64,000 nt of DNA. Origin: Trebouxia sp. TZW2008 (lineage: Eukaryota; Chlorophyta; Trebouxiophyceae; Trebouxiales; Trebouxiaceae). Under the pieces are notes generated by a model. That model saw only the letters and a program-made list of their open reading frames with translations. It had not been told where the DNA came from and searched no databases. The position numbers and the translations under genes were made by a program. The stretch covers positions 62,001-126,000 of the forward strand of contig BDIU01000132.1 in NCBI GenBank assembly GCA_002118135.1, in the 5' to 3' direction. This document shows positions 1 to 64,000 of the stretch, piece by piece. How positions within the stretch are numbered: position 1 is the stretch's first letter; the number at the start of each line of letters is the position of its first letter.

Positions 1-3000
1 CATTATTTTCCTTTGAAGCTGTGTATCGCATAGCGTGCTGGTGGTATAAGCAGACTCTTGGTGGAGCTAGAAGGCATAAGCCGCAGCAGTCAGAACGCCA
101 ACGATGGGTGACTGACTCTGTATAGGGAAGTCTGCCAGCTTGGCTTGGACGTCCTTGTTCAGAGCATTCCACTTTTTGAGCTTGGAGGCCTCCTCCTTGT
201 GGCTGTCACGCAGGTCTACAAGTGTGCTCTCCAGCTCCACTTCCACCCCACGGATGATGCCAACCTGAGTGCAAAGCAACAGCATTCACAAGCCCTCTCA
301 ACTAGTGCATTTGCCTCAAAATTGCTACAAATATGTTGACTATCTTCAGCTTGTAGGCCTCTGCCTTGTGGCTGTCATGCAGGTCTACCGGTCTGCTCTC
401 CAGCTCCACTTCCACCCCACAAATGATGCCCACCTGTACACAGAAGAAGACCATTGGAAGCTCTCCCAGGCGTCTAAACGAACTGTCTGAACTCTGCTGC
501 AATCACGCTGAATGTCTTCACTTGACGCTCTGAGGGTGCATGTGCTAGCACAGGTGCTCTTCTTCAAGTCCTTAATGTGACCCATATTGCATCAGCACCA
601 AAAATACGAAGCACCTTGACTGTGGAGTTCTGCTGATACAGCAAGATCATTGAGATGCCAGTTATTGGCCAAGCTGCTGAGCTCTCATAAAACTGCAACA
701 GATCTTATCCTGGGCAGACCAATGCTTTACAGTGTGAACAATTTGTTAATGTCAATATTGTCTACCTGTTAGAAGAGTCAAGCATGGTTGAGCTAAACTG
801 ACTCGGCCTCGGTATGCGACCTGCCACGGCACAAGTGCGAGCATGAGTGACCCAACAGAGCACTGCCTCTCGTCTCAGGGTGCACACATGCACAGAGGCG
901 ACAGCAATGCTTTTTAGTACTGTAAGAGCACTGAACTCCTGGCCTGCTGAGCCTCTGAGCTTTGCTTACCTCTTTGCTCTTGCGCTCAAACTCGCTGCGG
1001 ATGCCAGATAGCACCTCCTCCTTCTGCTGCAGCACCTGCTTGGTCTCCTCAGCAGCTTTCAGCACTTTTAGGGCAGCCTCATCCATCACCTGCATGGCAC
1101 AGCAGTTAGTATCATTGCTTTTCTAAGCATGTTTGCGATGTTTGCAATTGAGTGAGTATTGAGTGCTGTTGGTGCAGGTGCAGGAGCTCCACAGGGATCA
1201 TACAAAACATGTCCTCTGACATCAGCTCAATGCAGAGAGCTTGCAAGGAAAACGACAAGTTCACAAATCAACCATGGAGCCTTGTTCTGGAAGTCGTTTT
1301 CCTGAGCAGGCTTGACAGAATGTTTCAAGCTTTGCCATTTTGCCTTGATTGAGACTGATAGAAGATTGCATGCATGGCAAACCCTATCTAAGATGTACCT
1401 GCTGCTCTTTCTGCTTGTCCTCCATGTCAGCGATGCCCTTGTCCAGCTCCTTTTGGGTCTTGGTGCACTCCTTGCCCAGCTTCTCTGCCTGCTTGCCTGC
1501 TGCTGCAATCTGCACCTTCCTCTTTGTCACCCCTCCTTCAGCATCTGAGATAGCCTGCAGCATCACTGCCTAGTCAGCAAGCACGCTTTGCCTGACTGGT
1601 GTGGACATTGCAAACATGTAGCTCTGAGACTTGCACTGTCTGCTTAACAGTCTTTGCCCAGCGTCTCTGCCTGCTGCAGCAATCTGCATCTTCCTCTTCG
1701 TCACCTCTTCCCTCAGAATCTGAGCTAGTCTGCAGCATCACTGACTTGTTTACAGCTATGCATCTCTGATCAAGTAGGCTTTGCAAAGAGCAAGCCTGCA
1801 ATCTGCATGGTCCAGTCTCTCAAGCCCTTTCCCTTGTGAGCTAAATGCAAGCAGAAGTTGCTTGCCACACCTTTCCAATGACTCCACTGAAGCAGAAGTT
1901 GCTTGTGACTCCTGTCAACTGAAGCAGAACTTGCTTGTGACTCCTTTCCAATGTATGCAATGAAGTCATCTGCTTGTGCTATGGCATGTTTGAGATCAGC
2001 TTGTAAAAGGCTCAAACCCACTTGCTGAAGCTCAGACACCGCCTGCTTCTGCTTCTTCATCTTGGGACCGCCTGCATTGTCGATCTGCCCCTGCAGTTTC
2101 TCTGCTTGCTGCATCAGCCCCATTGCGCTCTTCTTCAGCTTTGTCAGCTCTGCCTCGCCTGCATTGATCTCCTTCTTCAGTGCTGAAAGCCTGTCGGAGT
2201 CTTCTGATTTCACCTGCACAACGAAAAATCATCATGCATTTTGGTACCTGTGCACAAATCTCTGCCTTTGCCAGCAAGCATAGAGCACACACACAAATCC
2301 AGCTGTTCTACAGTCAGTCCTTTTCCCTGTGTTGGGATGTGTAGTCAGAGTTATAGAATCATGACATTTGGACCATGTCAAGATGGCCATATTGGATGGG
2401 TTGGCTGCATGTTGTCATGTCACAAACAAGTTGAGAAATACAGCCAGACTTATATAAGAAGCAAGCACAGAATACAGGTCACCTGAGCGGCTTGAGCAAG
2501 CTGAGAAAGCTGTTGCTGCAGGTCCGTGGCTTGCTGGCGGGCGGAGGCGGCCTCAAGCTGCAGCTTGGGAATGGCCACTTCTAGGCGCACCGTCTCCCGT
2601 CCAATGCGCTGTGCTTCAGATGCTGCTTCCTGACTTTCCCTCTTGGCCTCCTCCAACATCTGGAACATCACTATATGTTTCAAGCAAATGTGGATGATGA
2701 TGATGATGTCCTATGGGCGCATCACCTCCTGGCCAACGCGCTGTGCCTCTGCTGCTGCTTCCTGGCTTTCGCTCTTGGCCTCCTTCAACATCTGGAAGAC
2801 CGCCATATTTTTCAATCAAGTGGATACAGTAATGTACTGCTTTGAGCAGCACGACAGAAGCTGCTTCCTGGCTCTCTCTCTTATCCTCTTCAAGCATCTG
2901 TTGACTACAAATATCACAGTAGACTACTTGTGAGCGTCAAAAAGCTTGTATGTATTGAACCTCAGAGGCTGCATTGGCACAGCATACTTTGCCAGGCTCT

Positions 3001-6000
3001 CTGCAAGTGAGCGCAATCATCAAATGATCTTTTCACAGCTCAATTATCTACCATCAGATGCACTCTTGCCGCTTACCTGAGTGCTGGTGCTGAGCTGTTG
3101 CTCCGCAGCTCGCAGCTCAGCCACAGCTGTGGAGGTGTCCACAACACGCCTAGCTTCCTTGCCTAGGCACATGCGGCCACCTCTGGGCTTGCCGCCGCCA
3201 CCGCTCATTGTGCCTGACTCATTGATCATGTCACCCTGCATGTAGCAGCACAATAGACATGAACACAGAGCAGCCTTTGCTCAGATGGAAGACATGCCCA
3301 GAAGACTGAGCCATTCAAGTTGATGCTTGAAATGTGACATGTACAAAGCCTGTCAAAGTCAATAATGCTCCTATCATCAAAAGCACAGCCTGACATGACA
3401 GTGTGTGCTGACTCAGCAGTAAGTTGGCTCTTGTGCAGCTACTCATGCATTACTATTGCAAAAGTGCTTTTGTCTCGTGAGTACTGCACAAAACCAATCG
3501 CAGTGCCAGCCAGACATGCGATTGTGAATGCTGTGTTTGTCTACCTTGAGGGTCACCACTCTGCCCCATCTCTTGTCCTTGCCATAGGCAATGCGTGAGG
3601 CTTGCTCCAGGCTCTCAGCCACAACAGTGTCCCTGAGGCCAAAGTAGAAGGCAAGACGAACTTGCTCATCCTTGACACGCACCAAGTCAAACAGGCGAGG
3701 CACCCCTGCAGCCAGACCACTGATCAGGTCAGCAGGCCAGTAGAAACACGCTGAACCTCATTGTAGCAAACACCCAGGAATAGAACAACAGAGCTGTGTG
3801 GTCAGCAGGGATTCAGTAAGTCTCTTGACCTCCGTGCTGGGTTGCAAACACATTGTACTCAGTTGATTGACTGAAGGTCCAGTGGTTTATACACTTTTTG
3901 CTTGCCTGCTTACTTGGACTGCCTGTCATCTCAATTGACTGCTGCGCCACTCACGCTTCAGCATGCTCTTGCACAATTTTGCCTTTGACAACATTGCCAA
4001 TACATTCTAGTGCAAGAAACATCCCGGGCTGCCTCTTTAGACAGGGGCTCCCATTATGACGCGTACTGGCGTAGACTTCTCTTTTCATTTCATTTCTTTT
4101 CTTGCTTTCTTTCTAAGAAACATGCTACCAAAATGATCCAGGCAAGTCAAGACCTCGCCTTCAGGGGGCGCCGGCTTTTCCTGTAGAGCCCTCGCAAGGC
4201 GCTGTTGTTTGTCCAGGATCAGAAAAGTGCACACTCCCAGGTTCTTCAGCCTGAGCAGCTCTACACAGCGCTGGGCCGTGGTGGTGTTGTCTACCACTGT
4301 GTAGTCTAGGGCTGCACAGCTGGTAGACACAGCTACATCATACTTCGCATCAATGGCCCCAAGGTCTCCTGCAGCCAATCACAGCCGTAGGTTTGCTAGG
4401 AAACCAAAATGGTACTGCATATATGCATTGTCTGTGGTTGAAGCTGCATATCTTCAGCCTGAGCAGCTCCTCACAGTGCTGGGCCGTGGTGGTGATGTCC
4501 ACTGCTGTGTAGTCCAGCGCTGCACAACTGGTAGGCACAGCTACATCATACTTGGCATCAATGGCCCCAGGTGTCCTGCAGGCAATCATAAATGTATGTT
4601 TGCAAGGAAACAAAACAGGTATAGCACATGCGTCTTGTCTGCAGTTCCAGCTGCTATTCTTCAGCCTGAGCAGCTTTGGGCAGTGTTGGTGTTGTCCACC
4701 AATGTGTAGTCCAGCGTTACACAGCTGGTAGATCAATGGCCCCCAGGTCCCCTGCAGCCAATCACAATTTTATCATGTTTATGGGAAGGTGAAACAGGTA
4801 CAGCATATGCTTGCCCTTGGGGTAAGCTCTGTATTCCCTGAGTGTTGAGTCTCACAGGTTGCAGTAACACACACCAAAAGCAGGCATGCAAAGTGTGCTT
4901 CATGTACAAAAGCTGGCCTGGCAAGACAGGATTGGCACTACACACAACGCCGGCATGTGCAGCAATTGCTAAACACATTTTTGGGCCAAAATTAGGTCTA
5001 TCAGCAATCACGGGCTCATGCTGCTTACCAAGGCTGCCCAGGGTTTTCAGGAATCTCCACACTGACTTTGGCAGCCATGGGGGCCGTGTAAACACTCATT
5101 CCACCAGAGAGGGCAACTTGAACAGGCATGCACAATGGCCCCAAGGAGTTTTATCAAGGACTCAGCAGTCACAAACTGATGCTGCTGACCCAGCCTGCCA
5201 AGGCCTTCAGCTACCTTTGCACTGGCTTTGGCAGCCATGAGGGCCGTGATGACACTCATTGCGTTAGGTAAACTCCAATGAAACAACAAGACAGCACACT
5301 GGCTTTGACCAGGGTCAAATCAAGGTTGTCAACAAGCATAGGCTGATGCTGTTTACTCAGCCTGCCCAGGATTCCAGAAATCTGGCTGCCAAAGCTATCA
5401 GGGCATTGATGACAGCATTACGCCAGGTAAGTTCAACCTAAACAGGCATGCGGGATGGTTTGGCAGAAACAGACTGATGGTGCTTAATTCAGCCTGCCTA
5501 CAAACCCAGGAATGCCCCCACTGGCTTTGGCAGCCATGAGGGCCATGATGACCACCATTGTGCCAGTGATATTTGAAATGGACAGAAATGTAGTCACAGG
5601 CTGAAGTTGCTTACCTAACCTGCCCAGGATTCCAGGAATCTCTCCCTTGGCTTTTGCAGCCATAAGGGCCTTGATTATATCTCCCTGAGAGGTCTGGGCT
5701 TGTGAGTCAGCCCGCCGCTGCTGCACTGTGCCCCTCACTTCCTGCAGCGACCTGTTCAGCTTCTCCACTTTTGCCGCTGCAGCTGCCTCCCGCTGCTGCG
5801 CTGTCCCTACCTCTTCCCTGCAGATGACGAAGAGAAGGGGTTGAAAGAGAGAGGTTCAGTACATCTCTCGGTGGACTCGCAGTGTCTTAGGGTTCTGCAA
5901 TACATACAAGTGCGGAAGTTGATCAACATTGGTGTCAGACAAACCATGACTCTGTCGGTTTTTCAGAGCAGGTCTGCAAAAGGTTGTGCATGTAGTATTA

Positions 6001-9000
6001 AAGCAGCTGCACAAGATGTCCTAGTTCCGATCATGCTGGCGACAACCACAAGACAGCCATGTGACTGATGGAGACACTGCCTGGCAAAAATGGGAAAGTG
6101 CATGATAAGCATTGGAACAACGTCCATGCTGCTGGCAAGCACAAGCCAGGTGTGTGCTTGTTGGTGCAGTGAGTTAGGAGAGCAGTTCAGCAGGGCGCAC
6201 CGGTGCTGCTGTAGCTGGTGCTCCATTTGCAAGACTTCCTGATCCTTGCTGGCGGCACTGCTTGAGGCTTCCCTTGCCCCTTCTTCAGCATCCTGCAATA
6301 CAGCAGATTGTTTGCTGCTGACACTCAAAGTGAATTTGGCATTAGTGAAAGCAAGCAGGTTATGCCCTCGAAGAAAATATAGGCAGGTGCACCTTTAGCC
6401 GTTGCTTGGCCTCTTCATGGGACTTGTGCAGCATGTCCTGCTCAGCAGTGGCCACTGCTAGCTTGGACTGGACTTGACTAATCTGCTGCTCCCAGGGCGC
6501 CAGCTGGCGCCGCACCTCCTGTAGTGCTTGTGTGTGCTCTTCTACTTCACCTCTGGCTGCCTCCTGCAGCTGCTGCAGCAGCTGCTCTTGAGTCACCAGC
6601 TGCTGCTCCAGCTGCTGGGCCTGATCAGTTAGGCCTTGGATGCCGGATTGGAACTGCTCAGCTTCTGTTGTGCCAGCCTGCAAGCCATGCATATGCACTG
6701 GATTGGCAAAAAGCCAGAGTCTGGCAACAAGATGAAATGAGGTGCTCAGGGCACTGCTGTGTATTGCTACATCTGCTCAGGTTGATTTGTGCCAGCCTGC
6801 AAGGCGCTAACGGCCGTTATGACACCTAATAGTTTAGATTTTTCTTTGGTTTTCCTGATTGAATGATTGTTGTGGTGACACACCTGCATTTTGGCTGTAT
6901 CCTTGGTCAGCTTGTCTTGCAGCTTCTTGAGCTTGGCCTTAAGATGCTTGACATCCTCCCGGTACTTGATGTCCTTGCGCTCAAACTCCTTGAACTCCTC
7001 ATTGGCGCGCTCCAGCTCCTTGGCCACACTGCCATGGTCAGCACTCATGTCCTTGAACCTAAACACAATACATAAGCATTCTGTTCCGTACTGTATCTGG
7101 GCAATGCTGTAGCGGCTTTGCTACGCATGTGAAGGCTTTCGCCACACGCCTGATATGTACCCTCCTGTTTGCAAGCAGGTGGCATTTTGATGCAGCATGC
7201 AGGCAAGTGCTGTTGTGCATTGAGTCAGTGGCATTGTTGCTGACTTTGCAGACTGATGACATCATGAGCCAAGACATCAAACCTGCTGGTTTACGTGGCA
7301 TAACTCACGCGCAGTTCAGCACTCAATTGCCCCTTCCAAGCGCAGACTGCTCCGGCCACTAGCCCAGACTGATGCGCTCATGCCTGACTGCTTCCTAGAG
7401 TTGAGCTGCCAAGCAGGAATGAAGAATGCCTGATGCATGGTAATGCATGCATTCTGGAGTGCAAACAGGATGCAAACACCTTTTCTCTGCTTCCTTGAGA
7501 TCCTTGTTGTAGGTCTTGAATTTGTCCTGCTCATGCTTCAGCTTGGCTTCTAGCTGAGTCACGTTGCTCTCGATCTTGGTCAGGTTGCGCTGCACCACAA
7601 GACGTGTTTAGGTGGCATGCTGTGACAAGCACAATGTCTCCCATAAGCAGCAGAACAGAAGCTTGCAAGGATCTGCATTGCTTCTGGAAGCTGCTTCAGT
7701 TGGTGCTCAAAGGTCAAGTGATTGAGACATGTGTCATGGCAACAAGCTCAAGTCGGTTACTGTGCTTTCTGTCTTGTGCGGTAGAGAAAAGGAACATAGC
7801 AGCCTGTTTGATTCAAGCACCAGGACCAACTTTGGCAGTGACTGCCAGTTATGATCATACCATCCACACAAAAGCTTGACTTCATGCTCAGCAGACATGC
7901 TTGTGACAGGCAGTGCTTGCATACACAATTGCATCATGGCCAAACAAGCCTTGACCCACCAAAGCTCTTGCTCAAAGCCACAGAAGCAGAGCTAGGGGCT
8001 CTGCACACGCGGGCTTCAGTGCAGTGATTGTGTGCTGTGTGCTGTACCTGGCCATCATGCATGAAGCGCTGGAAGATCTTGCTCTGGGCACCCAGCCTCT
8101 CAGCATCTTTGAACAGGTATGCCTCAGCAGCCAGCTTCTCCCCTTCAAGGCCCTCACGCTCTTTCTCTGCTATCTTCACACGGTTGACCTGACCCTGACG
8201 AGTCTCATTCAGGGTCTCCAGCCTGCAGGGCACAGCCTAGCTGTTGAATCATTCGCCTGCAGCCCAAATTCGGTCTTGATGTCATTTTGGAGGTGCATGT
8301 AAGCAATGCTTCTAGAACCCTTTCGTGCTGTCTTGACATGGTTGACCTGACCCTATCAAGCCTTGTTCAGGATTTCAAGCCTGCAGGACATGCCAAAGCC
8401 GTAGAAACTGTTTGCCTGCAGCTCAATTTTGGTCCTTTACTTGTTTCAAGTTGTGCATGTGCATGTGAACATCACTCCCAGAATCTCCTGCTCTGTCTAT
8501 GCTATCTTTTCAAGGTTGACTCCCTAGCAGAGAGAGAGAGAGTAATTCTACATGCTTTAGCCAGCCAACAAGGCTGATCACATGTGCCACACCGTGGCAA
8601 TGACTATTTGTCTGCACGTCTCATTCAGGGTTTCAAGCGTACAGATAATGTATGGATTATGCTCATACTCATGGCATGCAGGTGTATGTATGCACTACAT
8701 GCCAGGCAAAGCTGTGACTTGTAGCCCCATGCTTGACAGCATGCTTGCAATGTTTGTTGTTTTGCATCCGTGATTTGTGATTAGAGCGTGAACAATGGCG
8801 GCAGCTGCAAAGTATTGCTGAGATTTGACTGCTTTACTGAACCGCTTGGATCGGTGACGTCAATGATATGCAAGGTTTATACTGCGTGTCTGCACAAGCT
8901 TCTGCCGCTGCATCATGACTATGTAGCAACAGCCAGTCTAAGCTATCAGGCAACACTTATAGATTCATTTGTGCAGCTGTGTGCATCCAATCAGCAGCTG

Positions 9001-10207
9001 CTAGCTGCAGCTGCTTCAAGCAATGCACTTGATGTGCAGGTGGTCCTCAGCATTCACTCAACGTGCCTGAACTTACTGTTTAGCACATTCTTCAATGGTC
9101 TCAATGTACTTGTCTGTGCCAATGATGTCTTCAAGATACTCCAACAGCCCTGTGTCATGCGGCGTCTGCGACTTGGGTTTCATCATGGAAATCTGCTCAA
9201 CTTCACCCTGCAAACAAAACCAAATAGGACAGCTTACTGACAAACTCTTGCAGAGATTTGCAACAACAGCATGGATGGGGACACACGGTAGTGCCATGGC
9301 ATCAACTGTGTGTGCTGGACATGAGACAGCGATAGCAACTCTTGTCAGGGACAGATGCCTGTAGCTTGAAGCCTGTTCTCATGTGCAGAAGAAAGACCGG
9401 GCACAATGAAATAGCAACCCAGTATGCAATGTTACCTGCAGAATAAGAAAGCGATTATTGTCCAAGTCGATGCCTTTGCTTTTCAGCAGCTTTGTGACCT
9501 CTGTGAAACTGCTTTTCTTGTCGTCAATGTAGTAATCAGAGTTATTGTTGCGGTGTGCTGTGCGTGACACAGTGAATTGTGAGTTGGCTACGACATCAAA
9601 GGTCTCGTCTCCCTGCGCAATGCACGATACATGATTGTCAGGCTCGTGAATGGTTTGTGTGTCCATCACCGCCATTCAGTCCACAAAGCTGCATGCAGGA
9701 GCTGTAAGGCATCAGATAGCATTGGCAGAAGGACTCACTGTGTCCAAGATCTCTTCAAAGTGCACAATCACCCTCGCCATAGCCAAGTTCTTGTGATGGG
9801 TTGAATTGTGTATCAGTTCAGAGACCTTGTTGAGTCTCAGCTGCACGAAAGATGCACGGAAGGTGAGTTCGGCAGTTCATCAAGGCAGCTGAGGCAGCAG
9901 CTTGTCTCTAACATGCAATGTCTGGTAGAGCAAGCTTTCACCTGCTTTGCCCGCTTTCCAAACACAAACAGCATAGCGTCAATGACATTCGATTTTCCAC
10001 TTCCATTTGGCCCCACAACAGATGTGAATGACTGCAAGAAGCTCAAACTTATTAATATCGACAGCTGGACACGTATAAAGCCAAACTTAAAGACTTCCTG
10101 CTTGCCTTGTGGAAAGGGCCAACATGCTGAGCTCCGGCATATGACTTGAAGTTTTCTAACACCATCTGACTGATGACCAAGCGAGGCACGGTCCCGTGAG
10201 TCCCCAT
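1..10207 (-). CDS. SMC4: SMC4, condensin core ATPase subunit (3' end cut by window)
   Basis: Structural maintenance of chromosomes 4, partner of SMC2 in condensin, which compacts mitotic chromosomes. Nineteen exons are visible from the ATG at 10207 to 117: 10207-10106, 10031-9942, 9840-9739, 9612-9436, 9207-9077, 8222-8048, 7589-7480, 7058-6884, 6677-6393, 6292-6201, 5817-5615, 4368-4159, 3705-3545, 3235-3077, 2659-2483, 2213-2022, 1554-1399, 1089-970, 264-117. They join into one frame of about 988 residues. In order: the SMC4-specific N-terminus (VLENFKSYAG), Walker A (GPNGSGKSN) at exon 2, the N-terminal head, coiled coil, the hinge (GDLGAIDAKYDVAV) across exons 11-13, the post-hinge GTMSGGGGK motif, then returning coiled coil. 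The C-terminal head with the ABC signature and Walker B (roughly 250 residues) lies beyond base 1. The start is supported by an in-frame stop at 10244. Introns 10105-10032 and 4158-3706 use GC donors. Several exons have decayed tandem copies. Identity is very secure; exon edges are good to about one base. Confidence 0.95.
343..434 (-). repeat. Decayed tandem copy of SMC4 exon 19
   Basis: On the minus strand this repeats the start of the exon at 264-117 (VGIIRGVEVELES reads VGIICGVEVELES), offset about 170 bp upstream, with its own CAG acceptor. Similarity stops after the LK codons and no donor follows in frame, so it looks like a dead copy. Confidence 0.75.
1570..1750 (-). repeat. Decayed tandem copy of SMC4 exon 17
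   Basis: Minus-strand bases around 1650-1740 repeat the exon at 1554-1399 (the stretch encoding VTKRKVQIAAAGKQAEKLGK), but with a shifted frame (reads GRGDEEEDADCCS). It lies just upstream of the intact exon in transcription order. Confidence 0.65.
2700..2900 (-). repeat. Two partial copies of SMC4 exon 15
   Basis: The coding start MLEEAKRESQEAAS of the exon at 2659-2483 recurs on the minus strand near 2790-2720 (ATGTTGAAGGAGGCCAAGAG) and near 2897-2850 (MLEEDKRESQEAAS). Both copies are truncated and precede the functional exon in transcription order. Confidence 0.75.
4442..4751 (-). repeat. Two decayed copies of the SMC4 hinge exon
   Basis: The hinge exon (4368-4159) is preceded in transcription order by two copies starting at 4575 and 4751, each after a CTGCAG acceptor. 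The 4575 copy keeps DAKYDVAVPTSCAALDY and continues through LLRLK, but has lost one base near its start, so it is out of phase with exon 11. The 4751 copy has an internal deletion after GAID and an early frameshift. Neither carries the distal half of the exon (FLILDKQQRLARAL). The functional copy is the 3'-most. Confidence 0.88.
5030..5571 (-). repeat. Four decayed copies of the SMC4 pre-hinge exon end
   Basis: The 3' part of exon 11 (ALMAAKAKGEIPGILGRLG, ending at 5615) recurs downstream in transcription order at about 5571-5487 (ALMAAKASGGIPGFVGRL), 5432-5355 (stop-bearing), 5270-5185 (ALMAAKASAKVAEGLGRLG) and 5105-5030. Each unit includes intron bases with a 'gctgatgctg(c/t)tta' stretch, so exon end, donor and intron were duplicated together. 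Spacing is roughly 125-160 bp. Here the 5'-most copy is the functional one. Confidence 0.85.
8330..8640 (-). repeat. Decayed copies of SMC4 exon 6 start
   Basis: The 5' part of exon 6 (8222-8048; LETLNETRQGQVNRVK) is repeated on the minus strand at about 8395-8340 (after CCTGCAG, with an in-frame stop) and more weakly near 8530-8500 and 8640-8610. They fill most of the 850-bp intron before exon 6. Confidence 0.7.
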
Positions 10208-11389
10208 ACTGGTGCGCCGGGCAACGCCCAGCACGCTTGTCCTTCAGGTTCAACTCCAGTGGCAGTCAAAGATCAAGATCACACAAAGGTCACGCGGTCA
10301 GTAGCAGCTTCGTGCGTGAGCGCTTCACGCAAGCGGCTCGGCAGGCCTGCACTGACTCGATGTTTGCCTGCGCTCAGCAATTCAGACCTGAAACGTTTGC
10401 GCTGATCGGCAACGTCCATGCCTTGCGCTCAAATTGGCCACTGCAACAGGCTCTGCAAGGGAATCTCAAGTAAGCTTTGTGCAAAAATTGCAGCAAAATG
10501 CTGTAGCTATAGCATGCTGTAAAACTGACCATCAGCAGCTATATCACAGAACATATAGTATATCAGCCTGACAGCTCCACGATACAAGCAAGTGCTGTCG
10601 CCGTTACCCACAGTCATTGCTGCATGCCTACACAGATGCATGCATGACACAGGTGTTCAGTGGAAGCACAGTGACTGATCACTTGTCATTGCAACAGTTT
10701 TCTTGGCGATGTTGCACACCTTGGGCAATACTGACAGCATGTCAACAGCCTCAGAGATTGTGATGTCAATGTCTACTGCACAGACACTGAGACTTGATGC
10801 AGCATGGATAAGTCTTTACATTGAAGCACCTCACAATGAAACTGATTACTAATAAGCAGCACCCTGGTGCTCACTATAGCTGTTGAAACAAGGAGATGCA
10901 CCTCAATCAAGCAATTTCACTGTTGTTCTTGAAAAGATGAATGATCACTAAGCATATGGTACAACAAGCATATGTACAGATGCTGGAAGTCACAATTCAC
11001 AGGGTCTATGGGGTAAGCTCAGAATACTTGCTGAGTCAAACTGTACAACAGGGGAATTCATTCTCCGCTAACGCACAGTAGCAGATGAGGGTTCATTTTG
11101 GATGTCATTGCTCATCACAACGCCAAAAGTGGCATGGACACCAAAGACAACATGTGTCAACACAGTGTAAACAAACTACTTTTGTATGACCAAATGCTGC
11201 TGAAGAGTTGCAGATGCCTTCTGCCTGTGAGGCACAAATCCCAGTCCCACATAAAGTCACACACGCCCCGTTCCTTGGTGTGAATACACTGTCTCGTTCA
11301 CACAGAAATGACATCATGTCACAAAGGACTGCCCCTGCAAGTGGGGTTTTGTTGGCATCTTGCAAACTTGGTCACTGTCTTTCCAGCTG
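10208..11389. other. Intergenic: SMC4 promoter side and AFC 3' region
   Basis: No coding region seen. The stretch must hold the SMC4 5' region (next to 10207) and the 3' untranslated region of the AFC kinase (below 11390). Short ORFs here show no family resemblance. No clear TATA box or repeat was noticed. Confidence 0.5.
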
Positions 11390-14300
11390 TCATGAGTCGG
11401 TCAAGTCAACAACATCATGGGATGTGTGGAAGAACTCATGCCGCAATGCCTGCCGCGCTGTGATGCGGTTCTGCGGCTGATACTGCAACAGCTTGTGCAG
11501 CAGATTGCATAGGGCATCCAGGTGCGGTTTCACTGACGCCTCTCCAGAGTCCTTGAGTATCTGCCGCAACCCAGTCATCTTGTCTACAGCTCTGCAACAA
11601 GCAATCAACACGGTCAAGATCTCTTGATATGTATTGCTACTGTACAGTAAGCAGTGCGGCAGCCTTGCCCAGAACGGCCTTTGTCTTGTACTACTTATAG
11701 CAAGCATATCCTGAGCATTGGGCAAGCAGTTCCTTGTCTTGTTGAGTACAAGCAAAAATGACAGGGGGAGCAAAGGTACAGGCGGCACAGCTGGCATGGT
11801 AGCGACTGCATACACGTCTGACATGCACAGCTCTGAACAGCTCAGTATGAGCTTTGCTGTTTGCTGTCTGGATCTGCAAACAGCTACAAGCCTGAATGCG
11901 TCCCATGCTTCATTCCAGTGCGATTTAGCAAGGAAGCTTTCTTGCAATAAGGGGAAGGCTACTGCTTTCTGTGAGCTGCAAGCTGAAGCCTGCTCAACAA
12001 AAAGCCATTATCGCAGATAATGTACCTGATGCTGCGCTTGTGAGCGTCAGCGGGCCAGTTGAGGCGGAAATCCCGGCCCACAAAGCAGTCATGCATGCCC
12101 TTGGAGGCCTGAGCCATGGCTTTGGGGATGGGCCCTAGCACGGCCTGCATCATGGCTAGGTGCTCCATGTTCTCATGCGTCTGAAACAATGCATCCCCTG
12201 CACAGGCAAAGAACATGCTCTGATGGGCAGTTCCATTACAATGCCATATCGCAACTTCATGATTTGGCGCAAGGACTCGACAGGGCCTGCATCATGGCTA
12301 GGTGCTCCTTGTTCTCATGCGTCTGGAACAGCGCATCCCCTGCATGAGCAATGCATTGTCTCAACATGCTTTTGAAAGGCAGGATAAGTCTGCACTGAAG
12401 ATTCGTCCAGTTCTTTTGACCTAGCCAGCAGGTTTAAGCTGACTGAAATGGTATCTCTTGAGCCAAGACAAAGGCTAGGTCTCTGTTGCAGAATGCAAAG
12501 GCAACACTCTCATCAGCATTGCCGCATCAGTGACAAGGCAACACTCTTCTCAGCATTGCCGCATCAGTGACAAGGCAACACTCTTATCAGCAGTGCCGCA
12601 TCAGTGACAAGGCAACATGTACACACAGGCTCAGGTTCAGGCACAGACCCAGAGATCAGGCTCAAACTCTGCCTCAAAGTCACATCTCAATCAGACCCGA
12701 GTCAAAATGAGACTCACAGGATCTGAAACTTCAGAACCTGCTTGAACAAAACGGATCTGGCACACAGGCTCAGACGGACAGGTCAAAGTCAGACTCCAAT
12801 TCTGCTTCAAATTCACACATGGGTGAGACTCAAAGCCAGATTCAAACTGAGAGCTGAGCTCAGAATATTCAAGCTCGCACTCCAGCACTCAAACTCAGGC
12901 CCAGACTCAGAGTCAGGTTTAGGTCTGTGCAAGTTGTACCTGTGACAAGGTCTGCAAAGCTTTGCCTCAAACTTAGACTCGGGTTCACTTGCGCCGACAC
13001 TCGAACTGAGGCTCAGACTTGTCTATACTGAGTCTGTGACAAATGTGATAATGCTTTGGCTCAGATTTGGGCTCATGTTGACCGCCAAATGTAGCCTTAC
13101 TCTCAGACTAAGCCCAAACTAGGATAACCTTAAGGACTAGAGCAGATGCAAGCAGAGTTTACCTGCAACAAGATCCACAAGTTTTGGACCCAACTGTAGG
13201 CCGAAGGTCTAACCCTGAAACTCAGACTGACACTCAGCCTCCAACCGAGACTCACATTGAGGCTCATACAAATTCAGAGCATGCCTGTGGCAAGCTCCAC
13301 AAGGCTTCTTGTGCTCAAACTCAGACTGATCCTCAGAGTCAGGCTCAGAACCAGACTAATTCCCATACTCAGACTGATGCTCAACTCTGGGCATACCTGT
13401 GACAAGCTCCACAAGTATGCAGCCGACGCTCCAGATGTCTGCTTCAAAGCTCCAGCCCAAGCCCAGGATCACTTCAGGCGCCCTGTAGTGGCGAGTGGAC
13501 ACAATGGTGCTGTGGTACTGGTCCTGGAAGGTGGCGCTGCCAAAGTCTATCACCTTGATCTGATTTGTGGCAGGCTGAAGAGGAGCGGACTTCCTGCAAG
13601 GGAAACAGGTTGTACAGTTGTCAGATTCTGTATCTGATTGCGTTATGCAGTCAGCACTGGCTTACAGTTTGCGTCGTCAGCTCGCCTTTCTTGACTCTTC
13701 TTGATGCAAAATTTGCCTGATTAAGGAGCCACATCTCACAAGAAAGATCCTGGAGTCATCTTGGCCTTGCCGGCTTTGCATTAGTGACGCAACAACAGCT
13801 TTTGCAGCGCATCACAAATCACAGGGAACAGGACGCTGCAGTTGTGCGCTGCGTGCCAGGACAATTTGTAAGACAAGTGCTGCAAAGCAAAGTGCTGCAA
13901 GTATTATGCTCCAAAGCCTGATGCTGCAGGGCTCAATGATGCACAGCTGAGGACTGAAATGCTAGCCAGCAGTGGGCTCTGCAGTGCAGCGTGCAGAGCG
14001 CTGACAACACAATGGGCGTGACAGCTAACAGAGGCTGCAATCAACCTCAAAGTGCCGCAATACTGGACTCAATCAAGAGCAGAAACTCTGAGTCATAAAG
14101 CAGCATGTCTAGCCAGCAGAAACGGGACAACTAGAAATGCATAAAGCATGCAACAAACCTTATGCCTGGCGTGGAAAATTTCCTGTCATCATGGCAAACA
14201 GCCAGCAGCATGTTTCCAGGCTTCAGATCAGCGTTTATCAACTCAAAGCCGTGCAGATAACAGTCACATTCAAGCAACAAGACCCAATCAAAAGCAGCAG

Positions 14301-16326
14301 ACCTGATCTGCACCAGTCGCAATGCAGCAGACCTTGTCAGCAAACATGGGACAAGTGGGAAATTGCAGGAAGCAGGCAACAAACCTGATGCCTGGCGTTG
14401 GGGATTTCCGGTCATCATGGCAGACAGCCAGCAGGATGTTCTCAGGCTTCAGATCTGTGTGGATCAACTCAAGGCCATGCAAGTAAGCTACGCTCTCCAG
14501 CAACTGACGCCCAAAGTCACGCACAACATCAATCCTGAATGGGCGGTATGAATTGACCCTCAGGAAGTCATACAGACTGAGCCCCAACTTTTCAAACACC
14601 TGCATAGCATGCAAGTTTTATGCTTTCACCCTTGAAGACTCACAGAGGCTAAGCCCCAAATACTTGCAGCACTGTACCAGGCTCAAACTGGGTGACACAT
14701 TGAGAGGAAGAAGAAGAAGAAGAGGACTCTACACAGCCTGAACAGCTTGTCTCGATAGGCTGATACAAATGCAGCAATAGTTGGCATGTAGCAGCATGAA
14801 GCAGATCATAACTTTGGAGTCATAAAACCATGTGAACACTGTGAGACTGTAATGCCTGGTCCAAAGTTGTGCACGGCTTGAATTGCACATACAAATTGCC
14901 GTAAGCGGCGCCTATGCCTGCTGCAGGCAATGCACTGAAACAGCGCCAAGGAGAATGTGACTCGACACAGCTTCAACAGCTTTCGCAAGAGCCTTATACA
15001 AATGCAACAGGTACCATTCAACAGCATGACGCGGCAGCCTAACGCTTTGCAAACATGAAAGCATGTGAGCACGGTGATGCAACAGTGCCAGGTCCAAGTT
15101 TGTGCCCGGCTTGAGTTGCTCATACAAGTTGACTTGTGCCGCACTTATGCCTGCTGCATACAATTGCAGAGAAGGGCACAAGTGTAAACGCTGTGCTTTG
15201 GCTCACCATGCAAACATGACTCCTATAGTCAAACCACTCCTGTAGGTGCACACAGTGCCATCTGTTCTGAGGATCGTTCTTTTCCAATGTATTCAACACC
15301 TCCAGCTGCATGACATTGCCATGGCTTAGATGCCAGTATGGGGTTGGGGTTAGGGTTTATCTACTTGGAGATCACTTTTTGGTCAATTTGCCACTGTGAA
15401 GGCAAAACAAAGCTGGCTCAAAACATGTTGAGCTAACTCTGAACAATGATGAGCATGGCTCAAGCGCAGTCTAGGGTTGCCAATTGTTGCACAGCATGCA
15501 TTACATGTGTCTTCTGACCTCTATCATTGCTGCATCCCTGTACTTCTTGACATTTCGCACAATCTTGATGGCAACATATGCTCTATGCTTTCTGTCCCAG
15601 CATTCCAGCACACGCCCAAATGTGCCTACAGTCACAAGGGTTGAGCCACAAGCTGATGCAATTACCCAAAGAATGGTCAATGATCAGCATGTAACAGGCT
15701 GCTCAGCATTGCATGATGCTCAGCAAGGCATACCTTCGCCCATTTTGCTCAATATTTTGTCTGCAATACCAACACATCATGTGAGTACTGAATCGGGAGT
15801 GTGCTGATCAGAAGCAATGCAACAAAGCCTTACATCTTGATGTCAAGTTTTCGCCCAGCTGAAAGACAAAATGCCCATCCTGCAGGTTGAAAGGAAAAGG
15901 GATGTCAGGGGATGTCAGCAACATCCTCCTCAGAGGGTAAGGCCAGCCCGGTTGAGCTAGCGCTTGCGCAGACATGCTCACCTTATCGTCTGCTCTCAGA
16001 GCAGGCGATGGTCTGTTCGGGACTATGAAAGCTGAAGTGTCTGTTGGTGCCGGAACTCCGGGACGCTCAACAGTCTGATACACCGGATGAGCACCCAAGC
16101 TCTGCAGAAAACCTCACGTAAGTGATATGGACAAGCCTCGGATGCAGCTGCCGATTGCAAACGATCATCTGCGCACCCTTGAGACTGCTTCGCGTGGGTG
16201 TCGTCGGTCATCCTCAACGTTGAGGGTATCAGACCTGAGCTTTTTGTCAACGTGAGCGGGCCAAGAAACATCATTTGCCGCTTCCTCTAGGCTTTCCCGC
16301 GACCGCTTGCCATTTCTCGTCGTCAT
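11390..16326 (-). CDS. AFC/CLK-type LAMMER dual-specificity protein kinase
   Basis: A kinase that phosphorylates SR splicing factors in plants and animals. Exons join in frame. A likely first exon is at 16326-16179 (ATG, basic N-terminus). The next ends RADDK near 15982, then: [15 protein letters not shown]; a mini-exon near 15765-15730 ([10 protein letters not shown]) carrying the start of the glycine-rich loop; [13 protein letters not shown] with the VAIKIVRNV lysine (15623-15515); [11 protein letters not shown] with [11 protein letters not shown] (to 15209); [14 protein letters not shown] with the catalytic loop [11 protein letters not shown] (14602-14393); IDFGSATF, a DFG variant, with [11 protein letters not shown] (13604-13397); [11 protein letters not shown], the LAMMER motif with its final residues altered, with FRLNWP (12199-12026); and [13 protein letters not shown] near the C-terminus, stop at 11390. 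The length is typical of AFC kinases. The first exon is the least certain part. Introns hold minisatellites and dead exon copies. Confidence 0.92.
12270..12347 (-). repeat. Decayed copy of the LAMMER-motif exon
   Basis: Minus-strand repeat of the exon start at 12199 (GGGATGCATTGTTTCAGACG), reading GGGATGCGCTGTTCCAGACG after the same CATGCAG acceptor. It runs to the LAMMER region and then diverges. It lies 5' of the functional exon, about 146 bp away. Confidence 0.8.
12497..12616. repeat. 37-bp tandem repeat, about 3.3 copies
   Basis: The unit begins AAGGCAACACTCTTCTCAGC and ends GCCGCATCAGTGAC. Copies are nearly identical, suggesting a recent minisatellite inside an AFC kinase intron. Confidence 0.9.
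12617..13396. repeat. CAGACT/CAGGCT-rich degenerate array with exon-tail copies
   Basis: About 780 bp of AFC intron is built from variants of TCAGACTCAGGCTCA. Inside it, the donor-side tail of the following exon (CCTGTGACAAGCTCCACAAG on the plus strand, real at 13397) recurs near 12939, 13028, 13165 and 13286, so each larger unit of about 110-130 bp carried an exon end plus the CAGACT stretch. Small ORFs here are products of the repeat. Confidence 0.75.
14140..14275 (-). repeat. Decayed copy of the kinase catalytic-loop exon
   Basis: The end of the exon at 14602-14393 is repeated downstream: [19 protein letters not shown] becomes [19 protein letters not shown], followed by CHDDRK. Replacement of the catalytic-loop histidine and the N of the PEN motif means an exon using it could not make an active kinase. 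Confidence 0.85.
14728..15195. repeat. About 240-bp imperfect tandem duplication in AFC intron
   Basis: 14728-14960 and 14967-15195 share an ordered series of matches (CACAGC..AACAGCTT, ATACAAATGCA, AACCATGTGAACAC versus AAGCATGTGAGCAC, TTGTGCACGGCTTGA versus TTGTGCCCGGCTTGA, CTTATGCCTGCTGCA). Identity is roughly 75% by eye. Neither copy resembles a kinase exon. Confidence 0.7.
15336..15358. repeat. Short interstitial telomere-like motif
   Basis: GGGGTTGGGGTTAGGGTTTA resembles the plant/green-algal telomere unit (TTTAGGG complement register) for about three imperfect units, inside an intron. It may be chance or a repaired break. Confidence 0.4.
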
Positions 16327-16613
16327 GCAGATGACGGGGCACTCGCCGGTGCCCGAGCCCGGTTAACGCTTGCAGCGAGAGACGTTGAGCGAGTTGAGCT
16401 TGAACAAAATTTTAATGGCAAATTTCCCATCAAGAAATAACGGGAATGTTGAACCAATTTGCAAGCTGTTGTGCAGCGAAGGCCTTTTCGCGGCGGCTTC
16501 ATAGGGCGGTAGAGAGGTAAGCAGGAGATCAGTGCTCTGACTTGTCCAACATCCTTGTCAGTGTTGCGCCGTTCAATTAGCTTGCTTGGTGTACAGGCCC
16601 GAAAGCCAACACC

Positions 16614-18819
16614 ATGGTGTCGCACAACAATGTGATTCCCAACCAGCACTTCAAGAAAAAGTGGCAATTTTACGTCAAGACCTGGTTCAACCAGCCTGCA
16701 CGCAAGACCCGCAGACAAAACGGTCAGTAGTGACAATAGCAAGCATAGTCTGGCCCCCTGACTGACGATGGCAGTACTCTGACTAGCCTTTTTCCTGCAG
16801 CTCGTGCTGAGAAGGCCAGGAAAGTGTTCCCTCGTCCAGTTGCCGGTGCCTTGAGGCCAGTTGTGCACGGGCAGACAATCAAGTACAACTTGAAAAAGCG
16901 ATATGGCAGGGGCTTCACTCTGGAAGAGCTGAAGGTATTGCTTATTGCTGCGCAGCAAGCAATTAGTCAGGGCTGACCTTGGTCAGCTGTTGTGTTGTTG
17001 AGCCTTTATCAAGCCCGGCAACTCAAGTCATGGGAATGGCTGTGCAGGAGGCAGGCATTGCTGCCAAGACAGCCAGAACCATTGGTATTGCTGTAGACCA
17101 CCGCAGAAAGAACAGATCTCTTGAAAGTCTTCAGGTGCACCCAGCCTTCACAATTCTCTTTTGGGTGTTGTGCACTGCAAGACAGCAACAGCATCTTACA
17201 AATGATGCTGGGCGTGAGCATTTGAGCTTACCCATTGCTGCTGGACAGATAGCCATCTCTCGGCTAACTGTCTAGATCACTTCCATTATGCTGCATCTTC
17301 CTGAGTGTTGCTGCTTGTGCTGCATCTTCTTGGATGTTGCTGATTGTCACAAGACAGAGCCGTGACATCCTACCCGCGCTGTCGTAGGAGAATGCCAACA
17401 GGCTGAAGGCATACAAGAGCAAACTGGTGGTGTTCCCCAGGCGCTCCAAGAAGCCCAAGCAGGGTGACTCTTCAGCTGAGGAGCTATCAACCGTCCAGCA
17501 GCACTCTGGCCGCCGCGTGTTGCCAATTGTACGCGAGAAGCCAGAGGCAGAGCTTGTGGACATCCCAGCTGAACTCAAGGCAAGAATGTGCATATTTAAA
17601 ACCAAACTAAAGGGATGTGGCAAAATCATGTGCAGTTCCTTCTCTTGGCAGGAATTTTTATATTTACAACCAGACTTGAGGGATATGGCAACGCCATGTG
17701 CATTTCTTGTCTCGGCAACGCTGCAAACATGCAAAAATGCTTGCCTGGCCTGCAACAACTGCCGGCAGGGCAAGCATTTCTGCAGTGCGACAAGACTAAC
17801 AGCGGGCTATAGCCAGCCGCTCATGACGCCTGTCACCCCCGTGCTTGCAAAGGTTGGCAACTTATTATTCTTTTCACCCACATTCCTCCACTCAAGCTCT
17901 ACAATCCTTCCGGTCACAAGTCATCATAAGCAGTGCAAGAAATTGCAGCGGTCAGAGGCTGCATCAGGTCTGAGCCAGCCCACGTGGTTCAGTCGCTTTC
18001 CAGATGCTGTGAATCAGTCTATGAAGATGGTGAGCTGTCGCCAGAGTTGCACATCCTGTCAGCACCCAGATGTAGCATCATGCACAGCAGGGCAGCCTGA
18101 GCAGCAGTCAGCAGCGCTTGAAAGCATTGCCAGATCAGTTGTCAGAGCCATCATGCTTTCATGTCTACCAGCAGCACCATTTAGTCAAACAGCCATCAAC
18201 ATAGCTGTGTGCTGCTTGTGCTGCATGACACCACATGCCACATACAGCTGCTATGATGGCGGCGGATCACGCTGTGCAGTTGCAGCAGTCATTGCCATGC
18301 TGCTCAAGGAGGGCATGCAATTAGTCAGCATGTGATTCTTGGAGGCAGCTGTTTTCTCAGACAGGTCTCTTGTCAGGAGTTGCTGAGTCACTGGCCCCCA
18401 GGGTAGACTTGCGCTTCAGGCGGTTTGCATTGCTCAGCTTGATGCCCAACTTTAGCATGAGGGCCAATTTGTTTCCAAAGAAGCTGTTGGACCAATCTCC
18501 CTGAGGAGTGCAAGCCCAGCAGCTTTGCTTCAAGGCACACCCTGATCAGCTGCCTTTGCTTGCCAGACACATATCCACCTGTGGTGTCAAGCCAGGCATT
18601 TTGACGAGTCACATCTGGCTCCCTACCTTGGATTAGAACTTCTATGATAGAGTAGCGTGCATACTGTCAGCAGCATTGCTTAGGATTTGATGGTGGCTGC
18701 AGGAGGGCGAGCGTGCCTACTACAAGTTGCGGCTGGAGCGCACCAACAAGAAGTTGGTGGGTGTGCGCGCCAAAAAGGCAGCAGAGGCTGCAGCTGAGGA
18801 GGCAGCCAAGGCTAAGTAG
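16614..18819 (+). CDS. RPL13: Large-subunit ribosomal protein eL13 (RPL13)
   Basis: Cytosolic 60S ribosomal protein. Five exons: 16614-16722, 16801-16934, 17048-17134, 17388-17579 and 18703-18819, giving 212 residues, close to plant eL13. The start [18 protein letters not shown], the conserved ARKTRRQ and [12 protein letters not shown] stretches, [24 protein letters not shown] and the alanine/glutamate/lysine-rich C-terminus all fit the family. Intron 4 (17580-18702) is 1.1 kb and starts with GC (CAAG|GCAAGA). It divides AELK from [15 protein letters not shown] in phase 0, matching the uninterrupted family alignment. The gene is divergent from the AFC kinase, with about 290 bp between the two start codons. 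A TGTAA lies 25 bases after the stop. Confidence 0.96.
17599..17721. repeat. About 61-bp direct duplication in eL13 intron 4
   Basis: The segment starting CATATTTAAAACCAAACTAA is followed at once by a diverged copy starting TATATTTACAACCAGACTTG; both contain GATRTGGCAA and CATGTGCA. Not coding. Confidence 0.7.
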
Positions 18820-18843
18820 ATTAGTCATATGGCAGCCCCCCTT

Positions 18844-18848
18844 TGTAA
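18844..18848 (+). other. TGTAA putative poly(A) signal of eL13
   Basis: TGTAA 25 bases beyond the eL13 stop matches the usual chlorophyte polyadenylation signal. A five-base motif alone is weak evidence. Confidence 0.45.
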
Positions 18849-19303
18849 TCAGATCTGCGCATACGTAATCAGTTCTTTGCGATAGTCGCTGATGCATCTG
18901 TGTAGAAATGCATGCATCACAACTGGCTTTGATTGCAATCGACAGCGCATTGTACTGCTCTGTGACATGCATTGCTTCCAGCAGATCCGATCTTTGCAAC
19001 GCGAGATCAGTGCATGGTACGGATGCAGAAGTGCGTAGACGAACTGTAATGTTTGGACTTCACTGGGGAGTCACAGGAGACCGTCACAAGCCTGCACTGA
19101 ACAAATTGTTTCTAAGCGACACAAACGAAGGCGTTTGCATATAAATGCTATGCCTCACAGTACGCTGTCAACAGACTCACGAACAAACAGTACCTACAGC
19201 AGGGATACTACCGGTATTGAAGTAGTTGCCTACATATGGCACAATGTCACACGCACACAGCAATCAACTAAAGCTTGATTGGGCCTTTATTCAACAAGAG
19301 GAA

Positions 19304-19308
19304 TTACA
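19304..19308 (-). other. TGTAA putative poly(A) signal of the CHUP1-like gene
   Basis: On the minus strand TGTAA occurs about 112 bases after the stop at 19420. Confidence 0.4.
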
Positions 19309-19419
19309 CAGCACATCCTGAGGCGCAAATGCAATGCTGCCTTTTTACACGCTGCTTGCAACCTCTCAAAACACTAACTCATCACTACGACCGTCACATC
19401 TACTCACTTTGCAAAGAGT

Positions 19420-22400
19420 CTACCGCCTTTGCACATGGTCAAATCTCTGTCCATTGCTGTTGACAAATTTGGTGGTGTCCTTGAGCCAAGTGGGATCCAT
19501 TGATCGCATGTAGTATTGTGTCAGCCTCTTCACCTTCCCAAACAGCTCAGCAGAGTCAACATTGAACCCACCAGCAAACTGGTGAGCCTTGTACGCAATG
19601 CGCACAGCGTCCGACAGGTGCAGCAGGCATTGCTCATTCTTCAGAGCAGTGGACCTCTCCAGGTTTGCCACCTCAAACAAGATCCTGCAGCATCAAACAC
19701 TGCATTTGCACAAGTATATTCTGTGCACAGAATTGTGCTGCTAGTGCATGAGTTTATGACAGTCAACGAGCAGATGCCTACTTTCAGAGTATTGGACCCC
19801 CTGGAAATCAGCAATACACAATGTTGTGCTGACAAACATGACAAGCCAGTCGTGAGCTGTGGCAAGGCGATGTGTAATCACAGCAAAGGGGCACAGGGCA
19901 TGGCAGAATTTCACAACTGCTGCGATGACCACTGGGCAGGTGCATCAATTTGACGCCACCTCTGTGCTCAATGCTGCATTGTCTAGAACTATGCACAATA
20001 GGTAAGCCAGTGGGGCTGTCGCCAGCATACATCGAAACCAAATTCTTAGTGAATGTCCCAGATTCTTCACTACTGTATTGTCAACACACCTTTTGAACAA
20101 GGTGGCAACAAAATTCCAATACTGCTTTGTCAACACACATTCTCTGCAAAATGGTGACAGATCAAACAACGTATGAATACTTTGCAAATGCTCACCTGGA
20201 CATGTAGATGACAGCCAAATGCAGTGAAGCGTGCCGAGTGGCCTTGAATGCCGCCCGGTCCCATGGGATTCCATGGTTGCCAAAGCGCCGCTCTGCCAAC
20301 TCCTGCCTGTTAGTCAGCCAGTCCACACGAGCCCTTGCTGTGTCAAAGAACTCCTCAATGCGTGCTGCCTCTTCCAAACAGGTGCCCTGCAGGAACCACA
20401 AACGTGAGTATGCCTTGTGCTCTACAGTCACTATGCTACACTGAGTTTTCTGCAGCTGCACTGAAGCTATGTCACACGACATCTGTGGATCTCTGCTGCG
20501 TCTTCTAGACAAGTGCCCTGCAATCACCACACGATTGAGTATGCATTGGGCTCTACAGTCACTGTGCTGTACTTAGCTTCTTGCAGCACGAGACTCCACA
20601 ATGCGTGTTGCTTCTCCCAGACATGTTTCCTGCAGTAACAACAAGCATGAGTGTCCCTTGTGCTCTACAGTCACTGAGCACACACAAAATTCAGCAGCTA
20701 TGTCAATGAAGTCCACAATGCGTGCTGCCTCTTCTAGACAGGTGCCCTGCAATTGGCACAGGCATGGGTCGACATGCTCTGTTGCTCGCGGAAACAAAAG
20801 TAAGGCCAAGTTGGGGGTGGACAAAACTCCATGCAGTTACTGCTGTTGCAGCACAAAAGCTTTTGATGCTGCACTCAAGTCATCTAATGGCATGTAAGGG
20901 CTTACCAAAGCATATTTTGAGGCATATCCCAGCAGGTAGCTATGCTGCCTAGTAACATGACATGCACAAGACGTGAGCTAAATTTGAGCAAATGGCCATC
21001 GTATAGCGCTTCAGTGTAGATCGTTTACCTCAACAGACATGTGTACAGACATGAGGCGTACCTGCTGCAACATCCATTTCTGGTACTTGACTTGCAGATA
21101 GTTGAGCTCCCGGAACTGTCCAGCAGCTTCACGAAGCACATCCAGACGCTGCTTCGGCCAGGCGTCAAACTGGCTCACAGTCAAACCCTCATCGGCCCTC
21201 AGCACAGACAGCTGCTGGTCAGCTTCCTGGACCAAGGGCAGTACATCCTCCATGCTGCGCAGTCTTGTAGTGCTGATTTGGGCGCCAAGCTTTGTCAGCA
21301 TTCTTGAATGCTTCTCAGCTTCTGCTTGAGCTGCCTGTGCCAACCACAAAGATACACCTCAGCTCACATCAAGGATACCAGAATTCTGTCCTTGTGCAAG
21401 TAAGCCATGCCACGACACATCAGTCAAGCTCAATCCATTTATCATGAATAGAGCTTGCTGGCATCTGCTGGAGCTGCCTGTGCCGACCGCACGAATGCAA
21501 ATCAGCTGACATTGATCAAGTCAGAGTGATAGGGATTGGCAGCTAGACCAAGGGTCATCAATGCAATCAATTTTGCACTAGTCCTTTCAGGAATTTTGCT
21601 TGGCTGCACATCTGTACAACAGGGTAAAGTTTTGTCACTGTCATTTCCTTGAGCCAAGGAAAGCACTGTCAAGCATGTAACGTTCATGCACTCAGACTGC
21701 ACTGTGAGCTCATGAACAGTGTACGCGCACAAGCGTTGGAGATTGAGAGACTTAGCGCAGACATGATGAATGTGGCGTGTACAGGCACACCTGCAGAGCA
21801 CTAGGGCTTTCTGCTAGGGCTCTCTGCCTGGCTTGCTCATCTGCTGGGCTTAGGGCTTGATAGGGCTTCATGCCATTCAGCAAGCTGGTCTTGACATCTT
21901 GGGTGTTCAAGTCTTGGACCATGAAGTCGTCACCCATCACCTTCCTCAACTCTTGGTACAGATGCACAACCTGCAGCAATTCACAATTTGAGACCTGCTT
22001 GATCTGTGCACAAACGCCAAAGTGTGGTTCAAATGCACAATCTGCAGCACTAGCCCCGCCTCTTCAGTGCACAGACACCAAAGTTTAGGGGTGGAGCCAT
22101 CTAGGAAAGTCAGCTCTTGAGGTTAAGACTGCAGTTTAGGGGTGGAGCCATCTAGGAAAGTCAGCTCTTGAGGTTGAGACTGCATTTGAAAGGTGAATGA
22201 CGCTCATTAATTCTGCAACAGTGGGTGATTGATACCTGAGGGGCTCGGCGAACAGCTGGATCTCCTGGTTTCCGAGTGGCATCAAAGTTTTTCTCATTGG
22301 CATTGACCAGCAGTGACGCCAGCTTCTGTGATGCCTTCTCCAGCAGCTGCCGGCTCTGCTCCTTGCTCTGACTCATGGCCACATTGTTCCCGCCACCTGA

Positions 22401-25400
22401 CTCATTGCTGGAACGGGAGTCAAACCTGTTCAGAACCCTAGGGTTGCTCCCACCACCTGACTCATTGCTGGAGCGGGAATCAGATGTGTTCAAGACCCTA
22501 GGAGAGGGAACTGAGGTCACACTGGGAGATCTTGGCGGGATGGTAGGTGGCACAGCAGCTGGGGTAGTAATCTGGGGCTCTGACCTGGGTGTAGTCATGG
22601 GGGTGACTACTCCCTCTGATGCATGTGACTGCTGCTCTGGCTTCTGCATTTGCTGTGCCTTGTCAGTGTCTGTTTCAAGCTTTTGAAGCTCTGAAGAAGA
22701 GTCTTGGATTTCTTCAAGAGCGTTTTGGCTGTCTGGCTGTTGAGTTTCTAAGCTGAAGGAAGCTAAGGAGGAAGGTCCAGGGGCATCTTCATCTTCAAAT
22801 GGGTTCGGCCCTGCCCCAGCTGTGCTGCTCTCTGGCTGCTCTTGGAGCACAGGCTCTTCTTCTTTGGCTGGGCGAGTGAAGGGGGGTATGGCAGGGGTCT
22901 GGGGGTGTCTGGGAGGCTCTGCAGAACTGCCCTGCTGTTCTCTGAATCTGTTCACGATGTTGACAGAGTGGTAGTTTGGCGCCACTGACTTCTCCTTTGG
23001 CGGTGCAAAATCCAGCCTTAGGAAATTCAGCTTTTCCAAGAGCTGCCGAATGATTTCCTCAGTCAGCATTTGTGCTTCATCTGCTGGCGGCTTTGTAGTG
23101 CGGATGAAGCTCTCTAGATTCTGAAGCTCGTGAATGGCATCATTGACAGCTGTCACCCGCTCGTTTGCCTGCATTCAAAATGCATCTCACTAAACCATCT
23201 GTTCGGCCAATCTTGCAGGCATTTGATGCTCAGTGCCATGCCATGCTGTATACTGTCGCCACGGTGTGACATAGACAACGCAGCAAGAAATCACAGCATC
23301 CATACGATCATTGTATTCCCAGCATGCAAGGCAGAGTCGTCAACCTCTACTGAAGTTGTCATGTTGTATTCAAACCAAAGAGTGCAACAGCCGGCCTCAT
23401 ATTACACAATTTGGCCCACACACATCAGGAGCCAGTGCTGGCGCGTGTGATATAGCTGATCATGCTGACAAGTACCAGTATCAATCCTTTGCCAGTGTAC
23501 ATTGTGCAAAAGTAGGTACAAATTTGCCCTGGGTTGACACGCAGTTGCAGTGCTGGCCCCGTCTTCTGCTTGCCTTTGGGTGGTAAAAAAAAGCCCGCTG
23601 TGTGGCCTACAAGAAGAGGGCGGGGCATACCTGTAATTGACCTTGCATTTGCGCACAGATGTCAAATGAACCAAACCAAGTGTGCCAAACATGTGCAGAC
23701 AGCCTACCTGCTTCAGGTTGTACTCTGACTGGGCAAACTGCTGCTCAATAGCGTGGTCTGCAGCAATACCCTTGCCCTTTGCATTGTCCAGGTCAAAGTC
23801 CCCCATCAGCTCACTGAGCTCTGAGTGCTCCTGCTGGACATTTGTCTGCAGCAAGCCAAGTGTATGCTCAATCCAAATGGTTCAGGATACTACAATACCA
23901 AACTGGTTGGAGACAGTTGATTGCTCCAGTGCGTACCTAGCTGGGCCTGCTGAGCCTGTCTAGTACACGTTTAGAATGAAATGCATGAATAAAACAAAGT
24001 GCAAATCAGCTTTTGACTCAATCAGTTGATAGAGTGCGCAGTCCAGGTAGGCAGTCAAAAGGAAGGCATCAGATATGTATGTTACTAGCAAACAAAAGTA
24101 GTCTAGCGGCTGCCTTGCTCCAGAATACAAAGCATTCAGTCACTGCTGTTTAAGTGATGCCTGTGCAATCACAGCTTGAACTTTACACAAGATTACGCGG
24201 CCGCAAAGCTCAAGTGTGAAGTTGGCGTACCTTGTGTTCCAAGCACTTGGTGAGGGCATGCTGCAGGTCCAGTCTCAGCAGCTTGGCCTCGCGCAAGATG
24301 TTGTCATACTCAGCTTGCACTTCTGACTCCTGCATACAAAGCACAAGACATCAGAGCTAGAATTTTTAACTTCTGCGCTTCACTCACGTTGTCAGCAGGT
24401 GAGCATCTTGTGTTCATCAATTGCACAAAGCCATCACTTACAGCTGGAAACGCAGACAGGTGAGCATCTTACATTTGAGACAGGTTCTAGACCTGTTATT
24501 TGCAGCTCAACATCAAGCACATACAGATTCTTTATGCCAGGAGGTGCAGCCAAAGCACTTGTTTTCGCTGCTTTGAAGAGGTAGACTGAGCCTCAGCCAG
24601 AAGAAGTGGAATGGCACCTTGATGGCAAGGTCAACCATGGCTTGCTCCTCTTGCTCTTGCCCTACAGATCTTTGCTCTGACAATCTGCCAGATTCGTGCG
24701 CTGCCAGCTCAGACGCCGCCACAGCTGCGGCCACAGCTGTGGCATCGTCACATGGCTCGACTAAGCCACCTGAGTAGCCTTGCTGCTGCTGCCCAAAGTT
24801 TGGCTGCTGTGGCTGTGGGTTGTTGTGTGTCTGGTCCTGGGGACCCCACCGCCCAGGGTGGTGACCCCCTGATGCCATGGGGTATGGGTTGCCGGGGTCA
24901 GGGCTAGGGTTTGTGGCTAGAAATTTGGACCCCTGTTTCTTGAGCCCAAGGCGCTGCATAAAATTCCCTTTCTCTGCATGAGCATAGCCCAAAATAGGAG
25001 CGGTGTCTGTAGGAAAGATTGAACATTGTTTTGGCACAGTATGTAAGTCGCATGCAGTAGATTACCATTGACTGTGGACCAGAATTGCCTGTATGACACC
25101 CTGCTGGCTCCACATGATCTGGGATCCCATGAAGTATTAATAAGCTGACCTGATAAGATTCAGACATTCCAGCTTGCACTGCAGACTGCTCTCAATTCTG
25201 CATTGGCGTGGTCGCATAAAATGCACACTTGTTTGTGATCAGGTTACTTACTTTTGCTCTCAGGCAGGGGCTGGCTGTTGGCTTGGAAGGGCGTTTGCGA
25301 CTGCCCTTGCTGCATGTGGTTGTTTTGCACCCACTGTGGCTGCTCAACAGATTGGGGCTGCATAACAGGTTGGGCCGGCATGGCAGATGATGGATGCTGA

Positions 25401-26175
25401 GGGTTTGCATAGGGCTGCTGAGGTTGTGCCATCATGGCAGATGATGGGTGCTGAGGACCTGGATAGGGCTCCTGTGGTGACTGATGGGAGGGCTGGTGAG
25501 TGGGCTGTTCCTGCTGCTGCCCTGGCTGTTCTAGAGCACCATCAGCTGACCTGCAATCAGTCTTGTCTTAAGTCATCCACATGCATGCTAGGCAGCACTC
25601 CTGTTCATGCATTTCCGTTGTACATGTGGAGCGCCTTGGTATATGAGAGCAAAAGCATTCTGCAGAGGCAAACTGCAAGCTCTTGGATCCGTTTGTGCTG
25701 GATCTGAATGATGGCAGGCTCTTGCCAATTGCAACAAGCCAATGCAGTCATCAAGCAGTCCAGCACATTTGCAAACAAGCATCTGTACCAAGCACTGCAG
25801 CTGAGACTCTTTGACAAAGTGGGGAGGGTGTGCAAACCCCAAACAGCTGAAACTGCTTGTGAATTGCAGCATTTGCTCAAATACAGTGTTGCCACTCGAG
25901 TAGCCTGTTGGCAGCTACCTGTCTGTCTGCTGTGACTGCTGAATGGCATACTCCAGCGCAGACTCCTCCATGGCTCTGATCTCATCATCCGAGAAGTTGA
26001 TGTAGGTATCTGCTGGAGTGTTTTGCGGCTGTGCAACCTGATTGGCAGAGTTGTCTGGTGTAGAGGACACCTTGGGCCACTTAGCTGAGGGTGGCTGGGA
26101 GCTGATATTGGCAGCACCTGCTGCCGCTGCTTTGCTGCTGGATTTGCTGCGACCCATCGACTTGAGTCTCTTCAT
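19420..26175 (-). CDS. CHUP1-like protein (chloroplast positioning domain)
   Basis: In land plants CHUP1 anchors chloroplasts and recruits actin for light-dependent movement. Ten exons join in frame from ATG 26175 to the stop at 19420, about 1000 residues. Exons 8-10 match the conserved CHUP1 C-terminal domain: FDAWPKQRLDVLREAAGQF, then GTCLEEAARIEEFFDTARAR with RHASLHLAVIYM, then EVANLERSTALKNEQCLL and VRIAYKAHQFAGGF. The N-terminal 400 residues differ from plant CHUP1: no hydrophobic anchor at the start (MKRLKSMGRSKSSSK), a Pro/Gln-rich exon (25550-25252) with a repeated PQHPSSAM unit, an NPFEDED motif, then coiled-coil-like stretches and a Ser/Pro-rich linker in the large exon 23169-22240. 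Exon 9 has three dead copies. It is divergent from the small ORF at 26816. The domain call is secure; whether this alga moves its plastid this way is inference. Confidence 0.88.
20490..20755 (-). repeat. Three decayed copies of CHUP1-like exon 9
   Basis: Upstream of exon 9 (start 20388, TGCAGGGCACCTGTTTGGAA) the same start recurs near 20519, 20635 and 20752, at 116-131 bp spacing. Each keeps the CTGCAG acceptor and about 40-60 bp of exon (TCLEEAARI reappears as TCLGEATRI). All lack the rest of the exon. The 3'-most copy is functional. Confidence 0.85.
22083..22186. repeat. 51-bp direct repeat, two near-identical copies
   Basis: The unit starts TTTAGGGGTGGAGCCATCTA and ends with GACTGCA. The copies differ at only one or two bases, so the duplication is recent. 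It lies in a CHUP1-like intron. Confidence 0.9.
22388..22505 (-). repeat. In-frame coding repeat in CHUP1-like exon 6
   Basis: Two copies of a 60-bp unit encode PRVLNTSDSRSSNESGGGSN and PRVLNRFDSRSSNESGGGNN in the linker. The reading frame is kept, so the linker length is probably variable between strains. Confidence 0.9.
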
Positions 26176-26815
26176 GGCTGCTTAGGCTCTGCACAGCGAA
26201 CAGGAGAAAGATCTGACAACACTGCTTCATATATTCGACAAGGCACGGCAGCACGAGACCATTATTGCCTACATTCAATGGGATTGACGCAACGCAGGAA
26301 GACTGACGCAGAAAAGAGAGCGCACTTGCTGTGTGAGTGCCTACGCGCGGGAGGCGCTGGCCACTGTGCGTTCAATCAGCACAGATCCGGAGGAAGGTGC
26401 TTGTACTCGCCACAACGGAACGACGACCACGCAGAGATACAATCTGCAGAGCTTTGGTCGAGCGTTGAGAAGCGCCACGAATCAAGACCGCCTGAACAGC
26501 GAGCAATCACGTCACGCTGGCTATTCCTCCACAGCGGATCTGTAAGTGATTGCAAAGCCCGCTGCCTGAGTCTGATGCGTCAACTGTCTGCCCTCACGAC
26601 GCTCAACGCTGATCTGTAGCAATGTGACGGTCACAGCCAGCGCATGCCGTTTGTGTCCAAAGCGCTGCGCTGATCTTAGGTAACTTATGACTCGAGACAA
26701 GCATTTCACGGAGGGTACGCGTCCTCCGTGACGAAACGCCAGACGGCATGTCACGACAAAAGTCGCTCCTGCTTTGCTGCACCTTCAGATTGTTGACGAA
26801 GAAGCCCTATAGCTA
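26176..26815. other. Intergenic: divergent promoter region
   Basis: 640 bp between the CHUP1-like start and the small plus-strand ORF. Overlapping ORFs in several frames show no family resemblance. CpG-containing words look more frequent here than in the introns, as expected for a promoter area. Confidence 0.4.
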
Positions 26816-27052
26816 ATGTGGGGCATCGTTGTTGGCATCCTCGGCTCCGCAGTTGCTCTTTCCGTTGCACAAACCTTTCTCGAGAAAAGCAACAGCAAGC
26901 CGGAAGCAGACAAACCCACGGGTCAACTTCCCGAGCCTGGCAAAGACTTCAAGTCCTCGCCGGACGGCAAGTTCACGGCGCCCATGTGGCGCGAAGTCGA
27001 TGCCAGAGAAGCACTCAACAAAGCCCGAAAGTTCGGCAGCAAGCTGAGATAG
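26816..27052 (+). CDS. Small protein with N-terminal membrane segment
   Basis: A 78-residue single-exon ORF. The N-terminus (WGIVVGILGSAVALSVA) is a clear hydrophobic segment. A hydrophilic Lys/Pro-rich region follows, then a basic helical tail (ALNKARKFGSKLR). I do not recognise a family. Layout (one N-terminal membrane helix, short soluble tail) would fit a small organelle-membrane or secreted-pathway protein. In favour: start near the CHUP1-like divergent promoter and gene-like base composition. Against: the next gene's possible ATG is only 59 bp after the stop, leaving almost no room for a 3' end, so this could instead be a 5' upstream ORF of the LRR-hydrolase transcript. Confidence 0.45.
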   Translation: MWGIVVGILGSAVALSVAQTFLEKSNSKPEADKPTGQLPEPGKDFKSSPDGKFTAPMWREVDAREALNKARKFGSKLR

Positions 27053-27110
27053 AGATCAGCCGTAACGGTCAACTACGATCACACCGTGACTTGCGGGCAG
27101 AACGCAGTAC

Positions 27111-30100
27111 ATGAGCATAACATGTCAATGGCAGCGATATCATTACAGCTTCTTGAGCTCCCCGAAGTTTACAGACCCATGCAAGCGTATACATTGCACG
27201 ACTTGTCGTTCAAACTTCACAGCAGGCACCCCGGTCGTTCTCAAAGAGTTCAGACCGTGTCGCCGGTCATGCATTCGAACAGTGGCGCCTGTCGCTGCGG
27301 CAACCGCCATGCAAATCAGAGTCAAGCTCAGCGTTGCAGCCAGCACAGACAAGCTCGACCTCAGCAACTTTGGCTTGCAAGAAGTGCCTGATGGAGTCTG
27401 CAACCTAACTGACCTCAAGGTTTGCCTTGTGGCTTCAATTGCATTACAGACTCCTTCGCTGCTCACCATGCTACAGCACTGCGCATATCAGATCATCGCG
27501 TGGGGGCGCCTCTTCTGCCCCTTTTGCTGGAGGTCACACGCACAAAGCAATTCAACTACTGAACCTGCAAGCATGATGTGTTACGTCTACACATTGATCA
27601 ACAGCCAAACAAGAAGTGGAATTTGCAGACGTGAGCGCAAACTGCTGCAGGAACTCAGCTTAGCAGGCAATGAGCTGAGGCACCTTCCAGACTGCATTGG
27701 CAAGTTGGTAAACCTGCAGAAGCTGCAGCTGTCTGGCAATTACCTCAGAGCCCTGCCTGACAGCCTGTGCAACTTGACTGCTCTTCAGGTGGTTGTCGCT
27801 GCTGACACTGTGTACACTATGGCTGCTGTTCAGATCTTTCTGCTGATTTTGAACTTGGCCCTGACAAGGCAATGTCAACAAAATTTGACAAAAGCTGACA
27901 CACTCTGCTTTGGTATGCTGTGGCACAGATGCATGTGTTTCACCTGAGCAGCCTGTTCACTCTGCTCAAAGACAATAGTAGCTGATTTGGCGTCTGTTTT
28001 TACCATGTGGAATCAGCGACAGCGCCTCAATGTCCTGCAGTGCTGCTAGTCTTGTTAGCATGCTTTCTAAACACAGCATAGTTGTTACTTGTTGTGTTGT
28101 TATTGTCAGTGTCATCATATCATGCTGGGCATCTGCGCACATTTAGTCACATTTCTGCCAGATCAGTCGTGCGCATTAAGCAAATTACACACTGTCTCAC
28201 CTGTTGGCCACAATTTCATCATATATCAGCATTGCGAGTGTCAGCAGTGCCTGCAGGGCTTTTGGGTACATGCAAACCTACTCAACTTCCTGCCAGAGCA
28301 GCTAGACGCACTGAGCAGTCTCCACACTGTCTCCTTAGCTGAACACAGTTACTTGATTATTTTTTCTATCAGCTTTATGACTGTGATCTGTACATGCAGG
28401 GCTTTTGGGCACATGGAAATCTACTGACATCCCTGCCAGAGCAGTTAGGCGCACTGAGCAGCCTTCACACTGTCTCACTGGCTGGCAACTGCATAGCCTC
28501 TTTGCCAACATCTATCTCAGCTCTGGTGAATCTGAAAGACCTAGCTTTGCAAGGCAACCTGCTGACAGAAGCCATCCCAGAAATGGGAGCCATGGGTCAG
28601 TTCTCTTACATGGGTCCTGATACATGAGGAGCGGTCAACAGCACAATGCTGGCGCCAATAGTTTGACAGCCCTGCTTTGCCAACACTCATCTCAGCTTTA
28701 GAAAATCTCAAACATCTAGCTTTGCAAGGCAATCTGCTGACAGAGGCCATTTCAGCGATTGGATTCCTGTGTGAAATGTGTCACAAGTAAACAGCGCGTT
28801 GAATGTACCAAGCTGGCGCCAACCATGCATTCAGACCAGGCATTTGCTGGAAAGAGCTGGGCGAGAAACAACGCCAAGAAGGTGTCTGCATGCAAGAGCG
28901 CTTACAAAAATTCACATCCATGGCAACCAGTTGCATCCCATTGCTGCAGAGCTAAGCCAAAACAAAAGCTAAGACAGGATTTTGATGCAGGGGCGCTCAC
29001 AAAGCTGACGATGCATGGCAATCAGTTGCGTTCAGTTGCTCCAGAGCTGGGCCAGCTGAGCAATCTGCAGGAGCTGTGCCTTCAAGGCAACCTCCTCACA
29101 CAGCTCCCAAACCAGCTGTGCCAACTCAGTGTAAGTCCTCATGATTGCATGCCCTCATAGCTGAGCAACAGAAAACAGGAGTTGTGTCAACTTACAGTAA
29201 TTCCTCATCACTGCATCGCCTCATCAGCTGAGGAACAGAAAACAGGAGCTGTGCCTTCAAGGCAACCTCCTAACACAGCTCCCAAACCAGCTGTGCCAAC
29301 TCAGTGTAAGTCCTCCTAGCTTCATACTCCCATAGCTGAGTAACAGAAAACAGGAGCTGTGCCTTCAAGGCAATCTGCTAACAGATCTCCCAATTCAGCT
29401 TTGCCAGCTTAGCGTAAGTCCTCGATACCTGAGTAAAGTAAGTCAATAGCATGCAGAGAGTGTGTTGTATCTACAAAAGTCTCCACCCAGCTTTGCCAGC
29501 TTAAGTTGAGTCCTCGCTGCCTGAGCAACAAACGTTAGGAGCACATGTGGCAATATAGCTTTACATGTCCATTGTGCATTTGGTGAAGTGCTTCTTTCAG
29601 AAAGCAGAGAAAGTATATGCCCTGGGACTACCATTAATTGTACATATTGCAGCGCTGACTGGTAGATGCTGCGTTGTATGTCCTAAAATGCCCAATTCTC
29701 AGTCACGTGGAGCAGCAGACTGTCACAGTCAACACTCATGGCACTCAAAATTGCATGCAAGGTAGGCTCGGCCAGCCCAACTATGTACATACTAGAGCAA
29801 TCAAACGTCTTCAACCACTTTAGTCCTGCGCTGAACCAATTGCGCTGAAAATGGAGGGCGGAAAGCGTCACAGTCAATGTGCAGGTTCAGAAGGCTGCAA
29901 GAGGCCAATGCATCCAACGGACATGGCAGACATGTCCAGGCAACATCTGTGTGATTCTGTTCTGCTGCAGATTCTCTCTTCTCACCTCTTTGTATTCACA
30001 CATGGTAGAGTGCATTCACAAAGTCATGCTGAGGCATAATCTCTCCTGCTAATGATACAGCATGATACTGTTTGAATCTCGTGCAACATCAGAACCAAAT

Positions 30101-33100
30101 CAAACGAGAGTTGTTGTTCATGCCTATGCTCAACACTGCTTATAACTTGCAGCTTCATGCTGCTTGGCGCTTTTGTGAGCTCTGATCACCATGACGTTTG
30201 TTGCTGACAGGCAAGTCCAAGTCCATCCTGCTCAGCCATTTGCTTGTGTGCAGGCATTGCAGAGTTTCAGTGTGGGAGACAACCAGTTGCAAGCCCTGCC
30301 TGCTGGCATATCCTCTCTGCTGTCCCTGAAGCAGCTGTGGGCATATGGCAACCAGCTGCAGCACCTTCCGCTTGAACTACTCAGCCTACCAGCCATCACA
30401 CGTAAGCCTTTTGCTTCTGCCCATTGTCTGCATCTCCCATTCATGCAGTACTGCTTTGGCAAGTTTGAGCCTGGTGGCTGCATGACAGCCAAGCATGCTT
30501 GCAATATTGGGGTTGATGCGCAACCTTACTTTCCAGCCTCTGGCTTGCAGGTTTCAGGCCTGCTAAAGCATGTCTTGCTGCATCACAACGCTGACTGTGC
30601 ATCTCGGTGTTGGTGGCTTCTCAGTGTCTTTTTCTCTAGATTTTCACATGACTTGAGCAATGCAGAAATGTGGCTTGCAGGCAACCCCTTGCAGGCTGAG
30701 TCCTCGCCCCCCCTGCTGACCCACCTGGCAGTCCACTCGCCCCCTGACCTGTGCTGATTTCCTGCTGAGTTTTCCTTTGCCAAAACGTTCATCTTATTTG
30801 CTGGATGCAGACATGTGGCTGGAGGGCAACCCCATGCAGGCTGAGTTTGTGACCCCTCTGCTAACCCACCTGGCAGCCCAGCCACCCTCCAACCTCAAGG
30901 AGATAGGTTTGGATGCTGATCAGGTGAGTCAGGTAAACCTTCCAAGCAGCTTCTGTGTGTCACTCCCCTTGTGTCTCTTTCTCTCTTTGCGCTTTGCTCC
31001 CTTGTTGTTTTTCAGTCATGCTCCTCAGGCCGTGTTCTCCTCTGCTTATTTAAGGAACAGCACGTTCTGTTTTCAGGAGAGAGTCAACTTGCTTTCAGCT
31101 GCAGCATAGATACTGACATGATCAGGAGCGAGCAGTGGTGTGTACACCCATCATCATCCCTACAAACAGCTTGTTTGCATGCTTGCTGCTGTACATGAAA
31201 TGGTACGGCGCTGAATTGGGCAAAGCATTGAGCATGCAACAGTGGCAGCTGCTTGGGGCCAAGCAATGGTATAATGCAACACCGAGCTGTTTTTGATTTG
31301 TGATCTGCCTACATGCTGTACAGGTGCAGGGCATTGAGCCTGCAACAAGAGCAGCTGCTCAGCAGCTTAGCGTTGGCAAGACTTGTCACTCAGCTTTGCA
31401 ACAGCTGGATCTGCATGCTTGCTGCTGTACAGGTGCAAGGCATCAAGCCTGCCTCACTTAGAGCTCCTAGACAGAAGACCGAGCCAAACCGCACAGCAAG
31501 AGAGCTTGCGCAATTTGACATCAGATTCTGCATTGCTGACCACAACAGCATCCTCATCAGCCTGAAGAAGACGAACTGATGTGCAGATCTTCTTCAATCT
31601 AGTCAGAGATAGTTCAGCTGTGAGCAGGTGTGTGCATCACAATCAGTCATCCTGTAAGCTTCAGTTGTGCTGCTGTACAGGTGCAAGGCATTGAGCCTGC
31701 AATGATAGCAGCTGCTCAGCAGGTCAGTATTGGCAGGACCTGTGGCTCTGGCCCTGGCTACTTCAAGCTGCAGCTGGGGCAACAGCAGCAACACAGCGCT
31801 CATGAGGAGCCCAAAAAGGTGAGCCTCTCTCAACTCCAACATCAAGCAACGACTCAAGCAACCTTCCTTCTTGTGTTGCTGACTTGATACCCACCTCTAA
31901 GCAGCTGCAGATTTTGAGGTCACTGACATTGATGACAGATTTTGGGGTTGGTGACATTGATGTCCTGACAATGTGCACATTTGAAGCAGTCATACCAGCC
32001 GTTTGCACCACACTAGCAATGTTTTGCACTTTATGAAACCTAGACAGATTTGCTGGTCAAGTTTGTTTGCTGGCATCTCAAGTTTGTTTGCTGGCATCTC
32101 AAGTTCGTTTGCTGGCATTAAGGTGCAATGCTAGACCACCTGCAAAATAGCAGCAATTGCCTTTTGGCCTCTTGACACTTCAGGAACAGCGTTAAGTTCC
32201 AAGTCAAGTTCCAATCTCAGCAGATGTTGTGATGTTTGAACAAGAAGAGTAGCTTTGCATGCACAACAAAGCTCTGTCATAAACAGAAGAGCAGGATTGG
32301 AAGCAATCTGACAGTGCATACTCGACGTGCGCAGGGCAAGGGGTTGCTAGTGGTGTCTTTTGGAAGCGCTCCAGGGCTGCCCAACTGGGGAGGCCTGCTC
32401 AGAAAAGTCAACAAGGGCATGCCTGAGAAAGCCCCACCCTTTGACACCCTGTATGTTGTGGACCCTGCCCGAGACTGGTACCACAGTAAGCTCCTGCTTT
32501 CTTTTTCCTCATGCTGCTGTTCCTATGGACTTACTGTGCTGTTAGATCTCTGACTCATTTCAGAATGATCACTTGCTGTCGTGCAAGGCAAGCTGGCCAA
32601 GGCAAAATGTTTGAAGCTAGCTTGCTGATACACAAACACATCTGATTGCATCAAGACTTCGCTCGACATGTGTAGATGCGATCAAGCCAGTACTAGAGCA
32701 TTTCCAAATAAGCATGAGAAATCAATTGTCTCATGATCACAAACAATCAAAACATCACAGCAACTCTTTATAAAAAGATTTGTGACAGTCAGTTGCAGTC
32801 ATGCAGTGGGTGTCACCATTGAAGGGAAGCAGCATTTTGAGCAATACTTCGACAGTTTCCTGCATGTCAGATTGCAGTGCGCTGTTGATGTCATGCAGCT
32901 GCTTGGTGGCATTGTTTGCCAACATGCATTCCAATCATATTCAGGATTGCTACATGCCGGAAGGTGATTGACAAGTGTCCAAACCATACCTCATCTGCAG
33001 GCGGCGATGAACAGTTCAGTCACTACTGGGACCAGCTGCAGCAGGTGACAGCACAATATGACAAGGTGGTGATGCTGGGAGATAGCATGGGCGCATCTGC

Positions 33101-33835
33101 AGCCTTGCTGTTCTCGCCCTTGGCCACATCTGTACATGCCTTCAGCCCTCAGGTAAAGCCTTACCTTTCAGCCCTTAGAACTGCCTTCCGCTTTTGGGCA
33201 ATGCCTCCGCCCTCAGGTAAAGCACTGGGCCCTAAGCAATTGCTTCAGCTCTTACAATGCAATCTTCTCCCACAAGGACTCTGGGCTTGGCTGTACAGAA
33301 CGCTTTATCATGGTATGGTCAGGATAGCCAGTGCGCTGTACTACATGCATGACAGTGTGGTTGCTTTGCAATGCAGCAGCCATGACATCCCCGTCGGTAC
33401 ACATGACTGGCACATGCAGCACTCAGCGCCTGTCATTGACGGAAAGTCTTGCGCGTCCTGCATCCTCAGAGTCATGCTATCATGCTTTTCTGTTACAAAC
33501 CTTGCTTTGATGGCTGTGCAATGCAGGTCGACCTGACCGCGTCCTCAATCAGGCCTGCATGGGAGTTGGACAAGATGAAGGTCATGAAAGACAGAATGAT
33601 CAGCAAAGTTGCTGAATCTAGCGCTGACATTACAGTCCATGTCAGCAGCTGGGAGCATGACGCTGAACAGGGGGCCATGCTTCCAAAAGAAAGGGTCAAG
33701 ACGCGCATTTACAGCTTTTCTGACCATCGACTTGCGTTTTACTTGGATAGCATCAATCAGCTAGAGATCATCATTCAAGACACTATACTTGTGCAGCAAG
33801 GCGTCATGAAACCTGTGGCAGCTGTGACCACATAA
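27111..33835 (+). CDS. Leucine-rich-repeat protein fused to alpha/beta-hydrolase-like domain
   Basis: Ten exons (27111-27419, 27651-27788, 28400-28595, 28991-29130, 30254-30401, 30811-30923, 31681-31818, 32335-32485, 33001-33152, 33527-33835) sum to an open frame of 597 residues. The first half holds about eight plain LRRs of the LxxLxLxxNxLxxLP type (for example LSLAGNELRHLPDCIGKLVN). A linker with VQGIEPAMIAAAQQ follows. The second half reads like an alpha/beta hydrolase: LLVVSFGSAPGLPNWGG as a first strand with oxyanion-type loop, then VVMLGDSMGASAALLFSPLA with the GxSxG nucleophile elbow (GDSMG), then VHAFSPQ, and late HD and DHR motifs (SWEHDAEQ, FSDHRLAFYL) that could supply acid and histidine. 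If translation starts at 27111 the first 65 residues are Cys/Arg/Ser-rich and could be a plastid transit peptide; ATG 27309 is the alternative. Substrate unknown. Confidence 0.82.
28125..28345 (+). repeat. Two decayed copies of LRR exon 3 start
   Basis: Before exon 3 (28400, GFWAHGNLLTSLPEQLGALS) lie copies at about 28125-28190 and 28252-28345. The second is still open (GFWVHANLLNFLPEQLDALS) with a TGCAG acceptor but ends in a frame with no good donor. The functional copy is the last. Confidence 0.85.
28640..28755 (+). repeat. Decayed copy of LRR exon 3 end
   Basis: Repeats the exon 3 tail (ISALVNLKDLALQGNLLTEA) as an out-of-frame version beginning TTGACAGCCCTGCTTTGCCA. It follows the functional exon. 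Confidence 0.8.
28885..28980 (+). repeat. Decayed copy of LRR exon 4 start
   Basis: ALTKIHIHGNQLHPIAAELS here mirrors ALTKLTMHGNQLRSVAPELG of the functional exon at 28991, just upstream of it. Confidence 0.8.
29235..29520 (+). repeat. Three decayed copies of LRR exon 4 end
   Basis: After exon 4 the segment GAGCTGTGCCTTCAAGGCAA...CTCAGTGTAAGTCCTC, containing exon end and donor, recurs at about 29247-29315 and 29357-29420, and in short form at 29487-29515. The first copy is almost identical to the exon, so its donor could still be competent. Confidence 0.88.
30655..30757 (+). repeat. Decayed copy of LRR exon 6
   Basis: MWLAGNPLQAESSPPLLTHL here versus MWLEGNPMQAEFVTPLLTHL in the functional exon at 30811. 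The copy runs into a stop (PPDLC*) and lacks a donor. Confidence 0.85.
31085..31470 (+). repeat. Decayed copies of LRR-gene exon 7 start
   Basis: The exon 7 start (31681, GTGCAAGGCATTGAGCCTGC) recurs near 31322 (GTGCAGGGCATTGAGCCTGC, reading on through AGCAGCTGCTCAGCAG) and 31433 (GTGCAAGGCATCAAGCCTGC). Weaker flanking matches occur near 31140-31260. All precede the functional exon. Confidence 0.8.
32058..32118. repeat. 21-bp tandem repeat, about three copies
   Basis: Unit AGTTTGTTTGCTGGCATCTC plus A, with one T-to-C change in the last copy. Located in an intron of the LRR-hydrolase gene. Confidence 0.9.
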
Positions 33836-34643
33836 GTGGTCAGCATCATACTACAGACAAGTCGCTGGACATTCAGCAAAAGACCTTGCATGAGCTTCAG
33901 CCAAGCTGCTGATGGCATGAGCTTGCTAAATGATGTCATGCAGCCATACCTTGTGTGTCATATGCTGTCACCTCATTTGCCATGCTGCCAATTGCAGTGC
34001 TGTCATCCGGTGGCAAAACTCGTGTCCTCACTACAGCTGCATCTCGCATGCAGAGGGAGACAAATGTTGCACGCTTTGCCAGATCGGGACAAAGTTTGAA
34101 AGCCTGGGTCATTCCATGCTTTCTCGTACAGTGTCATGAGTTGCAGCAATGGCTAGAGCAAGACTCGCTGATCATATGATATGCATATGCATGCCTGAAG
34201 GCTTTTGTGAACGCCGCATCCAAAAGTCTGCATGCATTCAGCGTTGCAATGCTTCAAGCCAGATGCACGACTAGGCACACGACATGGCAGGGAAAGCAAC
34301 TCGGCTTGCGATCGTGAGTCGTTGAAATGAGCTCAAAACGAGCGAGCAGCAGGCAATCAGAGCCGTCAGAGCCTAGCTGCATAGAAGTCAAGACCAGGCT
34401 GTAGACCCAAATTGCATAAGTCTATATCCATTCCGCGATCTCACTTCTACATCTTTGCACGCACCTCGTATAAGGGCGGCGTGGTGATCAGAGACAGCGA
34501 TCTTTGCTTTGTTTAGCGACAGGCGAAAGTCTGCTCTGCAAGACCTAATCAGCGCATCAACACTCGATGTCTCAAGTCGGACAGCGACAGAGGGTTTCCT
34601 TGCCCGTGGACAACCAACGTATGCGTGAACAGCAAATAGTGTC
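33836..34643. other. Intergenic: LRR-hydrolase 3' and reticulon 5' regions
   Basis: No convincing gene. A 91-codon minus-strand ORF (34663-34388) crosses the reticulon start and resembles nothing I know. Confidence 0.5.
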
Positions 34644-36022
34644 ATGTCGCACTTCAGGCACATCAGTTACAAGAAGTGTCTTGGTGCAGTGGAGGCACTT
34701 CTGCTATGGAGGGATCCGATAAAGACCGGCATAGTGTTCACTGCAATCTCCTTGGTGTACATTCTGCTGGAATGGACTCGCTACAGCTTGCTGACACTCA
34801 TAGCTAGAGTCGGTCTGTTCGCTGTCGTCAGCTCATTTCTTTGGAATAACGTCGCGCAGTTCATCAACAAGTAAGCTGATCTGCTGTGCAGCCTGCAACG
34901 CTTTGCTGACTGCGTCATGATACAGTCAGCTTTCGCTACTATTTGCATCTGTGACGCCGAATTGTAATTGCTGCAGGCCTGGTGTGCCTATTCCACCTGT
35001 ACTGAGGCATGGCATCACTGACCACCAAGCCAAAATTTATGCTGAGGAGTTGACAACAGGCATCAATCAGCTGATAGGTACAGCTCTGCAGCTAGCCACG
35101 GTTGTGATGCACTCCACCACTGCATGCAAGGGTCAGAACGCACAGGTCGAGACTCGATGTACTGTTCTACTGCAGGATTCACCCGCAGGCTGCTTCAGGG
35201 CAGAGAAGTTCTCTTGACTGTACAGGTATACAGTGATGGCAGGCTAAGTTTCTGATAAGTTTGAGTAAGCGATGGCATTACAGTGCTGCATCACTCACAA
35301 AAGCACTTGCCTGTATGCAAGCAACAGATGTCTCATGCAGTCTATGTGTGTAACATGTGAGATGCCACTCACATTTTGTGCTCGTGACATGCACAGGTGG
35401 CTGTAGTGCTTTATGTTATTGCCAAGGTTGGCAATGTTTTCAGCACATTGGGTCTGCTTTACACAGGTCAGTAGCATGCCATGTGCTGCAACACCAGCCA
35501 AGTCTGCCATGCAGCCACGTCTGTACTGCATCGCAGTGGCAGCTCAAGCTGAAAAGCCACCTTGATTTGTATTGCAGATTTGCATGCAAATAATCCCATG
35601 CAGCGACATACCTTTCACGCAATGTGGTCATCTCGCTACCAGCATCAACAATTGCTTGATACAATTGGCTAGCTCGACCTGCTACACATTGAAGCATTTG
35701 TCGGTTCATTGACCACTCGAGTGTGTGTAGCTTAGCCTGTGAACAAAACCTAGTGTTTGTTGCAGTGGTGGTCCTCATCTTCTCTCTGCCTAAGATTTAC
35801 GAGCTGAGAAAGCATGAGATTGACTCAGTCGCCAACCAGGTCGTTTCTCAGAGCAAGCAGGCTTATTCTCAGTATGGTGCGCCGTACGTGAACAAGATCC
35901 CCAGAGCTTCAACATCTACCTCGAATGTGTCTGGAAGGCCAGTTGACACCTACTCCACAGCTGACTCAGGAGCAGCATCCATTGCACCCAATGGCCCAAA
36001 TGAGTTCAAGAAGACATACTGA
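34644..36022 (+). CDS. Reticulon-like ER membrane-shaping protein
   Basis: Five exons (34644-34870, 34977-35077, 35176-35225, 35397-35466, 35766-36022) give 234 residues. The reticulon homology domain is visible: a basic start ending in LLLWRDPIKTG, a first long hydrophobic hairpin (VFTAISLVYILLEW then LLTLIARVGLFAVVSSFLW), a hydrophilic loop of about 65 residues with the LLQGREVLLT segment, a second hairpin (VAVVLYVIAKVGNVFSTLGL plus VVVLIFSLPKIYE), then YELRKHEID and a Ser-rich tail. Plant RTNLB proteins show the same order (LWR near the start, P-x-x-YE after the second hairpin). Such proteins wedge into the ER membrane and bend tubules. The tail ends EFKKTY; a dilysine-like KK lies near the C-terminus but not at the canonical -3/-4 positions. 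Confidence 0.9.
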
Positions 36023-37257
36023 GTAGCAACTTTGCAGGGCCGACGGCTCCAAGGATTGGTAGAAACAGCAGCTTTCATGTTAGCAGCATGAAGCTCAAAT
36101 CATGCTGGGACTACGATCAGCGATGGCAGTACTTTTGTGTTGGTCAGCCACAGGTTCTCTTGTATCTGCTTGGCCATGCCCACAACTTTCAGACCATGAT
36201 CCTTAAGATGATGTGAACAAGCACATGCTGTTGTATGTGTGTTGCTGATGGTTTGTGCACAACTGGTGTATTATATTAGAATGCAGCTATCAGTAACTAC
36301 CACTCCTACAGCATATATCACATGTCTGCTGGCCAACAATGGGTGCACATACGCCACTTCAGAATCTGCAACTGGTGCTGACCCATCTCGTCCCCTTATC
36401 AGGCCCACTGTGGTTGCACTCCTGCCTCAAGCCAGAGCTATGCATTCAAGGATCAATTGATTCGGTCAGCTGCAGCCTTGTTGCTGACAAGGCTTCATGC
36501 CATGACCACATGCACTGCATCTGTCAGCTCACTCATGCTGGGTTTTGTTGATGTCTGCAGCTTTTGCTTTACCTGCTAGGTTCTGCTGAGATCAGTCTTG
36601 GAACATACGCTACCCTTCATGCAAGCCAGATCAGAGCTAAGCACCTTGTGCAGACCCACTGCGTTAGAGCAAAGCAACCCATCGTATTGCACAACATGCC
36701 TTGAAGGGACTTAAATGCGTGCACAGCATAGTCAAGGCAAAGAGGCTTGCTGCGTCTGATGTACATGACGCAGATTTGACCCATCAGATGATTTGCCAAT
36801 GAGCAATACACATAGTCAGTGCAGTTGCATAGGTCCTGAAACTGGGGTGCGTCACATGCCACAAATTCTGATAGAGTCTGCTGAACAGCACCTTGTCATG
36901 TCAGATTCAGCTGTACTGCATGGTCAGCTAGGGCATCAAAACTGGTTTCGCAGAAGAATCATAGTTGACTTCACTGAGAGCATGTGCATGCCTGACCACG
37001 TCTGATGCTCAGGGCGTCCAGATGCTGTCACTATGCATTTGTCAGCTACAACTTGGCCTAATCACTTGAGATCACTGCACCCAAGACCACATGGATGCAG
37101 CTTTGCATCAGCCAGCTGCCACGAAGTTTGATGGGACATTCCCAGCTGCCCAATTTGAAGTCTCTGCCTTTGACACTTTCCAAATGTGGTGATCCACTGC
37201 TGGCAGGCTGCCAGCAAGCAGAACATTAACCGTTGCACCGTCACAGCATGATTTGGC
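36023..37257. other. Intergenic between convergent genes
   Basis: About 1.2 kb between the 3' ends of the reticulon and R3HCC1L-like genes. ORFs are short and unlike known proteins. I see no repeat or RNA gene here. Confidence 0.5.
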
Positions 37258-40066
37258 TAGTCATCTCCCCAGGCTGCATCAAGCTGTTTCTGCTCCTCAG
37301 CTCTGGCAGCCTTCTTCTGCTGCCGCTGCTCCTTCAGATCTTGCTCTGCAGCCTGATATAAACAGCATAGTGATCAGTAGAAACCACACTGTGCATCTGA
37401 CAAAGCAGGCCAAGCTTGGCTTTTTATGAGGCTTGTGTCATCATCGCAATGGAACTGAACGATGCGTGGCATGCAAGCTTATATTGATGACAGGGCCTGA
37501 TCCAGTTGTGCATTACTGCTCTGTCATAGCATCGAACAGGCTAACGCTCACATGCAACCAGCCCCTGACCACCAGACCATGTCCCAATGCTCAACAGTGC
37601 ACAGTCTCAGAATCAGACCATGCTACAGCGCTCTCAAAGGCACACTTCCTCGACGGATACTTCATGCCAACAGATGGTTGGAAAACAATCGGCAAAGTGA
37701 CCGTCAAAAGATGGGGTTTGCAAGACAGGGCCCTGGGACGCAACTACCATATATGACAATGGTCACCGAATCCATCTTGCTACAGACACATGCTCACCTT
37801 GTCATGAACCATGGCAACATTGAGAGCATTCCCAATCATGCGTCTGGCCACAGCTGCAGTGGTGCGTTGTCTAACCCTAGGAGGCTGCAGCTCACCAGCT
37901 TTCAGAGCTTTTGACTTTGCGCATGCCTACAGAAATTTGCCATCTGATCATGACTGAGTTGAGACACATTTTGTCAAGTTGTATGACAGCAAATGCAATG
38001 ATGCTCGACACGTACAGCCCAGAGGCTTTGCCATGCAGATTTGGCTGTTGCAGATAGTCATGCAAAGCTCGTTCAGTTTCAGCATGTGAGGCCCTCATTT
38101 CGGAGCATGAAATCAATCCCAGTGCCAAAGACAGTAGTCATAATCTGCCACATGCCACAGCATCAGTCATGACAATCCTGATCATGACCAATGCTGTTCA
38201 CTTGCATTCATGCAAAGACATTATTGTTTCAGGTGAACGTGCAGGTGGAATAACATGAAAGGGCTGCTGAGGTGTTTCACGGTACATGTCGAGGCTGACT
38301 GATGCACATCACAATGTCAGCAGGCATGTGACTATCCACAGGCACCTTGCATTTGCTGTCGATGCCTTCAGCGTTTCTGCTGAAACACATTGTCAGTTGT
38401 GTGCAGAGTCAGCAAAATGCTTGCTGCTACATCCATTTGCACATCCATGGCATGCTGGCCCAGCAAAAGACAGGCAACTAGTAATGCATCCCAGCAAACA
38501 CAGCCTTCAAAAGCGGCATGCACTTGTGATGAACAAACAGAAAGCCATTATCCACATATGAAAATATTCTTTCTAGTGGTCTGATCAAGCACGCACCTGA
38601 TCAAAGGGCTGAATTTGCCATGAGCAGCCTGGCTGTTTGCTGATTTTTAAGAGCTCCCTTGCATCAGCTGGATTGGCACAAACAATGACAGCATGGGTGT
38701 CATCCACTGGTCTGCACGCAAACAAAGTCAAAGCTTGCATCAGCATGGTTATCTGCTTGATCTGCAGCCTTCAGTCAGCTTGGACGAGATCTCGCCCATT
38801 GAAAGCCTGTATCCTGTGACAAAGCTCTTGCACGACTTGACAAGGCTGGAAGTGACTACATCAGACAAGACTTCCTGAACATCTTACACATGCCAAATGG
38901 CAGGATGGCACGCTCTGTAGCATGCTTGGCAGTCAATAGAGCTGACGACAAGCCGCATGATTGAAAACACTGCTCACAAGAGCGCATATGGCGGTGCAGT
39001 CCAAGCCATGACAGCCAACTGGCAAATCAAGACTCATGTACCACACTAGCAATCATGCTGCAGCCGTTGTACTGCTGATGGAAGAAGGCTCAGGCAAGAT
39101 GGTAAGAGTGAGCACAGTATGACTTTTGCAAAGTCATACCTGACTACAGGAGCAACAGAAGTCCATGCCAGCTGCTGCAAAAATTTCTCCAGCTGCAGTT
39201 CTGTGTCATACTTTGTCATGCCATGACATTCCAGCAGATGTGCACCATTAAACGGTACTGTCATTTCTTCTAATTCCTCATTGCTGTCATGATCATTAGC
39301 TGCAGTTGCATTTGGCCGCAATGGCAAAGGCTGTGCAGCAGAACTAGGCTGTCGTTTAATTTGTTTCTTGATGGGAAGGGCTTGCCTTGATTGCTGCAGC
39401 TGCTGCAAATTGTTCCGCCAGCCTGCAAGCCACACAGCCGTGAGCTTGCGCAAAAATTGACATGGGATTCCTGAAAGTAATTGGACTGGCTTCCCGTTTC
39501 AATTGCATGCTATATAGCTAATGTGAGGACAACAAGGGAGGCGATGGCTCTTCATGCTATGAAGCTTGTAAAGTAGTTTGTATCGTGTTGTAGAGCACGA
39601 TTTGAGTGTCTGTCATTGGAGCATGGACAATATGTAGACAACAAGGGAGTCAGATGTTCACACATGACAACAATTGAGAGCTTACTGGTCTCCCATTCAT
39701 CTTCAGAGGGGTCTCCTGGCTCAGCCTGACTTTGAGCCTTCTCTGTGATTGCCAAAGCCTTCTGGAAAAGCTCTTGAGCCTCCAAAGTCTCGCCCTGAAT
39801 GTGCAGTATGTCCTCACAATTGTAGCAGCCAAGACTCAAAAGCAGAAGCTGCAGTGGGTTGTTGTAGAGGTGTGGCATATTGCCAACTTAGCCTGAGCTC
39901 TGTGGCAAAATAAGCAGACCTGCATTGCGCTTTCCACGAACATTGTGCAAAAAACCAGTACCTTCTGGAGCTTGAGCTGCGCCAAATCATTGCAGAGAGC
40001 CCCATAGTCAGCTGTTTGTTGTCCGGTCCAGTCTGAAAGTCGCTTCTGCATTTCTGCCTCTGTCAT
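37258..40066 (-). CDS. R3HCC1L-like protein with TPR-like N-terminus
   Basis: Exons join in frame from ATG 40066 to stop 37258, roughly 310 residues. The N-terminus (MTEAEMQKRLSDWTGQQTAD, then CEDILHIQGETLEAQELFQKA) has the helix-turn-helix pattern of a tetratricopeptide repeat. After a basic linker, ELEEMTVPFNGAHLLECHGM begins the RRM-like C-terminal region of this family. VDDTHAVIVCANPADARELL (38710-38598) is the family's most conserved strand-helix (VDDTHALGVF in animals). ETERALHDYLQ and TTAAVARRMIGNALN match the 'FLQP...ARRLV' part, and the Lys/Glu-rich end closing with DAAWGDD matches the usual acidic W-containing C-terminus. Animal homologues are named coiled-coil/R3H proteins; their function is poorly known, with RNA binding likely. 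It is divergent from the TNPO3 gene across a 930-bp gap. Exon edges are good; the functional statement is weak. Confidence 0.82.
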
Positions 40067-40502
40067 GGCGAGCCACTGTCGTCAACAACTGCGACTGGAA
40101 CGTGGTCGAATGTCTTGAATCAGGTCAAAGCCCGCGACGACGAGAGAAACAACTGTTTTGTGCAGCTGTGAGGTTTCCAGTCAGAAATTTGAGTTTCGTG
40201 GGACTCTGAAATTTGGTTTCACCTGCCAGTTTCAAAAGCATCAAGGCGTTGCCCATGGTCGGGGCCTTCCCACCCCTCGAAAAGTGCAAGCATCGGCATT
40301 GACTGGTCTGCACATACAGCTACACTCCTTCAGAAAAGGTAAAAAACATGTCATTCAGCAAGATGATAAAGATGCAGTGCTCGTCAGATTATTTGTGTTT
40401 GAATTCTTTGCGTTTGTAGAACTGTAACGTTGAAATTGCTGCCGTCTCACACCTACACCACCGTTCTCAAGGCCGCCCTTACAGAGTTGATAATGTAGCA
40501 AA

Positions 40503-40874
40503 GTGATACAAGGAATGCTCAATTTGCCATGCACAGCAGTTGCAGAAGTGTTTCGCAGTAGAGATCAATTGACAGATGTTCCGGGCCTCAATATAAGGAC
40601 CGTCCAGTCCTGCGAGACGGGTATTTTGAGACTGATCATGCTTTCAAAAGTCATGTTCATGTCAACTGTCTGTGTCCACATGGACATGCTCCGGAACCAT
40701 ATGCATGCACTGGCATGCTTGCATCTTCAAAAGCAAACAAAGTGGTGTCGCAAGTCGCTGCGTGCAATCACCCTTCACACAGGAACATTCCGGTTCAAAG
40801 AAATGACTCTGCGTTTGCACGAAGTCCCGACGGACGCTGCATTGTCGCTGAAACTTCTGGTTGATCCGTCCTGA
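40503..40874 (+). CDS. Doubtful ORF upstream of TNPO3
   Basis: A 123-codon ORF in the 930-bp gap between the divergent R3HCC1L-like and TNPO3 genes. Its last part (TFRFKEMTLRLHEVPTDAAL) looks protein-like, the middle does not. No family recognised. It may be the end of a spliced gene, a 5' leader ORF of TNPO3 or chance. The rest of 40067-40997 shows nothing else I can name. Confidence 0.2.
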   Translation: MIQGMLNLPCTAVAEVFRSRDQLTDVPGLNIRTVQSCETGILRLIMLSKVMFMSTVCVHMDMLRNHMHALACLHLQKQTKWCRKSLRAITLHTGTFRFKEMTLRLHEVPTDAALSLKLLVDPS

Positions 40875-40997
40875 GTCCGGCACACAAGCGACTGCACCCC
40901 TGTCCCGCGACACCTTGAATCGAACAATCTGCGAGTACTTGATGCACGCAATTTGGTGACTCCTGGTCTGTTATAACACTCAGCAGTCGGGCTCAGC

Positions 40998-43900
40998 ATG
41001 CAGCAACAGCTTGTCGAAGCCATACACACCCTCTATCATCACGCGGACCCGCAAGTCAAGAAGAAAACTAGCACTCAGCTAGAAGCATGGCAGCAGAGCG
41101 AGAGCGCTTGGTCCCTTTCAGACGCCATTCTTCACGATGCAGACAGCAACATGGAAGCACAATACTTTTGCGCCCAGACGTTGCGCACCAAGGTAACCAA
41201 TACACACACATGCTTTCATCAGATGAGGCGCAGTGCCTCCCATTCATGCCTCTGTGCACAACAGACAGACAGCAATGCAGCAGGCACCACACATAGCTTG
41301 GCTTTTCAGGTACAACGCGACTTTGAGGAGCTGCCTGCAACAGCAGCAGAAGCTCTGCGTGCTTCCCTCCTAGAGCTGCTTGTGCGCTTTGCCAGTGCTG
41401 CCGCAGCTGTCAGAACGCAGCTGTGCCTGGCTCTAGCCGCCATGGCCGCTCATGTGCCAGCACAGCAATGGGGCAAGGGTGGCATGGTGATGTGGCTGGC
41501 AGAGAACCTTGGCAGGCAACCACAGGACATCGCTTTGCCCTGCATGCTTGAGCTGCTGACTGTCATCCCAGAGGTCAGTTTACAGCTGCATGTTTGAGCA
41601 TTCCCTTATTGTTCAACCAGTGACATCAAGAGTTAGATTGCTTCTTGGATTGATGTTATTCATTGCCTAAGACTTGACAGGCCTATACAGAAGCAGCTGA
41701 GGTAAGATCATCAACCTGACCGCTGCTTGCAGTACCTCAAACCTGAGAGCTTAGTGCATCCCATGACTTGCTGCATCTGTACCCACCAGCAGCCTTTTAC
41801 TGTGATCATAATCGCTTATTCACTGGACCATATCCACTTTTTAGTTTTGCCCATTCCACTGCATGATGTCAGCAGTCGCCTCCTGCATGTTGCTCACTAT
41901 GATGCTCAAACCAACATTTGAGAGCTTGTTTTGTCTTCGGGACTGACGCGTCATCCTGATACAGGAGGTGAGCAGCTACAGGCCGGCAGTGAGGCCAGAG
42001 AGGCGTCGCCAGATGCAGCAGGAAGCTGAGGCTGCAGCGCCCAATGCCCTGCACCTCCTTGCCACCTGCCTCAACCAGAAAGGTATCCGGCGTTCAACAA
42101 GCCAGAACATTTGCCCAGTCCTGCACCTTTTGACCACTGCCCTTGAGCGGAATGGCATCCTCTGATGCGTGGCTTTGAGCCTTTCATTTGTTCTTTCCAA
42201 CAGCGTTATGCCTACCGTACGTCTTACCCAGCTGCCTCAGCCAACAAGGTAATGTGTGCACCGCACCCTGCACCTCCTTGCCAGCTGCCTTGACCAAAAA
42301 GGTGTTCTACACTTATGCATTGTGAGCTTTTGCCAACACTCTCCAACAGCATCATAGCCACAGCGGCTCCAGGTCAGCTCCTGGCTAAGACTGAGCGCTG
42401 GGGCAGGGCTGGTTGGGCCTGCCCTGGCCAACAACCCCCTCACAGCAAGCAGCCATCAAGGGCCTCACATCCACTGAAACATTTGTTGACGATTCAGACG
42501 ATGTCTGTGAGCTGGTCCTGTCCAGCTGCCTTCTATCCTCTTTCACAGCAATTGTTTTGTGTCCGCAGCCGGCCAGGCAACAGGTCCAGTATTGCATGCC
42601 TTTGCATCTTGGCTGCGGCTGAGCGCTGGGGCAGGGCTAGATGGGCCTGCCCTGGCCAATCACCCCCTCACAAAAGCAGCCATTGAGGGTCTGCAGTCCA
42701 CTGACACGTTTGAAGACGCCTCAGACGCTGTTTGTGAACTGGTGCTGTGCACCTCATCCAAAGGGCAACCAGAGCCTCAGATGATGCCTCTAGTGCAGTT
42801 ACTGGTCCCCGCGGTGAGTGCTGGTTCACAGTTCTGCACTGGCATTTGAGCTGCGTGTTGCATCTTCCCTGCTGTAGACCATCCTTTCCTGACATCCTTC
42901 ATACTTGGCATGATCAAGACAGAGAAGTTTCTTGGTTGCTATTGTTACGATGGTTGCATTGTCGTTGTCAGATAATTACTACTGTCATAAATCATCATCG
43001 GTACCTCTAGTTTTGTCAAAACAGCTCATGCTTGTCTTCAACACTTGAATTTGGCATCATTAAAGTCATGACAACCTGTATGTCAATAAGTTTACATTGT
43101 TGCTCTGTTTATCATCACTGTTGTTGCAAACTCAAAAGTCATTCCGCAGGTGTTGGCTCTGCGGCCAAGCAGGAGCAGCAGAATTCAGGCTCCACTGCTG
43201 TCATGGCATAGATTCTTGTCTTGATTGCTTGTTCTGCACAGGTAATGGCGCTGCGACCAAGGTTCAGGCTGGCAGCTCAGCAGGCCCAGCAGGAGCAGCA
43301 GAACCCAGGCTCCACTGCTTACACGGCAGATGATGTGGAGGCTGTGAAGGGCATGGCGCGCCTGTTTGCTGAGCTGGGCGAGTCCTACACCGCCCTCATT
43401 GCCACAGGTCAGCCCTGCCCTGCCCTGCCCTGCCTTGCCACAGACAGCCCTGCCCTGCCCTGCTGTACCCGGTCCCAAGGCTACAAGTCAGTTCAATTTT
43501 GGCTGTTGAGTTGTGAGTGTGTGTATGCAGCATCTCCAGACTCCATGCAGCCAGTAGAAGCCCTGCTGGATGTGGTGGCCTACCCCCACCACAGCATCAG
43601 CGCCATCAGCTTCAATTTCTGGCACCGCCTCATGCGTCACCTCATCACTGGCTTCTCAGACTCCCATCAACAACAGCAGAACCAGAATCAGCAGCAGACA
43701 GGGCCCCCAAATGCACATGCAAGCGTGAGCTCCTACCTTGCTGCTCGTCTGCCTAAGTGTGTGCTTGTTTGTAAGCACTGCCTGACTGGCTGAATGATTT
43801 CTGCTGTGTCTGGCTTGTTATCGATCTGTCTGTCTGCCTGCCTGCATGCCTGCATGCCTGCCTGCCTGCATGTCTGCCTGCCTGCCTGCCTGTCTGATAG

Positions 43901-46900
43901 CCTGCCAGCCTGCCTGCGTGTCAGCCTGCCTGCCTGTCTGATAGCCTGCCTGCATGTCAGCCTTCTGTCTGTATGACTATGTGATATAGCAACAGCCCAC
44001 AGCATGCGCTTGGGAGCTTGGCAATGCAGCGTGACCAGGTATGGAAAGCTTCTGCAAACTGCAGGAGCAGCAGCGGCGGCTGGAGGCTTTCAAGCCAGCC
44101 TACCAGCGCCTGGTGAGTGTTGTGGTGAGCAGTGTGCAGTATCCATCCAACTACCAGGAGCTGCACAGGGATGAGATGCAGGACTTCCGCCATGACAGAT
44201 ATGCCTTCACAGAGACTCTTGAAGATGCTGCTGGTCAGTTCCCAGCTTTTTGCTGCAGGCATCACTGTCATGCCTGACGCTTGCATTCAATTGTTTACAA
44301 ATACCTGCTTGTCTGTCTGTGCAGATGCGAGTTGCAGCGCAGCCTGCAGCTGCTGTGAAATGTCATTTCAGCAGAGCTTGCTAGATTAGCCTTGCATCAT
44401 GTCCATGGACTTGTTGTTTCCTGTCTGGCTGTGCAGATATTATAGGCTGGCAACCTATGCTGCAGCTGGTGAAGCATGTTGTCTAAGCAGCTACTGCTAG
44501 GTCTTGCACTAGCCTTGCATGTTGGCAGCAAAGTCAGTGGCTCCTGTCTGTCTATGCAGATGTGATAGGCTGGCAGCCGACGCTGCAGCTGCTGCTGGCG
44601 CCCCTGCAGCAGTTGTCCACCACTTTTGACTGGCGGGTAGCCGAAGCCTGCCTCTACTGTGTCAGGTCAGCTTGTACCAATGTATGTGACTATCTTGTGG
44701 TACCAACCACTTAATTTTGCGCATGCTGACAGTTGACAGTCTGCTCCTGCTTGGATACATTGCATGGTCGAGCAGGTGCCGGTACTTGCTAGTCTATTGC
44801 AGCCTTTGCATGTATTGCTCACAGCCTCACAAGCAGAAACAATGATAACCCCTCAAAGCACAAAGAGGGGCACTGCAGCAGATGCAGCTCTCCTCATAGC
44901 AGAAGCCTTGAGCAAACCTTCAACCAGAAAGCTTGAACAATCCAGCAGCAGATGCACTGCTCAAAGCGTGCGTTGCACACCGTAGCAATCTGGACGACTG
45001 CTGTGTATACGTCAATCAACAGGAGAAACATTGTGGCAGCAGACGCGCTGCTCATGTCCCTGTCCAGCAGCCCAAGCAACACGCCCAACAATACGCGTGT
45101 TACACCTAAGCATACAAGTAGCAACCTAGACAACATGCTGTATGCAGGTCCGTCAACAGGAGAGACATCCCAGCAGCAGATGCGCTACTGATGTCTCTGT
45201 TCAGCAGCTTGCCCAGCATGCCCAGCAATGATGACCCTACCACTTTGCGCTGTACAGTGGCCATGCTGATTGGCGCATACGCTGGCTGGCTAGCTGCCAC
45301 TGTGAGAGTGGATCAGCGAGCCAAAGACCTAGTGTCTCAGCTACTTCAACTGCTCATGACAGGTGCAATGCTTGCTGAATTGTATGCTGTGTGCTTTTGC
45401 TTGCTTGCCAAACAAGTCAGCCTGGAGACTTAATAAGGTAACCATGCTGATTGGCGCTTACGGCGGCTGTTTAGCTGCTACTGTGAGAGTAAATGAGTGA
45501 GCCAGAGACCTAGTGTCCCAACTTCTTCAGCTGCTCATGGCAAATGCGATGCTCATTGACTTTTGTGCTGTTTGCTTGCTTGTGGAAGAATCTGGCAAGT
45601 CAACACAGTGGCCTCGCTCATTGGTGCATACGCTGGCTAGCAGCCACTGTGATAATGTTCAGATCAGCGAGTCACAGACCTGATGTCTCAACATCTTCAG
45701 CTGCTCATGGCAGGTGAGCTGCTTGCTGAGCAGTAGTGTATGTGTTGTTTGCTTGCTGAGCCATTCATGTCAAGTGTCCTGTGCCAATGCCAGCCCGTCA
45801 TCTTGTCAAATGATACAGCATGCCAAAACTAGATGTGGCTATTTGTTGGGCATGTCCCCAAATTCTGTTTGAGTACGTCTGACAGTGTGTTGCATGCCCT
45901 CAGGTCTTGAGCACTCAGAGAGCACTACAGCAGCAGCAACAGCCATCAGGAATGTTTGCAGCAGCTGCGGCACCTTCCTGGCAGATTCCCACCTGGACGT
46001 CCTGCTGCAGCTATATCAGAAGGTGCAGGGGCAGGGGGCAGCTGCCCCAGCAGGTGCACAGAAGCTGCAGGAGCAAGATGTTCAGTCAGTGCGTTTGGCC
46101 ACTCGAGCATTCCACCGCCACTCACCGTTTCACTGAAAGCACAATGAATTTGTGTGAATAAACAGCACTAAATCGACCATGGATGCATAAGTCTAACCAG
46201 GCAGCTTTTATTGCAAGCCTTGACTGTCAGCTCTTATTCATATGTTGAGCTGTACTGTCATCTGATCAGCTGCTGCTGATCCTGACAGAGGTGCAATGTT
46301 GCATTTGGGTTGACTCATTCCCATAGCAGCAGTGCCTGCAAAAGCTGCAACACAAGCATTTGTGTTATATGGCAGATCATGGAGGCTGTTGCTCATGTGG
46401 TGTCTACTGTTCCAGGAGACAATCAGGGCAGTGCCACAAGGGCCCTTCTGGACCCAGTCCTTGGCGCTCTGCAGCAGTGCCTGTAACAATCAGAGCATAA
46501 GATATGTGTTCTCGTGGTGCAGATCATGGAGGCTGTTGCACACGTGGTGTACACTGTACTAGGAGACATCCAAGCCAGTGCCACAAGAGCCATGCTGGAC
46601 CTAGTACCTAGCGCTTTGCAGCAGTGCCTGCAATAATCAGAACATGTCATGTCCGTTCTCATGACGCAGATCTTGGAGGCTGTTGATCGTTTTGTATCTA
46701 CTGCATGAGTGGACAGTCATATCACTGCCACAAGGCAATAGTAAACATGCAGCTGATGTCTCTACAGCAGTGCTTGCAAAAGTCACAACTCAAGATCTGA
46801 CTCTATATTGCAGATTGTGGAGGCTGTTACGCGTGTGGTCTCTATTGTACCAGATGACAACCAAGCGAATGACACAAGAGCCATGCTGGACCCAGTGCCT

Positions 46901-49900
46901 AGTGCTTTGCAGCAGTGCCTGCAACAACCAGAATACGAGATGTGTGCGGTCATACTGCAGATCATGGAGGCTGTTGCACGTGTGGTGTCTGCTGTGCCAG
47001 GAGACAATCAGGCCGTCGCCACAAGGACCCTTCTGCACCGACCTTTTAATGCTCTGCAGCAGTGCCTGTAATAATCAGAACATGAGACGATTGTGTTGAT
47101 GATGCAGATCATGGAGGCTGTTGCACATGTGGTGTCCACTGTACCAGGAGACAATCAGGCCAGTGCCACAAGGGCCCTTCTGGACCCAGTTCTTAGTGCT
47201 CTGCAGCAGTGCCTGCAACAGCCCTCTCAGCAAAAGCTTCAACCGCAGACTGAACTTGTAGCAGCGTGTGTAGACAGGCTTGGGGTTGTCTTCAAGTAAG
47301 TGTTGTTGCTGCTGGTGACCTTCATTTGTGTGCCATTGGAGACATTACTTTGCAGTCAGGCTCACTGTCAACTTCACCAAATATTTGATGGTCACTGATC
47401 TGATTTGTGGTCGATGCACATCTGCTTAGACTTGCAAGACATTTACGGCAGACTGTGACATTGTGATGTTCAGCATCTCTGCAAGCTTTAGCATGTTTTG
47501 GAGTCCAATATAGGGGCTTTTCAGAAGTATTTGAGAGGCGCTGTTGTGGCTTTTCATATGCATTGATTTATATATCTGCCTGCAATGATACACATTCTGA
47601 TTGGCAGACACTTGTGTGCAAATTGAAGATAGTACTTTAAAAGCGCATGCATTGTGGTCTGTTGCAGTAGTGTGGTCTTTTGCAGTATCTGCTAAATCTG
47701 TTGAACTGTTCACTTGACAGCAGCAGCAATAGCTGCATAAGCTCTAACACAAATGCATGTCTTGGACACACAGCACAGCAACTTTCAGAGTCACACCAAA
47801 ACCAGACTGCTGTTGCTACAGGCACACTTGAAACCCATCTCTCACAGCTTCCAACTTGGCGAGCAGCTGGCAGTGTTGACCACTGCGCTCTGTTACACAG
47901 CAGCAACAGCCACATCTCTGCCACAACATGATACATGACATCTGGAAGAGGGCCATAGTGATTGACAGTGTCATGCTAACAATAGCCTGCTCATGATGTA
48001 GGCACATGGGGAACTCATCCCCCACAGCTGCCACCTGGCAAACATCTGGACGCTGTTCATCAGTGCCCTGTCCCATTATAGCTGCAGCAGCCTCATGTCT
48101 GCAATGACATGAAACACAATGCATGACCGCAACATGCATTTCATCCAAACATCGCTTTTGCTGCAGGTACACAGGCAATCAACCTCTCACAGCTTCCAAC
48201 CTGGCCAACAGCTGGCAAGTATTGACCATGGTTCTCTCCCAGTACAGCAGCAACAGCCACATCTCTGCGATCACATGTAACATGAGAGCCGACAGCAAGA
48301 TGCACTGTCGTTTGTATGTACACATTAGTCTGCCTTCACTGCAGGTACACAGGAAACCCATCTCTCACAGCTTCCAACCTGGCCAACAGCTGGCCAGTGT
48401 TGACCACTGTGCTCTCTCAGCACAGCAGCAACAGCCGCGTAGTAGAAAAGACTGGCCACGCCATCAAGCAGGCTTTGCAAGTGGCAGGAACGAAGTCAGC
48501 TGGTTTGATGCAGCAAGTCATACAGACTGTGGCCCATCAGTTCAGCATATCTGGGCACCCATGCATGCTGTACATTGCCAGCGAGCTGCTGAAGACGTAC
48601 GGACAGGACGCACAGTACCAAGCAGCACTAGGTGGATATCTGCTGCATTCTGCTTGTGGCTGTCAAGTCTTCTGCATGCATGCTGCACATTGCCAGCGAG
48701 CTGCTGAAGACGTATGGACAAGATGCACAGTATCAAGCAGCGCTAGGTGAGAATCTGCTGCACTCTACTTGTGGCGTTTGAAGCATTTGCCTGAGGGATC
48801 TGATGACTAGGTGCAGAAGTTTGCTGATTCGTGCTACTGTGCGCATATACACCATGCAACATGGCTCAGCGCATGTTTAGCTTTGCATCTGTACATGCAC
48901 ATGCACTGCCCACAACACTGGTGAGTGAGAGTGTATCAGGTTGTAATTGTTTCCAGGCTGGTCTGTCTGCCTGCCCGCCTGCTCGCCTGCCTGCCTGCCT
49001 GTCTGTCTGTTTGTCTGCCTGCTTGTCTGCCTGCTTGTCTGCCTGCTTGCCTCGTCATCTGTGTCCTATTTTGTCTGTGCCAGTAGCAACTGTCAGCCTT
49101 TGGCCGCAAGCAGACATCCTTGATAGCACCCCTTAACTAGCTGCATTGCTACTTGTCTGTCTATGCTTCTGTCTCCTCATTCGTTTGTCTGTGCATGTGT
49201 GCAGGTCAGCTGTTTGCGGCCCTGGTGAATCAAGCCCTTTTGGGTCTTCAGCAGCTATCAGCCTTTGACCGCGACCCAGACATGGCTGATGACACCTTCC
49301 TGCTCATACACAGCGCATCCGCTATCGTTACCTGTGCGTTGATCTGACATTTGTTCAAGTTGGCCTGATGTGTTTGTCTGTGTATGTGTGCAGGTCAGCT
49401 GTTTGCAGCCCTGGTGGGGCAAGCCCTTCAGGGCCTTCAGCAGCTGTCAGCCTTTGACCGCAACCCAGATATGGCTGACGACACCTTCCTGCTTATACAC
49501 CGTGCAATTCGCTACAGCCCCAGCGTTGTTTTCAATGCTCAAATGCTGCCCATCATTGTTGATGCAGCCATGACTGGGCTCCTGGTACAACACGGGTATG
49601 TTATGCGCTGGACGTGGCCTGCATCAAGTTTTGCTGTGCTTCTGATCTTGCATCTGCTTGTTGTGTTACGCACTCCGGTTTTGATACAGCCATGAATGGG
49701 CTCCTTGTACAGCATGCAGATGCAATGCACCGACTGTGACTTTGTTGGCTTGCATCTATCTGCTTGCACACTTCATATGCTTGCTTTACTGATGGCCTAG
49801 ATTGTCACATCCTTGTGCTCCAACCTGCTTGGGTCCACCAAGGATGTAGTGTCCCAAATTAAGCACACGACAACCCCTGGTACAGCATTGATACGTGGTG

Positions 49901-52330
49901 CTCTGATTGTGGCTTGTTTTGGGGTCATGTACTTGCTGGTTGATGACTTGTCACAGACTGGACCTTGCTTTGTGACTGCACTGTGCTTGCTGTTCTGCTG
50001 TGCTCTCGTGCTCTCTGCTGGCTTCTTCCACCTGCTTGCTCTGTCGATGACCAGTTTGTCAAGCTGGTTTGTTCTCACCTGATAGCCTTTGTTCCTGCTT
50101 GTTCTCATTCAGGGATTAATTTGACAAATGTAAGCATGACAGAGCTCTTGTTGCAGCATGAGCACATGATGCCCTGACTGTGGCATGTTTGTCTCTCATT
50201 CTGCTTATTGACTTCACTGCATGGTTTTTGGTATTTGATGAATATTTGTGTACAGCAAATCTTGCAGCAAGACTGTGGTGCGCTTGGAGTCCTGCTGTGC
50301 TTCTGTGCTTTACCTACACTACAGCAGGTGAGGGCGCAGTAGTACAGCAGGGCTACAGTGTGCACTAGCCTTGAGGCACTTTTTGCTCTGGCAAACAATT
50401 TGTCGACTGGATAAGTAGGTCAATACTTGTGTCATTGAGGAGCCAGTTGCCAAAAATATGTAGTGCTACATGTCAGGACTTGGCAGGTGCGCCGAGATAT
50501 CAAGGATGCTAATTGAGTAAGCGTCCTGCTGGGTCCTGCTGTTGCAGAGATGCCTATTGCTCTGTTCTATCAGTGCTGCGTAAACAGGTGAGCTGAGCAG
50601 GCCAGACTGGGAGGCTGACTGTACACAGCAGCAGCAACAGCAGCTGCGCTCGGTCATGCTGCAGCATGAGTGCTCAAGAGAGAAGCATCCAGGCATCAAT
50701 ATCGTCCAAGTGCAATCGTTGATCAAACACACAGGGCCTTGCTGTTGCAGGGATGCCTGCCGGTCAATCCTGTCAGTGCTAAGGAATCTGCATGACCTGA
50801 GCGGGCCAGACCGGGAGGCTGACTACACACAGCAGCAGAAGCAGCAGCTGCGCTCAGTCATGCTGCAGCGGGACCCTCTGCTTGTGCGCATCCTGTTTGG
50901 CGGCCTGCTTGGAGCCTTGCCAAAGTCCAGGGTGGATGACATTGCAGCCGTCTTCTATGACATGATACACGTGAGACTACTTGCTTTGTGTCTGTTTACA
51001 ATCTGCTTTCTGTCTGCAAGATAACATTGCCACTAGCGTTTTTGACATGATATATGTGACCCTGTGCTAGCGCGCATCCTGTTTGGCGGCCTCCTTGGCG
51101 CTCTACCCAAACCCAGGGTGCATGACATTACAGCTGTCTTCTATCACATGGTACATGTGAAAATCTGTTGCTTGTGCTTTGTGCTGTGACAGTCCATGAT
51201 TGACTGCTTCATTTTGCAAGTTGAACTTGTTCGTCTTGTATCAATGTCTTGGTACGAAACTGTGCTAGAGACCTGTTTGGCCATAGCACTCCCCTCTTCA
51301 GTGGTTTTATTTTCGTTATATTGGTCTTGGTCTTCCATTCTTGTGTGTTGTTGCCAAAATAAGCCCTGAGATCAGGTGTCATTGTGCAAGAAGTACCTGT
51401 GGCCACGCTCTGCATCTGAACGCATTTGGATTCCGCTGCAAAGGAGTACCAGGGGAAGGCTTAACCCTGGCTGGAGGCAGCCCTGGCAGCTGACTACTGA
51501 TCTGACGACTGATTTGGTCTGAAGCCCCTCTCAACCTACTTTTGGTCTAAGCCATACGTGACTCTGCAAATGTATAAGGCAGAGGATCACCCTGGCTGGC
51601 CGGAGGCTGCTCTAAAAGAAATGAGGGGACTAGAAGCCATACTCGGCTTGTCCATGGCTTAGTTGTATGAGTGGGTGTGCAGGAGTACAAGGGGGAAGCA
51701 TACCCATGGCTAGAGGCAGCCCTAGGAGCCATTCCTGAACAGGCCACCACTACTGCTGACAAGCAGAGCGTTATGAAGGCCGCCCAGAGCTTAGCTGCTG
51801 GTGTGGACAACAGATGGTAAGCATTGTCTTTGCTATTGTGAAGAGCAAGCGGGTGACGTACATTCAATCAATTTATCTGCTGTGCACAGATGTTAGTGCA
51901 CCCTGCATTGTGGATGGTGGCTGCTCGATTCACTCTCAATTACATCTTAAAAACGAGGACAACTCAACTTTAGTACTTTCTCTGTGTTTTGAGGTGTGGC
52001 CGTTGACCCTGTCGGAAGTCAACAACGATCAGCTGATCTCACTGGCTGCAGCTTTGTTACCAAGCATAGTTTGCAATAAAGTTTGACTGCTGGTGCAAAC
52101 AAAAGTCAGAGTTGGCATAGCAACAGATGAAATGGTGGCATCATATCTGCAATTCCTGTTGTTTTGCACTGTAATTTGACAGGCTGCCAAGGGAGAAGAA
52201 CTCATGCAGGGATCTGGAAAGCGCTCTAGATGATTTGAGTGAGGTGTGCCGGCGCAACAAACACAGCATGGAAGCTGCTGTCCGTTCGCTGCTGCCTCAT
52301 GAGCTATACCTGGCTGCCATGCCCAACTAA
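40998..52330 (+). CDS. TNPO3: Transportin-3 / MOS14 importin-beta family receptor
   Basis: Nuclear import receptor for SR splicing factors (TNPO3 in animals, MOS14 in plants). Sixteen exons: 40998-41192, 41310-41573, 41965-42082, 42569-42813, 43242-43407, 43531-43724, 44065-44233, 44560-44665, 45148-45362, 45904-46088, 47108-47295, 48345-48631, 49394-49595, 50751-50970, 51683-51816, 52183-52330. They sum to 1011 residues without a frame break; animal TNPO3 has about 920. Family landmarks in order: MEAQYFCAQTLRTKVQRDFE (importin N-terminal region), LELLTVIPEEV, VLHAFASWLRL, SISAISFNFWHRL, ATAIRNVCSSCGTFLADSHL, ALQQCLQQP, CMLYIASELLKTYG, MADDTFLLIHRAIRYSP, VRILFGGLLGALPKSRVDDI and a short C-terminal helix ending AAMPN. 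All expected HEAT-repeat regions appear present. At least ten exons carry dead tandem copies, which inflate the gene to 11.3 kb. Identity is secure. Confidence 0.95.
42100..42310 (+). repeat. Decayed copies of TNPO3 exon 3 end
   Basis: CTGCACCTCCTTGCCACCTG of exon 3 recurs near 42121 (CTGCACCTTTTGACCACTGC) and 42269 (CTGCACCTCCTTGCCAGCTG), each with the AAGGTRT donor area altered or out of frame. Both follow the functional exon. Confidence 0.8.
42360..42535 (+). repeat. Decayed copy of TNPO3 exon 4
   Basis: GAGCGCTGGGGCAGGGCTGG through CCACTGAAACATTTGTTGAC mirrors exon 4 (42569-42813) at about 200 bp offset. Early frameshift; the first part (LHAFASWL) is missing. The functional copy is the second. 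Confidence 0.88.
43143..43235 (+). repeat. Decayed copy of TNPO3 exon 5 start
   Basis: GTGTTGGCTCTGCGGCCAAG and GGAGCAGCAGAATTCAGGCT correspond to the functional exon's GTAATGGCGCTGCGACCAAG and GGAGCAGCAGAACCCAGGCT, with an internal deletion. Confidence 0.85.
43820..43965. repeat. CTGC/CTGT tetranucleotide array
   Basis: About 145 bp of CTGCCTGC/CTGTCTG with ATG and GATAG interruptions, in TNPO3 intron 6. It generates spurious Cys/Leu-rich ORFs on both strands. Confidence 0.9.
44315..44480 (+). repeat. Two decayed copies of TNPO3 exon 8 start
   Basis: The exon 8 start (44560, GATGTGATAGGCTGGCAGCC) is mirrored near 44323 (GCAGATGCGAGTTGCAGCGC) and better near 44436 (GCAGATATTATAGGCTGGCA). 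The same TCTGTCTGTGCAG pyrimidine tract precedes each. The 3'-most copy is functional. Confidence 0.85.
44840..45120 (+). repeat. Two decayed copies of TNPO3 exon 9 start
   Basis: Copies near 44855-44985 and 45009-45115 repeat the start of exon 9 (VNRRDIPAADALLMSLFSSL); the second reads INRRNIVAADALLMSLSSSP, still open for about 30 codons, then diverges. Confidence 0.85.
45430..45715 (+). repeat. Two decayed copies of TNPO3 exon 9 end
   Basis: Downstream of exon 9 the segment GCTGATTGGCGCATACGCTG through CAGCTGCTCATGRCAGGTG recurs at about 45445-45545 and 45605-45716. Both carry in-frame stops (for example GTAAATGAGTGAG). Exon 9 therefore sits in the middle of its own five-unit array. Confidence 0.88.
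46376..47068 (+). repeat. Five extra copies of TNPO3 exon 11, 147-bp period
   Basis: Copies begin (just after a CAG acceptor) at 46376, 46523, 46670, 46814 and 46961; the functional exon begins at 47108. Steps are 147, 147, 144, 147 and 147 bp. Each unit has about 110 bp of exon (IMEAVAHVVSTVPGDNQ... ALQQCL) and about 37 bp of intron. Copies 1, 4 and 5 remain largely open in the exon frame; copies 2 and 3 have more damage. Copy 1 looks closer to the functional copy than copies 3-5 do. Confidence 0.93.
47810..48275 (+). repeat. Three decayed copies of TNPO3 exon 12 start
   Basis: The exon 12 start (48345, TACACAGGAAACCCATCTCT) is repeated near 47818, 47998 and 48167, at about 170-180 bp steps, each through AGCAGCAACAGCC (SQHSSNS region). 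Stops or frameshifts occur in each. The 3'-most copy is functional. Confidence 0.9.
48675..48752 (+). repeat. Copy of TNPO3 exon 12 end
   Basis: ATTGCCAGCGAGCTGCTGAA through GCAGCGCTAGGTGAG repeats the exon 12 end (48573-48636) about 109 bp downstream, with a donor at least as good as the real one (TAGGTGAG versus TAGGTGGA). Confidence 0.88.
48958..49052. repeat. CTGC/CTGT/CTTG tetranucleotide array
   Basis: Second CTGCCTGC-type array in TNPO3, intron 12, like that at 43820-43965. Confidence 0.9.
49204..49330 (+). repeat. Decayed copy of TNPO3 exon 13
   Basis: GQLFAALVNQALLGLQQLSA here versus GQLFAALVGQALQGLQQLSA at 49394; then MADDTFLLIHSAS, after which a short deletion puts it out of frame. 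Offset about 190 bp. Short echoes of the exon 13 tail also occur near 49685 and 50130. Confidence 0.92.
50540..50695 (+). repeat. Decayed copy of TNPO3 exon 14, 5' side
   Basis: GAGATGCCTATTGCTCTGTT...GGGAGGCTGACTGTACACAG...GTCATGCTGCAGCATGAGTG parallels exon 14 at about 200 bp offset, with stops and a shifted frame. Confidence 0.85.
51062..51160 (+). repeat. Decayed copy of TNPO3 exon 14, 3' side
   Basis: CGCATCCTGTTTGGCGGCCT and GTGCATGACATTACAGCTGT repeat the end of exon 14, just downstream of it. Confidence 0.88.
51443..51612 (+). repeat. Two decayed copies of TNPO3 exon 15 start
   Basis: Exon 15 (51683, GAGTACAAGGGGGAAGCATA) is preceded by GAGTACCAGGGGAAGGCTTA (51445) and TGTATAAGGCAGAGGATCAC (51570), both continuing to CCCTGGCTGGAGG-type sequence, then degenerating. 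The last copy is functional. Confidence 0.85.
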
Positions 52331-53576
52331 ACAACTTTCAGGAAACGGGGAAAAGGGCGAAGGGGACACATACAGTCTGTACTGTTAAGCGTCAGAACGG
52401 GAACCTCTGTCTGAAGAGGCAGGCGTTGTGGGAGACAAAGGGGTCTCTATCAAGCCTCACGAGCGATATGCCTAGCAGCCATTCTGTACACGGACACAAA
52501 GTTTTGCAGCCAAAGTGCATGTGCTGAACCTTGCGAGCTGTGGCTAGTACCTAAGGCAACCTGGACGTCAGAAAGTCAGCTGCTATGTGCAAAGGGGATT
52601 TTCTGGACGCGCCAAGCAACGTCTATAGCTTTAGCTGTTGGGCAATGTCTGCGTCCTGCAATGCCCTAGTCAGCGTCTTACAGACTACATAGATTTGACA
52701 CCCAGCCTGAATTTCTAACAGATGCCGCAGTGCCCATCTTGTGCATACAACATTTATCCCAGAGCAGGAGCTTTTTATGCTGATGTCCAGCTGCCCTACT
52801 GCCCACTTGTACTCTGGCCGAGGGGCACATGGCCGAGCCTATGTAACAGACAGCAAACTTAGGCTTCGGTGGGTCACAGAGTGTTCAACCTGGCATCTCC
52901 TGTAACAGCATCAGATACAGCCCGAATAAGCAACTGTTCCTTGTCACGTGTGTAAAGTGTGTAGTTCTCCGACTTGAAGTCAATGCAAGGTGGATGCTGC
53001 CATCTGCAAACACAAGCTTTGAATCTCAAAGCTTTGAACCAGAGTTGAGTTTGCCAAAAGCAACTGTGAAGCTTTGGTGTCATGTGCACTCAAGCCATGC
53101 AGCAGGCTATCGTTTGGTTCCTGTGTTTTGCAATTGGCGCGCACCAAATTCGCAATCTTCAACAGCAATCCAGACACAACCCGACTATTGTGCAGACGTG
53201 CTGTAAGGGCAGGCATGACCAATTGTGGCACTGGGGTTCAAATGGCATTATGCATTAATCACCCTCTTGACAAATCAAGCAAGAGAATATGCGATTTTGA
53301 CTGAGTGCCAGAGCTAATTTGCATTGAATTAGCCAGTTTCGACGTGTAACGAACCATTTCAGCCCAAATTTTGTGGCCTTGCGTGACCTCCTCCCAAAGC
53401 TTATCCACTTACAGTGCATTTGCTTAAGCTTGTACACAGCGCCAGCTTGTTTTCTTTCGCAAGCAGCTGTCGTCGCGAAATTTTGTGCAGGTCGTGAGCC
53501 TGAACCGGCAGCAATCTATTGTCTGATCAGACAGTTTCACGAGAGCCCCATCAACTAGTAGCGCGAGACTGCAGAA
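52331..53576. other. Intergenic with a possible minus-strand gene fragment
   Basis: 52331-52870 should hold the TNPO3 3' end; no gene seen. On the minus strand 53010-52874, after a GTTTGCAG acceptor, a frame reads IDFKSENYTLYTRDKEQLLI and ends LNTL* at 52874. It looks protein-like and faintly recalls the repeated 'RDxLL' element of GRV2/DNAJC13 (RME-8) proteins, but no upstream exons could be joined with confidence. The 5' region of the transporter gene occupies the right end. Confidence 0.3.
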
Positions 53577-55813
53577 ATGGCAAACGTTGAGCACATCCCT
53601 CCTCCTGATGTTATGCGCCACCAAGGCAACGTCATGAACAGCCAGCGCAAGCTCTCGACGGCCGACGGCTCCGGTTTGCCCCAGACTGAAGATGCCATGG
53701 CAAGCGATGGGTGGGCACAACCGATTGACTACTGGTACAACCGAGTCATATCGAAGTCCAGTCCAGCCGCTAATACTGCCAATCCAAGTGCACTGGGTCT
53801 CATCGCGTTCGGCTACACCACAGCGCTGCTGCAGGTTAGGTTAACGTAGCATGCTGGACTTTCGAAACACGCAGAACGCTTGTGCGCAGCAAGGTGCATC
53901 GGTTCTACAAGCTGCGACATTGCAATCGACATGTTTTCTACTGCAGGGAGCCAACACTAAGTGGACCGAGATGAGCACTGAATACGTCACTCTCGGCTTT
54001 GCTCTGTTTTTTGGCGGACTGGTGCAGCTGCTGGCAGGCATGTGGGAGTTCAGGAGGAACAACATGTTTGCTGCCACTGCTTTGTCCAGCTATGGCGGCT
54101 TCTGGTTGAGCTACGGTCAGTCATCCTCTGAGGAATTGCTTTAAAGGGCATCTGTATTAGCAACTGTGCCTGATGCACTATCACATAAAGCGCCCAAACA
54201 CTCATTCTCTGCATGTACACTGCAGATTTTGAGTCTAGGCCTGAAGGCTTTGTGCCTTGCTGAAAGGGGCTTTGTCTCTCATACAAAGCATCTTTGAGCT
54301 CAACACATCATGTATGCATGCGGCATCAGAATGTTTCTCCAAAGGTTGGTCATGCAAGTACAGTGCGCCAACAACAGATGCGCCAGTCAGTACAAGATCT
54401 GGCCTTCATGCATGTGCTGACACTGTACATCAGGCGTTAATGAAGGCAAGCATGAGTCTTGGCTACAAAGTTGCAACGCTTGCCTTTGCAGGCATTTACA
54501 CAATTCTGGCAAGTGGGGGAGTGATTGAGATGAGCGGCCCACACGGTCTGCAGATGGCCTTCAGCCTTTGGGGCATCCTCACCTTCTTTTTCTTTGTGTA
54601 CGTTGCGTATCTTCTTGTCTGACTGCATGATGCAGCCATGCACAGACTTCTGCAATCTCTGTGTACCTCTATTTGAGAACTCTGCTGAGTAGTAGCTGTG
54701 ACAGTTTTGGTGGACTGCATGCAAGCCATAATCTCACCCATGTTGACATCTGCATCGCAACGGAAACCATTCCTATGTGCCAAGCTGCTTGATTTCTGGA
54801 GAGTTCTTCCTGAGTACCATGTTGTTTATGTCTGTTTCATGAGCAAGCTTTTCTTTCCTTACAGGTGCACTATTGCCTTGAATGTGGGCCTAATGGTGCT
54901 GTTCCTGTCCCTTGCCATCACCTTCTTCTTGCTAGCTGCTGGTCAACAGAACATGAAGTGCTTGAAGGTGCGCTACAACGCCGGCATGCTCCCCATTGCA
55001 TGTTTCGGTGTGGTGAATTTCTGATGTCATGCCCATGTGGTGCCCTGAACTTGCTGTCATGCCATCCAACCTGCACCCTTGCAGAATTACACCCTGCTGC
55101 TGTTTCCTGAGTGTAACAGTCAGACTTGCCTGAAGGGTCCTACTTAGATGTCTGGAAACCTATTCTTATTGTTCATAAAATGTGACACTGAGCATCTGAG
55201 TTGCTCTGCATGTTCCAGCACCAATTGCAGCGTGCCTGTCATGCTGGTGCTCATGACTGTTTTGGGCCTGGTGCATCCGTATTGCTGCCCTCATTGCATC
55301 TTCGGTTTTTGTTGAAGGTTTTCTGCCCAGCTGCTATAATGCACCCTGTGTGCTGTGTCCTTACTTCACCTTCCTCGGACAGATGATGGAAGGCACTGTG
55401 AGTGGTACTCTGTGCTTGCTGCAGGCCGCAGGCTACTTTGGTGTGTTCACCTCTGCGGCTGCCTGGTATGTCGCCTTTGCAGAGCTGCTGAACGAGACTT
55501 GGTTCAGAGGAAGGGTAAGTCATCCTGCTAGCAATGCCCCTGTTTGCGTGCTGTTAGGAACCACAACCTGCCTGTCACTGTTGTGCTGTGAGCCCTGCCT
55601 GACCCATTGTACACTTGAAGCAACATCTGCAGTTGTCTGATGCACTTTGTTTTGTCGCCCCTGCGCTGTCAGACTTGCACACATTGTTTTCCAGCATTGC
55701 TGTGTGCGAGTAAGATCAAAACTCAGAACAGAGTCTTTGTGTTGCAGACTGTGGTGCCATTGGGGTCCATGACCTGGCCCAACAAGGTTGGCAAGAGCAA
55801 AGCTAAGGCTTGA
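53577..55813 (+). CDS. GPR1/FUN34/YaaH (GFY, SatP) family acetate transporter
   Basis: Six exons (53577-53834, 53947-54115, 54492-54597, 54865-54967, 55425-55514, 55748-55813) sum to 263 residues. Members move acetate/succinate with protons across membranes. The family signature appears as NPSALGLIAFGYTTALLQ (NPxxLGL). Six membrane segments follow: SALGLIAFGYTTALL, TLGFALFFGGLVQLLAGMWE, ATALSSYGGFWLSYG-IYTILA, LQMAFSLWGILTFFFF, ALNVGLMVLFLSLAITFFLL and GYFGVFTSAAAWYVAFAELL. FWLSYG and the FGVFTSAAAWYVAF motif are typical. The donor of exon 3 (54598 GTACGT) is fixed by frame. Green algae such as Chlamydomonas have several of these, linked to acetate growth, so this one suggests acetate use; the membrane it occupies is not visible. 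A TGTAA lies only a few bases after the stop. Confidence 0.93.
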
Positions 55814-56734
55814 GCCTGTAACATCTAAACCTCGGGATAGCCAGCCCTCCCAAATGTGTGGATAGGACAATGGCACTTGACGACACACTGCCCTGGCTTG
55901 AGCTGCTGCAATTTTGTACATAAGGATCAGAGACAAGAAACAAAGACTTGGACATTTGATCATTGGGTTCTGACAGCTGATTTTGTGCCAGACACAGCTG
56001 TCAATAAAGAAGCTGCAACCAGGCAGGAGTTTGATGACTGAGATGCCCCTTCTTCTCAGGCTTGACTGTCTGGTTGCCATTTTGACAACGATCATGGCAA
56101 CTACATTGTGCTGGTATAAAGCACTTCTAGATTGATCTGTTTCAGCAAAACAAAAGGACTGTAGCAACTTCTTTCCTTGTGAATGAACACTGCAGCAGCG
56201 TGACAGCACTGTTCCAACATGACTTTCAAGGTTTTCTTGTATCAACAGAAAGGGAATTGCACAGCTGCTAAAAGCTTTTGATCGACAAACTCGACACTGA
56301 GACATGTATTTGATGTCTGTGGCAGCTTCTGTCAGGCACTGCTGATGAACTCAGCTACCGTATCTGCGCCTCAGCTGAAAGTGCGTAATAGTTGTGGTTA
56401 TGCATATGGTTAGCCGTCATGACTGCAATGGATTGAATGATTTCGTTGATGATGATTGCATGCATGACTCATATGTCTTGGGTCACCGCAATGGCGAGCA
56501 TGTTGCGACGCCGGGAAGCAATTGCCAAAGGGAGCCTTATGCAGCTGATCTGTGGAGCTAAGCCCTTGCTGCATGCTGGTTTCGGAGTCAAAAGTGCCTG
56601 CAAGATGCACAGCCCGCATGTCAATGCGCAAGCAGCTTTCAAGGCAACCACGGCATAGGCAACTGTCCGTTATCAGCATGGTAGAATGCATAAAACCTCT
56701 CCGAAAAGAAACACTCGCCAGCTTGACCCTGCAG
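55814..56734. other. Transporter 3' region and SEN2 5' region
   Basis: No independent gene supported. A 261-codon minus-strand ORF (56305-55520) is antisense to the last transporter exons and resembles no family. One or more 5' exons of SEN2 probably lie in 56480-56734, but I could not fix them. Confidence 0.4.
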
Positions 56735-58785
56735 AGCTCTCAATCCAGCAGGTTCGCCAGATCTCAAGTCAGCACAACTTTTTGTGATCAGAGCTGTCAC
56801 CATTGGCGTCTGCGCACGACAGGCCCTTACGAACCTGCGCGCTTGCCACCTACGAGCATACATAGTTGATCGATCGCTATGGCTCGCCGTATCTACAAGC
56901 GAAGCGACATTGCTTCGTAACGGGGCCTTTGGCAGCAGCGAGGGGGGTCCTCTGACTGCCTTTCACACAGCCGCTCGCTTGACCGCAGCGGAATCAGACA
57001 CCGAACAGGTGCAAGTAGCTGAGGCTTGAACGAATCCCCCCCTGATCCGCTTCAAAGTGGTGCCAATACACTTGTTACTGCTGTATGCAGCAGAAACATT
57101 TGGTGTCTGTGCGTCTCAGCAGCGAGGAGGGATTTTTCCTGGCCTATGCAGTTGGTGCATTGCATTTATATGATGATGTGGGCGCCTGTGGAATTGAGGT
57201 GAGCGCTGCAAATCTGACAATCACTAAGACTTGCCACTGACTGTCAACGTTGCAATCATGCTGCCAGTTTATGGCATCACATAGTGTGTAGGGCATGCTC
57301 TCAAGGCATAAAAGTCTCACACTTTGGCATGCAGGCCTTATGGCTGAGCCTAACGCAAGAGAACCCAAACTTTGTCTACAGCTGTGTGGCATACCAGCAC
57401 TTCAGAAGCAAGGTGAAGCCTCTTGATGTTCAACTGCATGAGAAAATTGCAAAGATACCAGGTTGCTGCATCAGTAGCAATATCTCAGACCTGGTCTGCC
57501 GCATTTGAGCAGTCTACAGCATGACATTCAGGTCTCATCTCAGTCAGTTCTGCAACATGGTTTATCCCATGCATCTGAAGCTCCTTGCTTTCAGTCCTGG
57601 CATGGCGCAGCGCAGCGCAGCACAGCACAGCACAGCACAGCAGTTGCCTTTCATGCCTGCGTCACTGCCAACTGAATGGCTTGCAAGGTGGCAAGTGTTC
57701 CGGTCCACATCACCAAAGACCTTGCAAGTTGGGCCATCATGCAGGGTTGGCTTTCAGCATGTCCAGCCCAAATACAGTATGTATTGTCATGCAGGGTTGG
57801 GTGCCCAGGTCAGGCTTACAGTATGGTGTAGACCTGGTGCTGTATGAGCAGCACCCATCGCTGGTGCATTCCACAACATGCGTCATCATTGTGCCCATGA
57901 GGCCGATTGAAAATGACAGTGCAGCAGGGATGACAGACCCTGGAGCAATGCTCAATGGCCAAAATGGCAACCTTTCATGGCAGGATGTGGAAGGCATCAA
58001 CCGCCTGTGCATCAGAGTAAGTTGTAATATGGTGGATGTTTGCAGTCTGCCGAACATTCAAGCTCAGCTTCTACCAAAACAGTCAACAAACGTTGTTGAT
58101 ACTGCGAGCAGCAGCAGCAGCAACACCAAGCAACGGCAATTGTGGCATGGCTATTGCCTTTTGTAGCTTCTGTCTTTGTTGGTAGCCACTGGAAATGTTA
58201 AAGTTGACAAAGTGCAGCATGTTGTTCCAATTGGGCTGTGTATAAAAACAAGTCGCAAACATGCATACTGCTGAGCATGTTGCAAGCATTGCAACATTGT
58301 GCCTTACATATGGCTGCATTGCTTGGAGACTTGGCACGCCGCCTTGTCCAGCGTTGGCTTTGGAATGCTGCATGCATGTCTGCACTGGCTGCAAAGCAAT
58401 TTGCTTGTCGCTACTGACTCTTGTTGCTCTATAACAGGTTGGCAAGCGCCTGATATTGCTGTATGTCCAGCCACAAGCAGACCTAGACATGGCCACACCG
58501 GCATGCCTCCAACATTTTGCGGTACATTTCCTCTTATGTAAAGCCTGTAGCTGCTCTGTGCAAATGCATGAGATTAATTGCAGCTGAGGGCAGCATGGCG
58601 ATAGTGCAGTGTGAGTGCAAGCACTTTGACTACAGAAAATGTGTTCATATGGTATAGCCTGGTACATCTGTTGTGCAAGACCTGTATAAACATGCCTTTT
58701 TGTCTTGAACCCAGGCGCTGCTGTGCAGGTTGCTGAACACAATGTAGAGAGATGGGTGCCAGAGGCCAGCATCAAGTTGATGTGA
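56735..58785 (+). CDS. SEN2: tRNA-splicing endonuclease catalytic subunit SEN2 (5' end uncertain)
   Basis: Cuts the 5' splice site of intron-containing tRNAs in the SEN complex. Exons: 56735-57008 (after a CCTGCAG acceptor; LLRNGAFGSS matches the 'LLxxxCFG' region), 57091-57198 (SSEEGFFLAYAVGALHLY, the family's 'LxxEEAFFLxYALxxL'), 57335-57412 (NFVYSCVAYQHFRSK), 57795-58016 (GWVPRSGLQYGVDLVLYEQ), 58438-58521 and 58729-58785 (stop at 58783). The catalytic triad is present: Tyr in LQYGVDLVLY, His in PSLVHS, Lys in VGKRLILLYV. The C-terminus (VERWVPEAS) matches the 'RWxPE' of plant SEN2. The first coding exon upstream of 56735 is not resolved; an in-frame stop at 56724 shows that 56735 is an acceptor, or that a non-ATG frame is being read. 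A TGTAA follows the stop by about 190 bases. Confidence 0.87.
57600..57645. repeat. GCGCA/GCACA pentamer run
   Basis: ATGGCGCAGCGCAGCGCAGC followed by ACAGCACAGCACAGC: a pure 5-mer repeat in a SEN2 intron. Confidence 0.9.
57736..57782 (+). repeat. Short decayed copy of SEN2 exon 4 start
   Basis: TCATGCAGGGTTGGCTTTCA...AATACAGTATG parallels TCATGCAGGGTTGGGTGCCC...TTACAGTATGG of the functional exon about 50 bp downstream, acceptor included. Confidence 0.75.
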
Positions 58786-60043
58786 CTGCTGATGTCCGTC
58801 CTTTGTCCGTGTTGCCCAGCAGTCCAACTGGACTTCAGGTTAACACATCGCACTGTGTAGAGTTTGTCTGCGCTGATTTGTGCAATATGAAGCAGAAGAC
58901 AGTCGAGCCTACAAGTCCTCGAGCGTAGTACATTCAAGCTTGACATGCTGCAATGTGTCACACCGGTGGAACAATTATGTAATCACAATTATGTCATCAC
59001 AAATCCTGACACATTAAGTCCAGTTACGGGTGCATTTTTGTATAGTCTTTTGACGGGTACAGAAACGCATCAAGAACAAGGTGTGTCAAATCGCAGCAAT
59101 TGCTGCATTCACAAACCTGTGCAGATTTGCAGCCTACAACTCTACAAATGTTTGTGCTAACCCTTTAGTAACCTTGCTGATTTGTACCAATTCGTAGCAA
59201 ATATCATCTTGACCTTGCGGATTGAGTGGTGCAATTGGTACTTCGCAAATCAGTACGCCTTTGCGACCCCGCGGATCACTGCCTTTTGGCAATGCGTTGC
59301 TTTGTACGAGTTTTTGACAGTTCAAACCGCACTAGTTTGTGAGCACGCCGTTTTTGCATACGTTGCTGGTAAGATTGGTTGCAAGAATTTTGCTTCACAA
59401 TCATCGAGTTGCCTTGGAGCTGTTTGAAGTAAGCAAGTCTAATTCCACAAGTCAAGTACCACATATGCAAAGTCCTTGCAAACTGGCTAGTAGCATCACC
59501 CAACTTAGCAATACCACCGAAAATCTAGTGCACATGCCATGAAGCCACTTAATTGACTGCCATAAGGTGAGCTGTTGCACCGACTGTTTGCTGGTGTCGG
59601 AATTTGTTGTGGTGCCTTCACTTCGACAAACCGACTGTTGGTCCTCTTCAACTGAGACATGATTGCCGCATACTCCCCCACCATCTTGTCTGTTGTTCTG
59701 TCTTTGCTGCACCAGCTGTGTCTTCACCCCCTCCGACGCCCCTACAGAAAGGGTAAGAGTGGACATGCCTCACACCGAACACGAGTCGGGGTTGCCACGC
59801 CGATCCGCCTCACCTGGCCACCAAGTCTGGCTGGTGAGAGCGTTCTCACTTGCTATTGCAGTTCCAGCTGTACAGCAACATTGGTCAGCTACACCACTGC
59901 AGCTGAGACATTCACCTCCCGTGACTTGATGCGTATGCATGGGCGTTCTATGCATCACCTCATCAAGTTGCAATCTATGCTGCCACTTGTACAGTCAACC
60001 GTTTAGCTGGCTCAACACAGCAGCTAGTCTAGTCAATTGATTC
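58786..60043. other. Intergenic; no gene supported
   Basis: 1.26 kb after SEN2. Short ORFs only. 59140-59430 has a base-word composition unlike the surrounding introns and contains an imperfect inverted repeat. A TGTAA at 58978 may end SEN2. Confidence 0.4.
59178..59253. repeat. Imperfect inverted repeat (hairpin)
   Basis: CTGATTTGTACCAATT (59178-59193) pairs with AATTGGTACTTCGCAAATCAG (59233-59253): two 8-bp paired blocks broken by a 5-base bulge on the right arm, loop about 39 bases. It may be a small foldback element. Confidence 0.5.
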
Positions 60044-61240
60044 ATGATCATGAGAGACCAGTCGATGGATGAGATCAAATTAAGGACAGCGAGCAGCAGC
60101 GCGCCGCCCAAGCAATTCATGGTGGTGCAGACTGAGCTTGTTGTAGGGAAAGCAAGCAAGCCAAGTAAGGTCAATCAATTGGTTGGGATGATGTTGGTGC
60201 AGGTTGATGGCGGAGACAGATGTGGACAAGCGGGCAGCCATGCTGAATGTTATAAACATGCGCCGTGGCAGCTCTGCTGTCAGCCAGCAGGAACAAAAGA
60301 TGAATGTGTCTGCTCTGGCATGCTTGCACACCAAATGCAAGTCGGGCATGTGTGAGCTGCTTTGCAAGCAGGCTGTCCATTGATGTGCTGCTTAAGTCCA
60401 GAAAAAGCCCAGACAATGCTGTCTGTATGGGTTTCCCTTGTTGCAATGCTTATGATGCATGCTTGACAAGGTTCGCTAGGCTGATCCTAATCTTGTCGAT
60501 GTGTCATTAATTCTGTTGTCTGCTCAAGTGAATGTTGTTCACCCTTGTATCGTCAACACTATTTGCACAATCCAAAGGAAAGCTTCCCCCAAGCTTGTTG
60601 ACGTCACTACACACGCACAACATTCTGACATCAGTACTACAAAACCCTGGTGCCAATGCAGCAAAATCCTGATGTCAGAACAACAAAATCCCAATGCAGA
60701 AATGCATGGCACACCTGGTGTTGTAGACATCTGCAGCTGGCAATTTGGAGGATGGTTAGTCTACAGCCTTCAATGCAGCACAGGCCCCCAAAAGCACCAG
60801 CAGCAGGGCGCAGCTTCAGCTTGAGGATGTCAGCCTTGCAACAGATGAGGCTGCTGTCTCAGAGCAACAACAGTTGGGACTGATGGCTGTGCAGAGTGAT
60901 GCAGCTGGAGGGGCAGAACTGAATGGGGCGGCAGGAGGGGCAGCATCAGATGCAGTCCAAGCAGGGATAGAAGAAGATCAGGCTAACAGCACAAATGAGC
61001 AGGGTGTTGCTCCTGGTGATGGTGGTGACAGTGCACATGAGTAAGACGTTGCTTCTGGTGATGACGCTGACAGTGCATAACATGATGGTGTATCTCATGC
61101 TGAAGCTGCTGACAGCAGTGCACCCATTGACACAGAAGAAGAAGCACAGGCAGTGCTTGCAGTGCAGCAGGCTGTGATTGAGCATGAGGGCTATGAGGCG
61201 CATCCTCCTGGCACCCCTGCACAAGTGGATCCAGCCGCCT
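60044..61240 (+). CDS. Unrecognised spliced locus, acidic C-terminal region, possibly broken
   Basis: Several pieces look coding on the plus strand, but I could not join them. 60044-60165 starts with ATG (MIMRDQSMDEIKLRTASSSA) and meets an AGTAAGG donor. 60202-60370 after a GTGCAG acceptor reads MAETDVDKRAAMLNVINMRR and on to CELLCKQAVH*. 60778-61040 after a TGCAG acceptor reads LQLEDVSLATDEAAVSEQQQ and a Gly/Ala/Asp-rich stretch ending GGDSAHE then TAA. The same frame continues past that stop and a second TAA with similar acidic sequence (DVASGDDADSA, then EEEAQAVLAVQQAVIEHEGY) to 61240. Either the gene ends at the first stop and the rest is a decayed extension, or the whole is a pseudogene. 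No family recognised. Confidence 0.35.
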
Positions 61241-61689
61241 GAGGAGGATCAGCTGTGCGTGACAACAACAGGACTAGGTATCTTGAGCGATGCAACAACA
61301 GAAGCAGTAGCAGACAACAAAGTGTCAGCAGCCAATGAGATGCGGTCATTGCAGCCATGATGTGGCCGCCCAGCAATGTGCTGATGCCCAAAATTGAGCA
61401 ATCACATTGCATTGCAGCCTCAGATTGGCATTCACTTGAGAGTGAATAATTGGAGGACAATCTGCTCTGCATTGTAGCTTCCTGGCTGTCCCTGATTGTG
61501 CAAGCAGCACGGCAGCATCACACATGGCAGAGAGAGAAGGTTGCTGTATGCTGTGCCAAACAGACTATCGTGCCTGAAATTATCATCTTGTTGCCTTGAT
61601 TTCTTGAAAGCTTTGAAAATGCCAGCAGCTTGTAATCACTATTCAAGCCACCTAGGTCTGGCCTTAACACCATGTAATATATAATATTT

Positions 61690-61694
61690 TTACA
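61690..61694 (-). other. TGTAA putative poly(A) signal of the LysM gene
   Basis: TGTAA on the minus strand about 165 bases after the LysM stop at 61859. Confidence 0.35.
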
Positions 61695-61858
61695 CCTAGA
61701 CGACTGCAGATGCAGGCAACTTTGCATTAGGCAGCTGCAGGTCACTCTTCTTCCTTATGTCGGCAAGCAGTTCCAGCAATACGCTGCTTCTTGACTGCCA
61801 GGGCAAGATGTACATACGCCTACCCAACTTCAGGCTGGGCACGAACCTGACGTGCATA

Positions 61859-62407
61859 TCAATGCACTTTGACAAAACACTCTAACTCAGGCGCCTCTGT
61901 GCTGGGAAACTTGAAAACTGCTTTTCCTTGCGGCTTCAAAAACTCATGTTGCATAGCCAGGACTTTGCTGAAATGCGCATCTTGCACCCAATGCTGCGGC
62001 AAATCTGGGTTGGAGTGCATCTGGCCATCCTTGAACTCTATTTGATAGCTGGGATAGGTACGCATGGACAGGCAAGTCCCAGGGGTGAGTGACACAGCAT
62101 GAGGATTGTCTGCTTCAATCATACTGACTGGCACGCCAGTGAGCTGTGCAATTCGCCAAAGATCGTCTCCCTGTCTGACTGTGTAAGCTGAACGTGGCTT
62201 GTGGTGAACAGGGATGTCCAAGACCTGACCACGTCTCAAGGCCAGAAGGTCGAGGTGTCTGTGTTCATTTGCCAGGAGCAGGTCGTCGAAGCTGACAACA
62301 TACTTGTCTGCGATCGAAAAGAAGGTGTCGCCTGACTGAACATGGTGCGTGAAGGCTGAATTTGCTCTGTCCGGCACCAGAGTATAATCTCTCCTAACAT
62401 GCAGCAT
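61859..62407 (-). CDS. Protein with two LysM domains
   Basis: A 182-residue open frame with two LysM motifs. The first is at about residues 20-66 (HHVQSGDTFFSIADKYVVSF then LLLANEHRHLDLLALRRGQV), the second at about 74-116 (YTVRQGDDLWRIAQLTGVPV then MIEADNP and LTPGTCLSM). LysM modules bind N-acetylglucosamine polymers such as peptidoglycan or chitin. After the repeats, about 60 residues of unknown fold end in ECFVKVH. No signal peptide is visible at the ATG at 62407. A TTAG acceptor just after that ATG (about 62396) allows an upstream exon that I could not find, so the true N-terminus may be missing. The LysM call is firm; location and role are open. Confidence 0.78.
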   Translation of the reverse strand: MLHVRRDYTLVPDRANSAFTHHVQSGDTFFSIADKYVVSFDDLLLANEHRHLDLLALRRGQVLDIPVHHKPRSAYTVRQGDDLWRIAQLTGVPVSMIEADNPHAVSLTPGTCLSMRTYPSYQIEFKDGQMHSNPDLPQHWVQDAHFSKVLAMQHEFLKPQGKAVFKFPSTEAPELECFVKVH

Positions 62408-63243
62408 ACTTTAGCTGCTGTCAACAAGCCTGCATGTAGACCCACAAGTCATGCTGAGGTGCCAGGTTGCATGTCGCAGAATATCAGAAGCCTGTAGGCC
62501 TTGTCACAGCGTAAGCGCAAACCAGCAAACACACACGATTGAACTGCGATGGTACACACTCTGCTACTGCGGAACCTCTAGGTGTGGGCTGCCTCGGTAA
62601 AATCCAGGTCATCAGCTAGGGTTCAGCTACTTCATGTGATGAGCTAATTGCACTGTAGAGCGCCTCAAATTTTGCCCGCTTGCTTTGCTATGCATTCACA
62701 CTGTAGTACAGTGACGGTAGTAGCCCAGGATGTTGCTCAGGCGCTGTAGAAGAAGCTTCTGGAAAGTTGTGAGTTTTGATAGAAGATGACTGATCTGTAG
62801 TAGATTTGATGGCATAAGTGGGGAAACCCCAACTTACCTCCTCAAATAAGGGCAAACAGGGGGTTATGTAGGTGGGCGATCTTCTTTCTCAATAATCACT
62901 TGCATTTCACGGAAAAGTCTCTCTGAATAGATTACTTCTGACTACCCTCTATTACTTTTTCAAAACACTGTAAGTATGTGAATACGCATTTGACCAATTA
63001 TCTATGCCACTATGTATTACGTGCTTAACTGGTCTCAGGATTGTCCTGTAAGGACCGTACTTAGCCAAACCCTTGGGCTATTTAGCATTGTGACATCATG
63101 AGGACTTTAAAGTGGGTACAGTATGACTGCACACAATCATACAAGATTTGAAAATAACATCATGACATGTTCGCCAACATTGTGCAAACGCTACAAGCAC
63201 TTTGTACTTTCTCAGCAGAGATACGCACGTAACAGCTCAAGCC
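62408..63243. other. Intergenic, AT-richer, no gene seen
   Basis: 836 bp between the LysM gene and TANGO2. It should hold the LysM promoter and TANGO2 3' end. 62780-63120 is noticeably richer in A and T than the gene regions and carries no ORF worth listing. Confidence 0.4.
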
Positions 63244-64000
63244 TCAGGACTTACAAGTCTGTGGCTGGTGAGCCACATAGCTATTCTGCTCTGCAGACCA
63301 ATGAAAGTCCTTGTGCACCTCAGTCCATACAATCTCTTTGCTGTCAAAGTCCTGGTCTGCCTTCTGAGCAGGCCTTGAGCGCTCATGCAGCTGTGCAGAC
63401 CCATTAGAATGCACTATCAACAGAGTCTGACTACGCGTGCCATACCCAGCCCCTCTCAAATTGCAAGGCTGAATGAATATTGAGCTCATCAACTGCTCGA
63501 CTTCTCGTGGCAAGCCGGTCTTTGGTAGCTCATCTGCTTCATACACCTTGGTCTGCTCATTCATGACCATGTCAAACACTGAATGTGGACTAACTTTCTC
63601 CAGGTCAGAAGTGCTGCTGAGCAGGTCTGTAAATCTGGCTTTGCCACGTTCAACTTTTGGCCATTTAGAGTCAAGCACTCCATTGCTGATGCCGTAGAGG
63701 CCCGGGCTCAATTCCCTGGGCTGCTGACCTCGTCTATTGCTGAAATACGCCAGGTTTTGTGACTGAAAGTCTCCCACAACAAGATTAAACCCATTGTAGC
63801 TCTGCACATAAGGATGCTATTGAGTAGAGCTATCTCTTTTCCTGACGAACTTGCCGTGCCCATGCATAGCAGCCACTGCTGCTTACAGCAGCTCAGTACA
63901 CACCCAAAATTATGCAGCTGTCAACACCATGCTATGAAGCAACCTTGAAAGAAGCGCATGTCAAAAATACAGGCTGCGTGCTGTGATTTACCTCAGCTTT
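63244..64000 (-). CDS. TANGO2 homologue (NRDE family), 5' part cut by window
   Basis: Last exon 63801-63244 plus the end of the preceding exon at 64000-63992 (AAAGCTGAG|GTAAAT donor). The family (Transport and Golgi organization 2; Ser/Thr-rich protein T10) is conserved from bacteria to man and linked to mitochondrial and lipid metabolism; its mechanism is unsettled. Landmarks: YNGFNLVVGDFQSQNLAYFS, LSPGLYGISNGVLDSKWPKV, then GYGTRSQTLLIVHSNGSAQL. These match the C-terminal two thirds of TANGO2. The N-terminal NRDE motif would be in exons beyond the window. The intron at 63991-63802 looks ordinary. Confidence 0.9.

What the first reader, a model, noticed from the sequence alone, without database searches (positions are those of the whole stretch)
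1..52330. Window-wide tandem duplication and decay of single exons
In at least five unrelated genes (SMC4, AFC kinase, CHUP1-like, LRR-hydrolase, TNPO3), plus weakly SEN2, individual exons with adjoining intron occur as 2-6 tandem copies. Only one keeps frame, full length and both splice sites. About 25 such arrays are visible. Copies are diverged (roughly 7-30% by eye), so they are not assembly errors, and they often keep the TGCAG acceptor. This points to a persistent, genome-wide process that duplicates 50-250 bp segments within genes and lengthens introns. I know of no description of such a habit on this scale in green algae. The functional exon is the 3'-most copy in about a dozen arrays and the 5'-most in about four, a bias worth testing.
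Basis: seen in the sequence. Interest (0 to 1): 0.9.

Follow-up and report, generated by a model that had tools for sequence, protein, structure and literature searches.

The report
Old wave of partial exon duplications
Genes of this Trebouxia-like green alga carry many decayed, partial copies of their own exons, apparently left by short local duplications that were more frequent in the past than recently; nearly half of the exons checked have one nearby.

Summary
The arrays are real. In the window plus 28 pieces of the same genome (344 kb), local same-strand self-matches form 148 arrays on 14.4% of bases; one shuffle per piece gave none. The alga is Trebouxia-like. With exons fixed by homologues, 20 of 45 exons in three genes have 50 nearby intronic matches at 48 places. 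The reading changes in three ways. (1) The copies are not decayed whole exons: 33 of 36 upstream matches carry only the exon's 5' part, 13 of 14 downstream ones only its 3' part, none is whole. That is the geometry of a tandem duplication with one breakpoint in the exon and one in the intron; the single intact exon and its position follow. (2) Copies drift freely (codon-position divergence 0.106, 0.108, 0.205; frameshifts in 12 and stops in 9 of 22), so they are not alternative exons. (3) Persistence is not supported: 7 simple arrays below 10% divergence against 44 at 10-20% suggest a past wave. The 3'-most lean is 18 to 8 (p = 0.08). Density looks exceptional; mechanism is inferred, and the intron halves of the repeats are often unrecognisable.

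The parts
91..430 (-). SMC4 exon 19 (functional about 91-261) with an upstream copy of its 5' part at 345-430
   Evidence: 12% diverged; exon edges good to a few bases
1399..1724 (-). SMC4 exon 17 (1399-1551) with upstream 5'-part copy 1648-1724
2483..2900 (-). SMC4 exon 15 (2483-2659) with upstream 5'-part copies 2716-2791 and 2855-2900
4157..4782 (-). SMC4 exon 12 (hinge exon, 4157-4369) with two upstream 5'-part copies near 4451-4576 and 4657-4752, period about 208; here the intron part is repeated too
5034..5813 (-). SMC4 exon 11 (5613-5813) with downstream copies of its 3' part at 5493-5549, 5361-5383, 5188-5250, 5034-5088
8048..8637 (-). SMC4 exon 6 (8048-8221) with upstream 5'-part copy 8326-8379 and two shorter matches (8490-8520, 8618-8637)
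12139..12344 (-). two-copy array in the kinase gene, shared block starting near a TGCAG acceptor, 92% identical
   Evidence: frame read by eye
14066..15164 (-). two longer arrays in the kinase gene (14066-14481, period 215; 14714-15164, period 234)
20337..20769 (-). four-copy array of an exon start, functional copy 3'-most by reading frame (read by eye)
28128..28769 (+). LRR gene exon (28397-28594) with upstream 5'-part copies (28141-28211, 28254-28341) and a downstream 3'-part copy (28675-28763)
28853..29423 (+). LRR gene exon (28993-29133) with upstream 5'-part copy 28898-28959 and downstream 3'-part copies 29243-29308 (98.5% identical) and 29351-29416
30660..30920 (+). LRR gene exon (30807-30920) with upstream copy 30662-30735
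31220..31820 (+). LRR gene exon (31678-31820) with upstream 5'-part copies 31220-31253, 31321-31386, 31430-31452
42266..42816 (+). downstream 3'-part copy 42266-42303 of TNPO3 exon 3 (41965-42084), and exon 4 (42571-42816) with upstream copy 42379-42527
43156..43406 (+). TNPO3 exon 5 (43242-43406) with upstream copy 43156-43208
44433..44675 (+). TNPO3 exon 8 (44556-44675) with upstream copy 44433-44471
45016..45709 (+). TNPO3 exon 9 (45146-45358): upstream copy of its 5' part (45016-45092) and two downstream copies of its 3' part (45442-45539, 45605-45709)
46326..47296 (+). TNPO3 exon 11 (47108-47296) with five upstream 5'-part copies, period about 146, and two 20-23 bp fragments of more
47820..48748 (+). 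TNPO3 exon 12 (48343-48633): three upstream copies of its first 94 bases and one downstream copy of its last 74
49204..49714 (+). TNPO3 exon 13 (49393-49593): upstream 5'-part copy 49204-49324, short downstream 3'-part copy 49681-49714
50546..51155 (+). TNPO3 exon 14 (50749-50970): upstream 5'-part copy 50546-50665, downstream 3'-part copy 51058-51155
51447..51817 (+). TNPO3 exon 15 (51686-51817) with upstream copy 51447-51490

Best explanation
Shown: this genome carries very many short, local, same-strand duplications (74 of 80 simple ones 60-240 bp apart). In the genes checked, the visible ones span one exon boundary. A tandem duplication of a segment that starts in the upstream intron and ends inside the exon leaves the whole exon intact in the last copy and a 5' stub with an acceptor upstream; one that starts inside the exon and ends in the downstream intron leaves the whole exon first and a 3' stub with a donor behind it. 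The stubs then drift without coding constraint. Inferred: such events persist because the protein is unchanged as long as the stub, which has only one splice site, is skipped, whereas duplications inside an exon or of a whole exon change the mRNA. Inferred: the initiating lesion is ordinary break repair (for example fill-in of staggered double-strand-break ends followed by end joining), with later unequal exchange making the 3-6 copy arrays. The divergence peak says that the birth rate was higher in the past than recently: a wave, not a steady habit.
For: Direct orientation, locality, none in shuffles. Geometry: 33/36 upstream matches carry only the 5' part, 13/14 downstream matches only the 3' part, 0 whole; the 4 exceptions are 20-25 bp fragments. 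TNPO3 exons 9, 12 and 14 show both kinds, each on its own side. Codon-position divergence 0.106/0.108/0.205 over 22 copies; third-position share 0.52 with one copy per exon side (95% CI 0.44-0.59), away from 1/3 (p about 2e-7) and from 0.75, the value that I took for two constrained copies (p about 1e-11): one free and one constrained copy. Frameshifts in 12/22, in-frame stops in 9/22. In three multi-copy arrays copy-to-copy divergence is 0.57-1.0 of the sum of the two copy-to-exon divergences, so stubs drift largely on their own. Units match nothing else in the 344 kb searched in 142/148 arrays, so no mobile element is seen. Mismatches in 48 gapped simple arrays of 50 bp or more show 3-base periodicity without any gene model (0.543 against 0.470 +- 0.011). 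Age: 7 simple arrays below 10%, 44 at 10-20% (p about 1e-7); over all 339 pairs 24 have 90% identity or more and 149 have 80-90%. Break repair as a source of small tandem duplications: PMC8355091 (abstract and introduction read).
Against: If the duplications were exactly tandem, the intron part of the unit should be repeated as well. It is clear in the multi-copy SMC4 exon 12 and TNPO3 exon 11 arrays (spacer divergence 0.26-0.39), but in 48 two-copy arrays with a gap of 30 bp or more the gap resembles the predicted partner in only 12 (p <= 0.025 on one of two sides; about 2.4 expected by my arithmetic), and an earlier anchored test found 3 of 48. Faster intron drift (about 1.5-fold), constraint on the functional exon and selection of the best-looking blocks explain part of this, perhaps not all. 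Random placement predicts 56% intron-only duplications, but 37 of 38 pairs in SMC4 and TNPO3 are exon-derived, directly or through an overlapping pair, and a more sensitive search of the 9.3 kb of intron left gave 8 hits against 0-1 in five shuffles, 3 of the 8 in or beside (CTGC)n runs. So either visibility or a true exon preference is at work. Absence of whole-exon copies alone is not significant (P = 0.14; together with inside-exon events 0.018). Profile searches of two other families found few tandem partial exons.
Confidence: 0.7

Rival explanations
1. Steady, still-active habit: duplications arise at a constant rate and decay.
For: Young arrays exist: 7 of 80 simple ones below 10% divergence; TRF finds 10 of 56 arrays of period 40 or more at 90% match or better; one LRR-gene copy is 1.5% diverged.
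Against: Constant birth cannot give fewer young than old arrays: 7 against 44 (p about 1e-7), or 6 against 31 for matches of 60 bp or more (p about 4e-5). Collapse of 5-10% diverged copies by an assembler seems unlikely, but read data were not available.
Confidence: 0.15
2. Regular alternative or mutually exclusive exons.
For: Acceptor consensus is often kept in the stubs.
Against: No match is a whole exon (0 of 50); 12/22 copies have frameshift indels and 9/22 stops; codon-position rates fit one free copy. Relatives' proteins are of ordinary length (P0001 1243 aa; P0121 1006 aa). By eye the acceptor AG is kept in about 15 of 17 upstream copies; about 0.8 each would be expected at 10% divergence (my arithmetic), so this is no sign of selection.
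Confidence: 0.03
3. Exon-limited copying or repeated gene conversion from the functional exon into old stubs, so that exon parts look young and intron parts old.
For: Similarity often ends within a few bases of the splice site even in pairs of about 90% identity, and gaps are mostly not recognisably related.
Against: No copy spans an exon-exon junction (0 of 34 matches), so no cDNA source; stubs drift largely on their own; in SMC4 exons 6, 12, 15, 17 the intron match fraction stays mostly at 0.6-0.9 over 90 bp against a pooled null near 0.55 (not tested singly).
Confidence: 0.2
4. Mobile element or introner insertions.
For: High number genome-wide (148 arrays in 344 kb).
Against: 142 of 148 units match nothing else in the 344 kb searched; units are each gene's own sequence.
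Confidence: 0.01

Closest known systems
Small tandem duplications from double-strand-break repair (PMC8355091, abstract and introduction read; papers on rice insertions and paired nicks are recalled or seen only as citations)
   Same: Local, direct, short duplications; called there the most common short insertions in the human genome
   Different: There under 100 bp; here mostly 60-240 bp periods, 148 arrays in 344 kb and a divergence peak. Genetic requirements not testable here.
Tandem exon duplication and mutually exclusive exons (PMC9013439, results section and search passages read; Exonize, PMC12343006, passages and results text read)
   Same: Exon similarity inside the same gene, including degenerate intronic, partial and inter-boundary matches, which Exonize already classifies
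   Different: Copies here are partial and unconstrained. At 80% identity or more, intronic copies equal 32% of exonic bases in the three genes checked, against about 2% for human, 0.08% for fly and 0.06% for worm in PMC9013439; another tool, and my genes were ones flagged as rich.
Intron gain by tandem genomic duplication (recalled)
   Same: Tandem duplication inside a gene, one copy spliced out
   Different: There the copy begins at the donor of the preceding exon; here stubs lie inside existing introns, about 175-285 bp past the preceding exon in the three cases that I looked at (TNPO3 exons 8 and 11, SMC4 exon 15; coordinates).

Membership tests
Short tandem duplication | Same orientation, neighbouring copies | tested here: met
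   52 to 1 strand ratio in the window; 339 local same-strand pairs against 20 local inverted ones in 344 kb, 18 of those in one piece
Short tandem duplication | Whole unit repeated without a gap | tested here: inconclusive
   Met in multi-copy arrays; only 12 of 48 gapped two-copy arrays show gap homology, 3 of 48 in the earlier test
Short tandem duplication | Dependence on end-joining or primase fill-in | not testable with these tools
   needs genetics
Mutually exclusive exons | Each copy a complete, open exon | tested here: not met
   0 of 50 matches whole; frameshifts in 12/22, stops in 9/22
Mutually exclusive exons | Both copies under coding constraint | tested here: not met
   third-position share 0.52
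Introner or transposon | Same sequence at many loci | tested here: not met
   142 of 148 unique within 344 kb; the rest of the genome was not searched
Processed (cDNA) copies | Exon-exon junctions in copies | tested here: not met
   0 of 34 matches in SMC4 and TNPO3
Intron gain by tandem duplication | Copy adjoins the donor of the preceding exon | tested here: inconclusive
   not so in the three exons that I looked at by coordinates; the others were not checked

The most novel reading that the evidence does not exclude
A Trebouxia lineage went through a genome-wide wave of 60-240 bp duplications that preferred exon-intron boundaries (not merely more visible there), seeded a large share of its exons (20 of 45 in the three genes checked) with one-sided decoy splice sites, and then fell largely silent. 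This would be an episodic, splice-site-centred mutational process, tolerated only because the spliceosome of this alga ignores exons that lack a partner site.
Probability: 0.25. Interest if true: 0.82.

Novelty: new variant of a known kind. Interest (0 to 1): 0.62.

Why it matters
It offers a large natural set of one-sided decoy splice sites next to the real ones, with ages readable from the stubs: a direct test of exon versus intron definition in a green alga, of how introns lengthen, and of whether mutational processes come in waves. It also warns gene predictors, which may call stubs as exons.

Tried and rejected
A self-trained gene finder converged on nonsense and was dropped; exons come from homologues instead. 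Permissive banded extension of the repeats over-extended, and part fell onto the self-diagonal; neither was used for boundaries. The anchored spacer test and the intron-similarity profile (upstream side 0.57-0.70 against a null of 0.38-0.61; downstream side 0.51-0.76 against 0.35-0.66) had little power. A PDB search of one frame of the TNPO3 region found nothing, and a Pfam scan of SMC4 frames gave only weak pieces and the hinge. Searches with the families PF00118 and PF00493 show few tandem partial exons (one clear case, MCM on C249, read by me from the profile ranges), so genes differ or profile searches miss decayed stubs. Listings of nine paper searches showed me no description of such a wave in Trebouxia or other green algae; most subscription papers are not held and one search of ten was left unused. 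I considered and rejected assembly error, cDNA copies, mobile elements and alternative exons. No second eukaryotic genome could be examined, so the comparison of scale rests on PMC9013439 alone.

Full report
WHERE IT IS. The window is G000:C128:62001-126000 of a 68.5-Mb genome in 527 contigs. Its SMC4 is closest to a protein of Trebouxia sp. C0004 (79% to my rough query); its TNPO3 is closest to two unnamed proteins from source 'lgn' (which I take for Logan) on contigs of mRNA-like length, the best named one being from Myrmecia bisecta (P0121, P0122, P0123); its LRR protein is closest to two 'lgn' proteins and then to Trebouxia sp. C0009. So the host is a Trebouxia or a near relative; at 79% it is hardly strain C0004 itself (inference).

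THE OBSERVATION. blastn of the window against itself gives 52 same-strand pairs and 1 inverted one. With 28 further 10-kb pieces, cut at round positions from contigs named, 339 local pairs (under 1 kb apart, 40 bp or more) were found in 344 kb, 14.4% of bases lie in them, and one dinucleotide shuffle of each piece gave none. Merged, these are 148 arrays: 32 in the window and 116 in the 28 pieces, every piece having at least one; 30 kb of E. coli gave none. The window (14.2% covered) is ordinary for this sample (14.4% overall, median of the pieces 10.7%). Inverted local pairs number 20, of which 18 are in one piece, L006; distant same-strand pairs number 27, 26 of them in L005 and L006. Units match nothing else in the 344 kb in 142 of 148 arrays.

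WHAT THE COPIES ARE. Exons were fixed with P0001 (SMC4, 19 exons; the gene runs off the window), P0121 (TNPO3, 16 exons) and P0242 (LRR protein, 10 exons); edges of the first two were looked at with their flanks and are good to a few bases. All 45 exons were compared with their own gene: 54 intronic matches. I dropped 4 of 15-20 bp that lie more than 1.5 kb away (one of them inverted), leaving 50 matches at 48 places. They belong to 26 exon sides of 20 exons. Upstream: 33 of 36 carry only the 5' part of the exon. Downstream: 13 of 14 carry only the 3' part. The 4 exceptions are fragments of 20-25 bp. None is whole. A tandem duplication with one breakpoint in the exon and one in the intron gives exactly this: the exon that straddles the breakpoint stays intact at the far end. 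Upstream sides are 18, downstream 8 (p = 0.076), so the bias is a lean, not a result. Random placement of units of the observed sizes in SMC4 and TNPO3 predicts equal shares (17.7% and 17.5%), 3.6% whole-exon, 4.3% inside an exon and 56% intron only.

HOW THEY EVOLVE. Over 22 copies in SMC4 and TNPO3 (score 50 or more), differences fall 74, 76 and 142 at codon positions 1, 2 and 3, on 698, 701 and 692 sites. With one copy per exon side (15) the rates are 0.100, 0.094 and 0.213 and the third-position share is 0.52 (0.44-0.59), excluding both 1/3 and 0.75. This is what one unconstrained stub against one constrained exon should give. Twelve copies have frameshift indels and nine have stops in the inherited frame. 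A 3-base periodicity of mismatches is also seen without gene models in 48 gapped simple arrays of 50 bp or more, window and pieces together (0.543 against 0.470 +- 0.011), and weakly in 25 ungapped ones (0.468 against 0.437 +- 0.013).

AGE. The 80 simple two-copy arrays peak at 15-20% divergence; 7 lie below 10% and 44 at 10-20% (p about 1e-7), and for matches of 60 bp or more 6 against 31. Over all 339 pairs 24 have 90% identity or more and 149 have 80-90%. TRF on the same sequence gives 56 arrays of period 40 or more, 10 at 90% match or better and 24 at 80-90%. With constant birth the present count of arrays can only fall with age, so birth must have been higher in the past (inference). Some young copies exist, such as 29243-29308 at 98.5% identity. 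I cannot exclude collapse of the very youngest copies in the assembly; the sequence held no Ns.

WHAT DOES NOT FIT NEATLY. In 48 arrays with a gap of 30 bp or more between the similar blocks, the gap should resemble the flank of the other copy if the duplication was exactly tandem. It does so in 12 (about 2.4 expected); an anchored test gave 3. Similar blocks often stop within a few bases of a TGCAG or GT site (by eye). In three multi-copy arrays the gaps are related (0.26-0.44 divergence) and drift about 1.5 times faster than the stubs, and in SMC4 exons 6, 12, 15 and 17 the intron match fraction stays mostly at 0.6-0.9 over 90 bp against a pooled null near 0.55 (not tested singly). Constraint on the functional exon, faster intron drift and picking of the best-looking blocks explain much of the contrast; gene conversion limited to exon parts remains open. 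Likewise 37 of 38 pairs in SMC4 and TNPO3 are exon-derived, which is either a visibility effect (one side conserved) or a true preference for exon boundaries. The lean to upstream copies (18:8) has no explanation here.

SCALE. In the three genes, intronic copies at 80% identity or more amount to 2434 of 7579 exonic bases, 32%. PMC9013439 (results section read) reports about 2% for human, 0.08% for fly and 0.06% for worm with another tool, counting targets in annotated exons too. My genes were flagged as rich, so the true genome-wide figure may well be lower; the window's array density is nevertheless typical of the 28 pieces. Profile searches of two other families and of kinases showed only a few tandem partial exons, as read by me from the listed ranges.

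MECHANISM. Small direct duplications are known products of repair of breaks with staggered ends (PMC8355091, abstract and introduction read). Nothing here tests that pathway. Multi-copy arrays with related gaps suggest later unequal exchange (inference). Survival of the stubs suggests that an acceptor without a donor, or a donor without an acceptor, is usually ignored by splicing (inference).

VERDICT. Observation confirmed and shown to be genome-wide in the sample examined; interpretation partly supported. It is a known kind of mutation at an unusual density, with a simple geometric reading, and its activity appears to have been a past wave.

Noticed in passing
L006 (G000:C22:150001-160000): 18 of the 20 local inverted repeats of the whole 344 kb sit in this one 10-kb piece; probably a different repeat class.
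   Followed up: no
L005 (G000:C16:270001-280000): 17 distant same-strand pairs; blocks near 1.1-1.4 kb and 7.1-8.0 kb are up to 98% identical, a young dispersed duplication unlike the old arrays.
   Followed up: partly
window 43826-43953 and 48963-49052: Two degenerate (CTGC)n runs inside TNPO3 introns.
   Followed up: no
window about 31.8-42.3 kb and 51.2-64 kb: No self-match of 60 bits or more although coding pieces are present (LysM 61862-62410 minus, TANGO2-like 63247-63816 minus), so array density differs between neighbouring genes.
   Followed up: partly
window 46326-47220: In the five-stub TNPO3 exon 11 array the most diverged copies are in the middle (46670-46735, 46818-46929), and fragments of 20-23 bp of further stubs remain at 46326 and 46760.
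   Followed up: partly
window 29243-29308: A downstream 3'-part copy of an LRR-gene exon that is 98.5% identical to it, the youngest exon stub of any length met here.
   Followed up: no
G000:C249:165093-165825 (not fetched): An MCM gene shows two partial matches (profile 5-53 and 4-55) just upstream of the full one (4-113), the same pattern at protein level far from the window; kinase pieces on C73 and C130 look alike.
   Followed up: no
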